Origin: an uncultured Selenomonas sp.
GTDB lineage: Bacteria > Bacillota > Negativicutes > Selenomonadales > Selenomonadaceae
Assembly: GCA_947167105.1 (NCBI GenBank)
Contig: CAMVGU010000008.1
Location: 1 to 64,000, forward strand
Length of the DNA: 64,000 nt
Reading direction: 5' to 3'
Part shown: piece by piece, positions 1-64,000 of the stretch
Numbering within the stretch: the first letter of the stretch is position 1
Layout of the letters: every line of letters begins with the position of its first letter
Translations under genes and position numbers: made by a program
Notes under the pieces: model-generated
What the model saw: the letters and a program-made list of their open reading frames with translations, nothing else
Told to the model about the DNA's origin: nothing
Databases searched by the model: none

Positions 1-144
1 TATTTTACAGGTAAATCCACGGTTTGCAATTGGGGGGTCACTACATATTATCTAAGAAGCTTGGCTCGTGGAGAAGGCTTTACTGACTATAATGAGGCCA
101 GACAAGCTCAAAGGGTTCTGAGAGAGCGCGGCAAGAGGTGGTAA
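1..144 (+). CDS. C-terminal end of an unidentified protein (5' end off the window)
   Basis: An open frame runs from the first base to a TAA at 142-144 and gives 47 residues ending in a basic tail (ERGKRW). It stops one base before the HNH gene start, so the two are probably co-transcribed. The fragment contains aromatic residues and an Asn-Trp-Gly-Val stretch but no motif I recognise. It could be the end of a larger surface or phage-type protein; nothing visible decides this. Confidence 0.5.
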   Translation, partial: YFTGKSTVCNWGVTTYYLRSLARGEGFTDYNEARQAQRVLRERGKRW

Positions 145-145
145 T

Positions 146-421
146 ATGGGTTACAGAGACACTTACTTTGATAACAACCCTTCCAATCATGGATGGTATA
201 CCTGTGTGCGATGTGGCAAGAAATTAAGAAAAGGAGATGCCGACATAGACCACATACTCCCGCAAAAATATGGCGGTGGTAATGGCGCAGATAATTTACA
301 ATGTATGTGTAAGCATTGCAATCGCTCTAAAGGAGCCAATGTTAAAGAAACCGTGCCTGATTATGCTAGACACAATGTGGAGAGGGCTAAACGCTCTATT
401 TCAAGTTTTTTTGAAGACTAA
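146..421 (+). CDS. Small HNH endonuclease
   Basis: This 91-residue protein is a stand-alone HNH nuclease. It has a zinc-binding pair CVRC near residue 21, the core DIDHILP with the metal-binding Asp-His near residue 35, an NLQ segment, and a second pair MCKHCNRSKG. These are the hallmarks of HNH (PF01844-type) DNA nucleases. Such short proteins occur in prophages, as homing enzymes and as toxin domains. The start ATG lies one base after the preceding stop, so translation is probably coupled. The region is A+T-richer than the hydrogenase genes, consistent with acquired DNA. The substrate is not predictable. Confidence 0.85.
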   Translation: MGYRDTYFDNNPSNHGWYTCVRCGKKLRKGDADIDHILPQKYGGGNGADNLQCMCKHCNRSKGANVKETVPDYARHNVERAKRSISSFFED

Positions 422-428
422 TATAATA

Positions 429-480
429 AGTCCCATCATTCGTGGTGGGGCTTTCCCCGTCATTTCGGCGGGGGCTTTTG
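429..480 (+). terminator. Tandem hairpins after the HNH gene
   Basis: Two GC hairpins, the second being CCCCGTCATTTCGGCGGGG followed by CTTTTG, lie just downstream of the HNH stop. The second is repeated almost exactly at 1528-1556. Confidence 0.7.
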
Positions 481-656
481 TTATTAGAGGAAGTTATTAA
501 ATGGGTTGAGGATTACAAAGCAGAGTAAGAAACGGCCTCTGGGGAGAAATCCTCGGAGGTTTTTTATATTACAGGCAGGAGAAACTGAATATTTGTCGAA
601 TTTACATATAGAAAACAGATATATTCTTTCTTTACCTAATAAGGGAGGTCTTTGTT

Positions 657-1079
657 TTGAAAAGAATAATGTTATGCCTACTGATAACTTTAAGCTGTCT
701 GTTTAGTGCGGCGTTTTATATTCATGCAGAGGCCAGTGATTATTACATAGGAAATTACAGAGATGGCAGCGAAGCATATTTGGTCACTGATACTATCCAT
801 GAAACACTCATGTCTCATAATGGATACTTTGATGGTTATAAATATGATTGTAAAGTAAAATCTGTATTCCCTGATTCACGTGAATATTACTACATTGATT
901 ACACCTTTCCGTGTGGGTGTCCAGGAGGCCCTGCACATTGGATAAAAGATAATACTGAGTATCGTAGATGTAAAAAATCTGATTTTCCCGTGGAATATGC
1001 TTTAATAGATTTCTTCTATAAGTTTTCTATAAATAGACATCCAAACCAATGGAAAAGTGAAAAGGTACTAAGAAGATAA
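657..1079 (+). CDS. Small secreted protein, family not recognised
   Basis: The start is a TTG at 657, preceded by AAGGGAGG with 8-9 bases of spacing. The 140-residue product begins with a clear signal peptide (MKRIMLCLLITLSCLFSAAF, cleaved around HAEA-S), so it is exported. The mature part is rich in Tyr and Asp, with a Cys pair in FPCGCPGG and a further Cys near the C-terminus. It shares a pattern with the next gene (two aromatic residues, then Gly, then Y-x-V-T-x-T-I), so the two are probably paralogues. No catalytic motif is visible. Function unknown. Confidence 0.7.
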   Translation: MKRIMLCLLITLSCLFSAAFYIHAEASDYYIGNYRDGSEAYLVTDTIHETLMSHNGYFDGYKYDCKVKSVFPDSREYYYIDYTFPCGCPGGPAHWIKDNTEYRRCKKSDFPVEYALIDFFYKFSINRHPNQWKSEKVLRR

Positions 1080-1119
1080 GTCGGTTTTTGAATAGCGATA
1101 GCAAAAGGAGGAAAAGAAG

Positions 1120-1488
1120 ATGAACATTAGAAAAATGCTTGCCACATTTATGTTAGGTTTTGCTATGGCTGTTGGAAGCCAACTATGTATCAATCATGCA
1201 GCATATGCTGAGGATGTATGGGCTTATTACACTGAATTGGGGGGCGATTGTTATGTAATGACAGAAACAATAAGAACATATACAAATAAGGATAAAAAAA
1301 TAGTTAGGCTAAATACAAAAGATGTAAAAGATGAATCAGTTAGGATAGAATCAGGCGAGTTTCATATATGGAAAGATGGTTCTGTACACATAATCGCTAA
1401 GACAAGTAATGGTATGAAAGATGTAGGAACAATAGACATGACTCGCTACGGAAGAGCTTTATGGAATGTTGTGAAAAACTATATATAA
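1120..1488 (+). CDS. Small secreted protein, paralogue of the preceding gene
   Basis: This 122-residue protein has a signal peptide ending near HAAYA-ED and an AGGAGG-type ribosome site 10 bases before its ATG. The mature segment begins with a WAYYTELGG stretch and YVMTETI, matching the pattern in the 657-1079 product, and it has an IDMTRYG segment near the C-terminus. It lies 40 bases after its neighbour in the same direction and is followed by a terminator, so both are likely one transcript. I do not recognise a function. The pair looks like periplasmic or surface proteins of accessory DNA. Confidence 0.7.
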   Translation: MNIRKMLATFMLGFAMAVGSQLCINHAAYAEDVWAYYTELGGDCYVMTETIRTYTNKDKKIVRLNTKDVKDESVRIESGEFHIWKDGSVHIIAKTSNGMKDVGTIDMTRYGRALWNVVKNYI

Positions 1489-1527
1489 AAAGGCTATCAC
1501 TGGTGGTTTTATCTTCAAAAAAGAGAA

Positions 1528-1556
1528 GTCCCCGTCATTTCGGCGGGGGCTTTTGT
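1528..1556 (+). terminator. Terminator after the secreted pair
   Basis: Hairpin CCCCGTCATTTCGGCGGGG followed by CTTTTGTTATT, a near-exact copy of the terminator at 454-479. Confidence 0.75.
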
Positions 1557-1713
1557 TATTCTAAGATATGTTAGTTTATCTGGACTGTATTATATGATTG
1601 GTTAAACGTATTTGCTCATCGGCGTACTTAACTACATCTGCACGACCATTTTTGCAAAAATGTTGTGCCGGATAGCAATGTATGACACAATTACTCGCAA
1701 AAATATTAGTAAC

Positions 1714-1930
1714 AAATCCCCTGCGTATCAGGCACCCGGCCTGTCCGCAGGGGATTTTTCTGTTTGTTTTTACTGTATCAGCAAATCCTGGGCACCAGGT
1801 TTCCCAGGGGCATGTCCACTACCCGCAGGCCGCCTATGGCGGTGCGCAGGGCTACCTGTCCGGCTGCATCTGCCGTAGTTTCGCCGATGATGCAGGCTGC
1901 CTCGCCGTAGGGGCTTTGCTGCATGGCTTT
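1714..1930. repeat. Direct repeat copy 1: hypE 3' end plus terminator
   Basis: This 217-base segment matches 3364-3585 in the same orientation, with scattered substitutions and small indels. It contains a hairpin (AATCCCCTGCG pairing with CGCAGGGGATTTTT) and the last 50 or so codons of hypE. It ends sharply at 1930, where serine-recombinase coding sequence begins. Confidence 0.85.
1778..1930 (-). pseudogene. Detached C-terminal fragment of hypE
   Basis: Read on the minus strand, this gives about 50 residues from KAMQQSPYG to the C-terminal PRIC and a TGA stop. It is nearly identical to the end of the intact HypE encoded at 3433-4449; differences include Lys to Glu and Gly-Gln to Ala-Asp. There is no start or upstream domain, so it cannot make HypE. 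It is fused upstream, out of frame, to a recombinase fragment. Confidence 0.85.
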
Positions 1931-2108
1931 GTCTGGTACTCCCCTGGTCTTGAGCAATGCGGGCGTTTTCAGCGATGCAGTTCTGGGTCATCTCCACCAG
2001 AACTAACTCCTGCCCCAAGAAGGCTTTCTCCTGCTCCAGCTTCGTGGTGTCGCAGAGTGTCTGCCGAGCGAGGGTGGCAACGGCGACAATCTCCTCCTGC
2101 GGCCTCAC
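1931..2108 (-). pseudogene. Fragment of a large serine recombinase (C-terminal coiled coil)
   Basis: The minus strand encodes a helical stretch with CDTTKLEQEK, then VEMTQNCIAENARIAQDQ. From memory, this resembles the segment after the zinc ribbon in large serine recombinases of gut Firmicutes, where the pattern L-C-D-T ... E ... I-x-E-N-A-R-x-A-x-D-Q is common. A following Glu-Tyr-Gln is present only after a frame change, and the sequence then runs into hypE. Upstream on the same strand (to about 2230) the frame continues only with a shift. The recombinase catalytic domain is absent, so the fragment is dead. Confidence 0.55.
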
Positions 2109-2239
2109 CAGACGATTTCATGTGAGGCAAGCAGGAAATGAACAAATCATTGTCGAATACGAACAAGTTGAAGCGGGTGTATGCCTCTTGAGAGAAGGTA
2201 TCATCCGTGGTAAAATCATAAGTAGGGAGAATGGTGTGC

Positions 2240-3355
2240 ATGGGTGCTATTGATGCCGAGGCCAAGGCATATATGTCTGATAAAACACGATTTGCCGATG
2301 CCTTTAATTTTTCCATATATAACGGAGACTATGTGATTAGGGCGTGTTGATTAAATGAGCTTAGTCCAGATTTGTGGGGATTGGCTGTCCATGCAAGGCG
2401 ACAAACCGCAGGCATAGTGGTGCTATGCTGAGGATTTGTCAACGCAGCAGGGGCAGTCAAGACCCATGAAGATGGGCTGAGTGAATTAATCAACACGCCC
2501 TAAGCCGGATGACCTAAGCCCAATGGACACAACAGGGATAACTTTGCCGTATGGCGCGAAGGCAAAAGTCGCCGTACAAAAATACCGCGATATATTAAAG
2601 CTGTATGCGGCCATGCAGGATGAACAGGCGATTTATCTTGTCTTGGGATTGGAGTTGCAGACGCACATACATTACGCGATGCCTGTCCGTGGGATGCTAT
2701 ATGATGCCTTGAACTACTCTCAGCAGGTGACGGAAGCCGCCGCTTCTTATCGCAAGAGCAACACAAGCCAGTCAAACGAGGAGTTCCTGTCTGGGTTTCG
2801 CAAAGGCGATAGACTGAGCCTGTCATCACGCTGACCCTCTGCTTAAGCGCCGAGCCGTGGGACGCACCGACCAGCATCCATGAGATGCTCTCGGTGACGG
2901 ATGAACGGCTGCTCAAATTCGTACCGGACTACAAACTCAACCTTCTCACCCCGGCACAAATCCCGGAGGAAGATTTCGGCAAATTCCGCACAGGGCTTGG
3001 CGCAATCATGCAATTTGCCAAACACAGGAATGATCAGGATGTAAACTGGATGGCAGGAAACAAGCGGTTCGAGGAGATGGACAGGGAAACCGCTGACCTT
3101 ATCAGGACGGTCACGGGGGCAGATATTCGCTTTGACGAGAAAGGAGAGGTGGTCAATATGTGGGCAGCATGGGAGAATGGGATAAATCAAGCACGAAATG
3201 ATGGCTTTAGCGATGGCGAGGCCAAGGGCAGAGACACGACGATGGTCAACAACATCCGTAATCTGATGGAAACTTCTGGGTGGACTGCCCAGCAGACCAT
3301 GGATGCACTGAAAATCCCTGCTGCGGAGCAGGGCAAGTATGCGGCACAGCTTTAA
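2240..3355 (+). pseudogene. Rpn-family PD-(D/E)XK nuclease, broken by a miniature element and a frameshift
   Basis: The reading frame starts at ATG 2240 (RBS AGGGAG at 2224-2229). Codons 1-33 include ADAFNFSIYNGDYVI with the expected Asp. The frame is then cut by element A (2340-2500). It resumes as KPDDLSPMDTTG and continues through LGLELQTHIHYAMPVR, which carries the Glu-x-Gln of the nuclease fold. A second lesion near 2818 loses one base: the frame ends as GDRLSLSSR, while the homologous text resumes in another frame as LSAEPWDAP and continues to TAA 3355. Rpn proteins are recombination-promoting nucleases, common as mobile paralogues in Negativicutes. Removing the element and restoring one base gives about 316 codons, a plausible full length. 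Confidence 0.85.
2340..2500 (-). mobile_element. Miniature element A, copy 1 (161 bp)
   Basis: Terminal inverted repeats GGGCGTGTTGATTAA and its complement bound a 161-bp core flanked by TA on both sides (2338-2339 and 2501-2502). Removing the core plus one TA restores the Rpn reading frame GTG ATT AAG CCG, which is direct evidence of insertion with a TA duplication. It reads identically to copy 3 and differs by about one base from copy 2. There is no coding capacity. Confidence 0.92.
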
Positions 3356-3363
3356 CTCATGTG

Positions 3364-3417
3364 AAATCCCCTGCGGTTCATCAGGCGCCCAGCCTGTCCG
3401 CAGGGGATTTTTCTGTC
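3364..3417. terminator. Terminator between the Rpn pseudogene and hypE
   Basis: Stem AATCCCCTGCGG with CCGCAGGGGATTTTT, followed on the plus strand by a T-rich run to 3427. It would stop plus-strand transcription; it may serve weakly for the hydrogenase operon arriving from the other side. Confidence 0.65.
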
Positions 3418-3585
3418 TGTTTTTTTACTGTATCAGCAAATCCTGGGCACCAGGTTTCCCAGGGGCATGTCCACTACCCGCAGGCCGCCTATGGCGGTGC
3501 GCAGGGCTACCTGTCCGGCTGCCTGCCCCGTGGTTTCGCCGATGATGCAGGCGGCCTTGCCATATGGGCTTTGCTGCATGGCTTT
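3364..3585. repeat. Direct repeat copy 2: intact hypE 3' end plus terminator
   Basis: Partner of 1714-1930 in the same orientation. The two copies bracket 1.4 kb carrying the recombinase fragment and the broken Rpn gene. Confidence 0.85.
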
Positions 3586-4449
3586 AAGGGCGGCCGGGGC
3601 TTCTTCCTCCGGCACGAAGGCGACGCATTTGCCCTCGTTGGCCAGCTCCAGCACGTCAAAGCCCAGGATATCGCAGACGCCCTGCACCTCCGGGCGCACA
3701 GGCAGCCTTTCCTCCTCTATGATAACGCCCACGCCGGAGGCTTCGGCAATCTCGTTCAGCACCGCTGCCAGGCCGCCCCTGGTGGGGTCCCGGAGGACGG
3801 CGGTGTGAGGGGCTGCCTTTAGCAGGGCCTGAGTAAGCTGGGCCAGGGGAGCGCAGTCTGTCTTGATATAGTCCGGCAACTGAAGGCCGTGGCGGCCTGC
3901 CAGCACCGTGGCCGCATGGTCCCCCAGGTAGCCTGAGAGCAGCACTTTCATGCCGGGGCGCACCTCTTTGGGGGAAATACTGACTCCCTCAATCAGTTCG
4001 CCGATGCCGGCGGTATTGATGAAGATGCCGTCCGCCTTGCCGCGTCCCACCACCTTTGTATCACCGGTGACGATGGCCACCCCTGCCGCCTCCGCCATTT
4101 CGCGCATGGTGTGGGCGATGGTGCGCAGGTCCTTGATGGGAAAGCCTTCCTCGATAATGATGCCAGCCGAGAGATAGCGGGGCACCGCCCCGGTCATGGC
4201 CAGGTCATTTACCGTGCCGCACACCGCCAGCTTGCCGATATTGCCCCCGCTGAAAAAAAGGGGCTGTACCGTGTAGGAATCCGTGGTAAAGGCCAGCCGT
4301 CCTGAAAGTTCCAGTCTGGCGCCGTCATGGAGTTCATTCAGGATAGGATTGCCGAACTCCGGCAGGATAACCTTATCCATCAGTTCCCGGCTGATTTTGC
4401 CCCCGGCACCGTGGGCCAGGGTGATGTACTCTGATTCATTTAATGCCAT
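3433..4449 (-). CDS. hypE: Hydrogenase maturation protein HypE
   Basis: HypE dehydrates the S-carbamoyl group on its own C-terminal cysteine to a thiocyanate, which supplies the cyanide ligands of the [NiFe] active site. The 338-residue product has the PurM-like ATP-binding fold: an N-terminal LAHGAGGK, TTDSYTVQP, VTGDTKVVGRG, and RDPTRGGL. It ends in PRIC with the acceptor Cys at the last position. The length is normal for the family. The ATG at 4449 overlaps the end of hypD by 14 bases, so translation is probably coupled. The last third is duplicated at 1778-1930. Confidence 0.96.
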   Translation of the reverse strand: MALNESEYITLAHGAGGKISRELMDKVILPEFGNPILNELHDGARLELSGRLAFTTDSYTVQPLFFSGGNIGKLAVCGTVNDLAMTGAVPRYLSAGIIIEEGFPIKDLRTIAHTMREMAEAAGVAIVTGDTKVVGRGKADGIFINTAGIGELIEGVSISPKEVRPGMKVLLSGYLGDHAATVLAGRHGLQLPDYIKTDCAPLAQLTQALLKAAPHTAVLRDPTRGGLAAVLNEIAEASGVGVIIEEERLPVRPEVQGVCDILGFDVLELANEGKCVAFVPEEEAPAALKAMQQSPYGKAACIIGETTGQAAGQVALRTAIGGLRVVDMPLGNLVPRIC

Positions 4450-5548
4450 AGCTGAATGTTCCCTTCCCGTATTTATGCCACGCCGCGCAGACGCCCTCCA
4501 CCGAAACCATGCAGGGCCCCACAGCGTGGGTGGGCACGCAGGCCGTGCCAAAGAGGGGGCAGTCCCTGGGGGTCACTACTCCCCGCAGCACCTCGCCGCA
4601 GCGGCAGGCCGTCTTTTTCGGCGGGGGCAGCTCCTCAGCCTTAAGGGGCAAGACCCTTTCAATATCGAATTCTGCATAGGCATCCCGCATCCTGAGCCCC
4701 GAAGCGGGAATCTCCCCCAGGCCCCGCCACTCTACGCTGACGGCCTCATAGACTTCCTCCGTCACCTGCCGGGACTTGGGGTTGCCCTCCGGCCGCACCA
4801 CGCTGCCGTATTCGTTCTCCACCCTGGCCTCCCCTGCCGCAGCCTGGGCGGTCAGGCGATAGAGGGAGCGCAGGATTTGCAGGGGCTCGAAGCCTGTCAC
4901 CACTCCGGGCAGATGGCAGTCAGTCTCCAGGAAGCGAAAGGCTTCCGTGCCTGTCACCACTGCCACATGCCCCGGCAGGATAAAGCCGTCCACCTTGACC
5001 TCCGGGTCGGAAATAAGTGCCCGCATCACCGGGGGCACCAGCTTCTGGGCCGACAGCATGTAGAGATTGCCTAAGGCAGCCTGCTTCCCCGCCAGCACCG
5101 TGGCGGCTGCCGTGGGGGCGGTGGTCTCAAAGCCCACCGCCAGGAAGATGACTTTTTTATCGGGATTCTCCCGGGCCACCTGCAAACTGTCCAGGGGGGA
5201 ATAGACAATGCGGATATCCGCCCCCTCCGTGCGGGCCGCCCCCAGGCTGGAACGGGAGCCTGGCACCTTCAGCATATCCCCGAAGGTGGTGATGATAACA
5301 TCCTCCCGCTTGGCATAGGCAATGGCCTTGTCCATGTAGGAATCCGGGGTCACGCAGACGGGGCAGCCCGGCCCCGATACCAGTTCCAGGCCGGGGGGCA
5401 GCATTTGCCGCAGACCCGCCCGGAAAATGGCCACCGTATGGGTGCCGCAGACCTCCATAAAGCGCAAGGGCCTGCCTGCCTTTTTAGCCAACGCCGTGAT
5501 GCTGTCCAGCAGCTTACGGGCCAGCTCCCGCTGCTGCTCTCTCCCCAT
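4436..5548 (-). CDS. hypD: Hydrogenase maturation protein HypD
   Basis: HypD is the iron-sulfur scaffold that, with HypC, assembles the Fe(CN)2CO unit. The 370-residue protein shows MEVCGTHTVA, GPGCPVCVTP, a GFETTAP segment, PGHVAVVTG, and a C-terminal cysteine set (CRCGEVLRG, CPLFGTAC, GPC) for the 4Fe-4S cluster. I chose ATG 5548 because GGAGG lies 11 bases upstream, at the end of hypC; a TTG at 5566 is possible but would overlap hypC. It sits between hypC (7-base gap) and hypE (14-base overlap), in one operon. Confidence 0.96.
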   Translation of the reverse strand: MGREQQRELARKLLDSITALAKKAGRPLRFMEVCGTHTVAIFRAGLRQMLPPGLELVSGPGCPVCVTPDSYMDKAIAYAKREDVIITTFGDMLKVPGSRSSLGAARTEGADIRIVYSPLDSLQVARENPDKKVIFLAVGFETTAPTAAATVLAGKQAALGNLYMLSAQKLVPPVMRALISDPEVKVDGFILPGHVAVVTGTEAFRFLETDCHLPGVVTGFEPLQILRSLYRLTAQAAAGEARVENEYGSVVRPEGNPKSRQVTEEVYEAVSVEWRGLGEIPASGLRMRDAYAEFDIERVLPLKAEELPPPKKTACRCGEVLRGVVTPRDCPLFGTACVPTHAVGPCMVSVEGVCAAWHKYGKGTFSYGIK

Positions 5549-5555
5549 AGCCTCT

Positions 5556-5798
5556 CTAGCCTCCAAGCTCAGTCACCGTCCTTGGGCCGCCCTGCATCTC
5601 CGCCAGCAGGGCACGGGTTTCCTCAAATTCCTGCTCGTCCACTATCTGCATGGCAAAGCCTGCATGCACCAGCACATGATCCCCCACCCTGGCCTCGGGC
5701 AGCAGCATCAGGCTCACATCACGGGTCACTCCCGCCAGCTCCACAGTGCCCATAGCCCCGTCAATCGCCAGCACCCTGGCTGGCACAGCTAAACACAT
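5556..5798 (-). CDS. hypC: Hydrogenase assembly chaperone HypC
   Basis: This 80-residue protein starts with MCLAVPARV; Cys2 is the conserved ligand that binds the iron precursor and later the large subunit. A longer frame exists upstream but would bury the essential N-terminal Met-Cys, so ATG 5798 is the start. The chaperone works with HypD to carry iron and may escort the hydrogenase large subunit. The C-terminal 25 residues are ordinary for the family. Confidence 0.95.
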   Translation of the reverse strand: MCLAVPARVLAIDGAMGTVELAGVTRDVSLMLLPEARVGDHVLVHAGFAMQIVDEQEFEETRALLAEMQGGPRTVTELGG

Positions 5799-5840
5799 AT
5801 AGAAGACCTCTCTTTTCCTGTTCAAGCATATTGGGATATA

Positions 5841-5893
5841 CCGCCTGCCCCCACCCCCGCTTGCGCGGTCCCCCGCCCCCCAAGGGGGCGGAC
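5841..5893. repeat. G+C-rich palindromic repeat (GC family)
   Basis: CCCCGCTTGCGCGG followed by the core TCCCCCGCCCCCCAAGGGGG-type hairpin ending GCGGAC, between hypC and the protease gene. The core recurs at ten or more other places in this window, always between genes or at gene ends. Confidence 0.75.
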
Positions 5894-5939
5894 TGGTGAT
5901 GGTGAGTTAGCACAATCTACGTTACGGCAGTATAGTATC

Positions 5940-6542
5940 TCACCCCTGCCCCCGCGTCAGTTCCTCTGCCACCCGTGACAGATCCTGCTCTATATCTCCC
6001 TCCCTGGGCGTGGGCACCACGCCCCAGGCCGCAAGCTCTTTCAGGGCCTGCTCCGCCATGGGCTCCAGGAGGGCTGCCATATCCACCGACAGCTCCACCC
6101 CGGCTTCCAGGTCATAGGGCTGGGCGCCTATGACCACCACCTCGGGAATCTTCCGCCCCGTCACGGAAAGGGCCGCCAGCACATCCTGAATGCCCACCTC
6201 ATGGGCAGAAAGCTTGTCCTGAAAGTGCTCCATCACCGCATCATTGTGGAAGCGGAAGATTTTCCCCGGCACATCGCCCCCATTGATGGAGTCGATAACC
6301 AAAAGCTTTTTGGTGTCCGTCACATACTGCATCAGCTCAATGCCCAATGTCCCCCCGTCCACAAGCTGCACCTGCTCCGGGAAAACATAATGCCTATCCA
6401 GGTACTCCACCACCCGCACGCCAAAGCCCTCGTCCCGCAGGACAATATTGCCGATGCCCAAGACCGTAATCTCCGCAGCGTGCAAGGTTCTTGCCAGCTC
6501 CCTGGCGATTTCCGCCTCATCATTGCCAAACCTATCCGCCAT
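5940..6542 (-). CDS. hyaD: [NiFe] hydrogenase maturation endopeptidase
   Basis: This protein cleaves the C-terminal peptide from the hydrogenase large subunit once nickel is in place. The 200-residue product has VLGIGNIVLRDEGFGVRV, with the conserved Gly-Asn and an acidic nickel ligand, a second acid in VIDSINGG, and SAHEVGIQDVL, which supplies the His ligand. It is longer than many family members because of a C-terminal tail (VVPTPREGDIEQDL) beyond the fold. ATG 6542 follows AGGAGG with a short spacer; the TTG at 6557 is less likely. It belongs to the hydrogenase operon. Confidence 0.94.
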   Translation of the reverse strand: MADRFGNDEAEIARELARTLHAAEITVLGIGNIVLRDEGFGVRVVEYLDRHYVFPEQVQLVDGGTLGIELMQYVTDTKKLLVIDSINGGDVPGKIFRFHNDAVMEHFQDKLSAHEVGIQDVLAALSVTGRKIPEVVVIGAQPYDLEAGVELSVDMAALLEPMAEQALKELAAWGVVPTPREGDIEQDLSRVAEELTRGQG

Positions 6543-6559
6543 AAAAGCCTCCTGCAATC

Positions 6560-6612
6560 CACCTCATCCGTCAGCCTATCGGCTGACACCTTCCCCAGAG
6601 GGGAAGGCTTTT
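6560..6612. repeat. Palindromic repeat, CTCATCCG family
   Basis: CCTCATCCGTCAGCC, a small hairpin, then CACCTTCCCC-AGAGGGGAAGGC. Related copies lie at 26395-26512, 43056-43170 and 55900-55953. Confidence 0.75.
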
Positions 6613-6633
6613 ATTTTCACTCCCCGTAACCCC

Positions 6634-6900
6634 CGCGCCCAGGGATGGGCGCTGCCGCCCTCGTTCTCCAAGGAAGGGAACCAGTGTCCCGCCTCGTCCA
6701 TATCCGCAATAATTGCCCGATATGCGGCCATCTGCTGCGTCATCGTCAGTCGCCATAGCCCGCTATGGCTCCTTCCTCTTCCTTGCATCTGACCACATCT
6801 CGAACAATTATTTTTGCGTATCTGAACGAGGTGGGACACCGGGGCGGCGGTTTTCTTTGGTTACTTTCTTTGTCCACACAAAGAAAGTAACACCACGCAC
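6634..6900. repeat. TGGTTAC-family repeat, interrupted by element C
   Basis: The left arm CGCGCCCAGGGATGGGCG and the right arm TTTTCTTTGGTTACTTTC with its inverted partner AAAGAAAGTAAC are split by the 156-bp element C (6684-6839). An uninterrupted relative is at 63455-63600. The whole lies between hypB and the protease gene inside the operon. Confidence 0.8.
6684..6839 (+). mobile_element. Miniature element C, copy 1 (156 bp)
   Basis: Ends GTGTCCCGCCTCGT and ACGAGGTGGGACAC form an imperfect terminal inverted repeat. The same 156-bp sequence with about three changes lies at 55644-55799 in the opposite orientation. The centre carries CCATAGCCCGCTATGG, the hairpin module shared with elements A and B. 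No open frame is convincing. Confidence 0.85.
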
Positions 6901-6905
6901 TTGCC

Positions 6906-7553
6906 TTACCGCCTGGCCCGTTCCTCCAGCCACTCGCACCACGCATCCAATCCCGTCCCTTTGGTACAGGACAGCTCTATCACCTCAATCCCCGGATGCA
7001 AGGCAGTAATATCATCCCGGGCCCCCTGCATATCAAAATCGCAGTAGGGCAGAAGATCCACCTTATTCAGCAGCGCCACCGCTGCCTCCTTAAACATCAG
7101 GGGATACTTCAGGGGCTTATCCGCCCCCTCCGTAACGGAAAGCACCACGGCCTTTTCCTGCTCCCCCACGGCAAACTCCGCGGGGCAGACCAGATTGCCC
7201 ACATTCTCCACAATCAGAAGATCCAGGGCGGCAAGATCCAGGGAGGCCGCCGCCTTCTGCACCATAGCCGCATCCAGATGGCAGCCCCCTGCCGTATTGA
7301 TCTGGATCACCGGCACACCGTATTTATCAATGCGCTCCGCATCTTTGCTGGTGAAAAGGTCGCCTTCGATAACCGCCATGGAGAGCTTATCCTTCAAATG
7401 CTCCATGGTCTTTTCCAGCACCGAGGTCTTGCCCGCTCCCGGTGAGCCCATGAGATTCAGCACATAGACCCCCTTATCACGAAACATGGCCTGGTTCTCC
7501 GCCGCGATGCGGTCATTTTCCCCCAGGATGTTCTTCATAACTTGGATTTCCAT
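6906..7553 (-). CDS. hypB: Hydrogenase nickel-insertion GTPase HypB
   Basis: HypB is a GTPase that works with HypA to load nickel into the large subunit. The 215-residue protein has the P-loop GSPGAGKT (residues 36-43), AVIEGD, the metal-site GGCHLD, ENVGNLVCPA, SVTEGADKPLKYP, and the guanine-specificity motif NKVDLLPY. It lacks the N-terminal CxxCGC metal-binding tail of enteric HypB; a separate small gene at 8076-8318 carries that motif. ATG 7553 is chosen because GGAGGTGG lies upstream inside the hypA end. It is four bases downstream of hypA. Confidence 0.96.
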   Translation of the reverse strand: MEIQVMKNILGENDRIAAENQAMFRDKGVYVLNLMGSPGAGKTSVLEKTMEHLKDKLSMAVIEGDLFTSKDAERIDKYGVPVIQINTAGGCHLDAAMVQKAAASLDLAALDLLIVENVGNLVCPAEFAVGEQEKAVVLSVTEGADKPLKYPLMFKEAAVALLNKVDLLPYCDFDMQGARDDITALHPGIEVIELSCTKGTGLDAWCEWLEERARR

Positions 7554-7557
7554 ATAG

Positions 7558-7899
7558 CTATTCCACCTCCAGATACTCCACCTGCATCTCCCGCCCGGAA
7601 ATAATCTCCAGCACCCCGTCCTTGCACTCCGGGCACCAGAAATCGTAATGCTCCACATGGAACTCTTTGCCGCATTTCACGCAGCGCCCCAGGAGGGGCA
7701 GGCGCTTTATTTTAAGGACTGCCCCCTCTGCAGGGGTATCTTTCGCGATTATATCGAAACTGAAGCGCAGGGATTCCTCCACCACCCCGCTCATCTCCCC
7801 GATGATGAGACCGACTTCCGCGATACGGCCTCCGCCGTTTTTCGCTCCGTAGTCCAGGGCGATATCCAGGATGCCCTCCGCTATAGACATTTCGTGCAT
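7558..7899 (-). CDS. hypA: Hydrogenase nickel chaperone HypA
   Basis: HypA binds nickel through its N-terminal MHE and carries a structural zinc site. This 113-residue protein starts MHEMSIAEG (His2 is the nickel ligand) and has CxxC pairs at residues 73-76 and 89-92. An in-frame extension upstream is unlikely because it would hide the functional N-terminus. It immediately precedes hypB, its partner in nickel delivery. Confidence 0.96.
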   Translation of the reverse strand: MHEMSIAEGILDIALDYGAKNGGGRIAEVGLIIGEMSGVVEESLRFSFDIIAKDTPAEGAVLKIKRLPLLGRCVKCGKEFHVEHYDFWCPECKDGVLEIISGREMQVEYLEVE

Positions 7900-7922
7900 G
7901 ACTTTCTCCCAATCATTCGTTT

Positions 7923-7982
7923 GTCCCCCGTTCCAGGGATGCCACCGGCATCCCGCGCTTCGCGCCCCCAAGGGGGCGGACA
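7923..7982. repeat. G+C-rich palindromic repeat (GC family)
   Basis: CAGGGATGCCACCGGCATCC and CGCGCTTCGCG hairpins end in CCCCCAAGGGGGCGGAC, in the gap between hypA and the small metal-binding gene. A near-identical version lies at 28361-28419. Confidence 0.75.
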
Positions 7983-8075
7983 TGGAGTGCTGCACAGTTT
8001 GCTTTGTGCAAAAATAACAGGGAGCGCCCTCCGCCCACACAGGCCCCGGAAGGCGCTCCCTCGTCTTGTGTTTTC

Positions 8076-8318
8076 TTACAGTGCCGCTTCCAGATTCCTC
8101 TCCTCAAAGACTGCGAGGATATCCTTCAGTTTCGTCTTGCCCGGCGCATAATCCACGGTGGTTTCGCCGTCATGGGCGTGGATATGGACAAAGAGCACAC
8201 CCGGCAGCCCCAAAAGGGTCCTTTCGCACTCCTTGGCGCTCTCCTCCGTGTAGCCCGTCACCGTAAATTGCAGGCGGGTGTTGCCATTCGACTGGCCGCA
8301 GCCACATTCCATGCACAT
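8076..8318 (-). CDS. Small HMA-like protein with a HypB-type CxxCGC N-terminus
   Basis: The 80-residue product starts MCMECGCG, the same MCxxCGCG motif that binds nickel at the N-terminus of enteric HypB. It then continues with a ferredoxin-like beta-alpha-beta pattern (RLQFTVTGYTEESAKECERT, LPGVLFVHIHAHDGETTVDY) typical of heavy-metal-associated domains. It lies between the cytochrome b gene and hypA in the hydrogenase operon, while the HypB in this operon lacks the tail. The likely role is handling nickel for HypA/HypB; this is inference. The start ATG is preceded by GAGGG. I know of no named gene for it. Confidence 0.75.
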   Translation of the reverse strand: MCMECGCGQSNGNTRLQFTVTGYTEESAKECERTLLGLPGVLFVHIHAHDGETTVDYAPGKTKLKDILAVFEERNLEAAL

Positions 8319-8407
8319 AGTACATCCCTCTTTCCCTGTCAGATAAAAACTGCAACTCCTGTAATTTTAGCACCCTGTGCAATTTCCTGCGACCCCCCTG
8401 GGGGGAA

Positions 8408-9115
8408 TCAGATCAAATGCTTCTCGCCGCTCAGGTCGCTGTCCGTGGCATCCTTGGGGTTATGGATCAGGAACTTGTAGCCCGAGAACATGGCGCTGAC
8501 CTCGGACTCTCCTTCCATGAACTCCGCCCGAATGACCATGTAGAGGTGGCCAATGGCAAAGAGGATGATGCCCCAGGCAACGTAGTGATGGATGAGATGG
8601 GCCATCATTTCGCCGCCGCAGACCATAATGATCCAGGCAGAGATGCCGCCCCAGATGCTGTCGGGATTGGCCAGGAAGTACATGGCAAAGCCCGTGATGA
8701 ACTCCACCGCCACCAGCACATACAGCATAGCGTAGGATGCCCTGGCCAGGGGGTTTCTGAGGAAGGAGGAATGCTCATACTTCAGGAACATGTAGTGGAG
8801 AGCCACCTCGATGGTCTGGCGGTAAAAATAGCCTTTCCAGAAGTGGGGGAACAGCCGATCCCCCTTATTGATTACAAACCCGTAGACGCGCAGGATGAAG
8901 GAGGCGGCAAAGATAAAGGCCACCACAAAGTGGATATCCCGCACCAAATCCATATAGGTCACAGAGTAGGTGGGTTCCAGGTTGACCGACTGCAGGGGGG
9001 TGGCAATAATGACCCCGGTGCAGAAGAGGACGACGATGGAAACTACCATGATCCAATGGAAGACGCGCAGGAACGGGCTGAACACATAGAATTCCTTGCG
9101 TTTTACTTCTTTCAT
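8408..9115 (-). CDS. hyaC: Hydrogenase cytochrome b subunit
   Basis: This 235-residue membrane protein of the HyaC/HupC family anchors the uptake hydrogenase and passes electrons from the small subunit to quinone through two b hemes. It starts in the FSPFLRVFHWIMV segment and has about four membrane helices. Histidines suited to heme binding are seen in RVFHW, VRDIHFVVAF, LIHHYVAWG and AIGHLYMV. It lies 19 bases after the large-subunit gene, which fixes it as the third structural gene. Confidence 0.94.
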   Translation of the reverse strand: MKEVKRKEFYVFSPFLRVFHWIMVVSIVVLFCTGVIIATPLQSVNLEPTYSVTYMDLVRDIHFVVAFIFAASFILRVYGFVINKGDRLFPHFWKGYFYRQTIEVALHYMFLKYEHSSFLRNPLARASYAMLYVLVAVEFITGFAMYFLANPDSIWGGISAWIIMVCGGEMMAHLIHHYVAWGIILFAIGHLYMVIRAEFMEGESEVSAMFSGYKFLIHNPKDATDSDLSGEKHLI

Positions 9116-9134
9116 TGTGCAGCTCCTTTCCCCG

Positions 9135-11045
9135 TTACTCTTTATCCATGCGGGTCCCGGAATAAGGATCTGTGGTCATGACCCCCAGGCGCTCACCCTT
9201 GGCATTGAACATGTGGGTGGCGCAGGCCATGCAGGGATCGAAGGAACGGATGACCTTGGCAATCTCCAGGGGCTTGTCGGGGACGGCCACCTTGGTATCC
9301 ATCATGGCCAGCTCGTAAGCGCCCTGGCCTGCCTTGGAGTCGCGGGGGCAGGCATTCCAGGTGGTGGGCACCACGCACTGGTAATTGGCCGTCTTGCCGT
9401 TCTTGATGCAAATCCAGTGCTGCAGCGCTCCGCGAGGTGCTTCGTAGAGACCCACGCCCTTGCATTCCGCCGGCCAGCGCTCCGGATCCCACTTCGACAT
9501 ATTGGCCATGGTGGTATCGCCGCTCTTGAGGTTCGCCACCAGCTTGTCGAAGTAATACTTGTTGATCTCTGCGGCAAGCTGCCCATCCAGGGCACGGGCA
9601 GCCGTGCGGCCCACCATGGTGGGCAGCCAGACCTCGGGGGCCACTCCCAGCACCTGGGAGACTGCCTCCACCTGCTTGACCATCATATCCTCGGCCCAGG
9701 TGAGATCCCCCAAAATGCCCTTCTTGGCCTTAGTATAAACGATAATGTAGCGGGCCAGGGGGCCGACCTCGCAGACCTTGCCCTTCCACTTGGGGGTCTT
9801 CAGCCAGGAGTACTTGCCCTGCTCGTTCAGGGTCTTCCACTCCGTGCCGGTGCCCTCCTTGGGGCCGGTGAACTTCGGCTCGGTGACGCCATCCCAGGGG
9901 TGCAGATCCCCGTCCTTCGGATAGCTGTACCAGGAGTGCTCCACGCCCTCGGTGAGGGTGTCGGAGGAGGTGAGATCCTCTGCGGAGATCTCGCTGTAGA
10001 CGGCATTTGCCACACCGTCCTTGAAGTTCTCCACCACGCCGTTGCAGCGCACCAAAAGATCCTTGAAGAAGCCGCCGTCGGAGGTGGCGCTGTAGGTCTC
10101 CAGAGGATATGCACCCACGCCCAGCACCCTGGTACCGGCCAGGCCGCCGCCGTCCACCTTGCCGGCCTTCACATAGAGATGGCCGATGGCCAGAAGATCC
10201 GGCAGATAGTAATTATTGATCAGGGAACGGCCCATATTGATGGCCCTGTCAACCACGCCCAGGCGTGCCGCATTGACCGGGGCATTGCCGTCCGTCAGGG
10301 AAACGGAGCAGGGCATGCCGCCCACCACATAATGGGGATGGGGGTTCTTGCCGCCGAAGATGACATGGGGAGTCACCAGCTCACGCTGCTTGTCCAGCAT
10401 TTCCAGATAGTGAGCCACCGCCATCAGATGCACTTCCGGGGGCAGGATCTTGAAGTCCGGGTGATCCCACCACTGGGCGGAGAAAATGCCCAGCTTGCCG
10501 CTGTCCACAATGGCCTTCACCTTGGCCTGGATTTCAGCGAAATAAGAGGGCGTAGCCGCCGGATAATCATGCTCAAAGGCTTCCGTGGCGGAGGTTTCCG
10601 GCGCACGGAAAGGCAGCTTGTAGGTGGCAAGCACCGTATTCTGCAAATTGGCGGTGGCCACCGGGTCTGCCGCCAGGGCCTCCACCGGGCTCACCCAGTC
10701 CAGGGCGTGCAGATGGTAGAAATGCACGATGTGGTCCTGCACAGTCAGGGTCGCCGCCATGATATTGCGGACATAATTCGCATTCTTCGGGATGGAGATG
10801 CCCAGGGCATCCTCCACCGCACGCACGGAAGCTAAGGCATGAGCCGTGGTGCAGACGCCGCAGACGCGCTGGATATAGGCCCAGGCATCACGGGGATCAC
10901 GGTCTTTCATGATAATCTCCAGCCCGCGCCAGGCAGTGCCGGAGGAAATAGCGTCTGTCACCTTGCCGGATGCTTCATCCACCGAGACCTCGACGCGGAG
11001 ATGGCCTTCAATACGGGTAATGGGATCTACTACTACATGTTTCAT
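9135..11045 (-). CDS. hyaB: [NiFe] hydrogenase large subunit
   Basis: The 636-residue catalytic subunit oxidises hydrogen at the nickel-iron site. The proximal cysteines are in RVCGVCTTAH (Cys62, Cys65) and the distal pair in DPCMACATH (Cys605, Cys608). Cleavage after His611 would remove a 25-residue peptide, a job for the protease encoded at 5940-6542. The N-terminal PITRIEGHLR is the family signature. The length and C-terminal extension suit membrane-bound group 1 uptake enzymes. The start is 6 bases after the small-subunit stop. Confidence 0.97.
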   Translation of the reverse strand: MKHVVVDPITRIEGHLRVEVSVDEASGKVTDAISSGTAWRGLEIIMKDRDPRDAWAYIQRVCGVCTTAHALASVRAVEDALGISIPKNANYVRNIMAATLTVQDHIVHFYHLHALDWVSPVEALAADPVATANLQNTVLATYKLPFRAPETSATEAFEHDYPAATPSYFAEIQAKVKAIVDSGKLGIFSAQWWDHPDFKILPPEVHLMAVAHYLEMLDKQRELVTPHVIFGGKNPHPHYVVGGMPCSVSLTDGNAPVNAARLGVVDRAINMGRSLINNYYLPDLLAIGHLYVKAGKVDGGGLAGTRVLGVGAYPLETYSATSDGGFFKDLLVRCNGVVENFKDGVANAVYSEISAEDLTSSDTLTEGVEHSWYSYPKDGDLHPWDGVTEPKFTGPKEGTGTEWKTLNEQGKYSWLKTPKWKGKVCEVGPLARYIIVYTKAKKGILGDLTWAEDMMVKQVEAVSQVLGVAPEVWLPTMVGRTAARALDGQLAAEINKYYFDKLVANLKSGDTTMANMSKWDPERWPAECKGVGLYEAPRGALQHWICIKNGKTANYQCVVPTTWNACPRDSKAGQGAYELAMMDTKVAVPDKPLEIAKVIRSFDPCMACATHMFNAKGERLGVMTTDPYSGTRMDKE

Positions 11046-11051
11046 CTAGTC

Positions 11052-12152
11052 TCACCTGCTCTCCTTCTTGCCGGACTCAGCGGCCTCGATTGCCTCACGC
11101 TTGCCTTTCTGCACCACGGAAGCCGCCGCATGGGCCGCAACGCCCACCACTGCAGCCGCACCCACAGCCGTGCCGATCTTATCGGCATTGCCCAGCTTGC
11201 CGTACTTGGGCAGGCGTTCGCTGAAGGAACCCACCCCATCATCCCAGAAATTCGCATTGGCGCAGCCGATGCAGGCGGCACCGGACTGGATGGGATAGCT
11301 CAGGCCCTCGAACCAGCGGATATTGCCGCAGGAATTATAGGTCTCCGGGCCGCGGCAGCCCAGCTTGTAGAGGCACCAGCCCGCCTTCGCCCCTGCGTCG
11401 TCGTAAGAATCGGCGAACATGGCAGCATCGAAGAAGGGACGGCGATAGCAGGTATCATGGATGCGGTTGCCGTAGAACTGCTTGGGGCGGCCTTCCCCGT
11501 CAAGAGGCGGCAGGGAGCCAAAGAGTGCCACGTGCATCACAACGCCTGTCATGACCTCCGGTATGGGCGGGCAGCCCGGCACATTTACCACCGGGGTCGC
11601 GCCGCAGAAAGCGCCGATGCCGGAAGAACCGGTGGGGTTGGGCTTCGCGGCCTGGATGCCGCCGTAAGCAGCGCAGGTGCCGTAGGCGATAACCGCCATA
11701 GCCCCTGCCGCAGCCTCCTTCAGCAGAGAGGAAAAGGTATGCCCGCCGCTCATGCAGTACACACCGTTGTCCTTGGTGCAGGTGGCACCCTCCACCGCCA
11801 GGATATAATTGCCCTTGTTAGCCGCCATGGTAGCCTTCAGATGGGCCTCGAAGGGCTCACCGCAGGCAGCCGACAGCAGATGATCATACTCCAGGTCGAT
11901 CTGGGACAGCACCAAATCGCTGGCCAGGGGCGCTGCCGAGCGGATAAAGGATTCATCGCAGCCCGTGCATTCATGCCCGTGAATCCAAATGACCACCGGC
12001 AGAGGCTTGGCCTCCGCTGCCTCCACCACTTCCGCCAGGCGATCCACAGACACGCCCATCAGGGCACACAGGCCGGTGCAGCCCTTAATGAAGGTGCGGC
12101 GGCTGATGCCCTTCCTGAGGCATTTCTCCCATAAACTCTCCCGTTTTTCCAC
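11052..12152 (-). CDS. hyaA: [NiFe] hydrogenase small subunit with Tat signal
   Basis: The 366-residue subunit carries three iron-sulfur clusters that lead electrons away from the active site. It has a twin-arginine signal, SRRTFIKG (residues 17-24), so the folded heterodimer is exported. Cluster ligands are seen in HGHECTGCDESF, VEGATCTK, NVPGCPPIPE, CLYKLGCRGPETYNSC and AACIGCANANFWD. The C-terminus has a hydrophobic Ala-rich helix followed by charged residues, the membrane anchor of membrane-bound hydrogenases. It is the first gene of the operon and the start has GGAGG upstream. Confidence 0.97.
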   Translation of the reverse strand: MEKRESLWEKCLRKGISRRTFIKGCTGLCALMGVSVDRLAEVVEAAEAKPLPVVIWIHGHECTGCDESFIRSAAPLASDLVLSQIDLEYDHLLSAACGEPFEAHLKATMAANKGNYILAVEGATCTKDNGVYCMSGGHTFSSLLKEAAAGAMAVIAYGTCAAYGGIQAAKPNPTGSSGIGAFCGATPVVNVPGCPPIPEVMTGVVMHVALFGSLPPLDGEGRPKQFYGNRIHDTCYRRPFFDAAMFADSYDDAGAKAGWCLYKLGCRGPETYNSCGNIRWFEGLSYPIQSGAACIGCANANFWDDGVGSFSERLPKYGKLGNADKIGTAVGAAAVVGVAAHAAASVVQKGKREAIEAAESGKKESR

Positions 12153-12507
12153 TTTACTACCTCCTTAGCTGGTTCCCTCTGACCGCAAGCACCGCGGCTT
12201 GTTCCGGCAAATTGGGAATTTAATAACTATTATACACCAGTAAATCTAAAATAGCTATATCTAATGGAACGTAAAAAGCAATATAAATTTCATTTATAAT
12301 TACATAGCCACCCCTGGCAGGCATCCATAGGGGTTTATGCTTACTTTTCGCCATACACCCCGCTTTCTCCTGCTTTCTTAATTTTTTTATGGAAAATTCT
12401 TCAGCCTGACTAAAAATAAAAAAAGGATTTTGGCAGCAGCATCAAGAAGAAGTAAGTTGCATCTATGGGGTTGCAAGTTCCTGCACTGCAAGAGGAGGAA
12501 AGTCATT
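12153..12507. promoter_or_regulatory. Divergent control region between the hydrogenase operon and the sorbitol-PTS gene
   Basis: This gap of about 355 bases is A+T-rich in the middle. On the minus strand a TATAAT (12229-12234) sits about 75 bases before hyaA but has no good -35 hexamer, which suggests activator dependence. A small G+C hairpin lies near 12307-12335. No gene is seen. Confidence 0.4.
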
Positions 12508-12870
12508 ATGGAAATCAAGTACGACGTTACCATCACCAGCATCGGCAAGCTGGCGCGGACATTCCTGGAGAATAACAACAGCACCATCCTGCTGGATGAA
12601 GGCATCCGCCCGAACCTGGCCGACATGGTCATCGAGCACACGCCGGGAGAACTGGCCGAGGATATCAAGGTAGGGGATCAGCTGCTGATGGGCGGACTGA
12701 AATACTCCGTAGAAAAGGTGGGCGACGACGTAAATGCCAATATCCGGGAGGAAGGGCACTGCACCGTAATCTTCAACGGCGAAGGCTCCATGCCGGGCCA
12801 GATTATCGTCAAGGGCCCCTCCACGCCAATCCTCAGCAACGGCGCCCATATCACCTTCACCGGGAAGTGA
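12508..12870 (+). CDS. srlB: Glucitol/sorbitol-type PTS component IIA
   Basis: The 120-residue protein fits the PTS IIA(Gut) family: MEIKYDVTITSIG, a LLDEGIRPNLADMVIEH segment whose end carries the candidate phospho-His, and KVGDQLLMGGLKYSVEKVG. The start is ATG 12508, after GGAGG. In complete systems it sits with IIBC genes, but none are nearby, so it may be an orphan, may serve a system elsewhere, or may act in regulation. A strong terminator follows at once, so it is a single-gene transcript. Confidence 0.9.
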   Translation: MEIKYDVTITSIGKLARTFLENNNSTILLDEGIRPNLADMVIEHTPGELAEDIKVGDQLLMGGLKYSVEKVGDDVNANIREEGHCTVIFNGEGSMPGQIIVKGPSTPILSNGAHITFTGK

Positions 12871-12890
12871 GTACAGAAACAAGCCATAAA

Positions 12891-12927
12891 AAAGAGCAGG
12901 GATAACCGCAATGTTCCTGCTCTTTTT
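12891..12927 (+). terminator. Terminator of the IIA gene
   Basis: AAGAGCAGG pairing with CCTGCTCTTTTT, 20 bases after the stop. Confidence 0.85.
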
Positions 12928-12984
12928 GCTACATCCGCCGATTGCCTACATTATTCTGATAATTCTTGGTAATCTATGTGTTTT

Positions 12985-13122
12985 ATAACGAGGCAAAAGA
13001 TGTCCCCCACTTCCGTAAGTGGGGGTGTACATCTTAACAGGCGGGAGCATATCTCCCGCCTCGTTGAAAGGCCGAGAGGAGGATTTGCCTACGGCAAATC
13101 TGGAACAATGGCCTTATAATTG
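12985..13122 (+). repeat. Hairpin repeat H, copy 1 (138 bp, intact)
   Basis: Runs from ATAACGAGGC to TTATAATTG and folds into three hairpins: CCCCCACTTCCGTAAGTGGGG, then GGCGGGAGCATATCTCCCGCC, then GATTTGCCTACGGCAAATC. A second copy at 38755-39056 in reverse is split by element A. The first hairpin resembles the terminal hairpins of IS200/IS605 elements, but no transposase is present. Confidence 0.85.
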
Positions 13123-13165
13123 CTTAAACGTCTATCATTATTCTACTGCTATGGAGGCAGCTAAA

Positions 13166-13681
13166 ATGGCACAGATAAAAATTCCCTTGCTAAAGGAGTA
13201 TCAAAGGCCAATCATCGAATTATACGACAATTGGGCCATGATAGATACCGGTGCAGTCATTCCGGTCTTATCTATGCATCCCAAAAAAGTTCAACAGGAA
13301 TTTTCCGGCAAAATCATTAAAGAAGGACTTCCTATTGGTGGTATAGGCGGTGAATCCACCGGCGATGTATACCGTCTGCCTGAATTTATAGTAGGCGGTT
13401 TAATATATTCTCCCTTTGAGGTATTTGTCCCCCGTCAGCCATTGATGAAATTTCCCATCTTGCTCTCTGCCACTATGTTTTATGGAATGGATTACACAGT
13501 AAAGAACAGCACAGGCGAATTTGTTATAGATACGGGTGATGTATCAGATACACATAAGATTGAGTTTAGGCTTCTCACCCTCAAAGGCGGTTTATACCCG
13601 CAAATAGACGGTGTATTGATACAAGATGGAGGCATACTGCTCGCAGATCTCGCTATTCCTTCTGTGTTCACATTTGGATAA
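13166..13681 (+). CDS. Retropepsin-like aspartic protease domain protein
   Basis: The 171-residue protein has WAMIDTGAVIPVLS near residue 25, the D-T-G-A active-site signature of retropepsin-like aspartic proteases. It also has a later FPILLSATMFYGMDYTV that looks like the hydrophobic psi-loop of the fold. A second D-T-G in FVIDTGD may be coincidental. No signal peptide is visible, so it is probably cytoplasmic. ATG 13166 is preferred over the longer frame because GGAGG (13153-13157) lies 8 bases upstream and the longer frame would start inside repeat H. Function unknown; the active form would be a dimer. Confidence 0.7.
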   Translation: MAQIKIPLLKEYQRPIIELYDNWAMIDTGAVIPVLSMHPKKVQQEFSGKIIKEGLPIGGIGGESTGDVYRLPEFIVGGLIYSPFEVFVPRQPLMKFPILLSATMFYGMDYTVKNSTGEFVIDTGDVSDTHKIEFRLLTLKGGLYPQIDGVLIQDGGILLADLAIPSVFTFG

Positions 13682-13707
13682 AGAAATTCTGACTTACTCT
13701 AGTCTAA

Positions 13708-13862
13708 GGAGCTGTGCATCAATAATCACTGCATCCTGCTTGTCTGAATCCGCCCTGGCTGCGTTCTCGTCGTTCGGCATAGCCCCACTATGCCTCACTC
13801 CTCCGCCTTGCCATGACGAATTCATCCTGCGCATAATGTAGCGATTATTTTCGCACAGCTCC
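13708..13862 (+). mobile_element. Miniature element B, copy 1 (155 bp)
   Basis: Inverted ends GGAGCTGTGC and GCACAGCTCC are flanked by TAA on both sides (13705-13707, 13863-13865), a 3-bp target duplication. It reads identical to copy 2 at 26215-26369. The centre is GGCATAGCCCCACTATGCC. Its edge completes the TAG stop of pepT. Confidence 0.9.
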
Positions 13863-15112
13863 TAAATCTTTCGTAAATTCCCCGCCAGCACCATAATGCC
13901 CAGCACCGTCTCCGCCGCTTTCTGCAGGGACAGCAGGGGCAGGTATTCGTAGCGGCCGTGGAAATTGGCGCCGCCGGTGAACAGGTTGGGGCAGGGCAGG
14001 CCCATAAAGGAGAGCCTGGCCCCGTCGGTGCCGCCGCGAATGGGCTTTACCACCGGCTTAACCCCCGCATTTTCCATGGCCTTTTGGGCCAGCTCCACCA
14101 CATACATGGCCTCTGTCATTTTCTCCCGCATATTGAAGTACATGTCCTTGCAGTCCACCGTCACTGCACCTGCGCCGTATTTCCGGTTCAGCAGCTCTGC
14201 CATCTCCCCCAGGTACGCCTTGCGGCGGGCAAAGCGCTCTTTGTCATGGTCGCGGATCAGCATCATCATGGTGACCTGCTCCACATCGCCGCTGACCTTG
14301 TGGACATGGTAGAAGCCTTCGTAGCCTTCCGTGTATTCGGGACGCTCCCCGGCGGGCAGGAGCTGCTGCCATTCCATGGCCAGGGTGTTGGCATTTACCA
14401 TCTTGCCCTTGGCCTCCCCTGGGTGCACGCCGCGCCCCTTGAAAGTGATGGTGGCGTTGGCAGCGTTGAAATTCTCATATTCCAGGCCCCCCAGCTCGTC
14501 CCCGTCCACCGTATAGGCAAAATCAGCCCCAAAGGCTTGCACATCAAAACGGTCAGCGCTGCGCCCTGTTTCCTCATCCGGGGTAAAGCCCAGGCGAATC
14601 CTGCCGTGCTTTACCTCCGGGTGCTGCAGCAGATACTCCGCCGCGCTGACAATGGCCGTCACCCCCGCCTTGTCGTCCGCCCCCAGGAGGGTGGTGCCAT
14701 CGGTGGTCATCAAGGGCTGCCCCTTGTACTTCAACAAACTGGGGAACTCCCTGGGGGAAAGGACAATCCCCTGGGCCTCATTCAGGATAATATCTCCCCC
14801 ATCGTAATTTTCCACAATCTGCGGCCCGATACCTGCTCCCGGCGCATCGGGGCTGGTATCCATATGGGAAATAAAGCCCACCACAGGCGCATGCTCGCAG
14901 CCATTGGCGGGCAGGGTAGCCATGATATAGCCGTGCTTGTCCAAGGTCACATCTGCAAGCCCCAAAGCCCTGAGCTCCTCCGCCAGATGCCCCGCCATCA
15001 CCATCTGCCCAGGAGTGCTGGGACAGGACTGGTCATTTTCCTCGCTGGAGCGGGTATCAAAGCTCACGTAATCCTTGAAACGCTTGACTAAGGTATCTAA
15101 CTTAATTTCCAT
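13862..15112 (-). CDS. pepT: Peptidase T (tripeptide aminopeptidase)
   Basis: The 416-residue zinc enzyme removes the N-terminal residue from tripeptides in the cytoplasm. Visible M20-family metal and catalytic positions are GFISHMDTSPDAPG, LLGADDKAGVTAI, FTPDEETGRSADRFD and IRGGTDGARLSFMG. The length matches known PepT proteins (about 410). The start ATG has GAGGTG upstream. The stop codon TAG is formed where element B joins the gene, so the last residues may differ from the ancestral protein. Confidence 0.95.
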   Translation of the reverse strand: MEIKLDTLVKRFKDYVSFDTRSSEENDQSCPSTPGQMVMAGHLAEELRALGLADVTLDKHGYIMATLPANGCEHAPVVGFISHMDTSPDAPGAGIGPQIVENYDGGDIILNEAQGIVLSPREFPSLLKYKGQPLMTTDGTTLLGADDKAGVTAIVSAAEYLLQHPEVKHGRIRLGFTPDEETGRSADRFDVQAFGADFAYTVDGDELGGLEYENFNAANATITFKGRGVHPGEAKGKMVNANTLAMEWQQLLPAGERPEYTEGYEGFYHVHKVSGDVEQVTMMMLIRDHDKERFARRKAYLGEMAELLNRKYGAGAVTVDCKDMYFNMREKMTEAMYVVELAQKAMENAGVKPVVKPIRGGTDGARLSFMGLPCPNLFTGGANFHGRYEYLPLLSLQKAAETVLGIMVLAGNLRKI

Positions 15113-15192
15113 AATGGCACCTCTGCAATACTGGTCGGAATTTGTGGGAATAAATGTACATAAAGCGAGAACCCTGGGCAGCTCCCCCCTCG

Positions 15193-16044
15193 TTATGTCA
15201 ATTCGATAACATGGGGCGCTATGTCCGCATCGTGGTTGGCGAGGGATTCGACACAGTTCTCAGCCAGGCTGGCCTCCCGTATCCATGACAGGGAGCGCAG
15301 GGCCTGGGCCTCGTCCAGGGCAGTTCCGGGAGGAATCATCTCCTGCCATGATTTTGTGGCATATCCTCCATCGGAAAAGAGCAGGGCGTATTTATCCCCC
15401 ACGTTGATTTTCACAGCCGTCAAGCCGCTGGTATGGCCGGGAATCTGTATAAGCTCAACGGAGCCGTCGCCGAATAAATCAAGGCTGCGCCCCACGGGGC
15501 CTACGCCCGTATCGGAAAATTGGAAGGGCTCAAAGGAAATCCCCTCCCACATGCTCCTGGCATAGCGTATGGGATATTGCTTCGTATCCTGTATTTCCTC
15601 TTCGCTGACGATGATGTGCTTTGCCCCCCTGACCATACGCAGACCGCTGGCATGGTCTGTATGCAGATGCGTGAGGATTACATAATCCAAATCCTGCGGT
15701 GAAACGGCCATCTTGTCCGACAGTTGCTCGACGATGGATTCCCCCTGGGGCAACATTCCCTGATTCAAGAGGAAGTGTCCCAGGCCCATATGCTTTATCT
15801 GCGCCCGACGGCTGTACTTGCCAAGGGGGCTGATTTCCCTGTGCCAGCCGGTGTCAACCAGCAGCCTGCCCTGGGGATGCTCTATCAGATAGGCAGATAC
15901 GGGCAACCAGATGCGGGTTCTACGCCCATAAGGCGTAAGGCTGGTCAACTGAAGGGGATTGGGATTCTTCTCTGCATCCTTGAAAGGCAGTGCCCTTGAT
16001 ACATGGACAGTCCCCGTGTGAAACACATGAATTCTTATCGACAT
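15193..16044 (-). CDS. Metallo-beta-lactamase-fold hydrolase, N-acyl-homoserine-lactonase-like
   Basis: The 283-residue protein has the metal motif LTHLHTDHASG, a further His in IPGHTSG, and an Asp in LLFSDGG, the binuclear site of this superfamily. The layout, with VDTGW near the N-terminus, is closest to the lactonase (AiiA-like) subgroup. No signal peptide is seen. The substrate is not decided; many such proteins act on lactones or other esters unrelated to quorum sensing. It stands 80 bases upstream of pepT in the same direction. Confidence 0.8.
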   Translation of the reverse strand: MSIRIHVFHTGTVHVSRALPFKDAEKNPNPLQLTSLTPYGRRTRIWLPVSAYLIEHPQGRLLVDTGWHREISPLGKYSRRAQIKHMGLGHFLLNQGMLPQGESIVEQLSDKMAVSPQDLDYVILTHLHTDHASGLRMVRGAKHIIVSEEEIQDTKQYPIRYARSMWEGISFEPFQFSDTGVGPVGRSLDLFGDGSVELIQIPGHTSGLTAVKINVGDKYALLFSDGGYATKSWQEMIPPGTALDEAQALRSLSWIREASLAENCVESLANHDADIAPHVIELT

Positions 16045-16191
16045 GCTGATACCCCGCTCAACAATATTTCTTTCCTGGTTGTAAAGGATTCTGCAAGACC
16101 CCGGGTTTTCCTGCTTGGTTCAAATCCGGCAGGGGTAGCAGATTGGCATTTTGGTATGCAAAACGGCACTACCTGTGAATAGTGCTGCTTT

Positions 16192-16470
16192 TCAGCCAAT
16201 AGATGCTACCTGAAGCTTAAGGCCCAAAGGACGCATCATTTTTAGCAGGGTATCAAGTCTAGGGGTAGTTTTGAAAGATTCGATTCTGGCAACGGATGAT
16301 TGGGGCAAGCCACATTCTGCAGCGAGGTCACGCTGGCTTATACCTAATTCAGTTCGCTTGGCAATCAAGGAAGAAACAATAGAGGCAAGTTCTTCAATAT
16401 TTTCCAGGTCAGCTTTGGCAATAGGGTCGATTGCCTTTACATGATTTTTATAGTCGTTCCATGTTCTCAT
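16192..16470 (-). CDS. HigA-type antitoxin (XRE helix-turn-helix)
   Basis: This 92-residue protein contains a Cro/C1 helix-turn-helix (LGISQRDLAAECGLPQSSVARIE). It follows the toxin gene with a 4-base stop-start overlap, the usual toxin-first order of HigBA systems. It would bind and neutralise the toxin and repress the operon promoter. Confidence 0.88.
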   Translation of the reverse strand: MRTWNDYKNHVKAIDPIAKADLENIEELASIVSSLIAKRTELGISQRDLAAECGLPQSSVARIESFKTTPRLDTLLKMMRPLGLKLQVASIG

Positions 16471-16838
16471 TTTTCTTCAGCGTCCTTTCCCCTGATATAA
16501 CCATCGCGTTCCCTTTTTGCTCGTTCAATTTCTCTTGGAGGAGTCTTCGTACTCTTCTTGCGGAAGTGATGAAGCAGAACAAACGTGTTGTCGCGATAAT
16601 AGAAATAAAATACACGATTATTGCCGGGGCGCAACTCCCAAATATCTTCATCGACATTCTTGGTAATTTTTTCCGGCATTCTTGTTCCGTTCTTTGATAG
16701 CAGGTCGATGTAGAATAACAGTTGATTGTACTGTATTCTGGCATCTTTGCTGGTAGCTGATTTCACGCGAAGATTTTCCAGAAAATCCCACACGTCTGCG
16801 TCACCATGGCTGTTTTCATAAAATTCGATGGTATACAT
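16467..16838 (-). CDS. HigB-type toxin of the RelE/phage Gp49 family
   Basis: The 123-residue protein has the Gp49-like core: YTIEFYEN at the N-terminus, a KNGTRMPEKITKNV segment, ELRPGNNRVFYFYYRDN, and FVLLHHFRKKSTKTP with the basic residues used for mRNA cleavage in the family. The long basic tail is typical. It is upstream of, and overlaps, the antitoxin. The locus is A+T-richer than its flanks, which fits mobile toxin-antitoxin DNA. Confidence 0.88.
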   Translation of the reverse strand: MYTIEFYENSHGDADVWDFLENLRVKSATSKDARIQYNQLLFYIDLLSKNGTRMPEKITKNVDEDIWELRPGNNRVFYFYYRDNTFVLLHHFRKKSTKTPPREIERAKRERDGYIRGKDAEEK

Positions 16839-16917
16839 ACTGGCTCCAATGCAAATGAACTTTATTACATGATAGCATAAACGCTATCACAATTCAAGGG
16901 AGGTGGATTGACCCCCC

Positions 16918-17904
16918 TCACAGTGCCCGCACGCTCTCTCTGTCTATAAAGAACAGGGGTATCTCCATATCCAGTTCCTCATCCGCCCCTTCCAGGCGGC
17001 GCAGGAGGCGGCTGGCGGCTTTCATGCCTACCAGCTCGTAGTCGAAGAACACGGAGGTCAGGGCGGGGTAGACCACTGCGCCTACGTCATAGCCGCCGAA
17101 GCCTGTCACGGAGATTTCTTCCGGCACCTTGATGTGCATTTCGTGGAAGTAGCGCAGAAGCCCCAGGCTGATATTATCCGTGGCGCAGGCCACCACGGTG
17201 GGCTGCAGTTTCAGGATATCCGCGGCCCTGTTGTAGGCGGCCAGGAAGCCGAAGCCCGTCTGCAGGAAATCCACCCTGGCATCCTCGGCCTCCAGAAAGG
17301 CATCCTGGAAGCCCCGGCGGCGATCCCCCCCCACTGCGGCATCGGTTTCAGTCACCCCTGCAAAAACAGCCAGGCGGTGCCCCAGTTGCCGGAGGTACGC
17401 CCCCATCATGCGGCCCGCCGCGTAGTCGTCAATCTTCACGCAATCCAGCCCTGGGTGCTGCTGGCCCGTAAAGACAATGGGAATCCCCGCCCCCTCCACT
17501 ATCTGCAAATGCTCCTCCGTGATGGCGACGGAGTCCACGATAATGCCGTCCACCCCCTGCTGAATCAGGCTGCGGATGCTCATAAGTTCCTTTTCCACTG
17601 AGAGCTGGCTGACCAGCATGATGCCCTGATAGCCTGCCGGCTCCAAGGCCCTGGACAGGCCCGCCAGGAGCTTGCCCACGGAGACGGAGTCCATGCGGGG
17701 CAGCACCACGCCTATGAGCTGGCTGCGCTTCGTTTTCAGACGCTTTGCGAAGAAATTCGTCTTGAAACCGGTTTCACTTATAGCCGCACGAACACGCTCT
17801 GTCTTCTCCGGGCTGATGTACCCGTGGTTTAAATAGCGGGAAACCGTGCTCTTGGAGACACCGGCCAGCTCCGCCACATCCTGTATGGTAATCTTCTTGT
17901 CCAT
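16918..17904 (-). CDS. LacI-family transcription regulator
   Basis: The 328-residue protein starts MDKKITIQDVAELAGVSKSTVSRYLNHG, a complete LacI headpiece and hinge, followed by a periplasmic-binding-protein-like sugar domain (IGVVLPRMDS, GIIVDSVAI, VKIDDYAAGRMMGAYL, ISVTGFGGYDVG). ATG 17904 is chosen over the longer frame because the headpiece begins there. The effector is presumably a sugar. No sugar operon is adjacent; the next plus-strand gene is a short peptide, so its targets are elsewhere or it is autoregulated. Confidence 0.92.
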   Translation of the reverse strand: MDKKITIQDVAELAGVSKSTVSRYLNHGYISPEKTERVRAAISETGFKTNFFAKRLKTKRSQLIGVVLPRMDSVSVGKLLAGLSRALEPAGYQGIMLVSQLSVEKELMSIRSLIQQGVDGIIVDSVAITEEHLQIVEGAGIPIVFTGQQHPGLDCVKIDDYAAGRMMGAYLRQLGHRLAVFAGVTETDAAVGGDRRRGFQDAFLEAEDARVDFLQTGFGFLAAYNRAADILKLQPTVVACATDNISLGLLRYFHEMHIKVPEEISVTGFGGYDVGAVVYPALTSVFFDYELVGMKAASRLLRRLEGADEELDMEIPLFFIDRESVRAL

Positions 17905-18000
17905 AGTTTCCTCTTTCTTCGAGACCTTTGGGAATATTTTATAACATACGGCAATATTCTTCAAGGGCTATGTATATCGGCGCTCCCCAGAAAATTGTGC

Positions 18001-18006
18001 TATAAT
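18001..18006 (+). promoter_or_regulatory. Extended -10 promoter for the 18055 peptide
   Basis: TGCTATAAT fits an extended -10 element (TGnTATAAT) about 50 bases before the peptide start. Confidence 0.5.
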
Positions 18007-18054
18007 GCTATCGTTGCCTTCACTCCTCGAATTTACACGAAGGGAGGTGCAAGC

Positions 18055-18156
18055 ATGAATGCATTTCTGTTTGCCGTAGCCGCCGGCGTCGTGAGCGGTA
18101 TTATCGCTCATTACATTTGCGCGGCCTTGGATCGGCATTTTGCAGGCAACAAATAA
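18055..18156 (+). CDS. Short hydrophobic peptide (33 aa), candidate type I toxin
   Basis: ATG 18055 follows GAAGGGAGGTG at good spacing. The peptide is one membrane helix (AFLFAVAAGVVSGIIAHYI) followed by a charged end, DRHFAGNK. Downstream lies a bidirectional terminator (18212-18251), and beyond it a minus-strand promoter, TTGCTT-N17-TATAAT (18293-18321 region), points back at the gene. This layout, a membrane peptide opposed by a convergent RNA, is that of TxpA/Fst-like type I toxin-antitoxin systems. Similarity to a named toxin cannot be shown without a search. Confidence 0.65.
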   Translation: MNAFLFAVAAGVVSGIIAHYICAALDRHFAGNK

Positions 18157-18211
18157 GCGTTCATTGCAGGGATTCATGGCAAGCTAAACACCAAGCCGAT
18201 ACCATGAACGC

Positions 18212-18251
18212 AAAAAGCCCTGACAGGACACCACTCCTGCCGGGGCTTTTT
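18212..18251. terminator. Bidirectional terminator at the peptide locus
   Basis: AAAAAGCCCTGACAGGA pairs with TCCTGCCGGGGCTTTTT, with A and T tails on both sides. Confidence 0.8.
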
Positions 18252-18285
18252 GTTGTGCTTACATGAACACATCTCTGTTTATGGC

Positions 18286-18325
18286 TTAATTATAACACTC
18301 ACAGCCATCAAAAGCAATAGCTGTG
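18286..18325 (-). promoter_or_regulatory. Minus-strand promoter facing the 18055 peptide gene
   Basis: On the minus strand TTGCTT, a 17-base spacer and TATAAT are followed by about 40 bases and the 18212-18251 hairpin, so a short convergent RNA is expected. Confidence 0.55.
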
Positions 18326-18351
18326 TATACCCATACAACAACAAATCACTG

Positions 18352-19347
18352 TCATTCATGCCAGGTATAGTCAGGGTCCATATCCATCAGCTCCAGGATG
18401 GCATCTGCCACCTTGGGGTCCAGGCGCTGGCCCTTCATGGCCTCGATTTCCGCCCGCACTTCCTGCTGGGTGAGACCGCTGGCCTTGCTGGACAGGGCAT
18501 CGTAGACGCAGCCCCCGGTGATGATGCGCACATCCAGGGGTATATCCTCCCCTTTAAGATGGCCGGGGAAGCCGGTGCCGTCATAGTTCTCCTTGTAGTA
18601 GCTGGCCCCTTTCCACACATCCGGCAGTTCCGTAATCTTCTTCAGGGTATTGCTGCCGATAAGGATGGACTGCTGGACGATTTCCTGCTCCGTGGGGTTG
18701 CTGGGGCCGCCCTTCTGCATGATTTCATCCGGCAGGGACAGCTTGCCCACGTCATGCAGCATGGCCATGTAGTAGATTTTCTCCCGCTGCTTGCTCTCCA
18801 CATCCATCTGCTCAGCAATCTGCCAGGCGTACTCGGCAGCGCGGCGGCTGTGGCCCTTGGTGGTGTGGCTGCGCCACTCCATGATGTCCACCAGGGCCTC
18901 GATGATTTCAAGGCCCAGCTTCTCCCTGCGCCTGGCCTGGGTGACGGCGTCCGTCCTGGCTTCCTCCCGGAGCCTGGCCAGTTCGATGGCCCGCGCCACC
19001 CTGGCCTTCATCACCACGGGCACAAAGGGCTTGACGATAAAGTCCATGGCCCCCGCCTTGAAACCCTGGGTCTCCGTCTGATGGTCGTCGTCCGCCGTCA
19101 GGAAAATAACCGGCAGATCCGCCGTAGGTGCATGCTTACGTATTTTTTCCAGGGTCTCAAAGCCGTCCATGCCCTCCATGCGGATATCCAGGAGCACCAA
19201 ATCCACCTGCTGCTTGGTCAGGTAGTCAATGGCCTCCTCCCCGGAGCGCACGGTGTTCACCGTGTACTCATCCACCAGAATCTTGCTGGCCAGCCTGCGG
19301 TTGGCCAGGATGTCATCCACCACCAGGATATGCGGTTTCCCATTCAT
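18352..19347 (-). CDS. Response regulator with degenerate HD-GYP domain
   Basis: The 331-residue protein has an N-terminal receiver domain (ILVVDDILANR, phospho-Asp in LVLLDIRMEGMDG, Thr in FLTADD, Lys in IVKPF). The C-terminal HD domain has KGHSRR, LHDVGKLSLPD and GTGFPGHLKG, where classic HD-GYP proteins have DGxGYP. The catalytic HD is kept while GYP is altered to GFP, so cyclic-di-GMP hydrolysis is possible but unproven. It is the last gene of a three-gene sensory operon, 14 bases after the hybrid kinase. Confidence 0.9.
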   Translation of the reverse strand: MNGKPHILVVDDILANRRLASKILVDEYTVNTVRSGEEAIDYLTKQQVDLVLLDIRMEGMDGFETLEKIRKHAPTADLPVIFLTADDDHQTETQGFKAGAMDFIVKPFVPVVMKARVARAIELARLREEARTDAVTQARRREKLGLEIIEALVDIMEWRSHTTKGHSRRAAEYAWQIAEQMDVESKQREKIYYMAMLHDVGKLSLPDEIMQKGGPSNPTEQEIVQQSILIGSNTLKKITELPDVWKGASYYKENYDGTGFPGHLKGEDIPLDVRIITGGCVYDALSSKASGLTQQEVRAEIEAMKGQRLDPKVADAILELMDMDPDYTWHE

Positions 19348-19361
19348 TGCAATTCCTCCCC

Positions 19362-21998
19362 TTATTCTGCGGCCTGGCCGTGCTCTGCAGCCAGCCGCTG
19401 TGCTTCCTCGGCTACCTTGTTATAAAGATTCATGACAGCCTCATGGTTATCCACTATGTACTGCTTTTCCTCCGCCTTGGCCGCTGTCTCCAGCTCCTTG
19501 GCCTGATTGGACAGGTGATTGGCCCCGATGCTGAGGGAAGTGGACTTCAGGGCATGGACGGAGGTGGCATAGGCTTTCCAGTTCATATCCTGGATGGCCC
19601 GGGCCATCTTGCCCTGCTCCTCCTCCCGGCTCTCGGCGAAGATTTCCAGCATCTCCCCGTAGATTTCCCAGTCCTCGGCACAGTACTCCAGCCCCAGGCC
19701 CGTATCTATGAGCACCACATCATCATGGGGCATGTGATCCGGGGATTCCGCCCGGAATCTGGACTCCGCCTTCAGCCAGGCCACAGAGAGGTCTTCCACC
19801 TTCTCCAGCTCGGACTTGGATACGGCACTCTCCGCCTCGCTGGCAAGCTGCACCGTCTCCGGCTCAGGCTCTGCCTTTTCCTCCTCCAATACCTGCACCA
19901 TTCCTTTAGGCAGGTACTGCATCACCATTTCCTCCAGCTTGCGCCCGGAGACGGGCTTGCTCAGGTAGTCCGTGAAACCCAGGGAGAAGTAACGCTCCTT
20001 GGCCCCGGCAATGGCATTGGCCGTCAGGGCGATGACGGGCACCCCCTCTGTCAGCCCTTCCTCCATGGCCGCCTGCAGGGTCTCCACCCCGTCCATTTCC
20101 GGCATCATATGATCCAGCAGCACCAGGTCGTATTTCTTCTGGCGCATTTTCTCCAGGGCCTCCTTGCCGCTTTCCGCCAGGTCAAGCTGCACCCGGCTGG
20201 CCTTCAGGAGATTTTCCACCACGAAGCGGTTCATCTTATTGTCGTCCACCGCCAGCACCTTGGCCTCCGGTGCCACAAAGAGGGGACGGTATTCCGTCTG
20301 CTCCTCGGCCTTCTTAGTCTCCCGGCTCTCCAGGCTCCCCAGGGGAGCTGCGTCCATGATGTACTGGGGTATCCAGGCCGTGAAGGAGGAACCCACCCCG
20401 TAGATGCTGGCCACATCCAGGAAGCCTCCCATGCTGGCCACCAGCTTATGGGTCAGGGCCAGGCCCAGGCCCGTGCCCTCGATATTGCTGTTGCGCTTTT
20501 CTTCCAGGCGCACAAAGATATGGAAAAGCTTGGTCAGATCCTCCCGCCTGATGCCGATGCCCGTGTCCTCCACCCGGCAGGCCAGCAGGCAGATGCCCTG
20601 GGAGGGGTCTTCCGGCGGCTCCACGGCTCCCGTATTCCAGAGGTCGGTCTTCACCGTGGTCATGACCAGCTTCACCTTGCCCTGGGGGGTGTACTTCACC
20701 GCATTGGTCAGAAGGTTTATCAGCACCTGGCTCACCCGGTTGGGGTCGCCGTAGAGCTCCCTGGGCATATCCTCGGAGATATGCAGCTCCAGGGCCAGCC
20801 CCTTCCTGTCCGCCCGCACCTGGACGATCTGCACCACATCGCCGATAAGCCGCGCCAGCTCGTAGCGCCTGGGGACCAGGGTCAGGCGGCCCACCTCTAT
20901 CTTGGAGAAGTCCAGCACATCGTTGATGAGGGCTAAAAGGGCCCGGCCCGAGCCTTCGATATTCTGGGCATACTCACGGGTAAGGGGCTCCTTGCTCTCC
21001 CTGAGAATCAGCTCATTGATGCCCAGGATGGCATTGAGGGGAGTGCGGATCTCATGGGACATGCTGGCCAAGAAATCGCTCTTGGCACGGCTGGCCTTGT
21101 CGGCTTCCTCCCTGGCCTTTTTCAGTTCCTCGTTTTCCTCCAGCTTGCTGTCCGCCCGCACTAAGTAGCCGCAGCCCACGGCAAAGAGGCCGGAAATCAG
21201 CACAAAGACCAGCATCACCATGCGGCCCACATCCAGCAGGCTGCCGCACACGCTCTCGTAGGGCACGTAGCCCACCAAAGTGGCCCCCAGTTGGGGCACG
21301 TCCGTGGCAAAGAACACCAGGCCGCTGTCCGGGTGATAGACCGCCCCTGCCCCCGTTGCCAGGATTTTTTCCTGCAACGTGTTAAGAAGGCCTTCCCTCT
21401 CTGCCCTGGCTACCCCTGCCTCGTCCGCCTCTGTCCATTCCTCATAGGTGACAGGAATATCCTGCCCCCGCATGCGGAGGATGGCCCGGCCGTCACCGTC
21501 AAAGAATTCCATGCTCAGCCTGCGGCGCATGGCCGCTTCCGTATAGTAGCGGTAGAGCACATAGCGCACATTGGCGCCGTTATAGACCGGCACGGCAAAG
21601 AGCAGCCCCTGCCCCCGGTTGTAATTGATTTTCTCCTTGCCGTGAGCCGCATAGCGCACCGCAGGCCACACGGCGGAGCTGAAGGAGCTGCCCTTCACCG
21701 GCTGGCCCTGGAGGGTCAGGAGCCCCAGAAGGCAGCCCTCCCCCTCGATCCTGTCCAGGGGGCGCAGATCCTCGCCGCTCAGCTCCATGCGCAGGTAGCG
21801 CAGCCGCTCCAGTTCCCTGTCTATCGTAAGATTGATTTCCCCGGCGTAGCCATGGGCCTGCCTTGCTACCTGATCCTCTACGTAGGTGGAGATCATATCC
21901 CGGACCCGAAGCTGCAGCAGCCAGCCAATGGCCCCCAGAAGCAGTACCAGCACCAGCAGGCAGATGGTCCCCGCCCTGCTGCGGAAAAGCTTAATCAT
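19362..21998 (-). CDS. Hybrid sensor histidine kinase (sensor, HisKA, ATPase, receiver, HPt)
   Basis: The 878-residue membrane kinase has a first helix at about residues 9-28 and an extracytoplasmic region of about 240 residues with no named fold. A second helix follows (MVMLVFVLISGLFAVGCGYL). Next come a HisKA domain (SHEIRTPLNAILGINEL), the ATPase (VLINLLTNAVKYT, EDTGIGI-type G1 box, GTGLGLAL), a receiver (VLAVDDNKMNRF, LVLLDHMMPEMDG, LSKPVS), and a C-terminal HPt domain (SVHALKSTSLSIGA). ATG 21998 overlaps the stop of the preceding BMP-protein gene, so the two are coupled. Confidence 0.92.
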   Translation of the reverse strand: MIKLFRSRAGTICLLVLVLLLGAIGWLLQLRVRDMISTYVEDQVARQAHGYAGEINLTIDRELERLRYLRMELSGEDLRPLDRIEGEGCLLGLLTLQGQPVKGSSFSSAVWPAVRYAAHGKEKINYNRGQGLLFAVPVYNGANVRYVLYRYYTEAAMRRRLSMEFFDGDGRAILRMRGQDIPVTYEEWTEADEAGVARAEREGLLNTLQEKILATGAGAVYHPDSGLVFFATDVPQLGATLVGYVPYESVCGSLLDVGRMVMLVFVLISGLFAVGCGYLVRADSKLEENEELKKAREEADKASRAKSDFLASMSHEIRTPLNAILGINELILRESKEPLTREYAQNIEGSGRALLALINDVLDFSKIEVGRLTLVPRRYELARLIGDVVQIVQVRADRKGLALELHISEDMPRELYGDPNRVSQVLINLLTNAVKYTPQGKVKLVMTTVKTDLWNTGAVEPPEDPSQGICLLACRVEDTGIGIRREDLTKLFHIFVRLEEKRNSNIEGTGLGLALTHKLVASMGGFLDVASIYGVGSSFTAWIPQYIMDAAPLGSLESRETKKAEEQTEYRPLFVAPEAKVLAVDDNKMNRFVVENLLKASRVQLDLAESGKEALEKMRQKKYDLVLLDHMMPEMDGVETLQAAMEEGLTEGVPVIALTANAIAGAKERYFSLGFTDYLSKPVSGRKLEEMVMQYLPKGMVQVLEEEKAEPEPETVQLASEAESAVSKSELEKVEDLSVAWLKAESRFRAESPDHMPHDDVVLIDTGLGLEYCAEDWEIYGEMLEIFAESREEEQGKMARAIQDMNWKAYATSVHALKSTSLSIGANHLSNQAKELETAAKAEEKQYIVDNHEAVMNLYNKVAEEAQRLAAEHGQAAE

Positions 21999-23091
21999 CC
22001 AGCTGCACCCCCTCTGCATACCAGTCCAGGCTGCCAAACAGCACATCGTCCGACAGATTCTCCCCCTGGGGCACCCTCAAAAGCCCCTGATTATCCCGCA
22101 GGGGGCCGTAAAAAGCATCAAAATAGCCTGCCACTATGCGCTGCCGCTCCCCTTCCATAAAGGATTCCAGGGACTCCCCCTCCCCCATTTTCACATGCAG
22201 GAGGGGCGTGCGCAGGAAGGAAAAGAGGCCGGAGTCCACGCCCCCTAAGTAAGAGCGGCTGGACACACGGGCGTAGGCAGTCTCCTGCAGGGCCTTGCCG
22301 TAGACGACCTCCCAATGCCACAGGGGAGCTGTCACCACAGTCTCCGGAAATTTTTTGGACTGGTCGATATTGCAGCCGACGGCCTTGATGCCCTTCTGCC
22401 TGGCCACCTCGATATAGCCGTCAGAGCCGGCCTGCCCCGCCAGCACCTGGATCTCGGGATGATCCCGCATCAGCTGTCCCGCCGCCATCCCCACCAGGGA
22501 ATCGCTGGTCCAGCTCCCTGCATAGCGCAGGTAGACCTTCGCCTCCGGGTTCACCTTCCTGACCCCGATGGCAAAGGCATCCACCGCCCGGATGCTCTCA
22601 GGATTCGGCACCGAGGACACATAGCCGATGGCGCCGGACTTGGCATAGGCCCCCGCCGCCAGGCCGCAGAGATAATTCATCTGGTAGAAGCGGCCCGTGT
22701 AGCAGAGGATGTTCGGCCCCTCTTTCTGGCTCCTGGCCTGGAGGAAACTGACCCTGGGATATTTCGCCGCCTCCTGCAAGGTGGCATCCTCCAGTTCCCA
22801 GCTGGTGACGATGATGACCCGGCAGCCCTCGCCGATCAGCTCCTCCATCACCTGGGGGGCATCCCATAATTCCACCCCGTCCCGCCAGACCACAGGCACA
22901 CCGCTGTCACGAGTCACCTTGTCCAGGCCTTCCACATGGGAGATATTCCAACTGCTGTCATCCCTGCCCCCCATCATCACAACCCCCACCTTCTGCAAAG
23001 GCGGCGCTTCCGTGTGCTCTCCCGAATAGTAGAAAATCCCTGCCATGATGCCTGCCAGCAGGAGGCAGCCCACGATGATGAATCTTTTCAT
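21991..23091 (-). CDS. BMP-type (Med/nucleoside-binding) substrate-binding protein
   Basis: The 366-residue protein begins with a signal or anchor helix (MKRFIIVGCLLLAGIMAGIFYY). It then shows the basic-membrane-protein family layout: VGVVMMGGRDDSSWN, EELIGEGCRVIIVTSWE, GAIGYVSSVPNPESIRAVDAFAIGVRKVNPEAKV, and VLAGQAGSDGYIEVARQKG. Members bind nucleosides for ABC import, but here no permease or ATPase follows. Instead a hybrid kinase overlaps its stop codon, so it more likely serves as the ligand sensor of that kinase. The ligand is inferred to be a purine nucleoside. Confidence 0.85.
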   Translation of the reverse strand: MKRFIIVGCLLLAGIMAGIFYYSGEHTEAPPLQKVGVVMMGGRDDSSWNISHVEGLDKVTRDSGVPVVWRDGVELWDAPQVMEELIGEGCRVIIVTSWELEDATLQEAAKYPRVSFLQARSQKEGPNILCYTGRFYQMNYLCGLAAGAYAKSGAIGYVSSVPNPESIRAVDAFAIGVRKVNPEAKVYLRYAGSWTSDSLVGMAAGQLMRDHPEIQVLAGQAGSDGYIEVARQKGIKAVGCNIDQSKKFPETVVTAPLWHWEVVYGKALQETAYARVSSRSYLGGVDSGLFSFLRTPLLHVKMGEGESLESFMEGERQRIVAGYFDAFYGPLRDNQGLLRVPQGENLSDDVLFGSLDWYAEGVQLDD

Positions 23092-23228
23092 AATCCCACC
23101 CCGCTGTCCGCTTTTTTGAATATTTTCTGTCAATATAGAAAGCTTTACTTGTTACACACTATGTACTTATTCACTCAAAGACCGGCAAAACCCTCTTTTT
23201 TGAGGAATTTTTAGGCATTTTTAGGCAA

Positions 23229-23260
23229 TAAAAAAGCACCGCGCAAGCGGTGCTGCATCT
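23229..23260 (-). terminator. Terminator of the tRNA-Gln gene
   Basis: On the minus strand GCACCGCTTGCGCGGTGC is followed by TTTTTTATT. Confidence 0.85.
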
Positions 23261-23265
23261 TCCTA

Positions 23266-23341
23266 TGGCAGGGGTAGCTGGACTCGAACCAACGCATGCG
23301 GGATTCAGAATCCCGTGCCTTACCAACTTGGCGATACCCCT
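23266..23341 (-). tRNA. tRNA-Gln (anticodon CUG)
   Basis: A complete 76-nt cloverleaf read on the minus strand. The acceptor AGGGGTA pairs with TACCCCT, the anticodon stem CGGGA/TCCCG encloses the loop TTCTGAA (anticodon CTG, codon CAG), the T-loop is TTCGAGT, and CCA is encoded. It stands alone. Confidence 0.93.
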
Positions 23342-23625
23342 ATGTTCCCTCGCATTGCAGGAACGTTTTATATTATAGCGGCTGACAGTCTACCTGTCAA
23401 TACCTTTTTTTATTTTTTTATGAAATGCTCATTACGGCCAACGCTCATGGGATTGGAGAGGAGCGGATACAGCCCTGCCACACGCTTCATGCCGTCCCGG
23501 ATAATTTGCGAGAAAGAAATTCCCCAAAGTAGCAGGTGAATCATGGCGGTATATCGAAACACGAAAAGGGTCATTTCGGGGTTGAGCGAATCGTGGAGAA
23601 GAAAACGAAGATGAGGTAAGGCAAA
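23342..23625. other. Gap between tRNA-Gln and the cupin gene
   Basis: No convincing gene, repeat or strong promoter is seen in these 284 bases. Short frames on both strands look like chance. Confidence 0.5.
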
Positions 23626-24171
23626 ATGAAAAAGAGAATTTTATCCGCATTTCTGTCAGGCATGATGATATTTGGCAGCGTGTATGCGGCACCTGTTGAC
23701 AGGGAAAGTGTGCAGCAGCTAAAGGAAGCATTCTCACTCCAACAACATTCTGAGGGCGGGTGGTTCGCAGAACTGTATAAATCCCCATTTAAGCAGCATG
23801 ACAGAGCCACGGCAGGGAGCATTTATTTTTTATTGGATCGGGAGGATATATCCCATTTTCATCAAATCGACTGCGATGAAATTTGGTATTATCATGCCGG
23901 ATGCGGAATGAAAATCTATGTTCTGCAAGACAATGTGCTGAAAGAATATCTGCTCGGAATGAACACGGAGAAAAATGAGCGGCCGATGGTGATAATACCT
24001 GCCGGAGGGATTTTTGCCGCCGAGAATATTGATAAGGAAAGCTATACATTTATCTCTTGCGCTACTACGCCAGCTTTTCAGTACAAAGGCTTTCGTTTAG
24101 TGCCAAGAGCGGAATTAAAGAAACTATATCCGCAATCATCCAAGCATATTTTACAAATGGCTTATGAGTAA
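23626..24171 (+). CDS. Secreted cupin protein (DUF985 type)
   Basis: The 181-residue protein has a signal peptide (MKKRILSAFLSGMMIFGSVYA) and then a DUF985-like cupin: LQQHSEGGWFAELYKS, GSIYFLL, SHFHQIDCDEIWYYHAG with the metal-binding His and Glu residues, MVIIPAGGIFAAEN, and a C-terminal GFRLVPRAEL. DUF985 cupins are usually cytoplasmic, so the signal peptide is unusual. The function of the family is unknown; the metal site suggests a small-molecule enzyme. The ribosome site is weak. A terminator follows. Confidence 0.85.
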   Translation: MKKRILSAFLSGMMIFGSVYAAPVDRESVQQLKEAFSLQQHSEGGWFAELYKSPFKQHDRATAGSIYFLLDREDISHFHQIDCDEIWYYHAGCGMKIYVLQDNVLKEYLLGMNTEKNERPMVIIPAGGIFAAENIDKESYTFISCATTPAFQYKGFRLVPRAELKKLYPQSSKHILQMAYE

Positions 24172-24198
24172 CCATAATAAGAGCAGCCTGCTCATTGA

Positions 24199-24232
24199 CA
24201 AAAAAGCCTCCCCCAAAGGGGGAAGGCTAAAA
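24199..24232 (+). terminator. Terminator after the cupin gene
   Basis: AGCCTCCCCCAAAGGGGGAAGGCT hairpin-type stem; A- and T-runs are weak on the plus side. It may also serve the converging HD-GYP gene. Confidence 0.5.
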
Positions 24233-24249
24233 AACAAGGAACAGTTTTA

Positions 24250-24410
24250 GGGCGTGTTGATTAATTCACTCAGCCCATCTTCATGGGTCTTGACTGCCCC
24301 TGCTGCGTTGACAAATCCTCAGCATAGCCCCACTATGCCTGCGGTTTGTCGCCTTGCATGGACAGCCAATCCCCACAAATCTGGACTAAGCTCATTTAAT
24401 CAACACGCCC
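24250..24410 (+). mobile_element. Miniature element A, copy 2 (161 bp)
   Basis: Ends GGGCGTGTTGATTAA and complement, with TA at 24248-24249 and 24411-24412. The right TA and the first G of the element create the TAG stop of the HD-GYP gene. The core hairpin is GCATAGCCCCACTATGC at 24322-24338. Confidence 0.92.
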
Positions 24411-25552
24411 TAATTGGCACCATCGGAAGTAGTAAGCTCCGCCGGGTCGAAGCCCAGTCTCTCGATCAGCCCCTCCAGTTCCTCTCCGTCCAGCACGCCG
24501 TGGATTGTCCGATCCCAGCGCACGGAGAGATCTTCCAGATAGGGCTTCTGCAGGGGCTGCCCATCCCGATTGGCGAACATGAACACCTTGGGGCGATCCG
24601 TTTGGCCGAAGGCCACTTCCTTGACAATGCCGTAGCCCGAGGACAGGCTCATCACCGAGCCCACGGGGAAAATCGCCACATTGCGGAAAAAGAGCTTTAA
24701 AAGTGCTTCATCGAAATGCCCCTCCGATTTATGTGCCATAATATCGTAGGCTTTGAAAGGGGAGAAGGCTTTCTTGTAGGGCCGGGCGGAGGTCAGGGCG
24801 TCGTAGACATCTGCAATGGCGCTGATGCGTCCGTACAGGTGGATGTGCTCCCCCTTCAGCCCTGCGGGATACCCCCTGCCGTCCATATGCTCATGGTGCT
24901 GCAGGGCCACCAGCCCCAGCTTGGCCGCATCCAGCCGCCGCATGGAGGCAATCTTGTCGTAGCCGGCTTTGGGGTGGCTCTTGATAACCGCGAATTCCTC
25001 ATCAGTCAGGCGCCCCGGCTTGTTGAGGATATTGAGGGGGATGGAGATCTTGCCCACATCGTGCATCAGCGCCCCTAAAGAAAGCTCCCCCAGTTGCTTC
25101 GGCGTCAGCCCCGCCAGCACGCCGATAAGGGTGGAGAGCATGGCCACATTCACGCAATGGGCAAAGGTATACATATCATGGGCACGGATATCCGTAAGCT
25201 GCACCAGATTGCCGTGGCGCTCCACGATATCATTGACCATGGTGTCCGCCACCTGGGCCAGAGGCTCCGGGTCCAATGTGCCGCTTTTTTCCACCTGCTG
25301 GAACACATCGTAGACCCGCTTCACCGCCAGCACCCTGGTCTTTTCGGAGAGAATATCCTCCGGCGGCGCCATCTTCTCGTCCGCCCTGGTGCTCATCACA
25401 TGCAGATTATCGATGCCTAAATGCTGCAGCTTGTCTATGTACTGGGGTGTCAGCTTCGTCCCCCGGGTCAGGAAGCTGCCTCCGCTGGAATTATATATAC
25501 TCTGGGCCGTCACTTGCCCAGGCTTCAGTTTGTCCAATGGCAAATCAATCAT
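24410..25552 (-). CDS. HD-GYP domain protein, likely cyclic-di-GMP phosphodiesterase
   Basis: The 380-residue cytoplasmic protein has an N-terminal region (MIDLPLDKLKPGQVTAQSIYN) typical of DUF3391-like HD-GYP proteins, then a full HD-GYP domain. This includes HCVNVAMLS, MHDVGKISIP, HPKAGYDKI, QHHEHMDGRGYPAGLKG with the intact GYP, and ISAIADVYDALTS-ARPYKKA. All expected metal ligands are visible, so it probably hydrolyses cyclic-di-GMP. The stop codon lies at the junction with element A, so the C-terminal residues TSDGAN may be new or shortened. Confidence 0.93.
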   Translation of the reverse strand: MIDLPLDKLKPGQVTAQSIYNSSGGSFLTRGTKLTPQYIDKLQHLGIDNLHVMSTRADEKMAPPEDILSEKTRVLAVKRVYDVFQQVEKSGTLDPEPLAQVADTMVNDIVERHGNLVQLTDIRAHDMYTFAHCVNVAMLSTLIGVLAGLTPKQLGELSLGALMHDVGKISIPLNILNKPGRLTDEEFAVIKSHPKAGYDKIASMRRLDAAKLGLVALQHHEHMDGRGYPAGLKGEHIHLYGRISAIADVYDALTSARPYKKAFSPFKAYDIMAHKSEGHFDEALLKLFFRNVAIFPVGSVMSLSSGYGIVKEVAFGQTDRPKVFMFANRDGQPLQKPYLEDLSVRWDRTIHGVLDGEELEGLIERLGFDPAELTTSDGAN

Positions 25553-25660
25553 GCCGCCACCTCCCGCCTCCCGGCAGAAATTGTTTCCATACGAATAGAT
25601 AGTAACACCCGCCGCCCTGCTGCGTCAAGGAATATGCACAAAGATTTTGCTCAAAAAGGC

Positions 25661-25689
25661 TTGCATTCCCGCCAGGAAACAGCTATAAT
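25661..25689 (+). promoter_or_regulatory. Promoter of tRNA-Ala
   Basis: TTGCAT, 17-base spacer, TATAAT, ending 22 bases before the tRNA. Confidence 0.8.
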
Positions 25690-25711
25690 ATTCCATGTGT
25701 CAAGCGCACAC

Positions 25712-25787
25712 GGGGATGTAGCTCAGCTGGGAGAGCACCAGGTTCGCAATCTGGGGGTCGAGAGTTCAATCCTCTTCATCTCCACCA
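25712..25787 (+). tRNA. tRNA-Ala (anticodon CGC)
   Basis: A 76-nt cloverleaf. Acceptor GGGGATG pairs with CATCTCC and keeps the alanine identity pair G3-U70. The anticodon stem is CCAGG/TCTGG with loop TTCGCAA (anticodon CGC, codon GCG), the T-loop is TTCAATC, and CCA is encoded. Confidence 0.93.
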
Positions 25788-25796
25788 ATGTTACAA

Positions 25797-25834
25797 AGCA
25801 AGAGCAGCCGGCAGAAGCTGGCTGCTCTTTTTGT
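25797..25834 (+). terminator. Terminator of tRNA-Ala
   Basis: AGAGCAGCCGGC...GCTGGCTGCTCT followed by TTTTG. Confidence 0.85.
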
Positions 25835-25874
25835 AGGATACTGAATATTATCTGATACAGGAGGAATTTGCCCC

Positions 25875-26204
25875 ATGGCCAAACAGTACAAGAAACTGCA
25901 ACGCAAGCTGCATCCGAAAGCAAACAAGCAGAACCCCAGGGAAAAGCCGGTTGGCAAGGACTATGTGCTCCTTTCCGTTATCTGCCTTATCCTGGTGGTC
26001 ACCATATTCGGCTGGGAATATTTGGATAACCTGAACCGGGCCATGTACATCCTCTTAGGCATCTCCATGACCTGCAACTATGTGCGCCGCCACGCGAAAC
26101 TGAGTGAGACCCAGGCCATGCTGGTGGAGCGCACGGGCATGGTAACGATTGGCTTTGCCATTGCCCTGTTCCTGGTGGCCCTGTATTACCAGTTTGTAGC
26201 GTAA
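25875..26204 (+). CDS. Small three-helix membrane protein, unknown
   Basis: This 109-residue protein has a basic N-terminal tail (KKLQRKLHPKANK) and three predicted helices: YVLLSVICLILVVTIFGW, AMYILLGISMTCNYV and MVTIGFAIALFLVALYYQF. AGGAGG precedes the ATG. No family recognised. Element B starts 8 bases after the stop. Confidence 0.75.
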   Translation: MAKQYKKLQRKLHPKANKQNPREKPVGKDYVLLSVICLILVVTIFGWEYLDNLNRAMYILLGISMTCNYVRRHAKLSETQAMLVERTGMVTIGFAIALFLVALYYQFVA

Positions 26205-26214
26205 ACGTGCCTTA

Positions 26215-26369
26215 GGAGCTGTGCATCAATAATCACTGCATCCTGCTTGTCTGAATCCGCCCTGGCTGCGTTCTCGTCGTTCGGCATAGCCCCACTATGC
26301 CTCACTCCTCCGCCTTGCCATGACGAATTCATCCTGCGCATAATGTAGCGATTATTTTCGCACAGCTCC
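26215..26369 (+). mobile_element. Miniature element B, copy 2 (155 bp)
   Basis: Ends GGAGCTGTGC and GCACAGCTCC, with a TTA duplication on both sides (26212-26214, 26370-26372). Reads identical to copy 1, so movement was recent. Confidence 0.9.
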
Positions 26370-26394
26370 TTAACCACTTAATGTCACTGACTTA

Positions 26395-26512
26395 TGCCTT
26401 CCCCTTGAGGGGAAGGGGGACCGCGCCAGCGGTGGATGAGGTGGCAAGCTGCGCTGTACTATACACCTCATCCGTCAGCCTGCGGCTGACACCTTCCCCT
26501 CAAGGGGAAGGC
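26395..26512. repeat. Palindromic repeat, CTCATCCG family (two inverted halves)
   Basis: GCCTTCCCCTTGAGGGGAAG then CACCTCATCCGTCAGCC and a second CCTTCCCCTCAAGGGGAAGG; the two halves face each other. Confidence 0.75.
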
Positions 26513-26530
26513 TTTGAAAACACATGTGAA

Positions 26531-26563
26531 AAAATCCCGCACCTTCCGGCGCGGGATTCTTTC
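26531..26563 (-). terminator. Terminator of the PTS operon
   Basis: On the minus strand AATCCCGCGCC pairs with GGTGCGGGATTTTTT, 45 bases after the IID stop. Confidence 0.85.
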
Positions 26564-26609
26564 GCATGTGTTATTTATGGAAATCAGTGGTACGCGTTTT
26601 TAATGCTTT

Positions 26610-27437
26610 TTACGCGAAGAGGCCCACGGCATAGCCGACGATGCCCAGTGCAAAGAGGCCGATGATGATGACCAGGGGATTTACGCCTTTCTTCAGGAAG
26701 TACATGCAGGCAAAGGTCATGAGCAGGGGCACGATGCTGGGCATCAGGCTGTCCAGGATGCTCTGCACGGTGACGATAACTTCCTCGCCGGCGCTGTTGG
26801 TGTACTGGCTCATGACGAAGGGCATGTTGACCGTGGTCCACTTGGCAACCAGTGCGCCCATGACCAGGAGGCCCAGGACGGAAGCGCCCTCAGTGAGATA
26901 GCGCATGCGGTTGCCGCCCACTTCCTCCACCAGCTCCGTGCCCTTTTCGTAGCCGTACATGACGCCGTACCAGTTGGTCAGGAGACGGATCACGTTGAAG
27001 GCCACGAAGAAGATCAAGGGGCCGATGATGGAGCCTGTGAGGGCGATGCCGGCGCCAAGAGCTGCCAGCACCGGGCGCAGGGTGCCCCAGAAAATCGGGT
27101 CGCCCACGCCGGCCAGAGGGCCGATAAGACCGACCTTGACGCCGGAAATGGTCTGGTCGGAGATGTCAGCGCCGTTGGCGCGCTTTTCCTCCATAGCGGC
27201 CACGATGCCCATGATGGGGGTGGCCAGGAAGGGCTGGGTGTTGAAGAATTCCAGATGACGCTTCAGCGCCTTATTGAGATCCTCCCCGGAGTAGAGCTTT
27301 TTCAGGGCCGGGATCATGGAAACCGCGAAGCCGATGGCCTGCATACGCTCGAAGTTGAAGGAGCCAAGCAGGAAATTGGAGCGGATAAAGATACTGATAA
27401 GATCGCCCTTGGTGAGCTTTTCTGCATGATTAGCCAT
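26610..27437 (-). CDS. PTS mannose/fructose/sorbose-family component IID
   Basis: The 275-residue membrane component begins KLTKGDLISIFIRSNFLLGSFNFERMQAIGF, the standard IID opening. It contains GVKVGLIGPLAGVGDPIFWGTLRPVLAALG and ends in two helices. With IIC it forms the sugar channel; the sugar passes in as it is phosphorylated by IIB. It is the third gene of IIB-IIC-IID, 18 bases after IIC. The specificity within the family cannot be read from the sequence. Confidence 0.95.
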   Translation of the reverse strand: MANHAEKLTKGDLISIFIRSNFLLGSFNFERMQAIGFAVSMIPALKKLYSGEDLNKALKRHLEFFNTQPFLATPIMGIVAAMEEKRANGADISDQTISGVKVGLIGPLAGVGDPIFWGTLRPVLAALGAGIALTGSIIGPLIFFVAFNVIRLLTNWYGVMYGYEKGTELVEEVGGNRMRYLTEGASVLGLLVMGALVAKWTTVNMPFVMSQYTNSAGEEVIVTVQSILDSLMPSIVPLLMTFACMYFLKKGVNPLVIIIGLFALGIVGYAVGLFA

Positions 27438-27455
27438 GGATTGTGTCCTCCTCCC

Positions 27456-28259
27456 TTACATCAGGTCTGAATCGTCAACGTCGTCAACCGGGTTGCCGGT
27501 GCCGATGGGGCCGGCCTGCTGCATGGCAAGCTCCCTCTGCAGATCCTTGATGTGGAAGAAAGCGCAGATAAGGCCGATAGCGCCGAAGCCGATGAGGTTG
27601 ACATTCGTGAAGACCGCCAGGAGGAAGCCCAGGAAGAAGTAGGGCATCAGGGACTTGGCGTTCATCATGTTGATGACCATTGCATAACCTACGACCACGA
27701 TGAAGCCGCCGGAGACCTGCAGGCCGCGGGTGATGACTTCAGGAATGGAGGCGAGAGCCGCATTCACGGTGTCCGTGCCTGCCACGGCAGCGATGGCCAT
27801 GGCGGGGAGGGCAACGCGGAAGCCCTGGAGGGCAAGGCCGCCCAGATGGCACATCTCGATGCCGAAGCAGCTGCCCTTGGCGGCGAAGTTATCTGCCGCA
27901 TGCTGGAAGAAAACGGTGATAGTACGCACGAAGATGGTCAGCACCTGGCCTGCTGCCGCCAAAGGCACAGCCAGGGCGATACCTGCGCCGATGCTCTGAT
28001 GGCCCACGACCACCAGGATGGTGGAGACCACGGAGGCGAGAGCCGCATCCGGAGCCATGGCCGCGCCCACGTTCATCCAGCCCAGGGCCAGCATCTCCAG
28101 CGTGCCGCCCAGGATGATGCCGGTGGTCATATCACCCAGCACCAGGCCGGTGAGCGTGCAGGACACCAGCGGGCGATGGAACTGAGCTTCATCGAGCACC
28201 GACCCCATGCCGGAGATGAATGCCACGATAAAGAGCAAAATGAATTGCATGGAAGACAT
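27456..28259 (-). CDS. PTS mannose/fructose/sorbose-family component IIC
   Basis: The 267-residue membrane protein contains MGSVLDEAQFHRPLVSCTLTGLVLGDMTTGIILGGTLEMLALGWMNVGAAMAPDAALASV, the conserved IIC segment (quoted in parts: HRPLV, LGD, GGTLE, APD). ATG 28259 follows AGGGGTG; the longer frame is unlikely. The C-terminal tail (QAGPIGTGNPVDDVDD) is hydrophilic. It lies 190 bases after the IIB gene, with a G+C-rich repeat in between. Confidence 0.93.
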   Translation of the reverse strand: MSSMQFILLFIVAFISGMGSVLDEAQFHRPLVSCTLTGLVLGDMTTGIILGGTLEMLALGWMNVGAAMAPDAALASVVSTILVVVGHQSIGAGIALAVPLAAAGQVLTIFVRTITVFFQHAADNFAAKGSCFGIEMCHLGGLALQGFRVALPAMAIAAVAGTDTVNAALASIPEVITRGLQVSGGFIVVVGYAMVINMMNAKSLMPYFFLGFLLAVFTNVNLIGFGAIGLICAFFHIKDLQRELAMQQAGPIGTGNPVDDVDDSDLM

Positions 28260-28360
28260 AAATGATTGCACCCCTTTTTTAATGCACTTTCCCATTTGGA
28301 TGATGAAAATATTATTGCAAGCAGCATTGGTGCCTTCTCCCCCACCACCATCTTCGATGG

Positions 28361-28419
28361 TCCCTGTCCAGGGATGCCACCGGCATCCCGCGCTTCGCGC
28401 CCCCCAGAGGGGGCGGACT
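28361..28419. repeat. G+C-rich palindromic repeat (GC family)
   Basis: CCAGGGATGCCACCGGCATC and CGCGCTTCGCG hairpins ending AGGGGGCGGAC, inside the PTS operon between IIB and IIC; close match to 7923-7982. Confidence 0.75.
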
Positions 28420-28451
28420 TGGGGGAGCGGGCTGCTGCCAGTCGCCTTGAA

Positions 28452-28943
28452 TCAGGCCAGTCCCTTGGCCTTCAGGGCCTCTATGGCGTCGGACTTGTTG
28501 TCCGCCGGGGTCTTCTGGATCTCCACCTTGATGCCCATGGAGACCAGCTCCTTGATGGCTTCGGCGTCGTCCTTGTTCACAGCCACAGCCGTGGAAATCA
28601 GGGTATCGCCCTCCCTATAGCACATGCCGCCCAGGTTCACATAGGTGAAGGGAATGCCGCCCTTCACGGCGCGAACCACATCGCCGGGCTTCGTAAAGAG
28701 GAAGAGTGTCTTGAAGGACTCGTACTTCGGGTTCTTGTAGGCTTCCACAGCCTTGTCAACCGGCACCACATAGCCCTTGAGCCCGGGAGGCACCACCTGC
28801 AGCAGCAGCTTCTTGCGCATGGTATCCTGTGCCACCTCATCCGAGCAGCACATGATGCGGTTGCAGCCCGTGATCTTCGACCAGGTAGTGGCGACCTGCC
28901 CGTGAATCAGGCGGTCATCAATACGGCAAAACGCGATTTCCAT
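28452..28943 (-). CDS. PTS mannose/fructose/sorbose-family component IIB
   Basis: The 163-residue cytoplasmic protein starts EIAFCRIDDRLIHGQVATTW, where the His in IHGQ is the phosphorylated residue of this IIB family. NLGGMCYREG and the C-terminal VSMGIKVEIQKTPAD match family positions. No IIA domain or gene is present in this operon, so the phosphoryl donor must be encoded elsewhere. It is the first gene of the operon; a CRP-like palindrome lies about 130 bases upstream. Confidence 0.94.
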   Translation of the reverse strand: MEIAFCRIDDRLIHGQVATTWSKITGCNRIMCCSDEVAQDTMRKKLLLQVVPPGLKGYVVPVDKAVEAYKNPKYESFKTLFLFTKPGDVVRAVKGGIPFTYVNLGGMCYREGDTLISTAVAVNKDDAEAIKELVSMGIKVEIQKTPADNKSDAIEALKAKGLA

Positions 28944-29072
28944 GATTTTGTTCCCCTTTCTTTTAGTAAGAATGCTTTTCTTCGGCGTCTTATCTTTTTT
29001 CTGACTATAAGCATTATAAGAGAAAACCCGCCTAAAGTCAGCTGAACTCTGTCACAACTTGTCAAAAAACAG

Positions 29073-29088
29073 TGTGACATTTGTCACA
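29073..29088. promoter_or_regulatory. CRP-like operator TGTGA-N6-TCACA
   Basis: TGTGACATTTGTCACA is a perfect inverted repeat matching the Crp half-site spacing. It lies between the PTS operon and the symporter gene. Its centre GACATTTGTC is also the centre of the palindrome at 30623-30640. Confidence 0.6.
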
Positions 29089-29105
29089 TTATTAGGTTAT
29101 ACTCA

Positions 29106-29136
29106 CAAAAGAAAACGCCCTCCCCAAAGGGGAGGG
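29106..29136 (-). terminator. Terminator of the symporter gene
   Basis: On the minus strand AAGCCCTCCCC-TTT-GGGGAGGGCG is followed by TTTTC. Confidence 0.8.
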
Positions 29137-29156
29137 CTTAAAATCGAGGAAAATAC

Positions 29157-30527
29157 TCATTCCTGCACCGGCTCTGCCGCTTCGGCTGTCCGGCGGCGGG
29201 CCAGGTAGCTTTCTGTCTCGGCCACCACTACGCCGGAGAGGGCGATCAGGGCGATCAGATTCGGTATGGCCATCAGGCCGTTTACAATATCCGCCAGCAC
29301 CCAGATGGCCTCCAGTTTCAGGAAGGCGCCGGAGGCGATGAGGGCGATGAAGATCAGGCGGTAGGGCAGCACGCCCTTTGCCCCGGCCAGGTAAATCACG
29401 GCCCGCTCGCCGTAGTAGTTCCAGCCCAGGATGGTGGTGAAGGCAAAGAGCACCAGGGAGAGGGTCAGGAGCATGGAGCCGACTGTGCCGTAGGCGCTGG
29501 CAAAGGCGGCGCTGGTCATGGCGGCACCGGCGGCATCACCCTGCCAGACCCCGGTCAGCACCAGGGCCAGGCCCGTCATGGAGCAGATGATGATGGTGTC
29601 GATAAAGGTGCCGGTCATGGAGACCAGGCCCTGCTCCGCCGGTTCCTTCGTTTTGGCTGCCGCTGCCGCAATGGGGGCGGAGCCCAGGCCGGACTCATTG
29701 GAGAAAACTCCCCTGGCAATGCCGTTCTGCATGGCAATCATAATGGTGGAGCCGGCAAAGCCCCCCGCCGCCGCCGTGCCCGTAAAGGCGCTCTCCAAAA
29801 TCAGGGAGATAGCCCCAGGCACCGCCTCCAGATTCATCAGGATCAGCCCCAGGCTGACTGCGACGTACAAAGCCGCCATAAAGGGAATGACCTTGCCCGC
29901 CACCTTCGCAATGCTCTGCAGCCCGCCGATGGTGATGGCGGCAATAAGGAGGGTCAGCAGGATATCCGTGGCCAGTTTCGGCACCCCGAAGGAAATCTCC
30001 ACGCTGTCCACTATAGCATTGACCTGGGGAAAGGTGCCGATGCCCAGCCAGGCAACCAGCACCGTAGCCACGGCAAAGAAGGTGGCCAGGGGCCTGTATT
30101 TCTCCCCCATGCCGCGGCGGATGTAGAACATGGGGCCGCCTGCGATCTCCCCCTTCTCGTCCGTCGTGCGGTATTTCACGGCGAGTAACCCCTCCGCGTA
30201 CTTCGTGGCCATGCCGAAGAAAGCCGCCATCCACATCCAAAACAGTGCCCCCGGGCCGCCCACCTTCACGGCGGTGGCCACGCCCACGATATTGCCCGTG
30301 CCCACCGTCGCCGCCAGGGCCACGCACAGGGCCTTGAAGCTGGACACATCCCCCTCCCCCTGGCTTTTGGCGCTGAGAACCAGCCCCAGGGCCTTGGGCA
30401 GATGCAGTACCTGCAGCAGGCGCAGACGCAGGGTCAGGAAGATGCCCGTGCCCACCAGGAGGGTGATAAGGGGCGGCCCCCACATAAAGGAGTCGATTTC
30501 ATTCAATACCGGCAACAATGATTCCAT
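29157..30527 (-). CDS. Alanine/glycine:cation symporter (AGCS family)
   Basis: The 456-residue membrane protein takes up alanine or glycine with sodium or protons. It shows the family segments VALAATVGTGNIVGVATAV, GGPGALFWMWMAAFFGMATKYAEGLLA, GGPMFYIRRGMG and SNESGLGSAPIAAAAAKT, with about eleven helices. Its length is typical. The start has GGAGG at good spacing. It is a single-gene unit with its own terminator. Confidence 0.95.
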   Translation of the reverse strand: MESLLPVLNEIDSFMWGPPLITLLVGTGIFLTLRLRLLQVLHLPKALGLVLSAKSQGEGDVSSFKALCVALAATVGTGNIVGVATAVKVGGPGALFWMWMAAFFGMATKYAEGLLAVKYRTTDEKGEIAGGPMFYIRRGMGEKYRPLATFFAVATVLVAWLGIGTFPQVNAIVDSVEISFGVPKLATDILLTLLIAAITIGGLQSIAKVAGKVIPFMAALYVAVSLGLILMNLEAVPGAISLILESAFTGTAAAGGFAGSTIMIAMQNGIARGVFSNESGLGSAPIAAAAAKTKEPAEQGLVSMTGTFIDTIIICSMTGLALVLTGVWQGDAAGAAMTSAAFASAYGTVGSMLLTLSLVLFAFTTILGWNYYGERAVIYLAGAKGVLPYRLIFIALIASGAFLKLEAIWVLADIVNGLMAIPNLIALIALSGVVVAETESYLARRRTAEAAEPVQE

Positions 30528-30622
30528 AAATTTGTCCTCCCCTAGTTTACTCTGCTAGGTTATGTCCTCTCATCACGAACATAAATACTGTTTTTCAAAC
30601 ACGAACTTTATAATATCATAGA

Positions 30623-30640
30623 TAAAGACATTTGTCTTTA
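30623..30640. promoter_or_regulatory. Perfect 18-bp palindrome, candidate operator
   Basis: TAAAGACATTTGTCTTTA is perfectly symmetric and lies between divergent transport genes. It shares the centre GACATTTGTC with the CRP-like site at 29073. Confidence 0.5.
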
Positions 30641-30665
30641 GTTTTTTTTACTTGCGAGGAAGTTT

Positions 30666-30698
30666 ACCCCCCCACCACCGCCCCCCTGGGGGCGGACA
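30666..30698. repeat. G+C-rich palindromic repeat (GC family, short)
   Basis: CCCCCCACCACCGCCCCCC then TGGGGGCGGAC. Confidence 0.7.
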
Positions 30699-30830
30699 TA
30701 TTACCTGCTGTCAGTATATATCGTATCTACGCAGGTAATTGGCAAACGGGCAAATATGGTGTATGATGGGAAACTGACGGCACGGGAAACCGGCCGTACT
30801 GTTTCTTTTCATATGTTTTAGGAGGTTTTT

Positions 30831-31160
30831 ATGACCCGCAAAGAAAAATACCGGCAGATCTGCCGGGAGGCAAGAGCGACCGGGCTGATCCTGCTGGCGC
30901 TCATCGTCCTTTGGTGCTGCTTCGGCTTCGGCGGCTTTGCCCTCACCGGGGCGGAGCCACTTCTCTTTGGCCTGCCCCTCTGGGCCCTGGCCGGTACCCT
31001 GGGCCTCTGGCTTACTGCCATAGTGCTGGTCTGGGGGCTGACCCATTTCGTATTTCGGGATATGCCCCTGGAGGATAGTGAGGCCATGACCCCCACCACC
31101 GCCCCTGGCAGTCCCCCGCCCCCAAGGGGGCGGACTAAAGCTGAAGGGAGGGAGGATTGA
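30831..31160 (+). CDS. yhdT: YhdT/DUF997 small membrane protein
   Basis: This 109-residue protein has a basic start (MTRKEKYRQICREARATG) and two helices: LILLALIVLWCCFGFGGFAL and LWALAGTLGLWLTAIVLVWGL. It ends with FVFRDMPLED, the usual DUF997 end. The following 28 residues (TPTTAPGSPPPPRGR...) are the translation of a G+C-rich intergenic repeat, so the tail is probably a late addition. The stop overlaps the panF start by 4 bases. DUF997 proteins always accompany PanF and are thought to assist it. Confidence 0.9.
   Translation: MTRKEKYRQICREARATGLILLALIVLWCCFGFGGFALTGAEPLLFGLPLWALAGTLGLWLTAIVLVWGLTHFVFRDMPLEDSEAMTPTTAPGSPPPPRGRTKAEGRED
31089..31135. repeat. G+C-rich palindromic repeat (GC family) inside the yhdT 3' end
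   Basis: CCCCCACCACCGCCCCTGG then TCCCCCGCCCCCAAGGGGG and GCGGAC; here it is translated. Confidence 0.75.
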
Positions 31161-32698
31161 TGGGTAATCTCTCCGCTCTCCTGCCCCTGCTGCTCTTTAT
31201 GGGGGCCATGGTGGCCGTGGGCTTCTGGGTGCGCCGCATCCAGGAGCAGTCCGGCTCCGGCTTTATCCGCAGCTATTTTATCGGCAACCGCAGCCTGGGA
31301 GGCTTTGTGCTGGCCATGACCACCGTGGCCACCTATTCCTCCGTGTCCTCCTTTGTGGGGGGGCCGGGCATGGCCTGGCAGATAGGCTTTGGCTGGATCT
31401 ACATGGCAGTGGTGCAGGTCACGGCCATTTTCCTGGTGCTGGGCATCTTCGGCAAGCGGGTGGCCCTGCTCTCCCGCCGCTTCGATGCGGTGACGGTGGT
31501 GGATATCATCCGGGAGCGCTTCCGCTCGGACACCCTGGCGGCTCTGGCGGCCTTTATTATCGTGCTGTTTTTCTGCGCCACCATGACCGCCCAGTTCGTG
31601 GGGGGAGCGAAACTTTTCGCGGCGGTGACTGGCTACAGCTACGAGCTGGGGCTGCTGCTTTTCGGCCTGACGGTGGTACTCTATACCGCCATCGGGGGGT
31701 TTCGCGCCGTGGCAATTACCGACACCTGCTGCGCCCTGGTGATGATGGTGGGCATTGTGCTGCTGCTTTACTATGTGCTGCAGGCAGGGGGCGGCTACGG
31801 ACAGATTATGGCCACTCTCCATGCGGACCATCCCGAAATGTTCGAGCCCCTGTCTTTCGGCAAGATGCCCCTGGGGCTGTACCTGACCCAATGGCTGCTG
31901 GTGGGTATCTGCACCATCGCCCTGCCCCAATCCGTAGTGCGAGGGATTTCCTATAAGGATACCCAGGGGCTGCACCATGCCATGCTCATCGGCACCGTGG
32001 TGGTGGGCTTTATGAATATCGGGGTGAATTTCACCGGCATCCTGGCCCACGGGGTACTGACGGGGGAACTGGCCAGCTACGGCGGCGTTGACAATATCAT
32101 CCCCACCACCATTGTCACGGTGATGCCCCCCGCCCTGGTGGGTCTTGCCATCATCGGGCCCCTGTCCGCTTCTATCTCCACCATTTCGGGGCTTTTGATT
32201 GTGGCCTCCTCGGCCCTGGTGAAGGATGTCTATCTCCATGCCCGGCAAAAACAGGGGCGGGAGGTGTCCGATGCCAGGCTGCGCTTCCTGTCCGTGGCCT
32301 CAACGGCCCTGATCGGGGTGCTGGTTTTCTGCATGGCGGTGACGCCTCCCTCCCTCATCTGGATTATCAATATGTTCGCCTTCGGCGGGCTGGAAACGGC
32401 CTTCTTCTGGGTGCTGCTCCTGGGCCTTTACTGGCGGGGGGCCAACAAGGTGGGAGCACTGGCGGCCATGGCAGGGGGCACGGCTGTCTATGTGTTGCCC
32501 ATGCTGGGCAAGGTGCTGCTGCTCATTACCCAGGCGCCCTGGGCGGAAGGTTTTGCCGCTACCCTTGCCTGGAGCCCCTTCGGCCTCCATCGCATCATCC
32601 TGGGGCTGACGGTCTCCCTGCTCTGCTTCCTGATAGGGTCGCGTCTGGGCCGTCCCCAGGACAAGGAAACTTTGGAAATCTTTTTCCCTTCACGGTAA
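31157..32698 (+). CDS. panF: Sodium/pantothenate symporter
   Basis: The 513-residue member of the sodium:solute symporter family imports pantothenate. It has about thirteen helices, with the signature-rich segments SYFIGNRSLGGFVLAMTTVA-TYSSVSSFVGGPG, GAKLFAAVTGYSYELG, VVLYTAIGGFRAVAITDTCC, and IGPLSASISTISGLLIVASSALVKD. The length is slightly over E. coli PanF (483). Its pairing with yhdT supports pantothenate rather than another solute. A terminator follows. Confidence 0.93.
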   Translation: MMGNLSALLPLLLFMGAMVAVGFWVRRIQEQSGSGFIRSYFIGNRSLGGFVLAMTTVATYSSVSSFVGGPGMAWQIGFGWIYMAVVQVTAIFLVLGIFGKRVALLSRRFDAVTVVDIIRERFRSDTLAALAAFIIVLFFCATMTAQFVGGAKLFAAVTGYSYELGLLLFGLTVVLYTAIGGFRAVAITDTCCALVMMVGIVLLLYYVLQAGGGYGQIMATLHADHPEMFEPLSFGKMPLGLYLTQWLLVGICTIALPQSVVRGISYKDTQGLHHAMLIGTVVVGFMNIGVNFTGILAHGVLTGELASYGGVDNIIPTTIVTVMPPALVGLAIIGPLSASISTISGLLIVASSALVKDVYLHARQKQGREVSDARLRFLSVASTALIGVLVFCMAVTPPSLIWIINMFAFGGLETAFFWVLLLGLYWRGANKVGALAAMAGGTAVYVLPMLGKVLLLITQAPWAEGFAATLAWSPFGLHRIILGLTVSLLCFLIGSRLGRPQDKETLEIFFPSR

Positions 32699-32708
32699 AT
32701 TGTGCATA

Positions 32709-32763
32709 AGAAAGAGTCTGTCCTTGGAAGAGCCGTTTCTTCGCGGGACAGGCTCTTTTTTAC
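32709..32763 (+). terminator. Terminator of panF
   Basis: AGAGTCTGTCC pairs with GGGACAGGCTCTTTTTT. Confidence 0.85.
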
Positions 32764-32780
32764 TCGCTGACGGGCAAGGC

Positions 32781-32890
32781 TCGTGGTGTTACTTTCTTTG
32801 TGTGGACAAAGGAAGTAACCAAAGAAAACCGCCGCCCTTGTTCCCTTCCCTGGAGAACGAGGGCGGCGGCGCCCATCCCTGGGCGCAGAG
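32781..32890. repeat. TGGTTAC-family repeat (reverse orientation)
   Basis: GTTACTTTCTTTGTGTGG with its inverted partner, then GCCGCCCTTGTTCCC, AGAACGAGGGCGGCGGC and GCCCATCCCTGGGCGC. Uninterrupted copy. Confidence 0.75.
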
Positions 32891-32949
32891 TTTGAGAAGT
32901 CTTTATTCTAGTCTATTGAAAATGAGTTGCATTTACAGTAGTAACGAAT

Positions 32950-34542
32950 TTACGAGCCGAAGTTAATATCGCATTCAAACATCCTGAGCCAGGGGTTGGT
33001 CACGGTGAAATCCGCAGGAACCTGGGGCAGATGCTTCCTGGCAAATTCCCGCATCAGCTCCGTATTGCGCCTTTGGGCAAAATCCAGCTTGTCCTCCAGC
33101 TTGTAATAATACTTGTAGCTGCCGAAATTTCTCACCAGCTCCGTGCCCACCCAGGAGCGCACATTGCCCTGATAGGCCCAGTCGTCCAGATAGCGCACCG
33201 CCAGCAGATGGTCTTTTTTGTCAGCCGCCATCTTCCCGGTAAGCAGCCCCGTGCCCAGGGCAAAGCCGGTGGAATTGGTGGCCGTGTTCCAGCCGGAGTA
33301 GGACTTCAGGCGGAAAAGCAAATCCTTCTTCTCCAGAATATTCATCAGGGCATTGTCCGCCCCGTTGGCGTATTTGATATCCGCCACCCCGACGGGGAGT
33401 CCCTCTGCCAGGGCTTCCTCCACCATTTTGGCAAAGGCGCGGGTACCCCCGTCCCCCTTGAGGTCGGGAACAAAATCCGTCTCCGTGGGGCAGGTATTAA
33501 GGGTTTCCAGGGTTCTGCCCCTTCTCTCCGTGTTGACCAGCAGCAGCAGATCTGCCCGCCTGGTGCTGTATGTGCGCAGGCCCCCCAGGATTCTCAGGGA
33601 TGCCTCCACGGAATCCGAGATTTTCTCATCGGAAAACTCCGGCACCGTGTCTCCCCCCTTGCCCAGCCCATAGCGAACGCAAACAAAGGGAATATTCCCT
33701 GTCATATCGTTGATGGCCCGGTTCAGGAGCAGGATATTGAACTCATCTATGCCGGGCAGGGACTGGAATTTGCTCTTGGACAGGTTCTTTTCCTCCGCAT
33801 AGGCCAGGATTTCCCTGTTTTCCCTATGGGTCTGGCACAGGGGCGCATTGTCATCCCGCCCCAGGATCAGGTAGTCAATGAAGCCCTTCTCCGTCAGATC
33901 CATCAGCTTCTTGGTAGCGGCAAGGTTCTTTTCCCGCCGTCCGAACCAGTCCCGCCTGTCTGCCTCAGGAATGGCCGCCTCGAATTTCTTCAGCTCCTGC
34001 TGCTCCTGCTCGCTAAGGCCCGTCAGCTCCTTTTTATCCAGCAGCCTGGTGTATTGGAAAATATCCGCCCCGTACTGCTCGTAGTAATCAGGCTCCTCGA
34101 TATTGCCCTCATAGCCCTGGTAAGGGGTACGCATCAGGGAATCGAAGACATATATTTTCAGCCTGGGGTTATCCTGCCAAAGCTTTTTGAAACTCTCCAG
34201 CCGCCGGTCAAGGTCCTCCTGGCTCACCTCGTGCTTCCGGGAAGGGATAAGCCCGCCGTAGAGCAGGGAATCGGAGGAAATCACGGCTGACTTGGCCTTG
34301 GGAGCATTTTCCTTCAGCCACTGCCACAGTTCATCGGGATGGCCCATATCGGTGGCACTGTTCAGAAGCTCCTTGGGGGGCAACAGCATCTCATAGCCCG
34401 CACTCTCCACCACCTCCACCGTCTGATGATAGGAAATGGGCCTGTCATCGTGGGGTATGAAAAGTATCCCGCGCCTTTCTGCCTGGGCACAGCCCCAGGG
34501 CAGCAGCAGCGCAGCCAAAAACACCAGCAATAATTTCTTCAA
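32950..34542 (-). CDS. DUF4127 exported protein
   Basis: The protein has about 530 residues. I place the start at TTG 34542, with GGAGGTG upstream, giving a signal peptide LLLVFLAALLLPWGCAQA; the longer frame has no ribosome site. The mature part starts with ILFIPHDDRPISYHQTVEV, then LISSDSLLYGGLIPSR-type, YLILGRDDNAPLCQTHREN and a TGNIPFVCVRYGLGKGGD segment. All fit DUF4127, a family known from Firmicutes and of unknown function. The DDRP and GRDDNAP motifs suggest a metal-dependent enzyme, but no activity is established. Confidence 0.85.
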   Translation of the reverse strand: MKKLLLVFLAALLLPWGCAQAERRGILFIPHDDRPISYHQTVEVVESAGYEMLLPPKELLNSATDMGHPDELWQWLKENAPKAKSAVISSDSLLYGGLIPSRKHEVSQEDLDRRLESFKKLWQDNPRLKIYVFDSLMRTPYQGYEGNIEEPDYYEQYGADIFQYTRLLDKKELTGLSEQEQQELKKFEAAIPEADRRDWFGRREKNLAATKKLMDLTEKGFIDYLILGRDDNAPLCQTHRENREILAYAEEKNLSKSKFQSLPGIDEFNILLLNRAINDMTGNIPFVCVRYGLGKGGDTVPEFSDEKISDSVEASLRILGGLRTYSTRRADLLLLVNTERRGRTLETLNTCPTETDFVPDLKGDGGTRAFAKMVEEALAEGLPVGVADIKYANGADNALMNILEKKDLLFRLKSYSGWNTATNSTGFALGTGLLTGKMAADKKDHLLAVRYLDDWAYQGNVRSWVGTELVRNFGSYKYYYKLEDKLDFAQRRNTELMREFARKHLPQVPADFTVTNPWLRMFECDINFGS

Positions 34543-34681
34543 TGCAAAACACCTCCATCTTTCTTCCTGATTCGCTTTATTCGCCGTGAAAAGCGAAAAT
34601 TCCTGCCCGGCAGGCTGCAGGCAATTTTTTGCTGTCCCCATTGGCGGGCAAGTGTATACATGTATACTCATTTCCCCGTTA

Positions 34682-34710
34682 TTGACAGCCCCCCACCCCT
34701 AAGCTATAAT
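34682..34710 (+). promoter_or_regulatory. Consensus promoter of amt-glnB
   Basis: TTGACA (34682-34687), a 17-base spacer and TATAAT (34705-34710), 127 bases before the amt start. Confidence 0.88.
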
Positions 34711-34735
34711 AGCCCCAACAGCAAAAACCGAGGCA

Positions 34736-34795
34736 ATGAGGCCCCAAGGAGTCAGGTACCGGACTCCCTGGGGCCTTTGTGTTTCTCTTTTTGCT
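34736..34795 (+). promoter_or_regulatory. Terminator-like hairpin in the amt leader
   Basis: GAGGCCCCAAGGAGTC and GACTCCCTGGGGCCTTT form a long stem followed by TGTGTTTCTCTTTTT, between the promoter and amt. This has the form of a leader terminator and suggests attenuation of amt-glnB. Confidence 0.6.
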
Positions 34796-34837
34796 TGTGC
34801 ATTTCCTCATCGCATTTTACAGGAAGGACTTGATCCT

Positions 34838-36151
34838 ATGGTCAATACAGGAGATACAGCCTGGGTGCTCATCAGTGCAGCCCTGGTATTCATTATGACC
34901 CCCGGCCTTGCCCTCTTTTACGGCGGCATGGTTCGCAGCAAGAACGTACTTACCACCATCATGCAGAGCATGTTCGTCCTGGGCCTCATTTCCGTGGAGT
35001 GGATAATCTTAGGCTATGCCATGACCTTCGGCACGGATGTGAACGGCTTTATCGGCAGCCTGGACAAAGTGGGTCTCGCTGGTGTGGGCCTGCAGGTTAT
35101 GGAGGGAGGCACCATCCCGGAGCTGGCCTTTGTGGCCTTCCAGTGCATGTTTGCGGCCCTGACCCCGGCGCTCATCACAGGAGCCTTTGCGGAGCGCATG
35201 CGCTTTGCGGCCTTTTCCTGCTTTATCCTGCTCTGGGCCATCCTCATCTACAACCCCATGGCCCACTGGGTCTGGGGCGGCGGCTTCCTGGCGGAGCTGG
35301 GCGCCCTGGACTTTGCCGGGGGCTTAGTCATCCACATCCTCTCCGGCGTGTCGGGCCTGACCATCTGCCTGCTCCTGGGCAAGCGCCACGGCTACGGGCG
35401 CACGGCCATGCTGCCCCATAACCTGCCCATGAGCGTGCTGGGGGCCGCCCTTCTGTGGTTCGGCTGGTTCGGCTTCAACGCCGGCTCCGCCCTGGGGGCA
35501 GGGGAGCTTGCCGCCAATGCCTTCGTCACTACCCAGGCCGCAGCCTCGGCAGCCCTGGTTGCCTGGGTGCTCCTGGAATGGAAGGTGAACGGCAAGCCCA
35601 CTATCCTTGGTGCCATCTCCGGCTGCGTGGCGGGCCTGGTGGCCATCACCCCGGCGGCAGGCTTTGTAGGCCCCCTGGCCTCGGTCTTTATCGGCCTCAT
35701 AGGCGGTGCCATCTGCTACGGCTCCGTGGCTTTCCTGAAGCAGAAGCTGGGCTATGACGACTCCCTGGACGCCTTCGGCATCCACGGCATCGGCGGCACC
35801 TGGGGCTCCATCGCCACCGGCATTTTCGCCACCACGGCTGTAAACCCGGCAGGGGCCAACGGCCTGATTTACGGCGAGACCCATCTGTTCACCGCCCAGG
35901 TCATTTCCACCGTCGTGGCCTACGCTCTGGGCATCTGCGGCTCCTATGTGCTCTATAAGCTCGTTGACAGCTTCCTCTCCATGCGGGTGGGCGAAGCCGA
36001 GGAAATCGCAGGGCTGGACCTGGTGGAGCATGGCGAGCGGGGCTATGCCACAGGGGCGCTGTCCGGCAGCCCCATCCTGGGGGCCCTGGGCAATTCCTCC
36101 GAAATGCTGGCCCGCACGGTGATGGCCAGCGGACACTCTACGGTAAAGTAA
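34838..36151 (+). CDS. amt: Ammonium transporter
   Basis: The 437-residue channel has eleven helices and family landmarks: GDTAWVLISAALVFIMTPGLALFYGGMVRSKNVL, a WVWGGGFLAELGALDFAGG-type segment with the conserved Asp, HILSGVSGL, GWFGFNAGSAL, and DAFGIHGIGGTWGSIATGIFA with the central His. ATG 34838 is chosen because the family starts there and GGAAGGA lies upstream. It is followed 13 bases later by a P-II gene, the standard amtB-glnK pairing. Confidence 0.96.
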   Translation: MVNTGDTAWVLISAALVFIMTPGLALFYGGMVRSKNVLTTIMQSMFVLGLISVEWIILGYAMTFGTDVNGFIGSLDKVGLAGVGLQVMEGGTIPELAFVAFQCMFAALTPALITGAFAERMRFAAFSCFILLWAILIYNPMAHWVWGGGFLAELGALDFAGGLVIHILSGVSGLTICLLLGKRHGYGRTAMLPHNLPMSVLGAALLWFGWFGFNAGSALGAGELAANAFVTTQAAASAALVAWVLLEWKVNGKPTILGAISGCVAGLVAITPAAGFVGPLASVFIGLIGGAICYGSVAFLKQKLGYDDSLDAFGIHGIGGTWGSIATGIFATTAVNPAGANGLIYGETHLFTAQVISTVVAYALGICGSYVLYKLVDSFLSMRVGEAEEIAGLDLVEHGERGYATGALSGSPILGALGNSSEMLARTVMASGHSTVK

Positions 36152-36164
36152 TGAGGTGAGCAAG

Positions 36165-36566
36165 ATGGCAGATACTACAGCAAGCAAGGCGCGCACAATC
36201 ACCAAAATAGAAATCATCACCCGCTCCAGCAAACTGGACGAGCTGGTGCAGGCCCTCAATGAAATCGGTGTGCTGGGCATGACCGTCAGCCAGGTCTTCG
36301 GCAGCGGCCTGCAGCGGGGCCACAGGGAAGTCTACCGGGGCCAGGAGTACAAAATCAACCTAGTGCCCAAAATCAAGGTGGAAACCGTGGTCTGCGAAGT
36401 GCCGGTGGAGCTGGTGCTGCAAACGGCCCAGCAGGTGCTGCGCACCGGGCAGTTCGGCGACGGCAAAATCTTCGTGACAGAACTCACAAACGCCGTCCGC
36501 ATCCGCACCGGCCACCGCGGCCCGGAGGCCATTATGGATATCCCAGGAGAGAAGCGGCAGGAATAA
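36165..36566 (+). CDS. glnB: P-II nitrogen regulatory protein
   Basis: The 133-residue signalling protein blocks the ammonium channel when nitrogen is plentiful. It has ITKIEIITRSSKLDELVQALNEIGVLGMTVS, a T-loop with REVYRGQEYKINLVPK that keeps the tyrosine at the modification position, and GDGKIFVTELTNAVRIRTGHRG. The N-terminal extension and C-terminal tail are slightly longer than in E. coli GlnB (112). GlnK would be an equally good name because it follows amt. Confidence 0.94.
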   Translation: MADTTASKARTITKIEIITRSSKLDELVQALNEIGVLGMTVSQVFGSGLQRGHREVYRGQEYKINLVPKIKVETVVCEVPVELVLQTAQQVLRTGQFGDGKIFVTELTNAVRIRTGHRGPEAIMDIPGEKRQE

Positions 36567-36599
36567 GACTATCCAAAAGCAGATATTGCATCTGAATAA

Positions 36600-36637
36600 A
36601 GGACACCTACAGAATCACTTCCGTAGGTGTCCTTTTT
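36600..36637. terminator. Terminator between glnB and the DUF1016 gene
   Basis: GGACACCTAC pairs with GTAGGTGTCCTTTTT; it serves glnB and possibly the converging gene. Confidence 0.85.
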
Positions 36638-37700
36638 ACGTCTCCTTGTTGCCGCCCTTCTCCATTTGAAAAATCTCCTTCTGCCGTTCGATCTCCCGTC
36701 TCAGTTCCTCTTGCGTTGGCAAGCAGAGTTTATATTTGGCAGCATAGAGCTGGTCATTTTTAGCAAGAGTAGAATATCTGGCTACATCGCCGTCCGTTTC
36801 CGAGCAAAGTATTATACCGACGGTGGGATTATCGTCAGGCTGCTTGCGTTCTTCATCGTATATCTGCAAATACATATCCATTTGTCCTACATCCTGATAG
36901 GAAATTTTCGTGGTCTTGAGATCGATAAGAACAAAGCATTTCAAAATGTAATTGTAGAACACAAGGTCGATAAAATAGTCATTGCCAGCATCCGTTCTTA
37001 TATGCTGCTGTCTTGCCACGAATGCGTAGCCCTTGCCCAGCTCCATCAGGAACGTGGACAAGTGCATGATAATGGAGCCTTCCATCTCGTTTTCGGTAAA
37101 GTCCTGATTAGGAGCCAGCCCTAAAAATTCTGCCACCACAGGATTTTTAATAAATTCCAGCTTGTCCTGCTGCAAATCGGCAGTTTTCTTCTGCATTTCC
37201 TGCTGCACAGGTTCTTTTCGCTGGGACAACAGCAGCCGCTCATAATACTGGGAGCTGATATTGCGGTCAAGGGTGCGGGCACTCCATTGCTCCTGCGCAG
37301 CTTCCTGAAGATACCATTCCCGTGCCTTGGCATCATCTACGCGCAGAAGATAGCGGAAATGCGTCCAGGTCAGATTTGGAACGCATGCGTTCCAAATCTG
37401 GCGGTCAGGAAAAATTTGATAAAACCTGCGGTAATAGCGCAAGTTGCGAGCACTGAAATTCCTGCCAAAATGCTCTGTCAGCAAAACGGCAAGTTTTCCT
37501 ATGGTTTCCGTGCCATAATCGGCACGTTTCTCACCACCTTGCTCAAAGTCCACAATGTGCCGTCCCAGTTGCCAATAGGTCTCAATCATGGCCTGATTGA
37601 CAGTGGCATAGGCCGCCTGTCTGCCTTTTTGCACAATAGCGACTGCACCAGCAAAGAAATCCTTTGCTCCGCTTGCTGCCTGCAATTCCTCATCAGCCAC
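36636..37700 (-). CDS. DUF1016 PDDEXK nuclease (YhcG family)
   Basis: The 354-residue protein has the DUF1016 N-terminal region (YATVNQAMIETYWQLGRHIV, FSARNLRYYRRFYQIFP, WTHFRYLLRV) and a C-terminal PD-(D/E)XK nuclease domain (FIDLVFYN, then CFVLIDLKTTK with the Asp-x-Lys, and QMDMYLQIYDEE). Both domains look intact. The start could be GTG 37700 or TTG 37706, six bases apart; I prefer the GTG for spacing. Members are often near restriction or toxin genes; the role is not settled. A perfect 30-bp palindrome lies inside the gene at 37371-37400. Confidence 0.9.
   Translation of the reverse strand: MADEELQAASGAKDFFAGAVAIVQKGRQAAYATVNQAMIETYWQLGRHIVDFEQGGEKRADYGTETIGKLAVLLTEHFGRNFSARNLRYYRRFYQIFPDRQIWNACVPNLTWTHFRYLLRVDDAKAREWYLQEAAQEQWSARTLDRNISSQYYERLLLSQRKEPVQQEMQKKTADLQQDKLEFIKNPVVAEFLGLAPNQDFTENEMEGSIIMHLSTFLMELGKGYAFVARQQHIRTDAGNDYFIDLVFYNYILKCFVLIDLKTTKISYQDVGQMDMYLQIYDEERKQPDDNPTVGIILCSETDGDVARYSTLAKNDQLYAAKYKLCLPTQEELRREIERQKEIFQMEKGGNKET
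37371..37400. repeat. Perfect 30-bp palindrome inside the DUF1016 gene
   Basis: Half-site CAGATTTGGAACGCA is followed directly by its complement. It encodes QIWNACVPNL in the protein, just before the conserved WTHFR. Confidence 0.9.
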
Positions 37701-37761
37701 CAGCAACGCACCTCCTTGCGGAATCTCCTATCTTGCTGTAATCAGCCTGGGGCTAGATTCT

Positions 37762-37845
37762 TATACTACTATGAAATCTTAGCGAGCGCAAGCCGTAGCG
37801 ACGCGAAGCCAGTCCCTTTAGGAGTGCTGAACACCGCTTCGCACA
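37762..37845. repeat. Repeat X, copy 1
   Basis: ACTATGAAATCTTAGCGAG, then GCAAGCCGTAGCGACGCG and ACCGCTTCGCAC. A diverged reverse copy is at 40990-41086. Confidence 0.5.
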
Positions 37846-37933
37846 GAATTTATTTTAGCAATACCCCCGGCAGGAATTTCGCCGAATATGGAGAACATTG
37901 AGAACAAGTTCTTCATTAAAGGGAGGGAGCAAT

Positions 37934-38749
37934 GTGCTGCTGGGATATGTTGTCATGGGGATGGCATTCCTCATCCTGCGTTTTTTCTACCATGTCCTGC
38001 CTAAAAAGAGAGGACGGGAAAACCTTACTACAGCGGTAAGAAAAGACCTGGCAAGCCTTTATGCCTACGTCAAGCAAATCATTTTGTCCAATCCCAAAAT
38101 CATCAGAATCGTGCTGGCAATTTTTGCAATGCTGCTTGTCCTGCCGCTGATACCCTATGAAGTTACGATTCTGTATGTCATTTCTGCCGCACTGGAAACC
38201 ATTATGTTCTTTCTCATGGTCATTGTCTTCGCGCCGCAGAATAACAGCTTCCGCGAGGGTTTTCCCGTGGAGATTTTCGGTTTCACCTATTCCGTTATCT
38301 TTATGTTCTACAGCGCGGGCACCCTGGTGATTGAGATTTTTTACACCAACGATTTTTTCAGGGAGGAAATGTGGCTCTACGGGTACATCGTCACCATTAT
38401 TTCCTATGTGGTCTGCATTGCAACTTTGAAGGGCTTTATGGAAAGAAAGATGTCCAACGAGGAAATAGTGCTCCTGGGCATGATGATGATGACCACCCTG
38501 GAGTTTATCACCTACTATGGCATTGGCTTTTTCAGCACTGCAAAAAATTATAATCCTAAGGATTATGAAAACAGTCTCTTTGGCAATATCACATATATTA
38601 TCAATAATGGGATATATATTGCCTCCCAATCCCAGATACTGGAGCGGAACGATATGGAAGTCTGGGGCAATATTATCCTCAACGGCACCGATGTGCTGAC
38701 CATTACTGCGGTGCTGGGCTATGTGATGCAGAAATTTATGGCGAAGTGA
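37934..38749 (+). CDS. Polytopic membrane protein, unknown
   Basis: The 271-residue protein has about seven hydrophobic segments (for example GYVVMGMAFLILRFFYHVL, IVLAIFAMLLVLPLI, VIFMFYSAGTLVIEIFY and IVTIISYVVCIATL). Its cytoplasmic loop runs KKRGRENLTTAVRKDL. I place the start at GTG 37934, after AAAGGGAGGGAG; the upstream ATG has no ribosome site. No family is recognised. The stop is 5 bases before repeat H copy 2. The gene is less G+C-rich than its neighbours. Confidence 0.75.
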   Translation: MLLGYVVMGMAFLILRFFYHVLPKKRGRENLTTAVRKDLASLYAYVKQIILSNPKIIRIVLAIFAMLLVLPLIPYEVTILYVISAALETIMFFLMVIVFAPQNNSFREGFPVEIFGFTYSVIFMFYSAGTLVIEIFYTNDFFREEMWLYGYIVTIISYVVCIATLKGFMERKMSNEEIVLLGMMMMTTLEFITYYGIGFFSTAKNYNPKDYENSLFGNITYIINNGIYIASQSQILERNDMEVWGNIILNGTDVLTITAVLGYVMQKFMAK

Positions 38750-38754
38750 AGGGC

Positions 38755-39056
38755 CAATTATAAGGCCATTGTTCCAGATTTGCCGTAGGCAAATCCTCCT
38801 CTCGGCCTTTCAACGAGGCGGGAGATATGCTCCCGCCTGTTTAGGGCGTGTTGATTAATTCACTCAGCCCATCTTCATGGGTCTTGACTGCCCCTGCTGC
38901 GTTGACAAATCCTCAGCATAGCACCACTATGCCTGCGGTTTGTCGCCTTGCATGGACAGCCAATCCCCACAAATCTGGACTAAGCTCATTTAATCAACAC
39001 GCCCTAGATGTACCACCCCCACTTGTAGAAGTGGGGGACATCCTTTGCCTCGTTAT
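38755..39056 (-). repeat. Hairpin repeat H, copy 2, split by element A
   Basis: Complement of 12985-13122 in two parts (38755-38841 and 39007-39056), with element A between them. Removing the element and one TA gives about 139 bases that match copy 1 closely. Confidence 0.88.
38844..39004 (+). mobile_element. Miniature element A, copy 3 (161 bp), nested in repeat H
   Basis: Same ends as the other copies, with TA on each side (38842-38843 and 39005-39006). The host repeat proves the insertion and shows that element A moved after repeat H. Confidence 0.92.
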
Positions 39057-39123
39057 TGCTTTTGACGGCCACGAGTGGTAAAATTCGAGCGCAAAGGAAG
39101 TCGGTCAAGGAAAGCACAGCAAT

Positions 39124-39158
39124 AGGCCCGCCGGGGATAACTACCCTGGCGGGCCTTT
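39124..39158. terminator. Terminator of SLH porin 1
   Basis: AGGCCCGCCGGGG pairs with CCCTGGCGGGCCTTT; bidirectional form. Confidence 0.75.
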
Positions 39159-39186
39159 GTGTCAGCCTTATTCTCTTTAGCTGTTA

Positions 39187-40593
39187 TCAGAAGAAGAACT
39201 CGACACGGCCGAAGAGCTTCTTGTAGTCGATGTCGCCATCGATGGAATCGCCCTGGGAGTAACGGGCCGTGAGGACGATGTTTTTCAGTATGGTGTAGTT
39301 GGCACCGATATGCCAGCCCTGGAAGCCCGGCTCGAAATCATCGGTGGTAGCCAGGAGGGAGGTATTGTAGCCCAGTTTGCGGTAGCCGACCCAGGCACCC
39401 CAGGAGCCCTTGTTGGCAGCCTCAGCGCCCTTGTACTCATAGGCAATCTGCCAGGAATTCTTCTGGTTGTCAGCCTTGGCATTCTGGGCGTAGGAACCAT
39501 GGAGATAGGAATTCTTGTCGAAGTGGTAGCCCAGGTTCAGGCCCCAGATGTTAGCGCTGGTGGCATTGCCGTTGTTGCTGTACTTGACAGCCTTGCCGGC
39601 CAGGCTGTCCATCTCCCTGCCGTTAATCCAGTAACTCTCTGCGCCCCTGAAATTTTCCGAGCCCAGATGGTAGTAGGAAATGCCGCCTTCCAGCTTGTCG
39701 CCGTTGTACTGGACTTCAATACCCTGGATATTAGCAGCAGAATCCAGAGCCTTTTTGGTGTTATTCCAGGCAACATCGTACATGCCTTCCCTCGTGCCGA
39801 AGAAATAGCCGCCGTCATTGTCGCCATTGGTACGACCGGCGAAAATCTTGGCCTTGACCTTGCTGCCAAACTCCACCTCAGCACCGGAGTACTTGCTATC
39901 GAGGATCAGGTTGCCGGACTGGCCAGCCATATTGTCAGCCAGTTCCATCTTACCGAGGCGAACCGTGAAATTCTTGTAATCACCCTGGGCATAGATGTGC
40001 TTCAGCGTGACCTTGTAATCGCTGTCGCCCTTGCTACCGTCGGTTGTAACAGTCTCATAGCCGCTATCTGTGTTCATATGGTTGGTAGCATCGAGACGGG
40101 CATTCACATGCCAGTGATCATTGACCTCAGCGCTGGGCTCCAAACGGAAGAGCTCCTTGTCCGTATTTGCCTTATCCGTATAGTGATCCTTGCCCATGCG
40201 GGTGCTTTCATAGGTGTACTCGATCTTGCCGTTCCACTTCACCATATCGGCATTGCGCTCCAGGTTGGCAACACGAACACCCAGATTGTTCAGCTCATCA
40301 GCGAACTCAGCAGCCAGCTTGTCGATCATGGCCTTGGTGGCCTCGTTCACATCGCTCTTAGCCATGGCACGGGCAACCATCTGGGCCATCTCGTAACGGG
40401 TGATGCTGCGGTCGCCACGGAAGGTGGTGTCGCCGTAACCATCGATAACGCCGTCAGCAGCCAGCTGGGCAACAGCGTCATAAGCCCAATGGTCAGCAGG
40501 AACATCGGAGAAGGGATTGGCAGCAGCAAAAGTCGTGCTGGCTGCGCCCACAACCAGAGCGGTGGTCAGGGCGGATACGAGAGTCTTCTTCAC
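39187..40593 (-). CDS. SLH-domain outer-membrane porin (OmpM type), paralogue 1
   Basis: The 468-residue protein has a signal peptide to about residue 23, an SLH domain (FSDVPADHWAYDAVAQLAADG, then ITRYEMAQMVARAM) and a helical linker (IDKLAAEFADELNNLG). A beta-barrel follows, rich in alternating aromatic residues and ending in GRVEFFF. In Negativicutes such proteins span the outer membrane while SLH grips the cell wall, tying the two together and acting as general porins. The start codon is GTG, with AAGGAGGAG upstream. The N-terminal 130 residues are almost identical to the two paralogues; the barrel differs in loops. Confidence 0.95.
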   Translation of the reverse strand: MKKTLVSALTTALVVGAASTTFAAANPFSDVPADHWAYDAVAQLAADGVIDGYGDTTFRGDRSITRYEMAQMVARAMAKSDVNEATKAMIDKLAAEFADELNNLGVRVANLERNADMVKWNGKIEYTYESTRMGKDHYTDKANTDKELFRLEPSAEVNDHWHVNARLDATNHMNTDSGYETVTTDGSKGDSDYKVTLKHIYAQGDYKNFTVRLGKMELADNMAGQSGNLILDSKYSGAEVEFGSKVKAKIFAGRTNGDNDGGYFFGTREGMYDVAWNNTKKALDSAANIQGIEVQYNGDKLEGGISYYHLGSENFRGAESYWINGREMDSLAGKAVKYSNNGNATSANIWGLNLGYHFDKNSYLHGSYAQNAKADNQKNSWQIAYEYKGAEAANKGSWGAWVGYRKLGYNTSLLATTDDFEPGFQGWHIGANYTILKNIVLTARYSQGDSIDGDIDYKKLFGRVEFFF

Positions 40594-40599
40594 TTGGAA

Positions 40600-40740
40600 A
40601 CTCCTCCTTCATAAAACAGAGAAAATTCTTCTGTCAAGCTTTCCGAAGGAGCCTTCTGAGTGTCCATGTTTCCTCACCAAGCTGCCCTCAGCTCACCTGA
40701 CAGCCATACTATAGCACTCCATTTTTGAAAATGCAAGCCA
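40600..40740 (-). promoter_or_regulatory. Promoter and conserved leader of SLH porin 1
   Basis: -35 TTGCAT (40731-40736), 17-base spacer, -10 TATAGT (40708-40713). The 100-base leader that follows contains CTGTCAGGTGAGCTG, AGGAAACATGGACACTCAG and a CTCCTTCGGA hairpin; all are conserved at the other two porin genes. Confidence 0.82.
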
Positions 40741-40828
40741 TTCTCATTATTTCTCATCAAATTTTAATGAAAAGTTCCTGAAGGTCGGTAGCCTTGTACT
40801 TGCATATTGGTTACTTGCACAACAAAAA

Positions 40829-40855
40829 CCGCTTGCCTCACAACAAGCGGTTCTG
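40829..40855. terminator. Hairpin upstream of the 40896 peptide gene
   Basis: AACCGCTTG pairs with CAAGCGGTT; direction uncertain. Confidence 0.5.
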
Positions 40856-40895
40856 ACCAATAGCACCTCATCATGCAGGTTATCAGGAGGGGCTG

Positions 40896-41036
40896 ATGCC
40901 AATGACGATTTTGGAGCTAATGGCTGTTTTAGGCTATACAGCAACAATTTTCAGCATAGGCTATATGCTTGGCACAAATGCCAATAAAACTCCGTGCGAA
41001 ACGATGTTTCGCACTACGCCCTTACACGAAATCTAA
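40896..41036 (+). CDS. Short hydrophobic peptide (46 aa), candidate type I toxin
   Basis: ATG 40896 follows TCAGGAGGGG. The first 30 residues (MPMTILELMAVLGYTATIFS then IGYMLGTNAN) form one membrane helix. They resemble, from memory, the putative holin-like toxin peptides of Firmicutes. The last 16 residues are read from repeat X, so the original end is probably lost. A hairpin AACCGCC/GGCGGTT at 41093-41121 follows, and a minus-strand promoter (TTGCAA-N17-TACAAC) faces the gene from about 41170-41210. Confidence 0.6.
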   Translation: MPMTILELMAVLGYTATIFSIGYMLGTNANKTPCETMFRTTPLHEI

Positions 41037-41086
41037 CCGATCCTGCGCCCCTACGGGCTTGACTCGCTAAGATTTCGTAGTAGCAG
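40990..41086. repeat. Repeat X, copy 2
   Basis: Includes CGAAATCTAACCGATC and CTCGCTAAGATTTCGTAGTA; diverged complement of 37762-37845. It overlaps the end of the peptide gene. Confidence 0.5.
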
Positions 41087-41092
41087 AAACAA

Positions 41093-41124
41093 CCGCCCCG
41101 GTTCAGCAAACTAGGCGGTTATTC
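41093..41124. terminator. Shared terminator of the 40896 peptide and its convergent RNA
   Basis: AACCGCCCCGGTT...AACTAGGCGGTTATT; the same AACCGCC/GGCGGTT design follows the 53758 peptide gene. Confidence 0.7.
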
Positions 41125-41167
41125 TGTAACCACTAAAATGCGGCCAGCCGTCTGCCGGTAGCACCTT

Positions 41168-41212
41168 TTTCATACCTACAGTTGTAGCATACTTGCGGGC
41201 AGATTGCAATAA
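41168..41212 (-). promoter_or_regulatory. Minus-strand promoter facing the 40896 peptide gene
   Basis: TTGCAA, 17 bases, TACAAC; the expected RNA of about 80 nt would end at the 41093-41124 hairpin. Confidence 0.45.
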
Positions 41213-41226
41213 TCTGCTGCTTTTGC

Positions 41227-41262
41227 GCCGCAATCTCGCGCCCAGGGAGGGGCGCCGCCGAC
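41227..41262. repeat. TGGTTAC-family repeat, partial
   Basis: Only the CGCGCCCAGGGAGGGGCGCC arm and a GACTTTGTTCC remnant remain. Confidence 0.5.
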
Positions 41263-41277
41263 TTTGTTCCACTGCAG

Positions 41278-41326
41278 TCCCCCCACCACCGCCTGCGGCG
41301 GTCCCCCGCCCCCAAGGGGGACGGAC
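41278..41326. repeat. G+C-rich palindromic repeat (GC family)
   Basis: CCCCCACCACCGCCTGCGGC, then GGTCCCCCGCCCCCAAGGGG and ACGGAC. Confidence 0.75.
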
Positions 41327-41336
41327 AGGGAGGACG

Positions 41337-41373
41337 CCGTAAAAAGGCCCCCGCCGTAGCGGGAGCCTTGGTT
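41337..41373 (-). terminator. Terminator of SLH porin 2
   Basis: On the minus strand GGCTCCCGC-TACG-GCGGGGGCC is followed by TTTTTA. Confidence 0.8.
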
Positions 41374-41398
41374 TTAGCCTTATTCTCTTCAGTTGTTA

Positions 41399-42793
41399 TC
41401 AGAAGAAGAACTCAACACGACCGAAGAGCTTCTTGTAGTCCAGATCGCCGTCGATCGCGGAACCCTGAGAATAACGAGCCGTCAGCACGATGTTCTTCAG
41501 CAGGGTGTAGTTAGCACCGATATGCCAGCCCTTGAAGCCTGCATCGAGATCATCGGTGGTAGCCATCAAAGAGGTGAAGTAGCCCAGGCTACGATAGCCG
41601 ATCCAAGCACCCCAGGAACCCTTATCAGCAGCCTTGGCACCCTTGTACTCATAAGTGAGCTGCCAGGAATTCTTCTGGTTGCTGGCCTTGGCATTCTGAG
41701 CAAATGCACCATGGAGGTAGGAGTTCTTGTCGAAGTGATAACCCAGGTTCAGACCCCAGATGTTAGCGTCCTTCTCGTTATTCCTGCCATTGTGGTAAGG
41801 AATGGCGTTAACGAAGCCCCTCCTGTAATGAGCACCATAGGCATTCAGATTCTGGAAAGCGCTGGAACCGAAGTGGTAGTAGGAAACGCCGCCTTCCAGC
41901 TTGTCGCCCTTGTACTGAACCTCGATACCCTGGAGGTTAGCAGCGGCATCGTTATCAGTATCCCACGTATTCGTGGTATTATTGTACTTCTGAATCCCGA
42001 GGAAGCTGCCGCCATCGTTGTCGCCGTTGGTACGACCAGCGAAGATCTTAGCCCTTACCTTGCTGCCGAACTCGACCTCAGCACCGGAGTACTTGTTATC
42101 GAGCACCAGGTTGCCGGACTTGCCGCCCATGTTGTCGGCCAGTTCCATCTTACCAAGGCGAACGGTGAAGTTCTTGTAATCGCCCTGAGCATAGATGTGC
42201 TTCAGCGTAACCTTGTAATCGCTGTCGCCCTTGCTGCCATTGGTCGTAACATCGCCGTAGCCGCTATCGGTGTTCATATGGTTGGAAGCATCGAGACGAG
42301 CATTCACATGCCAGTGATCATTGACCTCAGCGCTGGGCTCCAAACGGAAGAGCTCCTTGTCATGGTTGTCCTTGGTGGTGTAATGATCCTTGCCAATGCG
42401 GGTGCTGGTATAGGTGTACTCGATCTTGCCGTTCCACTTCACCATATCAGCATTGCGCTCCAGGTTGGCAACGCGAACGCCCAAGTTGTTCAGCTCATCA
42501 GCGAACTCAGCAGCCAGCTTGTCGATCATAGCCTTGGTGGCCTCGTTCACATCGCTCTTGGCCATGGCGCGGGCAACCATCTGAGCCATCTCGTAACGGG
42601 TGATGCTGCGGTCACCACGGAAAGTGGTGTCGCCGTAACCATCGATAACGCCGTCAGCAGCGAGCTGAGCAACAGCGTCATAAGCCCAATGGTCAGCAGG
42701 AACATCGGAGAACGGATTTGCAGCAGCAAAAGTCGTGCTGGCTGCACCGACAACCAGAGCGGTCGTCAGAGCGGATACGAGAGTCTTTTTCAT
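41399..42793 (-). CDS. SLH-domain outer-membrane porin (OmpM type), paralogue 2
   Basis: The 464-residue paralogue of the 39187 product has the same signal peptide, SLH domain, linker and barrel, with the identical C-terminus GRVEFFF. Differences cluster around residues 270-330, in what should be barrel loops (for example AFQNLNAYGAHYRRGFVN). The start is ATG rather than GTG. It has its own promoter and terminator, so each porin can be expressed alone. Codon choice differs visibly from copy 1 despite near-identical protein, so the duplication is not very recent. Confidence 0.95.
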   Translation of the reverse strand: MKKTLVSALTTALVVGAASTTFAAANPFSDVPADHWAYDAVAQLAADGVIDGYGDTTFRGDRSITRYEMAQMVARAMAKSDVNEATKAMIDKLAAEFADELNNLGVRVANLERNADMVKWNGKIEYTYTSTRIGKDHYTTKDNHDKELFRLEPSAEVNDHWHVNARLDASNHMNTDSGYGDVTTNGSKGDSDYKVTLKHIYAQGDYKNFTVRLGKMELADNMGGKSGNLVLDNKYSGAEVEFGSKVRAKIFAGRTNGDNDGGSFLGIQKYNNTTNTWDTDNDAAANLQGIEVQYKGDKLEGGVSYYHFGSSAFQNLNAYGAHYRRGFVNAIPYHNGRNNEKDANIWGLNLGYHFDKNSYLHGAFAQNAKASNQKNSWQLTYEYKGAKAADKGSWGAWIGYRSLGYFTSLMATTDDLDAGFKGWHIGANYTLLKNIVLTARYSQGSAIDGDLDYKKLFGRVEFFF

Positions 42794-42799
42794 TGAAAA

Positions 42800-42945
42800 G
42801 CTCCTCCTTCATAAAACAAACACAAAAACTTTCTTTTGCCAAGCTTTCTGAAGGAGCTTCCTGAGTGTCCATGTTTCCTCACCAAGCTGCCCTCAGCTCA
42901 CCTGACAGCTACACTATAACACCCCTTTTTGGCAAAAGCAAGCCC
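42800..42945 (-). promoter_or_regulatory. Promoter and conserved leader of SLH porin 2
   Basis: -35 TTGCTT (42936-42941), 17-base spacer, -10 TATAGT (42913-42918); the leader matches porin 1 closely. Confidence 0.82.
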
Positions 42946-43055
42946 TTTTAACCATTTCTCATCAAATTTTAATGAAAAGCTCCTGAAAAAGTCCAAGTAC
43001 GTGCAAACTCGCCCCCACTTCGGCGTGAATCTGGGGCTGGGGCCACGAAAATAAA

Positions 43056-43170
43056 GCCTTCCCCTCTGGGGAAGGGGGACCGCCGAAGGCGGTGGATGAG
43101 GTGCCATCACTTCAGCGGCCACCTCATCCGCCCCTACGGGGCACCTTCCCCAGAGGGGAAGGCTCTGGGG
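43056..43170. repeat. Palindromic repeat, CTCATCCG family (both halves)
   Basis: CCTTCCCCTCTGGGGAAGGG, GCCGAAGGCGGTGGATGAGG, then the inverted half ending CCAGAGGGGAAGGC. Confidence 0.78.
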
Positions 43171-43238
43171 GTTCGGCTCTTGGGTTATTTATACTGACGA
43201 ACCGCATAATATGCCATTAACTCCCCCGCATTAGCCTC

Positions 43239-43285
43239 ACCCCCCACCACCCTCAAGAGGGACCCCCGCTCCCAGGGGGGCGGAC
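43239..43285. repeat. G+C-rich palindromic repeat (GC family, diverged)
   Basis: CCCCCCACCACCCTCAAGAG, then CCCGCTCCCAGGGGGGCGGA. Confidence 0.65.
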
Positions 43286-43312
43286 ATGTATCTGCTGCGC
43301 CGGTACGCGTTG

Positions 43313-43350
43313 CAAAAAAACAGCCTGCATGAGTTGCAAGGCTGTTTTGG
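43313..43350 (-). terminator. Terminator of the csaB operon
   Basis: On the minus strand AACAGCCTTGCAACTCATGC then AGGCTGTTTTTTT. Confidence 0.85.
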
Positions 43351-43354
43351 CACT

Positions 43355-44461
43355 TTATTTCTTTTCTATCAGCTCTATTGCCAGCTCCGCATTGCGGGCG
43401 GCTAATTCCCGGAGGCGGGACATCAGCTCTCCGTTTTTCTGGCGGAAGATTTGCCTGTCGTTCCACTTGCGGCGGATTTCCTGCATCAGTTCCTCTGCCG
43501 TGACGCTTTCCAGACTGCCTACGGGCTTTTCGCCGATGGAGTCCAGGAAGCGGTCTATCTTCGGGTCGTAGGAGATGCCCAGCATGGGCACGCCCATGAC
43601 CCCGGCAAAGATCAGGGCATGGAGGCGGATGCCCAGCATCAGGTCCATATTGCCCACCAGGGAGAGGAATTCGGAGGTGGTGTATTCATCCGCCAGGACG
43701 GTGCAAGGCTCCTTAGTCAGTTCCCTGATATCCCCGGCGGCCTTCACATCCTCGGGGAACTGCATGGGCAGGAAGACCACGGAGGCATCCAGCTCCCGCA
43801 CTATCCTATCGCTGACCTCTGCCAGCACTTCCTTGAAATGATGCCAGCCCCGCCAGTCCCGCACGGAGATGCCCACCACGGGCTTAGCGCCTTCGGCGTG
43901 GTAGCTCCTGAAGATGGCCCGTCCCGTTTCCCTGCCCACGGGATGGATGGCCAGTACCGGGTCTGCCGTGCGCTCGATGTGGGGACGGGTGATGCCGAGG
44001 CTTTTAAGTTCCTCCAATGAGCCCTGATCCCGCACGGTGATGAGATCCGCCCGGCTGGCCACGGAGCGCATTACGTGCCGGGCCAGCCGTCCCCGGATGG
44101 GGCCGATGCCCTGGGCGTAGAGCATGACCTTCGTGCCCAGGGACTTGGCCAGGCCGATGATGGCCAGATAGTAGTAGAGACTGCGGCGGCTGGTCACATT
44201 CTGCAGCAGGCTGCCGCCGCCGGAAATCAAGAGGTCTGCCCCCCGCAGGGCTTTGGTGATGGCGGGGAAATCCAGCCAGGAGACAGATTCTACCCCATGG
44301 CGAGCAGACGTATCCACAGGACTGGCTGAGATGACCGTGATATTCAGTTTTGGTTCCAGGTCACAGAGCACCTCGAGCATGGCGGCGAGCATGGCTTCGT
44401 CCCCTGCGTTCTTCGAGCCGTAGTATCCTGATACGACTATGCGTTTTTCGCTGCTTGCCAT
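43355..44461 (-). CDS. csaB: Polysaccharide pyruvyl transferase CsaB
   Basis: The 368-residue enzyme adds ketal pyruvate to a wall-linked polysaccharide, the ligand of SLH domains in several Gram-positives. It shows VSGYYGSKNAGDEAML at the N-terminus, LLISGGGSLLQ, VMLYAQGIGP, LITVRDQGS, and LMLGIRLHALIFAGVMGVPMLGISYDPKI. It is placed just downstream of two SLH porins and in one operon with two envelope genes, which supports a role in anchoring. In some Negativicutes the SLH ligand is reported to be polyamine-modified peptidoglycan, so the exact substrate is uncertain. Confidence 0.92.
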   Translation of the reverse strand: MASSEKRIVVSGYYGSKNAGDEAMLAAMLEVLCDLEPKLNITVISASPVDTSARHGVESVSWLDFPAITKALRGADLLISGGGSLLQNVTSRRSLYYYLAIIGLAKSLGTKVMLYAQGIGPIRGRLARHVMRSVASRADLITVRDQGSLEELKSLGITRPHIERTADPVLAIHPVGRETGRAIFRSYHAEGAKPVVGISVRDWRGWHHFKEVLAEVSDRIVRELDASVVFLPMQFPEDVKAAGDIRELTKEPCTVLADEYTTSEFLSLVGNMDLMLGIRLHALIFAGVMGVPMLGISYDPKIDRFLDSIGEKPVGSLESVTAEELMQEIRRKWNDRQIFRQKNGELMSRLRELAARNAELAIELIEKK

Positions 44462-44470
44462 CAGATTTTA

Positions 44471-46537
44471 TTATTTCCCTCCTGTCTTACTATGAGCCCG
44501 GGCCAGTACCGCCTGCCACAGCTCCAGGAGCATCATGCAGACAGCCCCCACCAGGCCCCCCAGTACCAGGCCCCCCAGCCCCCTGGCCAGGGACATGAAT
44601 ACGGGGGTGCGCATATGGGCAAAGGTCTCCACCATGGAGCCCTGGCCGATGGTGGCCACCAGCACCAGGGCAAAGAATACCATGGTGGGCCACTTGCGCA
44701 GCACAGCCATGGCCGCCAGCATAAAGGCGGGATGGCCGATGAGCAGTTCCTTCGTGCGGGGGCGGGCGTAGAGGGCCTGCTCCAGGAAGGCGCGGAACTG
44801 CAGTTCCAGGCCGGAGACAGGCATGCCGGAGCTGTGGCCGCTGCGGGCCACGAAGACGATGCCTGCGATAAGCACCAGGAAAAGGCCGCACAGGGTCTTA
44901 ATCCGCACCGGCATGTCCAGGATTTTCCTGAGCTGGGCCAGTACGCCGTCGCAGTCGTCCATACTGCCGTCAAAGATATCGAAGCGCTGCAGGAAGGCGA
45001 TGGCCACCAGGACAATGGGCAGCACAAAGGTCAGCTTGATGCCCCGGAAGATATTGAATTCCAGAAAATACTCCGTATCCGACAGGGAGCCGGAAAGGTA
45101 GGCGGCGCCGATAAAAGAGAGGGCCCCTGTCACCAGCAGCGCGAGAAAGCCCGTCACCAGCAGGCGGGGCAGGGAAATGCGCTCCTTCAGGGAAGCTGCC
45201 AGTCCCCGCACCCTGTCAAGCTGCCAGATGACAGCCAGGGCGGGGAAGACATTGGCGCTGGCTAATGCCGCCACCACGCGGATTTTCGAGCCTGCCCCCA
45301 TCAGCACGGGAGCTGCCGCCACAAGGGCGCAGAGGGCAAAGAAGATGTACTGGTATTTAGGTCGGGCGTTGAGGGCCGGGATAACGAGGGACAGGTACAG
45401 CACCCCTGCCGCCGCCACTCCCAGCATGACCAGGGCGCGCAGGGCCGCCGCAGGGTAATAGTCCCCGAAGCTTCCCGCAGGGCCGAAGGTGTAGCCGTTT
45501 TGCTGCAGCTTGTCCCGCACCGCCCGGAAATACTGCATATTGGTTTCCAGCAGGGTAAGCTCCGGAGCTGGCTTTTCGTAGATGCGCAGAAGGTCGATGC
45601 GGATATTGCGCTCCTCGTCCGTATTGCTCCAGCGCTCCACAGCCTGGGCGATTTTCAGCTTGGGCTGCTCGTCCTTGGGAATGGAATAGAGGCGGGAAAC
45701 CTTGCCGAAGCCCAGTTCTTTAGCCAGATCCTGCATGCCCGTCTGCTGATAGAACTGGAGCTGGGTGGTGGCTTCGATGAGTCCCAGGCCGATGCCCCGC
45801 TTATCCATTTCCTCGGCAGTGGTCTTTAATGCCTTGGTGGCCCCCAGGATTTCCGAGCCGGAATAGACGATTTCCGAAACCCTGATGCCCTCCAGGCGGC
45901 TGAAGACCGCCCGCACATCATCTTCGGTGCAGCCCTCGTAGTTGCTGGGACGGGCCAGCACATAGAAGCCCGCCTCGTTCACCGCCCGCATCTCGTCCGT
46001 GGGCATGCCAATATTCATTTTGAGGAAGGATTCAAAGTGGGCCTTGACAGCCAGCACTTCCTCCCCGCCCACCTGCAGCACCGTTACACGGGTCTCTCCC
46101 AGGCGGCGCCTGAGATCTTCCCTGACTTCCTTGAAGGTCCCGGCATCATGGCCCACTACATAGGCTTCCGTGCCTACGATTTTATTCTGTGCCACCAGCT
46201 CCCGCCACAGGGGATCGGTCAGGGTGCCTGCATGGTAGGCAGTGAGGATTTCGCTGCCGGAAAGGGCCGTACATTTGCCGTTGGCATTGAGCTTCTTGAA
46301 TGTGGTCTCATAGACTGCCAGGCTGGTGATGCCGGCTTCCCTGGCCTCGGAGAGCACCTGCTCCGGGGGCAGGCCCTCCCGCTCCGCCAGCTCCAGGAGG
46401 CCCTCGTAGTCGATAGCGAGATCCACCTGGCGGCTCTGCTCCTCGACGGCATGGCGCTGAAAACCGATGACCAGGGAGGCAAGCAGCCCCAGGGCTATAA
46501 AGAGCAGCAGGATTTTATTGTATTGCCAATCCTTCAT
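44471..46537 (-). CDS. DUF5693 polytopic membrane protein
   Basis: The 688-residue protein has one N-terminal helix (ILLLFIALGLLASLVIG). A soluble region of about 340 residues outside the membrane follows (LAIDYEGLLELAEREGLP, then AGITSLAVYETTF). About ten further helices run to the C-terminus. The pattern fits DUF5693, a family that occurs next to csaB in Firmicutes; its function is unknown, and a role in export or processing of the wall polysaccharide is inference. It lies 12 bases after the DUF2993 gene and 9 before csaB. Confidence 0.88.
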   Translation of the reverse strand: MKDWQYNKILLLFIALGLLASLVIGFQRHAVEEQSRQVDLAIDYEGLLELAEREGLPPEQVLSEAREAGITSLAVYETTFKKLNANGKCTALSGSEILTAYHAGTLTDPLWRELVAQNKIVGTEAYVVGHDAGTFKEVREDLRRRLGETRVTVLQVGGEEVLAVKAHFESFLKMNIGMPTDEMRAVNEAGFYVLARPSNYEGCTEDDVRAVFSRLEGIRVSEIVYSGSEILGATKALKTTAEEMDKRGIGLGLIEATTQLQFYQQTGMQDLAKELGFGKVSRLYSIPKDEQPKLKIAQAVERWSNTDEERNIRIDLLRIYEKPAPELTLLETNMQYFRAVRDKLQQNGYTFGPAGSFGDYYPAAALRALVMLGVAAAGVLYLSLVIPALNARPKYQYIFFALCALVAAAPVLMGAGSKIRVVAALASANVFPALAVIWQLDRVRGLAASLKERISLPRLLVTGFLALLVTGALSFIGAAYLSGSLSDTEYFLEFNIFRGIKLTFVLPIVLVAIAFLQRFDIFDGSMDDCDGVLAQLRKILDMPVRIKTLCGLFLVLIAGIVFVARSGHSSGMPVSGLELQFRAFLEQALYARPRTKELLIGHPAFMLAAMAVLRKWPTMVFFALVLVATIGQGSMVETFAHMRTPVFMSLARGLGGLVLGGLVGAVCMMLLELWQAVLARAHSKTGGK

Positions 46538-46549
46538 GTAAAAATCACC

Positions 46550-47260
46550 TTATTTTTCTGCAGGCTGATACCCTGCCTGCATCACGATGGAGCCTTCCCC
46601 CTGCTCCGCCCTTTGCAGCACCAGGCCAAAGGGCAGCTCGTCGGGGCCGGCCAGCCGGATATCCCCGAACATGTCGCCGAAGATGCCTTCCAGCCTCGCC
46701 GTGCCGATGCGGCTGTTTTTAAGGTGCAGATGCTCCATGCGGAAATACAGGGAGCCTAAGTCCTCTATGACCTTGCCGGCCAGCTCGATTTCCGCCTTGT
46801 GGCCGAAAATCTTCGCCTCCGCCGTCACCAGCACCCGCTCCGGGCGAATCTGCACCTGTACATTTTCCAGCCGCTCAATGCGGCGGGAGAGGACTTCCCG
46901 CAGATTTTCCTCCGAGACAATGCCCTGCAGGGTCAGCTCCTTGGCTGAGGTTACGCGGACTTCTCCCTCCTGCAGGAGGGCAGCCATATCAAGATGCACG
47001 CCCCTCCCCGTAAGGGTCAGTTCCTGCAGATAGAGCTGCCCGATTTTGCCCTGATGGGCCACTGCCTGCAGGTCATCCACCTGCCCCAGCAGCAAGAGAA
47101 AGCCCGGCACGGTGGATGTGCGTACCTGCACATCCTTGGTTTTCAGGGCTTCCACAGCCTTGGTCTCCAGGGAGCGCTCCGTAAGCATAGGCAGCGCAAA
47201 CTGCCCCAGCACGAGTAATATTATGCAGAACGCGCCGATAATAGTCAAGCCTTTGCGCAA
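46550..47260 (-). CDS. DUF2993 (LmeA-like) lipid-binding exported protein
   Basis: The 236-residue protein starts at TTG 47260, after GGAGGGCGG. It has one N-terminal helix (LTIIGAFCIILLVLGQFALP). The rest is a long beta-rich domain with repeated amphipathic strands (VQVRTSTVPGFLLLLGQVDDL, LTLTGRGVHLDMAALLQEG, RPERVLVTAEAKIFGHKAEI) as in DUF2993/LmeA, which bind phospholipids in the envelope. It is first in the DUF2993-DUF5693-csaB operon. Confidence 0.85.
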   Translation of the reverse strand: MRKGLTIIGAFCIILLVLGQFALPMLTERSLETKAVEALKTKDVQVRTSTVPGFLLLLGQVDDLQAVAHQGKIGQLYLQELTLTGRGVHLDMAALLQEGEVRVTSAKELTLQGIVSEENLREVLSRRIERLENVQVQIRPERVLVTAEAKIFGHKAEIELAGKVIEDLGSLYFRMEHLHLKNSRIGTARLEGIFGDMFGDIRLAGPDELPFGLVLQRAEQGEGSIVMQAGYQPAEK

Positions 47261-47323
47261 AATCCGCCCTCCATTTAAATAGCAATGAAAGCTTCGCTTT
47301 CAAGGTTCTAATAAGCTTCGCTT

Positions 47324-47345
47324 TCCCGCCCCCAAGGGGGCGGAC
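47324..47345. repeat. G+C-rich palindromic repeat (GC family, core only)
   Basis: CCCGCCCCCAAGGGGGCGGA, next to a small AAGCTTCGCTTT tandem pair at 47287-47323. Confidence 0.7.
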
Positions 47346-47356
47346 TAATTAACAGC

Positions 47357-47388
47357 ATAAAGAGCCAGAGACTTGTCTGGCTCTCTTA
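47357..47388 (-). terminator. Terminator of prfB
   Basis: AGAGCCAGA-gacttg-TCTGGCTCT with T-rich flank on the minus strand. Confidence 0.8.
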
Positions 47389-47391
47389 AAG

Positions 47392-48498
47392 TCAAATCTC
47401 GTGGTTTGCCTTGGCGGCCAGGAAGGCGCGGATAAAGAGGTCGATATCCCCGTCCATCACCGCCTGCACATTGCCGGTCTCGGCCTGGGTGCGGGTGTCC
47501 TTGACCATGGTGTAGGGCTGGAACACATAGGAACGTATCTGGCTGCCCCATTCGATTTTCTGCTGGTCGCCTTCCAGCTTGGCCAGTTCCGCTTCCTTCT
47601 TCTCCATTTCCAGCTCAAAAAGCTTGGCCCTGAGCATTTTCAGGCACTGCTCCCGGTTCTGGAGCTGGGAGCGCTCATTCTGGCACTGCACCACAATGCC
47701 CGTGGGCTCGTGGGTCATGCGCACGGCGGAGGAGGTCTTGTTGATGTGCTGGCCACCGGCGCCGGAGGCGCGGTAGGTATCCACCCGCACATCCGCCATA
47801 TTGATGTCCACTTCCACCGCGTCGTCGATCTCCGGCATGATGTCACAGGCGGAGAAGGAGGTGTGGCGGCGGGCGTTGGCATCAAAGGGGGAGATGCGCA
47901 CCAGGCGATGCACTCCCTTCTCTGATTTCAGGAAGCCGTAGGCGTTGCGCCCCTTGATAAAGAGGGTAGCGCTCTTGACTCCCGCTTCATCACCTGGCAG
48001 GAGATCTGCCGTCTCCACGGTGAAGCCGTGGCGCTCGGCCCAGCGCCCGTACATGCGCAGGAGCATCTGGGTCCAGTCCTGGGCCTCCGTGCCCCCCGCC
48101 CCGGCGTGGAGGGTGAGAATGGCGTTGTTCCCGTCATAGGGGCCGGAGAGCAGGACTTCCAGTTGCAGGGCTTCCAGCCCTTCCTCCACTGCCTCAATCT
48201 CCGCCTTCACATCTTCCTCGGAAACTTCCTCCGGGGCTTCCAGGCCCATTTCCCACAGTGTCTGGGCATCCTCGTACTTGCCGCAGAGCTCCTTGTACTT
48301 GTCGACGCTGATTTTCACGTCATTCAGTTCCTGGTTGATTTTCTGGGCTTCCTCGGCATCATCCCAGAAGGTGGGCTCCCCCATCTTGTATTCCAGCTCC
48401 GCGATCTTCGCTTCCTTGGCCGGGACTTCCAGGGACTGGCCCATCTGGTCAAGTTTAGTCTTCAGCTCGCCAAGGCGAGGCTTATAATCTTCAAGCAT
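47392..48498 (-). CDS. prfB: Peptide chain release factor 2
   Basis: The 368-residue factor ends translation at UGA and UAA. It has SPFDANARRHTSF, containing the SPF stop-codon recognition motif, and GAGGQHINKTSSAVR with the catalytic GGQ. The frame is continuous from the ATG, which has GAGGT upstream, through the SLEVPAKEAKIAELE region. Most bacteria have a programmed frameshift near there, but none is needed here. The length is normal. Confidence 0.96.
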   Translation of the reverse strand: MLEDYKPRLGELKTKLDQMGQSLEVPAKEAKIAELEYKMGEPTFWDDAEEAQKINQELNDVKISVDKYKELCGKYEDAQTLWEMGLEAPEEVSEEDVKAEIEAVEEGLEALQLEVLLSGPYDGNNAILTLHAGAGGTEAQDWTQMLLRMYGRWAERHGFTVETADLLPGDEAGVKSATLFIKGRNAYGFLKSEKGVHRLVRISPFDANARRHTSFSACDIMPEIDDAVEVDINMADVRVDTYRASGAGGQHINKTSSAVRMTHEPTGIVVQCQNERSQLQNREQCLKMLRAKLFELEMEKKEAELAKLEGDQQKIEWGSQIRSYVFQPYTMVKDTRTQAETGNVQAVMDGDIDLFIRAFLAAKANHEI

Positions 48499-48596
48499 TC
48501 AATTACCTCATTTGAATAGCTATGGGCCGCAAGCGGCCCAAGGTTTTAAAGGGCCGCAGACGGCCCAAAAATCCATCGGGAAGGAGCGGTTACTTC

Positions 48597-48752
48597 GCGC
48601 CCAGAGAGTACCTTTCTTTGCCCACACAAAGAGAACAGAAACTCCGCGCCCAGGGATGGGCGCTGCGCCACTCGTTCTCCATGGATGGGAACAAGTGGCG
48701 CGGTTTTCTTTGGTTACTTTCTTTGTCCACACAAAGAAAGTAACACCACCGC
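48597..48752. repeat. TGGTTAC-family repeat (complete plus partial copy)
   Basis: A partial copy (TTCGCGCCCAGAGAGTACC, TTTGCCCACACAAAG) is followed by a full one with CGCGCCCAGGGATGGGCGCT and TTTTCTTTGGTTACTTTC plus its inverted partner. Confidence 0.75.
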
Positions 48753-48793
48753 AGTAACTTAAAGAGCAAATTTGCGAGATGGCACTTACCTGC

Positions 48794-48866
48794 TCCCCCC
48801 ACCACCCTCAAGAGGGCTAGCTTTGCGTCGCCGCTGCGCGGTCCCCCGCCCCCCAGGGGGGCGGAC
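48794..48866. repeat. G+C-rich palindromic repeat (GC family)
   Basis: CCCCCCACCACCCTCAAGAG, GCCGCTGCGCGGTCCCCCGC, then CAGGGGGGCGGAC, just after the secA stop. Confidence 0.72.
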
Positions 48867-48897
48867 TGTGTTTTGCGGCGGTTAGTTTCCTAGGTAC

Positions 48898-51492
<2,595 letters not shown>

Positions 51493-51570
51493 GGAAATCA
51501 CTCCTCCTAAAAAAACGTACTTCTTCACAATATTATCAGACGTATAGGGAGAAGTCAAACCGGGCGCAGC

Positions 51571-51605
51571 AAAAAAGCCCCCCTTCCGCCGGGGAAGGGG
51601 GGCCG
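51571..51605 (-). terminator. Terminator of hpf
   Basis: GGCCCCCCTTCCCC-ggc-GGAAGGGGGG followed by CTTTTTT on the minus strand. Confidence 0.85.
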
Positions 51606-51625
51606 CCTCTGCAAGACCCAAAAAA

Positions 51626-52171
51626 TCAGTTGCCGGATTCAATCAGGCCGTAGTCGCCGTCGTCCCGGCGGTAGACCACATTCACGTCCTCCGTCTGGGC
51701 GTCACGGTAGACAAAGAAATTATGGTTCAGGAGATTCATCTGCATGATGGCCTCCTGGACATCCATGGGTTTCACCACGAATTTCTTCTTCTTGACAACC
51801 GCGTATTCCTCCCCTGCATCCTGGCGGGCAGAGAGCTCGTCATCCTTGAAGGCTTCGGCTTTCAGCCCCCCCTCGCGGAAGCGGCGGGAAAGCTTGGTCT
51901 TCTGCTTGTGGATCTGGCGCTCCAGCTTCTCCACTACAAGGTCGATAGACGTATACATATCCATTGTGGCTTCCTCGCCGCGCAAGAGGACGCCGCCCTG
52001 CACCGGCACAGTCACCTCAACGATATGACGGCCCTTGGATACGGTTAAGAGCACCGTGATCTCTCCCACGTTCTCAAAGTACTTCGTGACCTTGCCGACC
52101 CTTTTTTCCACGTACTCACGCAAGGAAGGAGTGATCTCGATGTTCTTGCCTCTTACAGTGAATGTTGCCAT
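51626..52171 (-). CDS. hpf: Ribosome hibernation promoting factor, long form
   Basis: The 181-residue protein has the N-terminal domain ([32 protein letters not shown]) and a C-terminal dimerisation domain ([54 protein letters not shown]), separated by a charged linker. The long form by itself pairs ribosomes into inactive 100S dimers in stationary phase. ATG 52171 is preferred; a GTG six bases upstream is possible. Confidence 0.95.
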
Positions 52172-52239
52172 ACGCACATCCCCTTTCTATTCTCTATGCT
52201 GTATGTATTCGGCGGCACCGCCCAAATCCCTGCCTGAAA

Positions 52240-52276
52240 AAAAATAAAAATACCCGGCTCCCTGGGGGAACCGGGA
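52240..52276 (-). terminator. Terminator of the cold-shock gene
   Basis: CCCGGTTCCCCCAGGGAGCC then GGGTATTTTTATTTTTTT on the minus strand. Confidence 0.8.
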
Positions 52277-52296
52277 CGGTTATGCCAGATTATTGC

Positions 52297-52497
52297 TCAG
52301 GCCGTCTTTACCACGTTGGCAGCCTGCGGACCGCGAGCACCTTCCACGATCTCGAACTCCACATCCTGGCCCTCAACAAGGGTCTTGAAGCCTTCATCCT
52401 GGATAGCGGAGAAGTGTACGAACACATCGTCCCCATCCTCACGAGCGATGAAACCATAACCTTTTTCAGCGCTGAACCACTTTACTTTCCCTACCAT
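52297..52497 (-). CDS. cspA: Cold-shock protein
   Basis: The 66-residue protein has the RNA-binding motifs [10 protein letters not shown] (RNP1) and DVFVHFSAI (RNP2) and is full length. It unwinds and binds single-stranded RNA. It has its own promoter about 105 bases upstream, with a structured G+C-rich leader, as is common for cold-shock mRNAs. Confidence 0.95.
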
Positions 52498-52600
52498 GTA
52501 TGATTCCTCCTATGAAACCGGGAGCGCCCCGCGCTCCTGCCTGCAACCGCAGGCTGCAGGGCAACTTTCTCTGAGTGGCCTTCCGGCCCCACAAATCTGT

Positions 52601-52629
52601 ATTATAAATGAAAGCTATGGAACTGTCAA
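52601..52629 (-). promoter_or_regulatory. Consensus promoter of the cold-shock gene
   Basis: TTGACA (52624-52629), 17-base spacer, TATAAT (52601-52606). The -35 lies in a palindrome, TTGTCAATAGTTGACA. The leader of about 100 bases contains CAGCCTGCGGTTGCAGGC-type hairpins. Confidence 0.88.
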
Positions 52630-52703
52630 CTATTGACAATTTTTTTGTTTCAATCCACGTCGGTTGAAAAAGCTGGCAGGAGCGGCGGGAGCCGCCCCCG
52701 GAT

Positions 52704-53489
52704 TCACAGGCCGTTGTTCTCATGGAGCAGTTTGTACTTCTGCTTCTCGAAGAATTCATCCACCGAGCGCAGCAGTTCCTCCCGGCTCAGGGATTTCAGG
52801 AGATAGCCGTCAGGCTTTAAGGCCAGCACCTTCATCACGCTTTCCCTGTCCCCCTTGCTGGTGAGGAAGATGACGGGCAGCCTGCCCACCCTGGTTTCGC
52901 TCCTGATCATTTCCAGCACCTGGGGGCCGGAGGTCACGGGCATTTCATAATCCAGCAGGATAAGATCCGGCGTATTGTCCGCTATATACATCATGGCCTG
53001 GGCGCCGGAGGTGACTATTGTCACCCGGTATTTGGCCGCCAGCCAGCCCTTCATAATCTTCAGGAAAGCCCCGTCATCGTCCACCAGCAGGATGCTCTTG
53101 CGCCGGGAGTATTCGTCATTGGCGGTGATGAGCCTGTCCGCTTCCTCCACCAGAGCCTTCACGTTCAGGGGCCTGTCAAAGCGGGCAGAGACCAGGGCCT
53201 CGGGGATAATCTCCTCCACCGTGTCGATCTCCATCTGGTTGCCCACCAGCATCAGCAGCTTGTCATGCTCCGTGCAGAGATCCTTCAAGTAAATCCAGGT
53301 ATCCGTCAGCTCATCCACATAATCCCCCAGATAGCAGACGATCATATCAGCCATGCTCCTGTAGGCATCCAGTTCCTTGACCGTAGGCCCCGAGGAAATG
53401 ACCTCATAGCCTGCCTCCCGCAGGTTCTTCTCAATGGCTCCCACCATAAAGGCCGCTCCCCGGCTGACCAGCACGACTTTCTTCTCCAT
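52704..53489 (-). CDS. Tandem receiver-domain response regulator, no output domain
   Basis: The 261-residue protein has a degenerate N-terminal receiver-like half (VVLVSRGAAFMVGAIEKNLREAGYEV) without clear acidic residues. A complete receiver follows (SILLVDDDGAFLKIM, phospho-Asp in LILLDYEMPVTSGP, VIFLTSKGD, LLKSLS). No DNA-binding or enzymatic domain follows, so it probably acts by protein contact. No kinase is adjacent. Strong AGGAGG before the ATG. Confidence 0.88.
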   Translation of the reverse strand: MEKKVVLVSRGAAFMVGAIEKNLREAGYEVISSGPTVKELDAYRSMADMIVCYLGDYVDELTDTWIYLKDLCTEHDKLLMLVGNQMEIDTVEEIIPEALVSARFDRPLNVKALVEEADRLITANDEYSRRKSILLVDDDGAFLKIMKGWLAAKYRVTIVTSGAQAMMYIADNTPDLILLDYEMPVTSGPQVLEMIRSETRVGRLPVIFLTSKGDRESVMKVLALKPDGYLLKSLSREELLRSVDEFFEKQKYKLLHENNGL

Positions 53490-53757
53490 CGTATTCCTCC
53501 TGTTGCAGCTCCTTGCCCGCTCTGTTCACTATCCTAAACTTACGCACATTTACTGCCTCCTACTTCGACACAGGCAGGGCAAATTCCTTTTTTTAGGAAA
53601 TTCAAAGGGCCTGCCGCCCGAAGGTATGCGGCAAGCCCTGATAATCGACGAAATGAAATTCATTCTGTATACTATTCGTAAGCTACGAAACGGTAGGCGG
53701 TTAGTCCTCTCATAAATGCCGGCGCTCACAGCGCATGGTATATGGGAGGTGAGACGC

Positions 53758-53829
53758 ATGGACAACATGACGCTTCAGCTATTGCTGATCCTCTTGATAA
53801 TCCTTGCCGTCAATAATATGAAGAAATAA
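53758..53829 (+). CDS. Short hydrophobic peptide (23 aa), candidate type I toxin
   Basis: ATG 53758 follows GGGAGGTGAG. The peptide MDNMTLQLLLILLIILAVNN ending MKK is a single membrane helix with a basic end, as in TxpA/BsrG or Ldr-type toxins. Its stop runs into a terminator, AACCGCC/GGCGGTT (53827-53858), and from the other side a minus-strand promoter (53948-53977) would make an RNA of about 115 nt ending in the same hairpin. This locus has the best-formed of the three convergent promoters. Confidence 0.65.
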   Translation: MDNMTLQLLLILLIILAVNNMKK

Positions 53830-53942
53830 CCGCCCGCAGTCCCCAAACTCTGGCGGTTATTCCTATTAGGATTAACTTGTCAAGCGAGGACTAACCGTTT
53901 ACCAGTAGCCCGCCTCCTGTTAGCAGCAGGAGGCTTTTTCTG
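53826..53942 (-). ncRNA. Predicted antisense-direction RNA opposite the 53758 peptide
   Basis: Starts about 6 bases after the -10 at 53948-53953, contains a hairpin AGCCTCCTGCTGCTAACAGG (53920-53940), and runs to the 53827-53862 terminator, overlapping the 3' end of the peptide mRNA. Inferred from promoter and terminator only. Confidence 0.45.
53827..53862. terminator. Shared terminator of the 53758 peptide and its convergent RNA
   Basis: AACCGCCCGCAGTCC...TCTGGCGGTTATT, usable in both directions. Confidence 0.7.
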
Positions 53943-53947
53943 TTGCA

Positions 53948-53977
53948 ATTATAACACGATAGCATCAGGAAAGTCAA
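53948..53977 (-). promoter_or_regulatory. Minus-strand promoter facing the 53758 peptide gene
   Basis: TTGACT, 18-base spacer, TATAAT. Confidence 0.65.
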
Positions 53978-54105
53978 TATGTCAGCAAATTGCGTACATT
54001 GACTAGCCAGAGAGGCTGTAGTATCATGATTCATAAGGGTAAGCATGAAAAGAAATTTTCATAAAACCTGCAGCGTGAAGGACTTGCTTTTTGGGGGCGC
54101 TACCT

Positions 54106-55566
54106 ATGATAGATGAAAAAAAGCATCTTGGGGTGCTGGGAGGGGTATGGCTGCTGCTGTATCTCCTGGGCAATAATTTTTTGACCATAACCGACCCGGT
54201 GGAGTGCAATTATGCGGAAACGGCCAGGGAAATGCTGCTGTACAATGATTATTTCTCCCCCCGCATCCTGGGCAATTTCTGGTTTGATAAACCGATTTTT
54301 TTCTATTGGGAACTGGCGGCGGCCTTTAATCTGTTCGGCTTTACGAATTTCGCCGCCCGGCTGGCACCGGCCCTGACCGTGCTGGCCTCCATGGGCCTGC
54401 TTTACTGGTGGGGTAGGAGGCTCTACACCCCTCATATTGCCTTTGTGGCAACCCTCATCTTTGCCACTTCCCTGGAAACCTGGTATATAGGCCATGCGGT
54501 TATCACGGATATGACCCTGCTCTTTGCGGTGTCCCTGACTCTCATCGCCTTCTACTGCGGCTACAGCCAAAAAAAATACAACTGGTATTACCTGGCCTTT
54601 GCTTCTGCCGCTGTGGCGGTGCTGGATAAGGGGCCCATCGGCCTCTGCCTGCCGGGGCTGATTATCCTGCTGTTTTTGCTGTGGCAAAGGGATTTCCGTG
54701 CCCTGCTGGTCAGGCAGCTGATCGGGGGCTTCCTGCTGTTCTGCCTGGTGGCCAGCATCTGGTATGTGCCCATGTACTTAAAGCATGGCCAGGATTTTAT
54801 TGACGTGTTCCTGGGGGTGCATAATGTCCTGCGGGCCACTGTGTCCGAACACCCCAGGGATAATGTCTGGTATTTTTACATCGGCATGTTTCTGGCGGGC
54901 TTTTTCCCCTGGGTCTGGGTGGCGGTTCCCGCCTTTATCAAAAAATGGCGCCGGGGCTGGCGCCTGAAACTTGACACGGATACCCGCTTCCTGCTGGTGT
55001 GGGCCATCACGGTGTTTGCAGTATTCCAGTGCTTTGCCACGAAATATGTCACCTACACCTTCCCCTATATGTTCCCGGTGGTGCTTTTGATGGCCCGGTA
55101 TTTCTGCCACTGGGGCCGGAAGCTAATCTATACGGCGGCTGTAACGGCAGTTATCTATGTGGGGCTGGTCTTCGGAGTAGCCGCCCCCAAGATGGAGGAA
55201 CATTCCGCTTATGACATAGCCATGGCGGCTCAGCCCTACCTGGCCCAGGGAGCAGAGGTCTACTGCTTTGAGCGGCGGGGGGGCGTGATTTCCTTTGCCT
55301 ACTACACAGGCCATTATATCAAGGATCTTTCCTTCCGTGAGGAGGAGGATGAGGAGGAGCCGGAAGAAAAGCGCAAGCTGGACTGGAGCGTGACGAATAT
55401 CGTGCCCAAGGCTTATGGGGATTCCCTGGACAGGACCAAGCCCCTGCTGGTGATTGTGCGTTCCGAAGATAAAGCCGTGAAGGCCCTGCAGGAGAAGCTG
55501 CCGGGGAAATGGCAGCTTGTCAAGGCGGGAGAGAGGAATCATTTGTACTACCGGGAAGGGGATTGA
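54106..55566 (+). CDS. ArnT/PMT-family glycosyltransferase
   Basis: The 486-residue protein belongs to the GT-C superfamily that moves a sugar from undecaprenyl phosphate to lipid A or another envelope acceptor. It has about eleven helices and the family loop DPVECNYAETAREMLLYNDYFSPRILGNFWFDKPIFFYWELAAAFNLFG (key parts: NYAETAREM, KPIFFYW) with the catalytic acids. The C-terminal part contains an unusually acidic patch, EEEDEEEPEE. With the GT2 and deacetylase genes downstream it resembles the FlmK-FlmF2-NaxD route of Francisella for adding a deacetylated amino sugar to lipid A. That is inference. Confidence 0.88.
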   Translation: MIDEKKHLGVLGGVWLLLYLLGNNFLTITDPVECNYAETAREMLLYNDYFSPRILGNFWFDKPIFFYWELAAAFNLFGFTNFAARLAPALTVLASMGLLYWWGRRLYTPHIAFVATLIFATSLETWYIGHAVITDMTLLFAVSLTLIAFYCGYSQKKYNWYYLAFASAAVAVLDKGPIGLCLPGLIILLFLLWQRDFRALLVRQLIGGFLLFCLVASIWYVPMYLKHGQDFIDVFLGVHNVLRATVSEHPRDNVWYFYIGMFLAGFFPWVWVAVPAFIKKWRRGWRLKLDTDTRFLLVWAITVFAVFQCFATKYVTYTFPYMFPVVLLMARYFCHWGRKLIYTAAVTAVIYVGLVFGVAAPKMEEHSAYDIAMAAQPYLAQGAEVYCFERRGGVISFAYYTGHYIKDLSFREEEDEEEPEEKRKLDWSVTNIVPKAYGDSLDRTKPLLVIVRSEDKAVKALQEKLPGKWQLVKAGERNHLYYREGD

Positions 55567-55574
55567 GGCGCTAA

Positions 55575-55850
55575 CGGGCAAGGCTCGTGGTGTTACTTTC
55601 TTTGTGTTGACAAAGAAAGTAACCAAAGAAAACAGCCCCACTGGTGTCCCACCTCGTCCAGATACGCAAAAATAATTGTTCGAGATGTGGTCAGATGCAA
55701 GGAAGGGGAAGGAGCCATAGCGGGCTATGGCGACTGACGATGACGCAGCAGATGGCCGCATATCGGGCAATTATTGCGGATATGAACGAGGCGGGACACA
55801 GGTTCCCATCCCTGGGAACGAGTGGCGCGGCGCCCATCCCTGGGCGCTGG
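55575..55850. repeat. TGGTTAC-family repeat, interrupted by element C (reverse orientation)
   Basis: GTTACTTTCTTTGTGTTGAC and AAAGAAAGTAACCAAAG form the hairpin arm; CCCATCCCTGGGAACGAG and GGCGCCCATCCCTGGGCGC are the other arm. Element C (55644-55799) sits at the same internal position as in 6634-6900. Confidence 0.8.
55644..55799 (-). mobile_element. Miniature element C, copy 2 (156 bp)
   Basis: Complement of 6684-6839 with about three differences. Ends GTGTCCC and GGGACAC. Confidence 0.85.
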
Positions 55851-55899
55851 GGCTTAGGAACACTAGTTAAGCAATGCCATTAACTTGAAGGTGTGAATT

Positions 55900-55953
55900 T
55901 TAAAGCCTTCCCCCTTGGGGAAGGTGGCAGCCGAAGGCTGACGGATGAGGTCT
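55900..55953. repeat. Palindromic repeat, CTCATCCG family (one half)
   Basis: GCCTTCCCCCTTGGGGAAGG then GGCAGCCGAAGGCTGACGGA and TGAGG, 45 bases before the GT2 gene. Confidence 0.75.
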
Positions 55954-55998
55954 TAGGGCACGCCACTGCCAATTTTAGCTGATTAAGAGGGTAGAACA

Positions 55999-56925
55999 TT
56001 GAAAAGTGTTTCGATTGTAGTGCCTGTATATAATGAGGGAGAGAATATACTGCACTTTACGGCCGCCGTCAAGGAGGTTATGGAAAAGCAGCCCTATAAG
56101 TGGGATTTGCTGTTTGTTGATGACGGTTCCAGGGATAACAGCCTGGAACTATTGGAGGATTTGCAGGCAAAATTTTCCTATGTGCATGTGCTGGCCCTCT
56201 CCCGCAACTGCGGCCATCAGATTGCCCTGACTTGCGGCCTCGACCATGCGGAAGGGGACGCCGTGATTTCCATGGACGGGGATATGCAGCACCCGCCGGA
56301 ACTGCTGCCGCAGCTTCTGGCCAAGTGGGAGGAAGGCTACCATGTGGTGCAGACCATACGCAAGGATACACAGGGGGTTTCCTGGCTCAAGAAAAAGAGT
56401 TCTGCTCTGTATTACCGCCTGATCAACGCATTGTCCAGCGCCCATATCCGCCCCGGCGGCTCCGACTTTCGCCTGCTGGACAGGCAGGCGGTGGAGGCCC
56501 TGGGGAAGTACCGGGAGCACGACCGCTTCCTGCGGGGCATGGTGACGCTCCTGGGCTATAAGGTGGCGGAGGTGCCCTTTGTGGCCTCCCCCCGCTTTGC
56601 AGGCAAGTCCAAATACTCCCTGAGCAAGATGGCAAAGCTGGCGGTGGATGGCATTGTGGGCTTCTCCGTCGTGCCCCTGCGGGCGGCTTTTGTGGCGGGA
56701 CTGCTCTCGGCCGTGCTGAGTTTTTTCCTGCTGCTCCATGTGCTTTACGTCTATATCTGCGATGACGTGGTTTCCGGCTGGACTACCATCATGGTCTGCC
56801 TGTCCTTGTTCGGCGGCACCCAGCTCATTATGCTGGGCATTATGGGGGAGTACCTGGGCCGTATCTACACGGAGGTCAAGAATCGCCCCCTGTACCTGCT
56901 GAAAAACAAAGAGGAAGATAAGTGA
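55999..56925 (+). CDS. GT2 polyprenyl-phosphate glycosyltransferase (ArnC/GtrB/DPM1-like)
   Basis: The 308-residue enzyme charges undecaprenyl phosphate with a sugar on the cytoplasmic face. It has SIVVPVYNEGENI, FVDDGSRDNSLELLEDL, LSRNCGHQIALTCGLDHAEGDAVISMDGDMQHPPELLP (with the DGD metal motif), and GKSKYSLSKMAKLAVDGIVGFS. Two C-terminal helices follow. The start is TTG 55999, with AGAGGGT upstream. Its stop overlaps the deacetylase GTG start by 4 bases, so the two are coupled. Confidence 0.92.
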   Translation: MKSVSIVVPVYNEGENILHFTAAVKEVMEKQPYKWDLLFVDDGSRDNSLELLEDLQAKFSYVHVLALSRNCGHQIALTCGLDHAEGDAVISMDGDMQHPPELLPQLLAKWEEGYHVVQTIRKDTQGVSWLKKKSSALYYRLINALSSAHIRPGGSDFRLLDRQAVEALGKYREHDRFLRGMVTLLGYKVAEVPFVASPRFAGKSKYSLSKMAKLAVDGIVGFSVVPLRAAFVAGLLSAVLSFFLLLHVLYVYICDDVVSGWTTIMVCLSLFGGTQLIMLGIMGEYLGRIYTEVKNRPLYLLKNKEEDK

Positions 56926-57770
56926 AGAAGCTGATTGTCAATGCCGATGATTTCGGCCGCCATCCCCTGGTGAACCGGGCCGTAGCCCGGGCCGCAGATG
57001 AGGGGGGCCTGCTGTCGGCCAGCATTATGGCGGGAGAAAAATATTTTGCCGAGGCAGTGGATATTGCCAAGTCCCGCCCCCAACTGGGTGTAGGCGTGCA
57101 CCTGACCCTGGTAGATGGCTCTCCCCTGCTCTCCCCGAAGGAAATACCTTCCCTGGTGACGGCGGAGGGTCGTTTTTTTCCCGACCATGGCACCTTTGTG
57201 AAGCGCTTCCTGGGGGGAAAAATCTCCCTGGCAGAGGTGAGCAGGGAACTGGCCGCCCAGATGGACAAGGTTCTCTCTGCGGGGCTCAGGCCCACCCATG
57301 CAGACAGCCATCAGCATCTGCACATGCTGCCGGGGATTTTCCCCCTGGTGCTAAGGCTGGCGGCGGCGCGGAGCATTAAGCGGGTGCGGATTTCCAGGGG
57401 CATTTACGGCAATCCCCTAAAGCCATGGCCCGGGATTGGGGACTTAATCGGCAAGTTCGGCCTGGAGGCCCTGGCCTGCCGCAACAGGGGGCTGGCGCGA
57501 AGGCTGGGCTTTGCCTATCCTGATAATTTTGTGGGCCAGGTAGCCGGGGGCGCCGTGTCGGCAAGCTTCATGCTGGCACTGGCCCAAACTCAAGCCCCAG
57601 GCACAGTGGAAGTGATGCTGCACCCAGGGCTTGATAATGAAGTGCTGGCCAGGGAAACAGGCTGGCAGCATGATTATGAGGGGGAGCTTACGGCTGTATG
57701 CGAGGAAAGGGTCAAGGAGGAGCTAATACGCAGAGGAATAGAGCTAGTTAATTTCGGCAGTTTAGGGTAA
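56922..57770 (+). CDS. YdjC/ChbG-family carbohydrate deacetylase, NaxD-like
   Basis: The 282-residue enzyme removes acetyl groups from N-acetylated sugars. It shows KKLIVNADDFGRHPLVNRAV with the metal-binding Asp pair, LGVGVHLTLVDGSPLL with its His, PTHADSHQHLHMLPGIF with the His pair, and VEVMLHPGLDNEV. Within the family, those paired with a GT2 act on undecaprenyl-linked sugars (NaxD, HpnK), while lone copies act on chitooligosaccharides. The coupling with the GT2 gene favours the lipid-linked substrate. Start GTG 56922. Confidence 0.9.
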   Translation: MKKLIVNADDFGRHPLVNRAVARAADEGGLLSASIMAGEKYFAEAVDIAKSRPQLGVGVHLTLVDGSPLLSPKEIPSLVTAEGRFFPDHGTFVKRFLGGKISLAEVSRELAAQMDKVLSAGLRPTHADSHQHLHMLPGIFPLVLRLAAARSIKRVRISRGIYGNPLKPWPGIGDLIGKFGLEALACRNRGLARRLGFAYPDNFVGQVAGGAVSASFMLALAQTQAPGTVEVMLHPGLDNEVLARETGWQHDYEGELTAVCEERVKEELIRRGIELVNFGSLG

Positions 57771-57915
57771 ACATCATTTTATACTCATCTATCCGTTATG
57801 GCAGGCGTAGTCGCCTACTACGTCTGCAGATGCTTGGACGTGATTTGCACGCTAATCCTGGGTAACCAGGCTCGGTCTGGCGTCACCGCAAGGACGCAAG
57901 AAGCCCCCGACAGAG

Positions 57916-57941
57916 GGTCCCCCGCCCCCAGGGGGGCGGAC
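57916..57941. repeat. G+C-rich palindromic repeat (GC family, core only)
   Basis: GTCCCCCGCCCCCAGGGGGG then CGGAC. Confidence 0.7.
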
Positions 57942-57943
57942 AT

Positions 57944-57977
57944 GAAAAAAAGGCCCCGCCGGAGCGGGAGCCTTGGA
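57944..57977 (-). terminator. Terminator of SLH porin 3
   Basis: On the minus strand GGCTCCCGCTCCGGCGGGGC then CTTTTTTT, like the porin 2 terminator. Confidence 0.8.
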
Positions 57978-57999
57978 TTTTTGCCTGTTCAATCTTTTA

Positions 58000-59361
58000 T
58001 CAGAAGAAGAATTCGACGCGACCAAAGAGCTTCTTGTAATCGATGTCGCCATCGATGGACTTGCCCTGAGAGTAACGGGCGGTGAGGACCACGTTCTTCA
58101 GCACGGTGTAGTTAGCACCGACATGCCAGCCCTTAAAGCCGTAACTGAGGTCATCGGTGGTGGGAAGGAGGGAGGTGAAAATACCCAGCTTGCGGTAGCC
58201 GATCCAAGCACCCCAGGAGCCCTTGTCGGCAGCTTTGGCGCCCTTGTACTCGTAGGTGAGCTGGAAGGAGTTCTTCTGGTTGTCAGCCTTGGCGTTCTGA
58301 GCGAAGGCACCGTGCAGGTAGGAGCTTCTGTCGAAGTGGTAGCCCAGGTTCAGGCCCCAGATGTTGGCATCCTTGCTGTTATTTTCGCCATTGCGGTACG
58401 TTTTTTTGCTATCATAATCATATAAATCATTGAAGACGCTAGAGCCGAAATGATAGTAGGAAGCGCCGCCTTCCAGCTTGTCGCCGTTGTACTGAACCTC
58501 AATGCCCTGAATGTTGGCAGCAGACTCATTGATCTCAACGAAATTACCTTCATTATCATACTCACCGATCACAAGGAAGCTATGACCATCCGTGTCGCCA
58601 TTGGTACGGCCGGCAAAGACCTTGGCCTTGACCTTGGTGCCGAATTCCACCTCGGCGCCGGAGTACTTGCTGTCTAAGATCAGGTTGCCGGACTTGCCGC
58701 CCATATTGTCGGTCAGTTCCATCTTACCGAGGCGAACAGTGAAGTTCTTGTAGTCGCCCTGGGCATAGATGTGCTTCAGCGAAACCCTGTAATCAGAAGT
58801 ACCGCTCCTGTCACCAACCTCAGCATAGCCAGTATCAGTGTTCATATGGTTGGTAGCATCGAGACGAGCATTCACATGCCAGTGGTCATTGACCTCGGCG
58901 CTGGGCTCCAAACGAAAGAGCTCCTTGTCATAGTTGTCCTTATAGCTGCCATCTTTACTGCCCCTGCGGGTGCTGGTGTAGGTGTATTCGATTTTGCCGT
59001 TCCACTTCACCATGTCGGCATTGCGCTCCAGGTTGGCAACGCGGACGCCCAGGTTGTTCAGCTCATCAGCGAACTCAGCAGCCAGCTTGTCGATCATGGC
59101 CTTGGTAGCCTCGTTCACATCGCTCTTAGCCATGGCGCGGGCAACCATCTGAGCCATCTCATAACGGGTGATGCTGCGGTCGCCGCGGAAGGTGGTGTCG
59201 CCGTAACCATCGATAACGCCATCGGAAGCGAGCTGGGCAACAGCGTCATAAGCCCAATGGTCGGAGGGAACATCGGAGAACGGGTTTGCAGCAGCAAAGG
59301 TGGTGCTGGCTGCGCCTACCACCAGAGCGGTGGTCAGGGCGGATACGAGAGTTTTTTTCAT
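58000..59361 (-). CDS. SLH-domain outer-membrane porin (OmpM type), paralogue 3
   Basis: The 453-residue paralogue has the same signal peptide, SLH domain, linker and GRVEFFF end as the other two. In the SLH domain Ala becomes Ser at two places (VPSDHWAYDAVAQLASDG). The barrel is slightly shorter and has its own loops (VFNDLYDYDSKKTY, LPTTDDLSYGFK). ATG 59361 is preceded by AAGGAGGAG; the longer frame reads through the leader and is not used. It lies 15 kb from the other two but shares their promoter and leader. Confidence 0.95.
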   Translation of the reverse strand: MKKTLVSALTTALVVGAASTTFAAANPFSDVPSDHWAYDAVAQLASDGVIDGYGDTTFRGDRSITRYEMAQMVARAMAKSDVNEATKAMIDKLAAEFADELNNLGVRVANLERNADMVKWNGKIEYTYTSTRRGSKDGSYKDNYDKELFRLEPSAEVNDHWHVNARLDATNHMNTDTGYAEVGDRSGTSDYRVSLKHIYAQGDYKNFTVRLGKMELTDNMGGKSGNLILDSKYSGAEVEFGTKVKAKVFAGRTNGDTDGHSFLVIGEYDNEGNFVEINESAANIQGIEVQYNGDKLEGGASYYHFGSSVFNDLYDYDSKKTYRNGENNSKDANIWGLNLGYHFDRSSYLHGAFAQNAKADNQKNSFQLTYEYKGAKAADKGSWGAWIGYRKLGIFTSLLPTTDDLSYGFKGWHVGANYTVLKNVVLTARYSQGKSIDGDIDYKKLFGRVEFFF

Positions 59362-59364
59362 TGA

Positions 59365-59510
59365 AGAACTCCTCCTTAAATAAAGCAGATAAAACTTACA
59401 TCTGTCAGACTGGCGGAGGAGCTTCCTGAGTGTCCATGTTTCCTCAGCGGCCACCCCAACTTACCTGACAGGTCTTACTATACCCTCCCCCTGGAAGGTA
59501 ATGCAACCCT
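59365..59510 (-). promoter_or_regulatory. Promoter and conserved leader of SLH porin 3
   Basis: -35 TTGCAT (59501-59506), 18-base spacer, -10 TATAGT (59477-59482); the leader again carries AGGAAACATGGACACTCAG. Confidence 0.8.
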
Positions 59511-59589
59511 TTTTCCCATTTCTCATCAATTTTTAGTGAAAAACTCCTGAAAAAGAGGGAACAGGCATAAATCTTCTCCCGCTTCAGCG

Positions 59590-59970
59590 TGGTTTACCCC
59601 CGTCTTCTCGTACCACCGTACGTGCCGTTCGGCATACGGCGGTTCGGTTGCTTAGAGATGTGCCTACGTCTTGCACGATTATGGCATACCATGCAGACCT
59701 CCCCAGTTAAGGTGCATAATCTTTCCCTCCATGTATCTGCCGCATCTACACAACACATTTTCGGATAGCTATAGGGCTTTAACTTGTTTGGCAGTCTTAC
59801 CCAATGTGTCGTGCCTCATGCGATTCCTGTTCGTCAGACCAGAGGTTTGCCATCCGGCTTCCCTCAGATTCCGCCTTGCGACGGACAGCCTTGCCATTGG
59901 CTGTGTGCTTCCCACTATCAGGGCGCACTACGGACTTTCACCGATTAGATTATGCCCATGCTGGACGAAC
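59590..59970 (-). ncRNA. ORF-less group II intron remnant, class C-like
   Basis: On the minus strand the segment starts GTTCGTCCAGCATGGGC right after the T-run of the trpD terminator. It continues with CGGTGAAAGTCCGTAGTGCG and GTCCGTCGCAAGGCGGAATC, which recall domain I of bacterial group II introns. It reaches a domain V-like hairpin: stem ACCGCCGTAT with GTACGGTGGT, an AC bulge, and loop GAAC (about 59610-59650). The triad at the expected place reads CGC, as in class C introns, which also insert after terminators. No reverse-transcriptase frame remains, domain VI looks cut short, and the 5' end differs from the usual GTGCG. Confidence 0.6.
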
Positions 59971-60008
59971 CAAAAACCGCAGGCAGGAATCTGTCTGCGG
60001 CCTTTTTG
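59971..60008 (-). terminator. Terminator of the trp operon (after trpD)
   Basis: AGGCCGCAGACAG-attc-CTGCCTGCGG followed by TTTTT on the minus strand. Confidence 0.85.
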
Positions 60009-60011
60009 TTA

Positions 60012-61034
60012 TTATCCGTTGTCATTGGACAGCTCTTTGAATTCTTCCAGCTTCCTCATGGCCGAGCCGTCTGCTATCAAGGCCCTGGCTTTCTCTACGC
60101 CCTCAGCGATGCTCTCTGCAGCCCCCCCCAGGTAGATAGCCGCACCGGCATTCATTAGCACGATATCCGTTTTAGGCCCCTGGCTGCCGCTCAAAATCTT
60201 GCAGGTGACTTCCGCATTCTCCTCCGGCGAGCCGCCCCGTATATCCTCCTTGCGGCAGCGGGTGAAGCCGAAGTCCTCCGGCTTTAGCACATAGCGGCGG
60301 AACCAGCCGTTTTTGAATTCGCAGACACTGGTGGGGGCGCTCAGGGAGATTTCGTCCAGGCAGTCTTGCCCGTAAACCACCAGCCCCTGCTTCACCCCCA
60401 GGGAGAGCATGACCTTGGCCAGGGGCTCCAGCAAATATTCGTCATAGACCCCCAGCAACATATAGGAGGGCTGGGCGGGATTGGTCAGGGGGCCTAAGAT
60501 GTTAAAGACCGTGCGGATGCCAAGCTCCTTGCGGACGGCCCCCACATATTTCATGGAGGCGTGATATTTCTGGGCAAAGAGGAAGCAGAGGCCGATTTCC
60601 TCCAATTCCCGCCGGGCCTTCTCCGGGGGCTGGTCGAGATTCACCCCCAGGGCCTCCAGGCAGTCCGCCGCGCCGCAACTGGAGGACGCCGCCCGGTTGC
60701 CGTGCTTGGCTACCTTGATGCCTGCTGCCGCGATAATAAAGGCGGCAGTGGTGGAGATATTGATGCTGTGGGCGTGGTCGCCCCCGGTGCCCACAATCTC
60801 CAAAACCTCCATGCCATGCTCCACAGGCAGGGCATGATCCCGCATGGCAGCGGCGGAGCCTGAGATCTCCGCAATGGTCTCCGCCTTGGTGCTCTTGGTG
60901 GAAAGAGCCGCCAGGTAAGCCGCATTCTGCACCTGGCTGGTCTTGCCGCTCATGATTTCGTTCATTACCTCATATGCTTCGTCGTAAGTGAGATCTTCCT
61001 TGCTGACGACTTTTTCGATTGCTTCCTTAATCAT
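60012..61034 (-). CDS. trpD: Anthranilate phosphoribosyltransferase
   Basis: The 340-residue enzyme joins anthranilate to PRPP. It contains [17 protein letters not shown], the PRPP-binding [58 protein letters not shown], and [20 protein letters not shown] 61034 gives the family length; the upstream frame runs into repeats. It is the last gene of the trp operon, downstream of trpA, an unusual position. A gap of 223 bases with a repeat separates it from trpA. Confidence 0.96.
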
Positions 61035-61100
61035 CTTCTCTTCACGCCTCCAAACTGTAACTCTCAAAGCTCCCAAAAGACTGAAATAAAGATCCCCCAA

Positions 61101-61212
61101 ACTCCGCGCCCAGGGATGGGCGCCGCGTCGCTCGTTCCCAGGGATGGGAACAAGCGACGCTGTTTTCTTTGGTTACTTTCTTTGTCAACACAAAGAAAGT
61201 AACACCACGAGC
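61101..61212. repeat. TGGTTAC-family repeat between trpA and trpD
   Basis: CGCGCCCAGGGATGGGCGCC, TTCCCAGGGATGGGAACAAG, TTTTCTTTGGTTACTTTC with its inverted partner. Confidence 0.75.
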
Positions 61213-61257
61213 CTGACTATTAACGAAAAAAATTCACTTCGAGTAAAATTTTTATCG

Positions 61258-62076
61258 TTAACGAATGCAACTCTTATCCAAAGCCTGCCGCATCTCCCCT
61301 ATCAGGTCGAGAGCCTCCCCCATTTTACCCTCCAACATACGCTGCATAACCGCGCTGCCCACAATCACCCCATCTGCCTGGGCTGCCGCCTGTACAGCCG
61401 CCTCCGACGTGCCGATGCCAAAACCTATGGCAAGGGGCACCTGGGTAAACTTGCGCGCCTCGGCGCAGACCTTGCCGATAGCGCTGTAGTCGATTTCCTT
61501 GACGCCGGTGACGCCGTAGTTCGACACGCAGTAGATAAAGCCCGTGGCCTCCCTGCAGGTCCTGGCCATGCGTTCCCCCGTAGTGCCGGGGGTGATGAAT
61601 TCCATCAGGTGAAAGCCCTGCCGCTGGGTCACCTCCCGCATTCCTGCGGACTCCTCATGGGGCACATCCGGCACAATCACCCCGTCCAGACCGGCGGCCT
61701 TTCCCTCCTGCACGAATTTTTCAAAACCGTAGTGATGCATCTGGTTGATATAGCCCATGGCCACCAGGGGCACCTCAGAAAACTTGCGGATTTCCCTGGC
61801 TATCCCCAGAGCCTTGGGCAGTGTCATGCCCCCCTGCAAGGCCCGCACGGAAGCGGCCTGAATCACCGGCCCATCCGCCATAGGGTCGGAAAAGGGCAGC
61901 CCCAGCTCAATAATATCCGCCCCTGCCGCCTCCGCCGCCCGCACAGCTTCCACAGTGGCCTGGGGGCCGTCTGCGGACTTTCCTGCAGGCGAAATGCCTG
62001 CGGTGATGTAGATAATCAGGGCCTTTCTGCCCTGCCGCTTCAGTTCTGCAAATTTATTTTCCAGTCTCGTGCCCAT
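61258..62076 (-). CDS. trpA: Tryptophan synthase alpha subunit
   Basis: The 272-residue subunit cleaves indole-3-glycerol phosphate. It has ALIIYITAGIS, ADIIELGLPFSDPMADGPVIQ with the catalytic Glu and Asp, GYINQMHHYG, GVIVPDVPHEES, FIYCVSNYGVTGVK and VPLAIGFGIGT. Start ATG 62076 lies one base after the trpB stop. The FITPGTTGERM segment is normal. Confidence 0.96.
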   Translation of the reverse strand: MGTRLENKFAELKRQGRKALIIYITAGISPAGKSADGPQATVEAVRAAEAAGADIIELGLPFSDPMADGPVIQAASVRALQGGMTLPKALGIAREIRKFSEVPLVAMGYINQMHHYGFEKFVQEGKAAGLDGVIVPDVPHEESAGMREVTQRQGFHLMEFITPGTTGERMARTCREATGFIYCVSNYGVTGVKEIDYSAIGKVCAEARKFTQVPLAIGFGIGTSEAAVQAAAQADGVIVGSAVMQRMLEGKMGEALDLIGEMRQALDKSCIR

Positions 62077-62077
62077 C

Positions 62078-63268
62078 TTATGCGCCCTCCTGCTCACCCA
62101 ACACCTTTGCCACCATCTGCACATCCTTGTCCCCCCGCCCCGAGAGGGTCACTACCACGGTTTCCTCCGGGCTGGTTTCCGGCATCAGCTTTTCTAAGTA
62201 AGCCAGGGCATGGGAACTTTCCATGGCGGGGATAATGCCCTCAATGCGGGACAGGCGCTGGAAGGCCGCCAGGGCTTCCTCATCTGTCACCGACACATAC
62301 TCCGCAATGCCAGCATCCTTGTAGAAGGAATGCTCCGGCCCCACACCTGGATAATCCAGTCCCGCCGAAATGCTGTAGGCCTCCACCACCTGCCCGTCCT
62401 CATTTTGCAGCAGGTAGCTGTAGGCCCCGTGCAGGATGCCAGGCTCCCCGGCACCGGACAGGGTCTTGGCATTATCCCCTGCCCCCTCGCCGCGGCCCCC
62501 TGCCTCCACGCCGATTTTCTTAACGGCGGGCTCCTCCCGGAAATCGTAGAAACTGCCGATGGCATTGCTGCCGCCGCCGACGCAGGCCACCAGATAATCA
62601 GGCAGGCCCCCGATTTTCTCCAGGGACTGGGCGCGGATTTCCTCGCCGATGGCCTTCTGGAAATCCCGCACCATGGCAGGATAGGGGTGGGGCCCCACCG
62701 CCGAGCCGATGATGTAATGGGTGTCCCTTATATTCGTGGCCCAGTAGCGGATGGCCTCGCTGGTGGCGTCCTTCAGTGTGCCGGTGCCGGAGGACACTGG
62801 GATCACCTTCGCCCCCAGAAGCTGCATGCGGAAAACATTCAGCTTTTGCCGCTCCGCATCCACCGCCCCCATAAAGACATGGCACTCCATGCCGAAAAGC
62901 GCCGCCACCGTAGCCGTAGCCACGCCGTGCTGGCCTGCCCCCGTCTCCGCCACCACCCGCTTCTTGCCCATGCGCTGGGCCAAAAGCGCCTGCCCCAGAG
63001 CATTATTGATTTTATGGGCCCCCGTGTGCAGCAAATCTTCCCGCTTCAGAAAAATGCGAGCCCTGCCATAGTGACGGGTCAGCCCCTCCGCATAGTAAAG
63101 ATTGGTAGGACGCCCCGCGTACTCCCGGAGATAGCTGCTAAATTCCTCCTTAAATTCCGGGTCGTCCTTATACTTCAAATAAGCCCCTTCCAGTTCATTC
63201 AACGCCGGCATAACGATTTCCGGCACATACTGCCCGCCAAACCTGCCGAATCTGCCCTTTTTATTCAT
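62078..63268 (-). CDS. trpB: Tryptophan synthase beta subunit
   Basis: The 396-residue pyridoxal-phosphate enzyme joins indole with serine. It shows [38 protein letters not shown] with the cofactor Lys86, [30 protein letters not shown], and a C-terminal SGRGDKD. ATG 63268 is chosen over the ATG six bases upstream because the AGGAG spacing fits better. The C-terminus is coupled with trpA. Confidence 0.97.
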
Positions 63269-63347
63269 AATCATGCTCCTTTTCCATACAGGCAAAAGAA
63301 AAATCGTTGCCAATAAGCTATAGTAAACTTCATCATTATTGCAAGCA

Positions 63348-63396
63348 GCCCCCCACCACCGCCTGCGGCGGTCCCCCGCCCCCATAGGGGGCGAAC
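63348..63396. repeat. G+C-rich palindromic repeat (GC family)
   Basis: CCCCCCACCACCGCCTGCGG, then GTCCCCCGCCCCCATAGGGG and GCGAAC, in the trpC-trpB gap. Confidence 0.75.
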
Positions 63397-63454
63397 ATAT
63401 GGTATAAGCACTGATTGTGTCGTTTACTATAGAATTAAGCTCCCCCAAACTCCG

Positions 63455-63600
63455 CGCCCCAATAGGCTGGAATAAAGATCCCCCAAACTCCGCGCCCAAG
63501 GATGGGCGCCGCCGCCCTCGTTCTCCAAGGAAGGGAACAAGGGCGGCGGTTTTCTTTGGTTACTTTCTTTGTCCACACAAAGAAAGTAACACCACGAGCC
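63455..63600. repeat. TGGTTAC-family repeat between trpC and trpB
   Basis: A short duplicated lead (CCCCCAAACTCCGCGCCC twice), the CGCCGCCGCCCTCGTTCTCC arm, AAGGGCGGCGGTTTTC and TGGTTACTTTCTTTGTCC with its inverted partner. Uninterrupted reference copy. Confidence 0.78.
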
Positions 63601-64000
63601 TCACGCCGTAGCCTCCGCCTCACCGAGAATCCCCGCGAGGCTGCGTGTCTGCCGCGCCACATCCGCAGCCCTGACCAGCCCCTCTCCCACCAATATCCCT
63701 CGGCACCCTGCCTCCTGCAAACACCGTGCCTCAGCCTCCGTAAAAACCCCGCTCTCACTGATAAAACTGCGCCCCGCAAGCTCTCCCCCCGCCAGGGGCA
63801 GCAGCTCCAAAGTCTGGCGTATATCCGTCTGGAAAGTCACCAGATTGCGGTTATTGACGCCGATAAACTCTGCCTGGGTCGCCAAAGCCGCCTCCAAATC
63901 CTGCCCGTCATGCACCTCCACCAGAGCATCCATCCCCAGGCTCCAGGCCGTGCAGAGGTATTCCTTGAGCTGGGCGGGACTCAGGATGCGAGCAATCAGC
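63601..64000 (-). CDS. trpC: Indole-3-glycerol-phosphate synthase, C-terminal part (5' end off the window)
   Basis: About 132 residues from LIARILSPAQLKEYLCTAW to the stop. It contains MDALVEVHDGQDLEAAL with the catalytic-region Glu, FIGVNNRNLVTFQTDI, FISESGVFTEAEAR and GCRGILVGEGLVRA, the C-terminal half of the TIM barrel that makes indole-3-glycerol phosphate. It precedes trpB by 332 bases filled with repeats. No trpF lies between them. Confidence 0.95.
   Translation of the reverse strand, partial: LIARILSPAQLKEYLCTAWSLGMDALVEVHDGQDLEAALATQAEFIGVNNRNLVTFQTDIRQTLELLPLAGGELAGRSFISESGVFTEAEARCLQEAGCRGILVGEGLVRAADVARQTRSLAGILGEAEATA

Follow-up and report, generated by a model that had tools for sequence, protein, structure and literature searches.

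The window, a stretch of 64,000 nt from the genome of an uncultured Selenomonas sp., contains seven short repeat elements of three types, A (161 bp, three copies), B (155 bp, two copies) and C (156 bp, two copies), all of which were found at the positions, and with the lengths and ends, that the original prediction had assigned to them (Table 1). Full copies in the host genome number 23 for A at 98–100% identity plus two at 91 and 88%, 8 for C and 5 for B. C copy 1 sits within an intergenic compound repeat, without a TA duplication, and at another locus (L079) a B element is nested within a copy of A with TAA on both sides. The whole elements are long imperfect palindromes, with RNAfold z-scores of -6.2 to -7.2 for A, B, C and the further family D described below.

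Table 1 Elements A, B and C in the window, their cores and the compound repeat around C copy 1 (bits are covariance-model scores)
Feature	Position	Strand	Details
Element A copy 1	2340..2500	-	161 bp; TIR GGGCGTGTTGATTAA; TA each side
Core of A copy 1 (class I)	2393..2450	-	75.8 bits
Compound repeat around C copy 1, left part	6623..6683	+	direct-repeat family D13
Element C copy 1	6684..6839	+	156 bp; ends GTGTCCCGCCTCGT / GTGTCCCACCTCGT; fold z -6.39
Core of C copy 1 (class II)	6735..6786	+	65.5 bits
Compound repeat around C copy 1, right part	6840..6897	+	direct-repeat family D9
Element B copy 1	13708..13862	+	155 bp; TIR GGAGCTGTGC; target duplication TAA; fold z -7.17
Core of B copy 1 (class II)	13759..13811	+	60.7 bits
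Element A copy 2	24250..24410	+	TA each side; fold z -7.08
Core of A copy 2	24300..24357	+	75.4 bits; apex hairpin CATAGCCCCACTATG at 24323-24337
Element B copy 2	26215..26369	+	target duplication TTA
Core of B copy 2	26266..26318	+	60.7 bits
Element A copy 3	38844..39004	+	TA each side
Core of A copy 3	38894..38951	+	75.8 bits
Element C copy 2	55644..55799	-	another compound-repeat copy; same place and orientation as C copy 1
Core of C copy 2	55697..55748	-	62.6 bits

The middles of A, B and C had been proposed to be alike, and both covariance-model scores and shuffle tests bear this out. A search of the host genome for GCTGCGT-N10-18-CATAGC..CTATG, the core pattern, gives 37 occurrences with near variants counted (24 of A type, 8 of C type and 5 of B type), and none when the pattern is read backwards. 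When the window is scored with a covariance model of the core, its seven copies come out on top (60.7–75.8 bits, E 1.7e-12 or better), followed by a next-best match at 15.7 bits (E 0.057); this ranking is not independent, as the model was built from the same families, and the matches elsewhere and a pattern-free BLAST search add to it. Whole-element alignments of A with B, A with C and B with C each beat 200 of 200 dinucleotide shuffles, and core-only alignments against mononucleotide shuffles beat 200 of 200 for A–B and B–C and 198 of 200 for A–C. Among ten elements beyond the named-genome set, 25 of 45 core-only pairs reach 0/200 shuffles, and the other 20 lie above this (for example, C–H at 39 and H–G390 at 152). 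On the genome pattern counts, family-wide matches, shuffle tests and model scores, a chance origin of the core was rejected. Two model matches of 15–16 bits in the window (3501–3550 and 1846–1895) belong to a 92% identical repeat pair with no such element and were set aside as chance.

The host genome holds at least four more core-bearing families (D–G) that the original prediction had missed, and the elements here measure 155–188 bp. D-188 and G carry a near-identical 25–26-base insert in the apex loop despite their differing ends. Among distinct flanks, the only ones tallied (two D and two C copies escaped the patterns used for the ends), TA lies on both sides of A in 25 of 26 from the host and its relatives and of D in 7 of 8, and identical 3-bp target duplications border B in 5 of 5, E in 2 of 2 and F in 2 of 4. 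A, B, D and E are thus short, multicopy and bounded by TIRs and target duplications, as MITEs are; C has TIRs and 8 copies, without a duplication.

The core extends well beyond this genome. Within the host's family, the covariance model matches 82 of 189 genomes; across the phylum it matches 16 of 398, of which 10 lie outside that family. Named genomes, scanned with a pattern, carry the core in Streptomyces, Nocardia, Lachnospiraceae, Blautia and others, with identity over the 22 set bases of the scan pattern arising by construction. The phylum placement of the named genera, Streptomyces and Neisseria apart, is presumed. A BLAST search with a 111-nt Lachnospiraceae element returned 20 plasmid records, all from Streptomyces and all within query positions 21–83, which is the core. 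The A and C core queries had no match in the plasmid collection, which gives no link to other taxa. Carriage of the core by phages was considered and rejected; a core-like pattern is present in three stretches of viral_contigs. In Rfam, no element from the window or from 17 loci reaches a gathering cut-off, and a permissive scan of one element peaked at 20 bits against a cut-off of 70.

We aligned the 62 distinct sequences among 68 cores of 49 bases (52 of the 120 named cores, being of other lengths, fall outside this set) and found 16 pairs that are 93.9% paired. The covariation score is 0.473 compared with 0.174 for shuffled alignments (0/500) and 0.037–0.120 for slid controls. Pair 15.35 exchanges A.G for C.A (40 and 15 of 62) and pair 14.36 exchanges G.A for A.G (54 and 4 of the 62 aligned cores), and C-G at core positions 0 and 51, outside the search pattern, is invariant in 67 of 67. 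On account of these compensatory stem changes, an origin of the core as a coding remnant was informally set aside. The flanking positions hold tandem G.A oppositions on one strand only; in ten elements that were not chosen by pattern, G.A or A.G oppositions number 54 of 130 against a shuffled mean of 34.4 (0/1000). An apex was located in all but 2 of the 79 elements. Tandem G.A modules lie on the complementary strand, which is the purine-rich one, in the core of B copy 1 (three modules), and on the complementary strand in that of C copy 1 (four). The fold varies between classes: at the sites of the class II G.A modules, class I cores (A, D and H) have mostly Watson–Crick pairs. The purine-rich strand could fold into an apex stem some 7 bp long, which G-C pairs and tandem G.A/A.G oppositions in alternation would continue outward without a break in register; at the sites of these oppositions the complementary strand would have C.T. 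Taken together, the strand-limited G.A oppositions and the covariation suggest a selected single-stranded fold, RNA or ssDNA. G.T oppositions far exceed A.C, which slightly but not decisively favours RNA. Of 84 high-GC cores examined, 48 were usable, the others being at an edge (16), too distant from any gene (13) or inside a predicted gene (7). Among the usable cores, tandem-gene neighbourhoods show no orientation bias (14 versus 12), a result that counts against a strand-specific function of the core within the mRNA of the adjacent gene.

MITEs of bacteria are, as a rule, classified by their ends and regarded as remnants of ISs. Here, 79 elements fall into 23 end classes, the largest of which takes 46; core identity among them is 75.5% versus 60.2% shuffled, and end identity is 54.1% versus 57.5% shuffled. 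The class assignment used the 69 of 120 named cores that passed a stricter filter. A script found no TIR for 21 of the 120, and among the TIRs that it called for the remaining 99, with lengths of 75 to 345, several are uncertain. The arms are alike in some families (A–E, A–H, B–E, B–F and F–G564, 0/200 shuffles; A–B, 1), which fits both a gradual divergence of the ends and their true exchange. Homology between A and the H family, which comes from other genera, extends over core and arms (0/200 shuffles each), yet at their outermost eight or so bases they resemble elements of separate IS5 subtypes (IS5_3 and IS5_4). The proposed modular design, in which a structured centre is shared and the ends differ, holds beyond the window, in the 23 end classes and the covariation of the stem.

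It had also been proposed that the module is carried by different transposases. A-, D- and H-type ends indeed match longer IS5-family elements, and for B and C no transposase was found. L155, in the host genome, is 1.27 kb long, with H-type ends (GGAAACACTGATTAA / GGAAATACTGATTAA) and an open frame that matches IS5_4 at 318 bits; L346, in Streptomyces, spans about 1.29 kb, has ends CTAGGGCCTGTCTGACAAATGATCACC and is annotated as IS5 family, and the two parts of its transposase match IS5_3 at 157 and 135 bits. L140, in a sister genome, is 802 bp long with A-type ends and an interrupted transposase frame, the pieces of which match IS5_3 best (76.9 and 76.1 bits); L168 (664 bp, D-type ends) encodes a truncated transposase that matches IS5_3 at 93.6 bits; the fragments of both score below the NCBIfam IS5_3 cut-off of 110, which is set for the whole protein. 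As all four partners belong to the IS5 family, 'different transposases' here means branches of one family. By the matching ends, transposases of such elements might act in trans on A-, D- and H-type ends. The core-bearing elements, at 155–188 bp, are shorter than a gene for the DDE transposase that an IS5-family member encodes, and every transposase gene found lies in another element.

In the loci from L110 onward, ends taken from the 69 clean elements formed no pairs at IS distance. GGAACTGTCACGAAATTA, representing B/E/F-type ends, lies at four contig ends of a sister genome with its body unassembled; 98 bases of the B-type IS body gave one weak, uninformative plasmid match and no viral match. 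The body of a Kitasatospora IS is absent from its assembly, and its end recurs in 20 Streptomyces or Kitasatospora plasmid records; among the 10 such records listed, 4 are annotated there as IS5 family transposase.

The longer elements bear directly on whether these are type I MITEs, in which case every family would have arisen from an IS of its own by loss of internal sequence, with the core or the arms a piece common to those ISs. An 18-base stretch of the A arm agrees at 16 of 18 positions with a part of L155 that lies between its transposase gene and its terminus, a weak match (0/200 shuffles, in one of 12 tests). However, the interior that a type I MITE has in common with its parent IS was not found: the core is absent from L155, L346, L140 and L168 (best match 14 bits, E 0.13, in L346), and A and L140, printed side by side, agree over their 15-base ends only. 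At locus L140, a 23.7-bit core match adjoins the element, inside an A remnant. Four longer elements without the core do not support simple internal deletion, so the outcome that would have overturned the original prediction, that the families are deletions of one known IS, did not materialize, and we regard a type I origin as improbable. ISAba12 is, we presume, a member of the IS5 family. MITEAba12 of Moraxellaceae resembles the present case in that its presumed partner IS shares the TIR and not the interior; in the available text it has one end type with the TIRs most conserved (PMC6382973), the opposite of the present families, which keep their centre and differ at their ends.

Among the closest known systems is the Correia/NEMIS element, described in the sections available as a small palindromic MITE with TA at its ends and a characteristic core (PMC5039591, PMC2229807), and the elements could in principle be Correia/NEMIS in a wide sense, with only their spread new. 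The gonococcal Correia core aligns with A at 0/500 shuffles for both copies tested, a core model built without Correia places it at the top of the matches in each of two test loci (E 0.0004 and 0.0045), and a central insert is present or absent in Correia (PMC2229807, in part) as in the families here. On this modest evidence the Neisseria Correia core is probably related. Against a simple identity, 4 to 55 of 200 shuffles match the Correia core's alignments with the other eight elements, and it lacks a clear series of G.A modules. Its ends are also unrelated: they start TATAGTGGATTAA in all four variants listed in the accessible part of PMC5039591, and the 26-bp inverted repeat beginning TATAGTGGATTAA, compared from the repeats given there, has no match among the ends here. 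The available portions of three Correia accounts describe variants of one end and no other end types on the same core (PMC5039591, PMC2229807, PMC10969869). We consider this reading unlikely. ERIC, RUP, Nezha, Chunjie and QMITE share the size class, hairpin fold and intergenic repeats, as far as the consulted excerpts go (PMC2229807, PMC3733652, PMC10969869), and are set apart by description, each being named for one sequence family. A search of the literature by terms, which can miss and which mostly leaves subscription papers outside its reach, returned no design of one core with many end types.

Two further explanations address the hairpin itself. The cores might be single-stranded hairpins of the REP kind, mobilised by Y1 (RAYT/IS200-type) transposases and lying by chance within larger repeats. 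The hairpin is strand-specific with CGTC adjoining, and the GTAG and CGTC families of REP/RAYT likewise comprise hairpins with a tag on one side, found across phyla, the CGTC repeats without a dedicated transposase (PMC3733652, in the text available). This is nevertheless highly improbable, given TIRs, target duplications and IS5-family end matches; REPs, by the same partial source, are palindromes of 20–40 bp and not TIR-bounded elements of 155–188 bp (PMC3733652), and in length and TIRs the present elements depart from such a hairpin. Alternatively, template switching in replication could keep arms and stem palindromic, so that the covariation would reflect quasi-palindrome correction and not selection. 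Long imperfect palindromes, such as these, are prone to such correction, but it would be expected to erase the G.A/A.G mismatches that recur in cores of two phyla; the C-G at positions 0 and 51 is invariant outside the pattern, and the stem varies on both sides while flanking sequence is nearly fixed. We give this mechanism a low probability.

The best explanation overall, which we hold to be probable, is a core descended from one ancestor and maintained by selection as the arms and ends around it change, which would let whichever transposase is resident serve the module. The sequence comparisons make it likely that this is an old selfish module that swaps its ends to be moved by different resident transposases. 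Against it, the searches for B and C found no transposase, the A-type partner is broken and the D-type partner is truncated. The core would act as a folded single strand; we would guess that the fold is recognised by a host factor of wide conservation, and that the benefit falls to the element, in its copying or survival, and not to a nearby gene.

More tentatively, and with somewhat less than even confidence, we propose a selfish-DNA lineage defined by its middle: a strand-specific G.A hairpin core, present in at least two phyla and probably in Neisseria, that repeatedly adopts the ends of resident ISs and parasitises many transposases, with the core a functional RNA or ssDNA and its host partner equally conserved. 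If so, a MITE could be a lineage of its own, in which the core outlives the ends and is absent from the end-matched ISs, and a non-canonical, strand-specific fold would have been kept across phyla. The purpose of a MITE centre would become a directly testable question, and the search model could unite many unnamed repeats into one superfamily.

The miniature-element families A (161 bp), B (155 bp) and C (156 bp) lie in the window at the positions, and with the lengths and ends, first described for them, and the core pattern that had been proposed to join them recurs in the host genome: 37 occurrences in 3.15 Mb (24 A-type, 8 C-type and 5 B-type, near variants counted), compared with 0 in a reversed control. 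Family A has 23 full, near-identical copies and two more at 91 and 88%, C has 8 full copies and B has 5. Searching with A-like ends revealed a family D (ends GGGCGTGTTGAWAAA) of ten elements, seven of 162 bp and three of 188 bp, and searches with B and C revealed families E (four loci, ends GGAACTGTAG; further E-type ends were also listed), F (three loci, ends GGAACTGTCC/GGAACTGGTA) and G (two loci, ends GTGTAAG..CTCGTT). The core is present in D, E, F and G at those of these loci whose middles were read. The 188-bp D elements and G, which differ in their ends, carry a nearly identical insert of 25–26 bases in the apex loop, a second shared module. The entire sequences of A, B, C and D fold end to end into long, imperfectly paired hairpins (z −6.2 to −7.2).

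We compared ends and cores in 79 elements: 69 clean ones from named genomes, nine belonging to the host genome or its relatives, and a Correia element. Clustered by single linkage (78% over 12–14 bases), they fell into 23 end classes, the largest of 46 elements; A, B and C occupy three and 20 others remain. Between class representatives (253 pairs), identity was 54.1% in the ends (57.5% shuffled), 51.3% in the arms (48.8% shuffled) and 75.5% in the core (60.2% shuffled), the core value arising partly by construction, because 22 bases were preset in the search pattern and all elements are anchored at CAAGG or CTAGG. The ten elements outside the pattern selection therefore weigh more: 25 of their 45 pairs reached 0/200 shuffles in the core, among them A–B, A–H, B–C, C–F and F–G390, and 20 did not. 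A and H, a MITE family of other genera, are homologous in core and arms, and their outermost bases (about eight) match elements of two IS5 subtypes; no other single case shows a change of ends so clearly.

A conserved fold is predicted for the core. Already among the 13 cores aligned first, two of the seven stem pairs differed on both sides with pairing kept, as also in 11 cores. A gap-free alignment of 62 distinct, equal-length cores gave a 7-bp apex stem, outward-spaced G–C pairs and a stem at the base; over these 16 positions pairing is 93.9%; covariation was 0.473 against 0.174 in shuffles (0/500) and 0.037–0.120 in slid controls. Between the G–C pairs lie tandem G.A + A.G oppositions in exact register, as three modules of GGAG opposite CGAC and a fourth of GGCG opposite CAAC. 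These oppositions covary: 15.35 is A.G in 40/62 and C.A in 15/62, and 14.36 is G.A in 54/62 and A.G in 4/62. Outward from the apex, C in the window has four G.A modules ('oo||oo|oo|oo|') and B three ('oo||oo|oo..o|'), and the spacer pair preceding the fourth module is A–T in C, T–A in E and G–C in F. Among the ten elements outside the pattern selection, G.A/A.G oppositions numbered 54/130 (shuffled mean 34.4, 0/1000). Class I cores (A, H and, less clearly, D) have ordinary pairs where class II cores (B, C) have G.A modules. On the purine-rich strand, G.T oppositions outnumber A.C by 53 to 5, added up over the listed pairs (pair 17.33 alone supplies 28 of the former), and on the complementary strand the counts would swap, which argues for folding of the purine-rich strand, either as RNA or as single-stranded DNA.

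Longer elements with matching ends carry genes for IS5-type transposases. One, of 802 bp, lies in a sister genome and has A ends and TA flanks; its transposase is interrupted, and both fragments match NCBIfam IS5_3 best (76.9 and 76.1 bits). Another, of 1.27 kb, lies in the host genome and encodes an intact-frame IS5_4 transposase (318 bits); its ends, GGAAACACTGATTAA / GGAAATACTGATTAA, are those of the H MITEs. In the third, a 664-bp element of a further genome, the ends are D-type and the IS5_3-type transposase (93.6 bits) is truncated. In Kitasatospora, an element end similar to the MITE ends there is found again in plasmids, with an IS5 family transposase annotated at 4 of the 10 sites listed, and one such actinomycete element, from Streptomyces, was read end to end. 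Searched by model and by motif, none of the four longer elements contained the core. Beside the IS5_4 transposase gene lies an 18-base stretch that agrees with the A arm at 16/18 bases, which may be either chance or a trace of origin. For families B, E and F, the best candidate partner is an unassembled element with the end GGAACTGTCACGAAATTA, about 98 bases of which recur at four contig ends (L349–L352) in a sister genome.

TA dinucleotides stand on both sides of 25/26 A and 7/8 D elements (listed flanks), and B has identical 3-base flanking repeats, TAA or TTA, in 5/5; one B copy is nested within an A copy, with TAA at both sides (L079). Identical 3-base repeats also flank 2/2 E and 2/4 F elements, and C shows no duplication (0/6). 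All eight C copies sit at one identical point, in one orientation, of an intergenic compound repeat, and within an orientation the element is 96–100% identical, its 100-base flanks only 71–86%; either site-specific insertion or composite spreading could account for this fixed position. Empty copies of the repeat also occur in the window. We further observed end-only elements of 31–33 bp that consist of little more than their pair of A- or D-type TIRs (TA flanks in 2/3), and similar close-set end pairs in sister genomes. Elsewhere in the window, three paralogues that match porins and bear an SLH domain suggest that the host is a two-membraned member of Bacillota.

Coordinates of the features described (L numbers, loci fetched from the host genome, its relatives or other taxa)
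Feature	Location	Strand	Score
C-bearing compound repeat	window 6623-6897; 55569-55799 + right flank; L081-L088		
Empty copies of the compound repeat	window 48634; 61094; 63480		
End-only elements	L075:1308-1340; L078:1203-1233; L068:789-821		
Apex-loop insert CCCCAAGGGGACTAGC..GCGTCG	188-bp D: L066, L067, L072; G: L089, L090		
Stretch resembling the A arm	L155:1411-1428		
SLH/porin paralogues	window 39187-40593; 41399-42793; 58000-59454	minus	
Group II intron domain RF02001	window 59713-59885	minus	139 bits

A covariance model of the core built from 11 sequences (R1; at most 29 candidates scored per genome in the host's family and 14 in the phylum) matched 82/189 genomes and 18/30 genera of the family, and 16/398 genomes and 13/267 genera of the phylum, 6 of these 16 genomes within the host's family and 10 outside. 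Several distant matches are readable as palindromic elements with other ends (CTAGTACCNTGTAACCCC, GTGTAGTGGCACGTT, GGGACTATCAAAAAATAA), and a few lie at contig ends. A class II pattern scan of named genomes gave at least 119 stretches; the matches listed include Streptomyces, Kitasatospora, Nocardia, Gordonia, Rathayibacter, Nocardioides, Lachnospiraceae, Blautia, Oscillibacter, Ruminococcus and Peptococcaceae. Among them, a script found TIRs at 99/120 cores, 53 of these 99 elements being 155–174 bp long and 17 being 185–200 bp. When a Lachnospiraceae element was used as query in a pattern-free BLAST search of plasmid records, 20 records matched, all from Streptomyces and over the core only (best E 3e-13); the A and C cores as queries found no match in plasmid records. 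A like pattern occurs in three stretches of viral contigs. In Kitasatospora (L340, L341), a GGGGGTACCTCCC-type hairpin repeat is inserted in the core apex and adjoining it, so the core, too, serves as an insertion site for other repeats.

The core of a 107-bp gonococcal Correia element matches that of A (0/500 shuffles); its matches to most other families are weaker, in the same strand sense (4 to 55 of 200 shuffles for cores other than A), and it has no clear series of G.A modules. R1, made without it, gives it the top rank at each of the two loci (E 0.0004 and 0.0045). On this sequence evidence, the two cores probably share a common origin. Taken singly, the parts (MITE, IS5 partner, hairpin) belong to known kinds. 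For the design as a whole, one structured core that occurs with about two dozen types of ends and in at least two phyla, we found no description in the part of the literature surveyed, a result that does not prove absence; nor did any Rfam family reach its cut-off on the elements tested.

We propose that the ends, given their matches and duplications, would be read by a resident IS5-like transposase, and that the arms would turn the element into a long hairpin. Because the longer elements do without the core, its conservation would have a reason outside the transposase. In many Streptomyces and related high-GC loci (for example L217, L226 and L239), a predicted gene stops at the element's end, 56 bases past the core, so the CTAG there may supply a stop codon. 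Core orientation relative to neighbouring genes is unbiased (tandem 14 versus 12; 15 convergent, 7 divergent), which makes a role for the element itself more likely than one in a neighbour's messenger.
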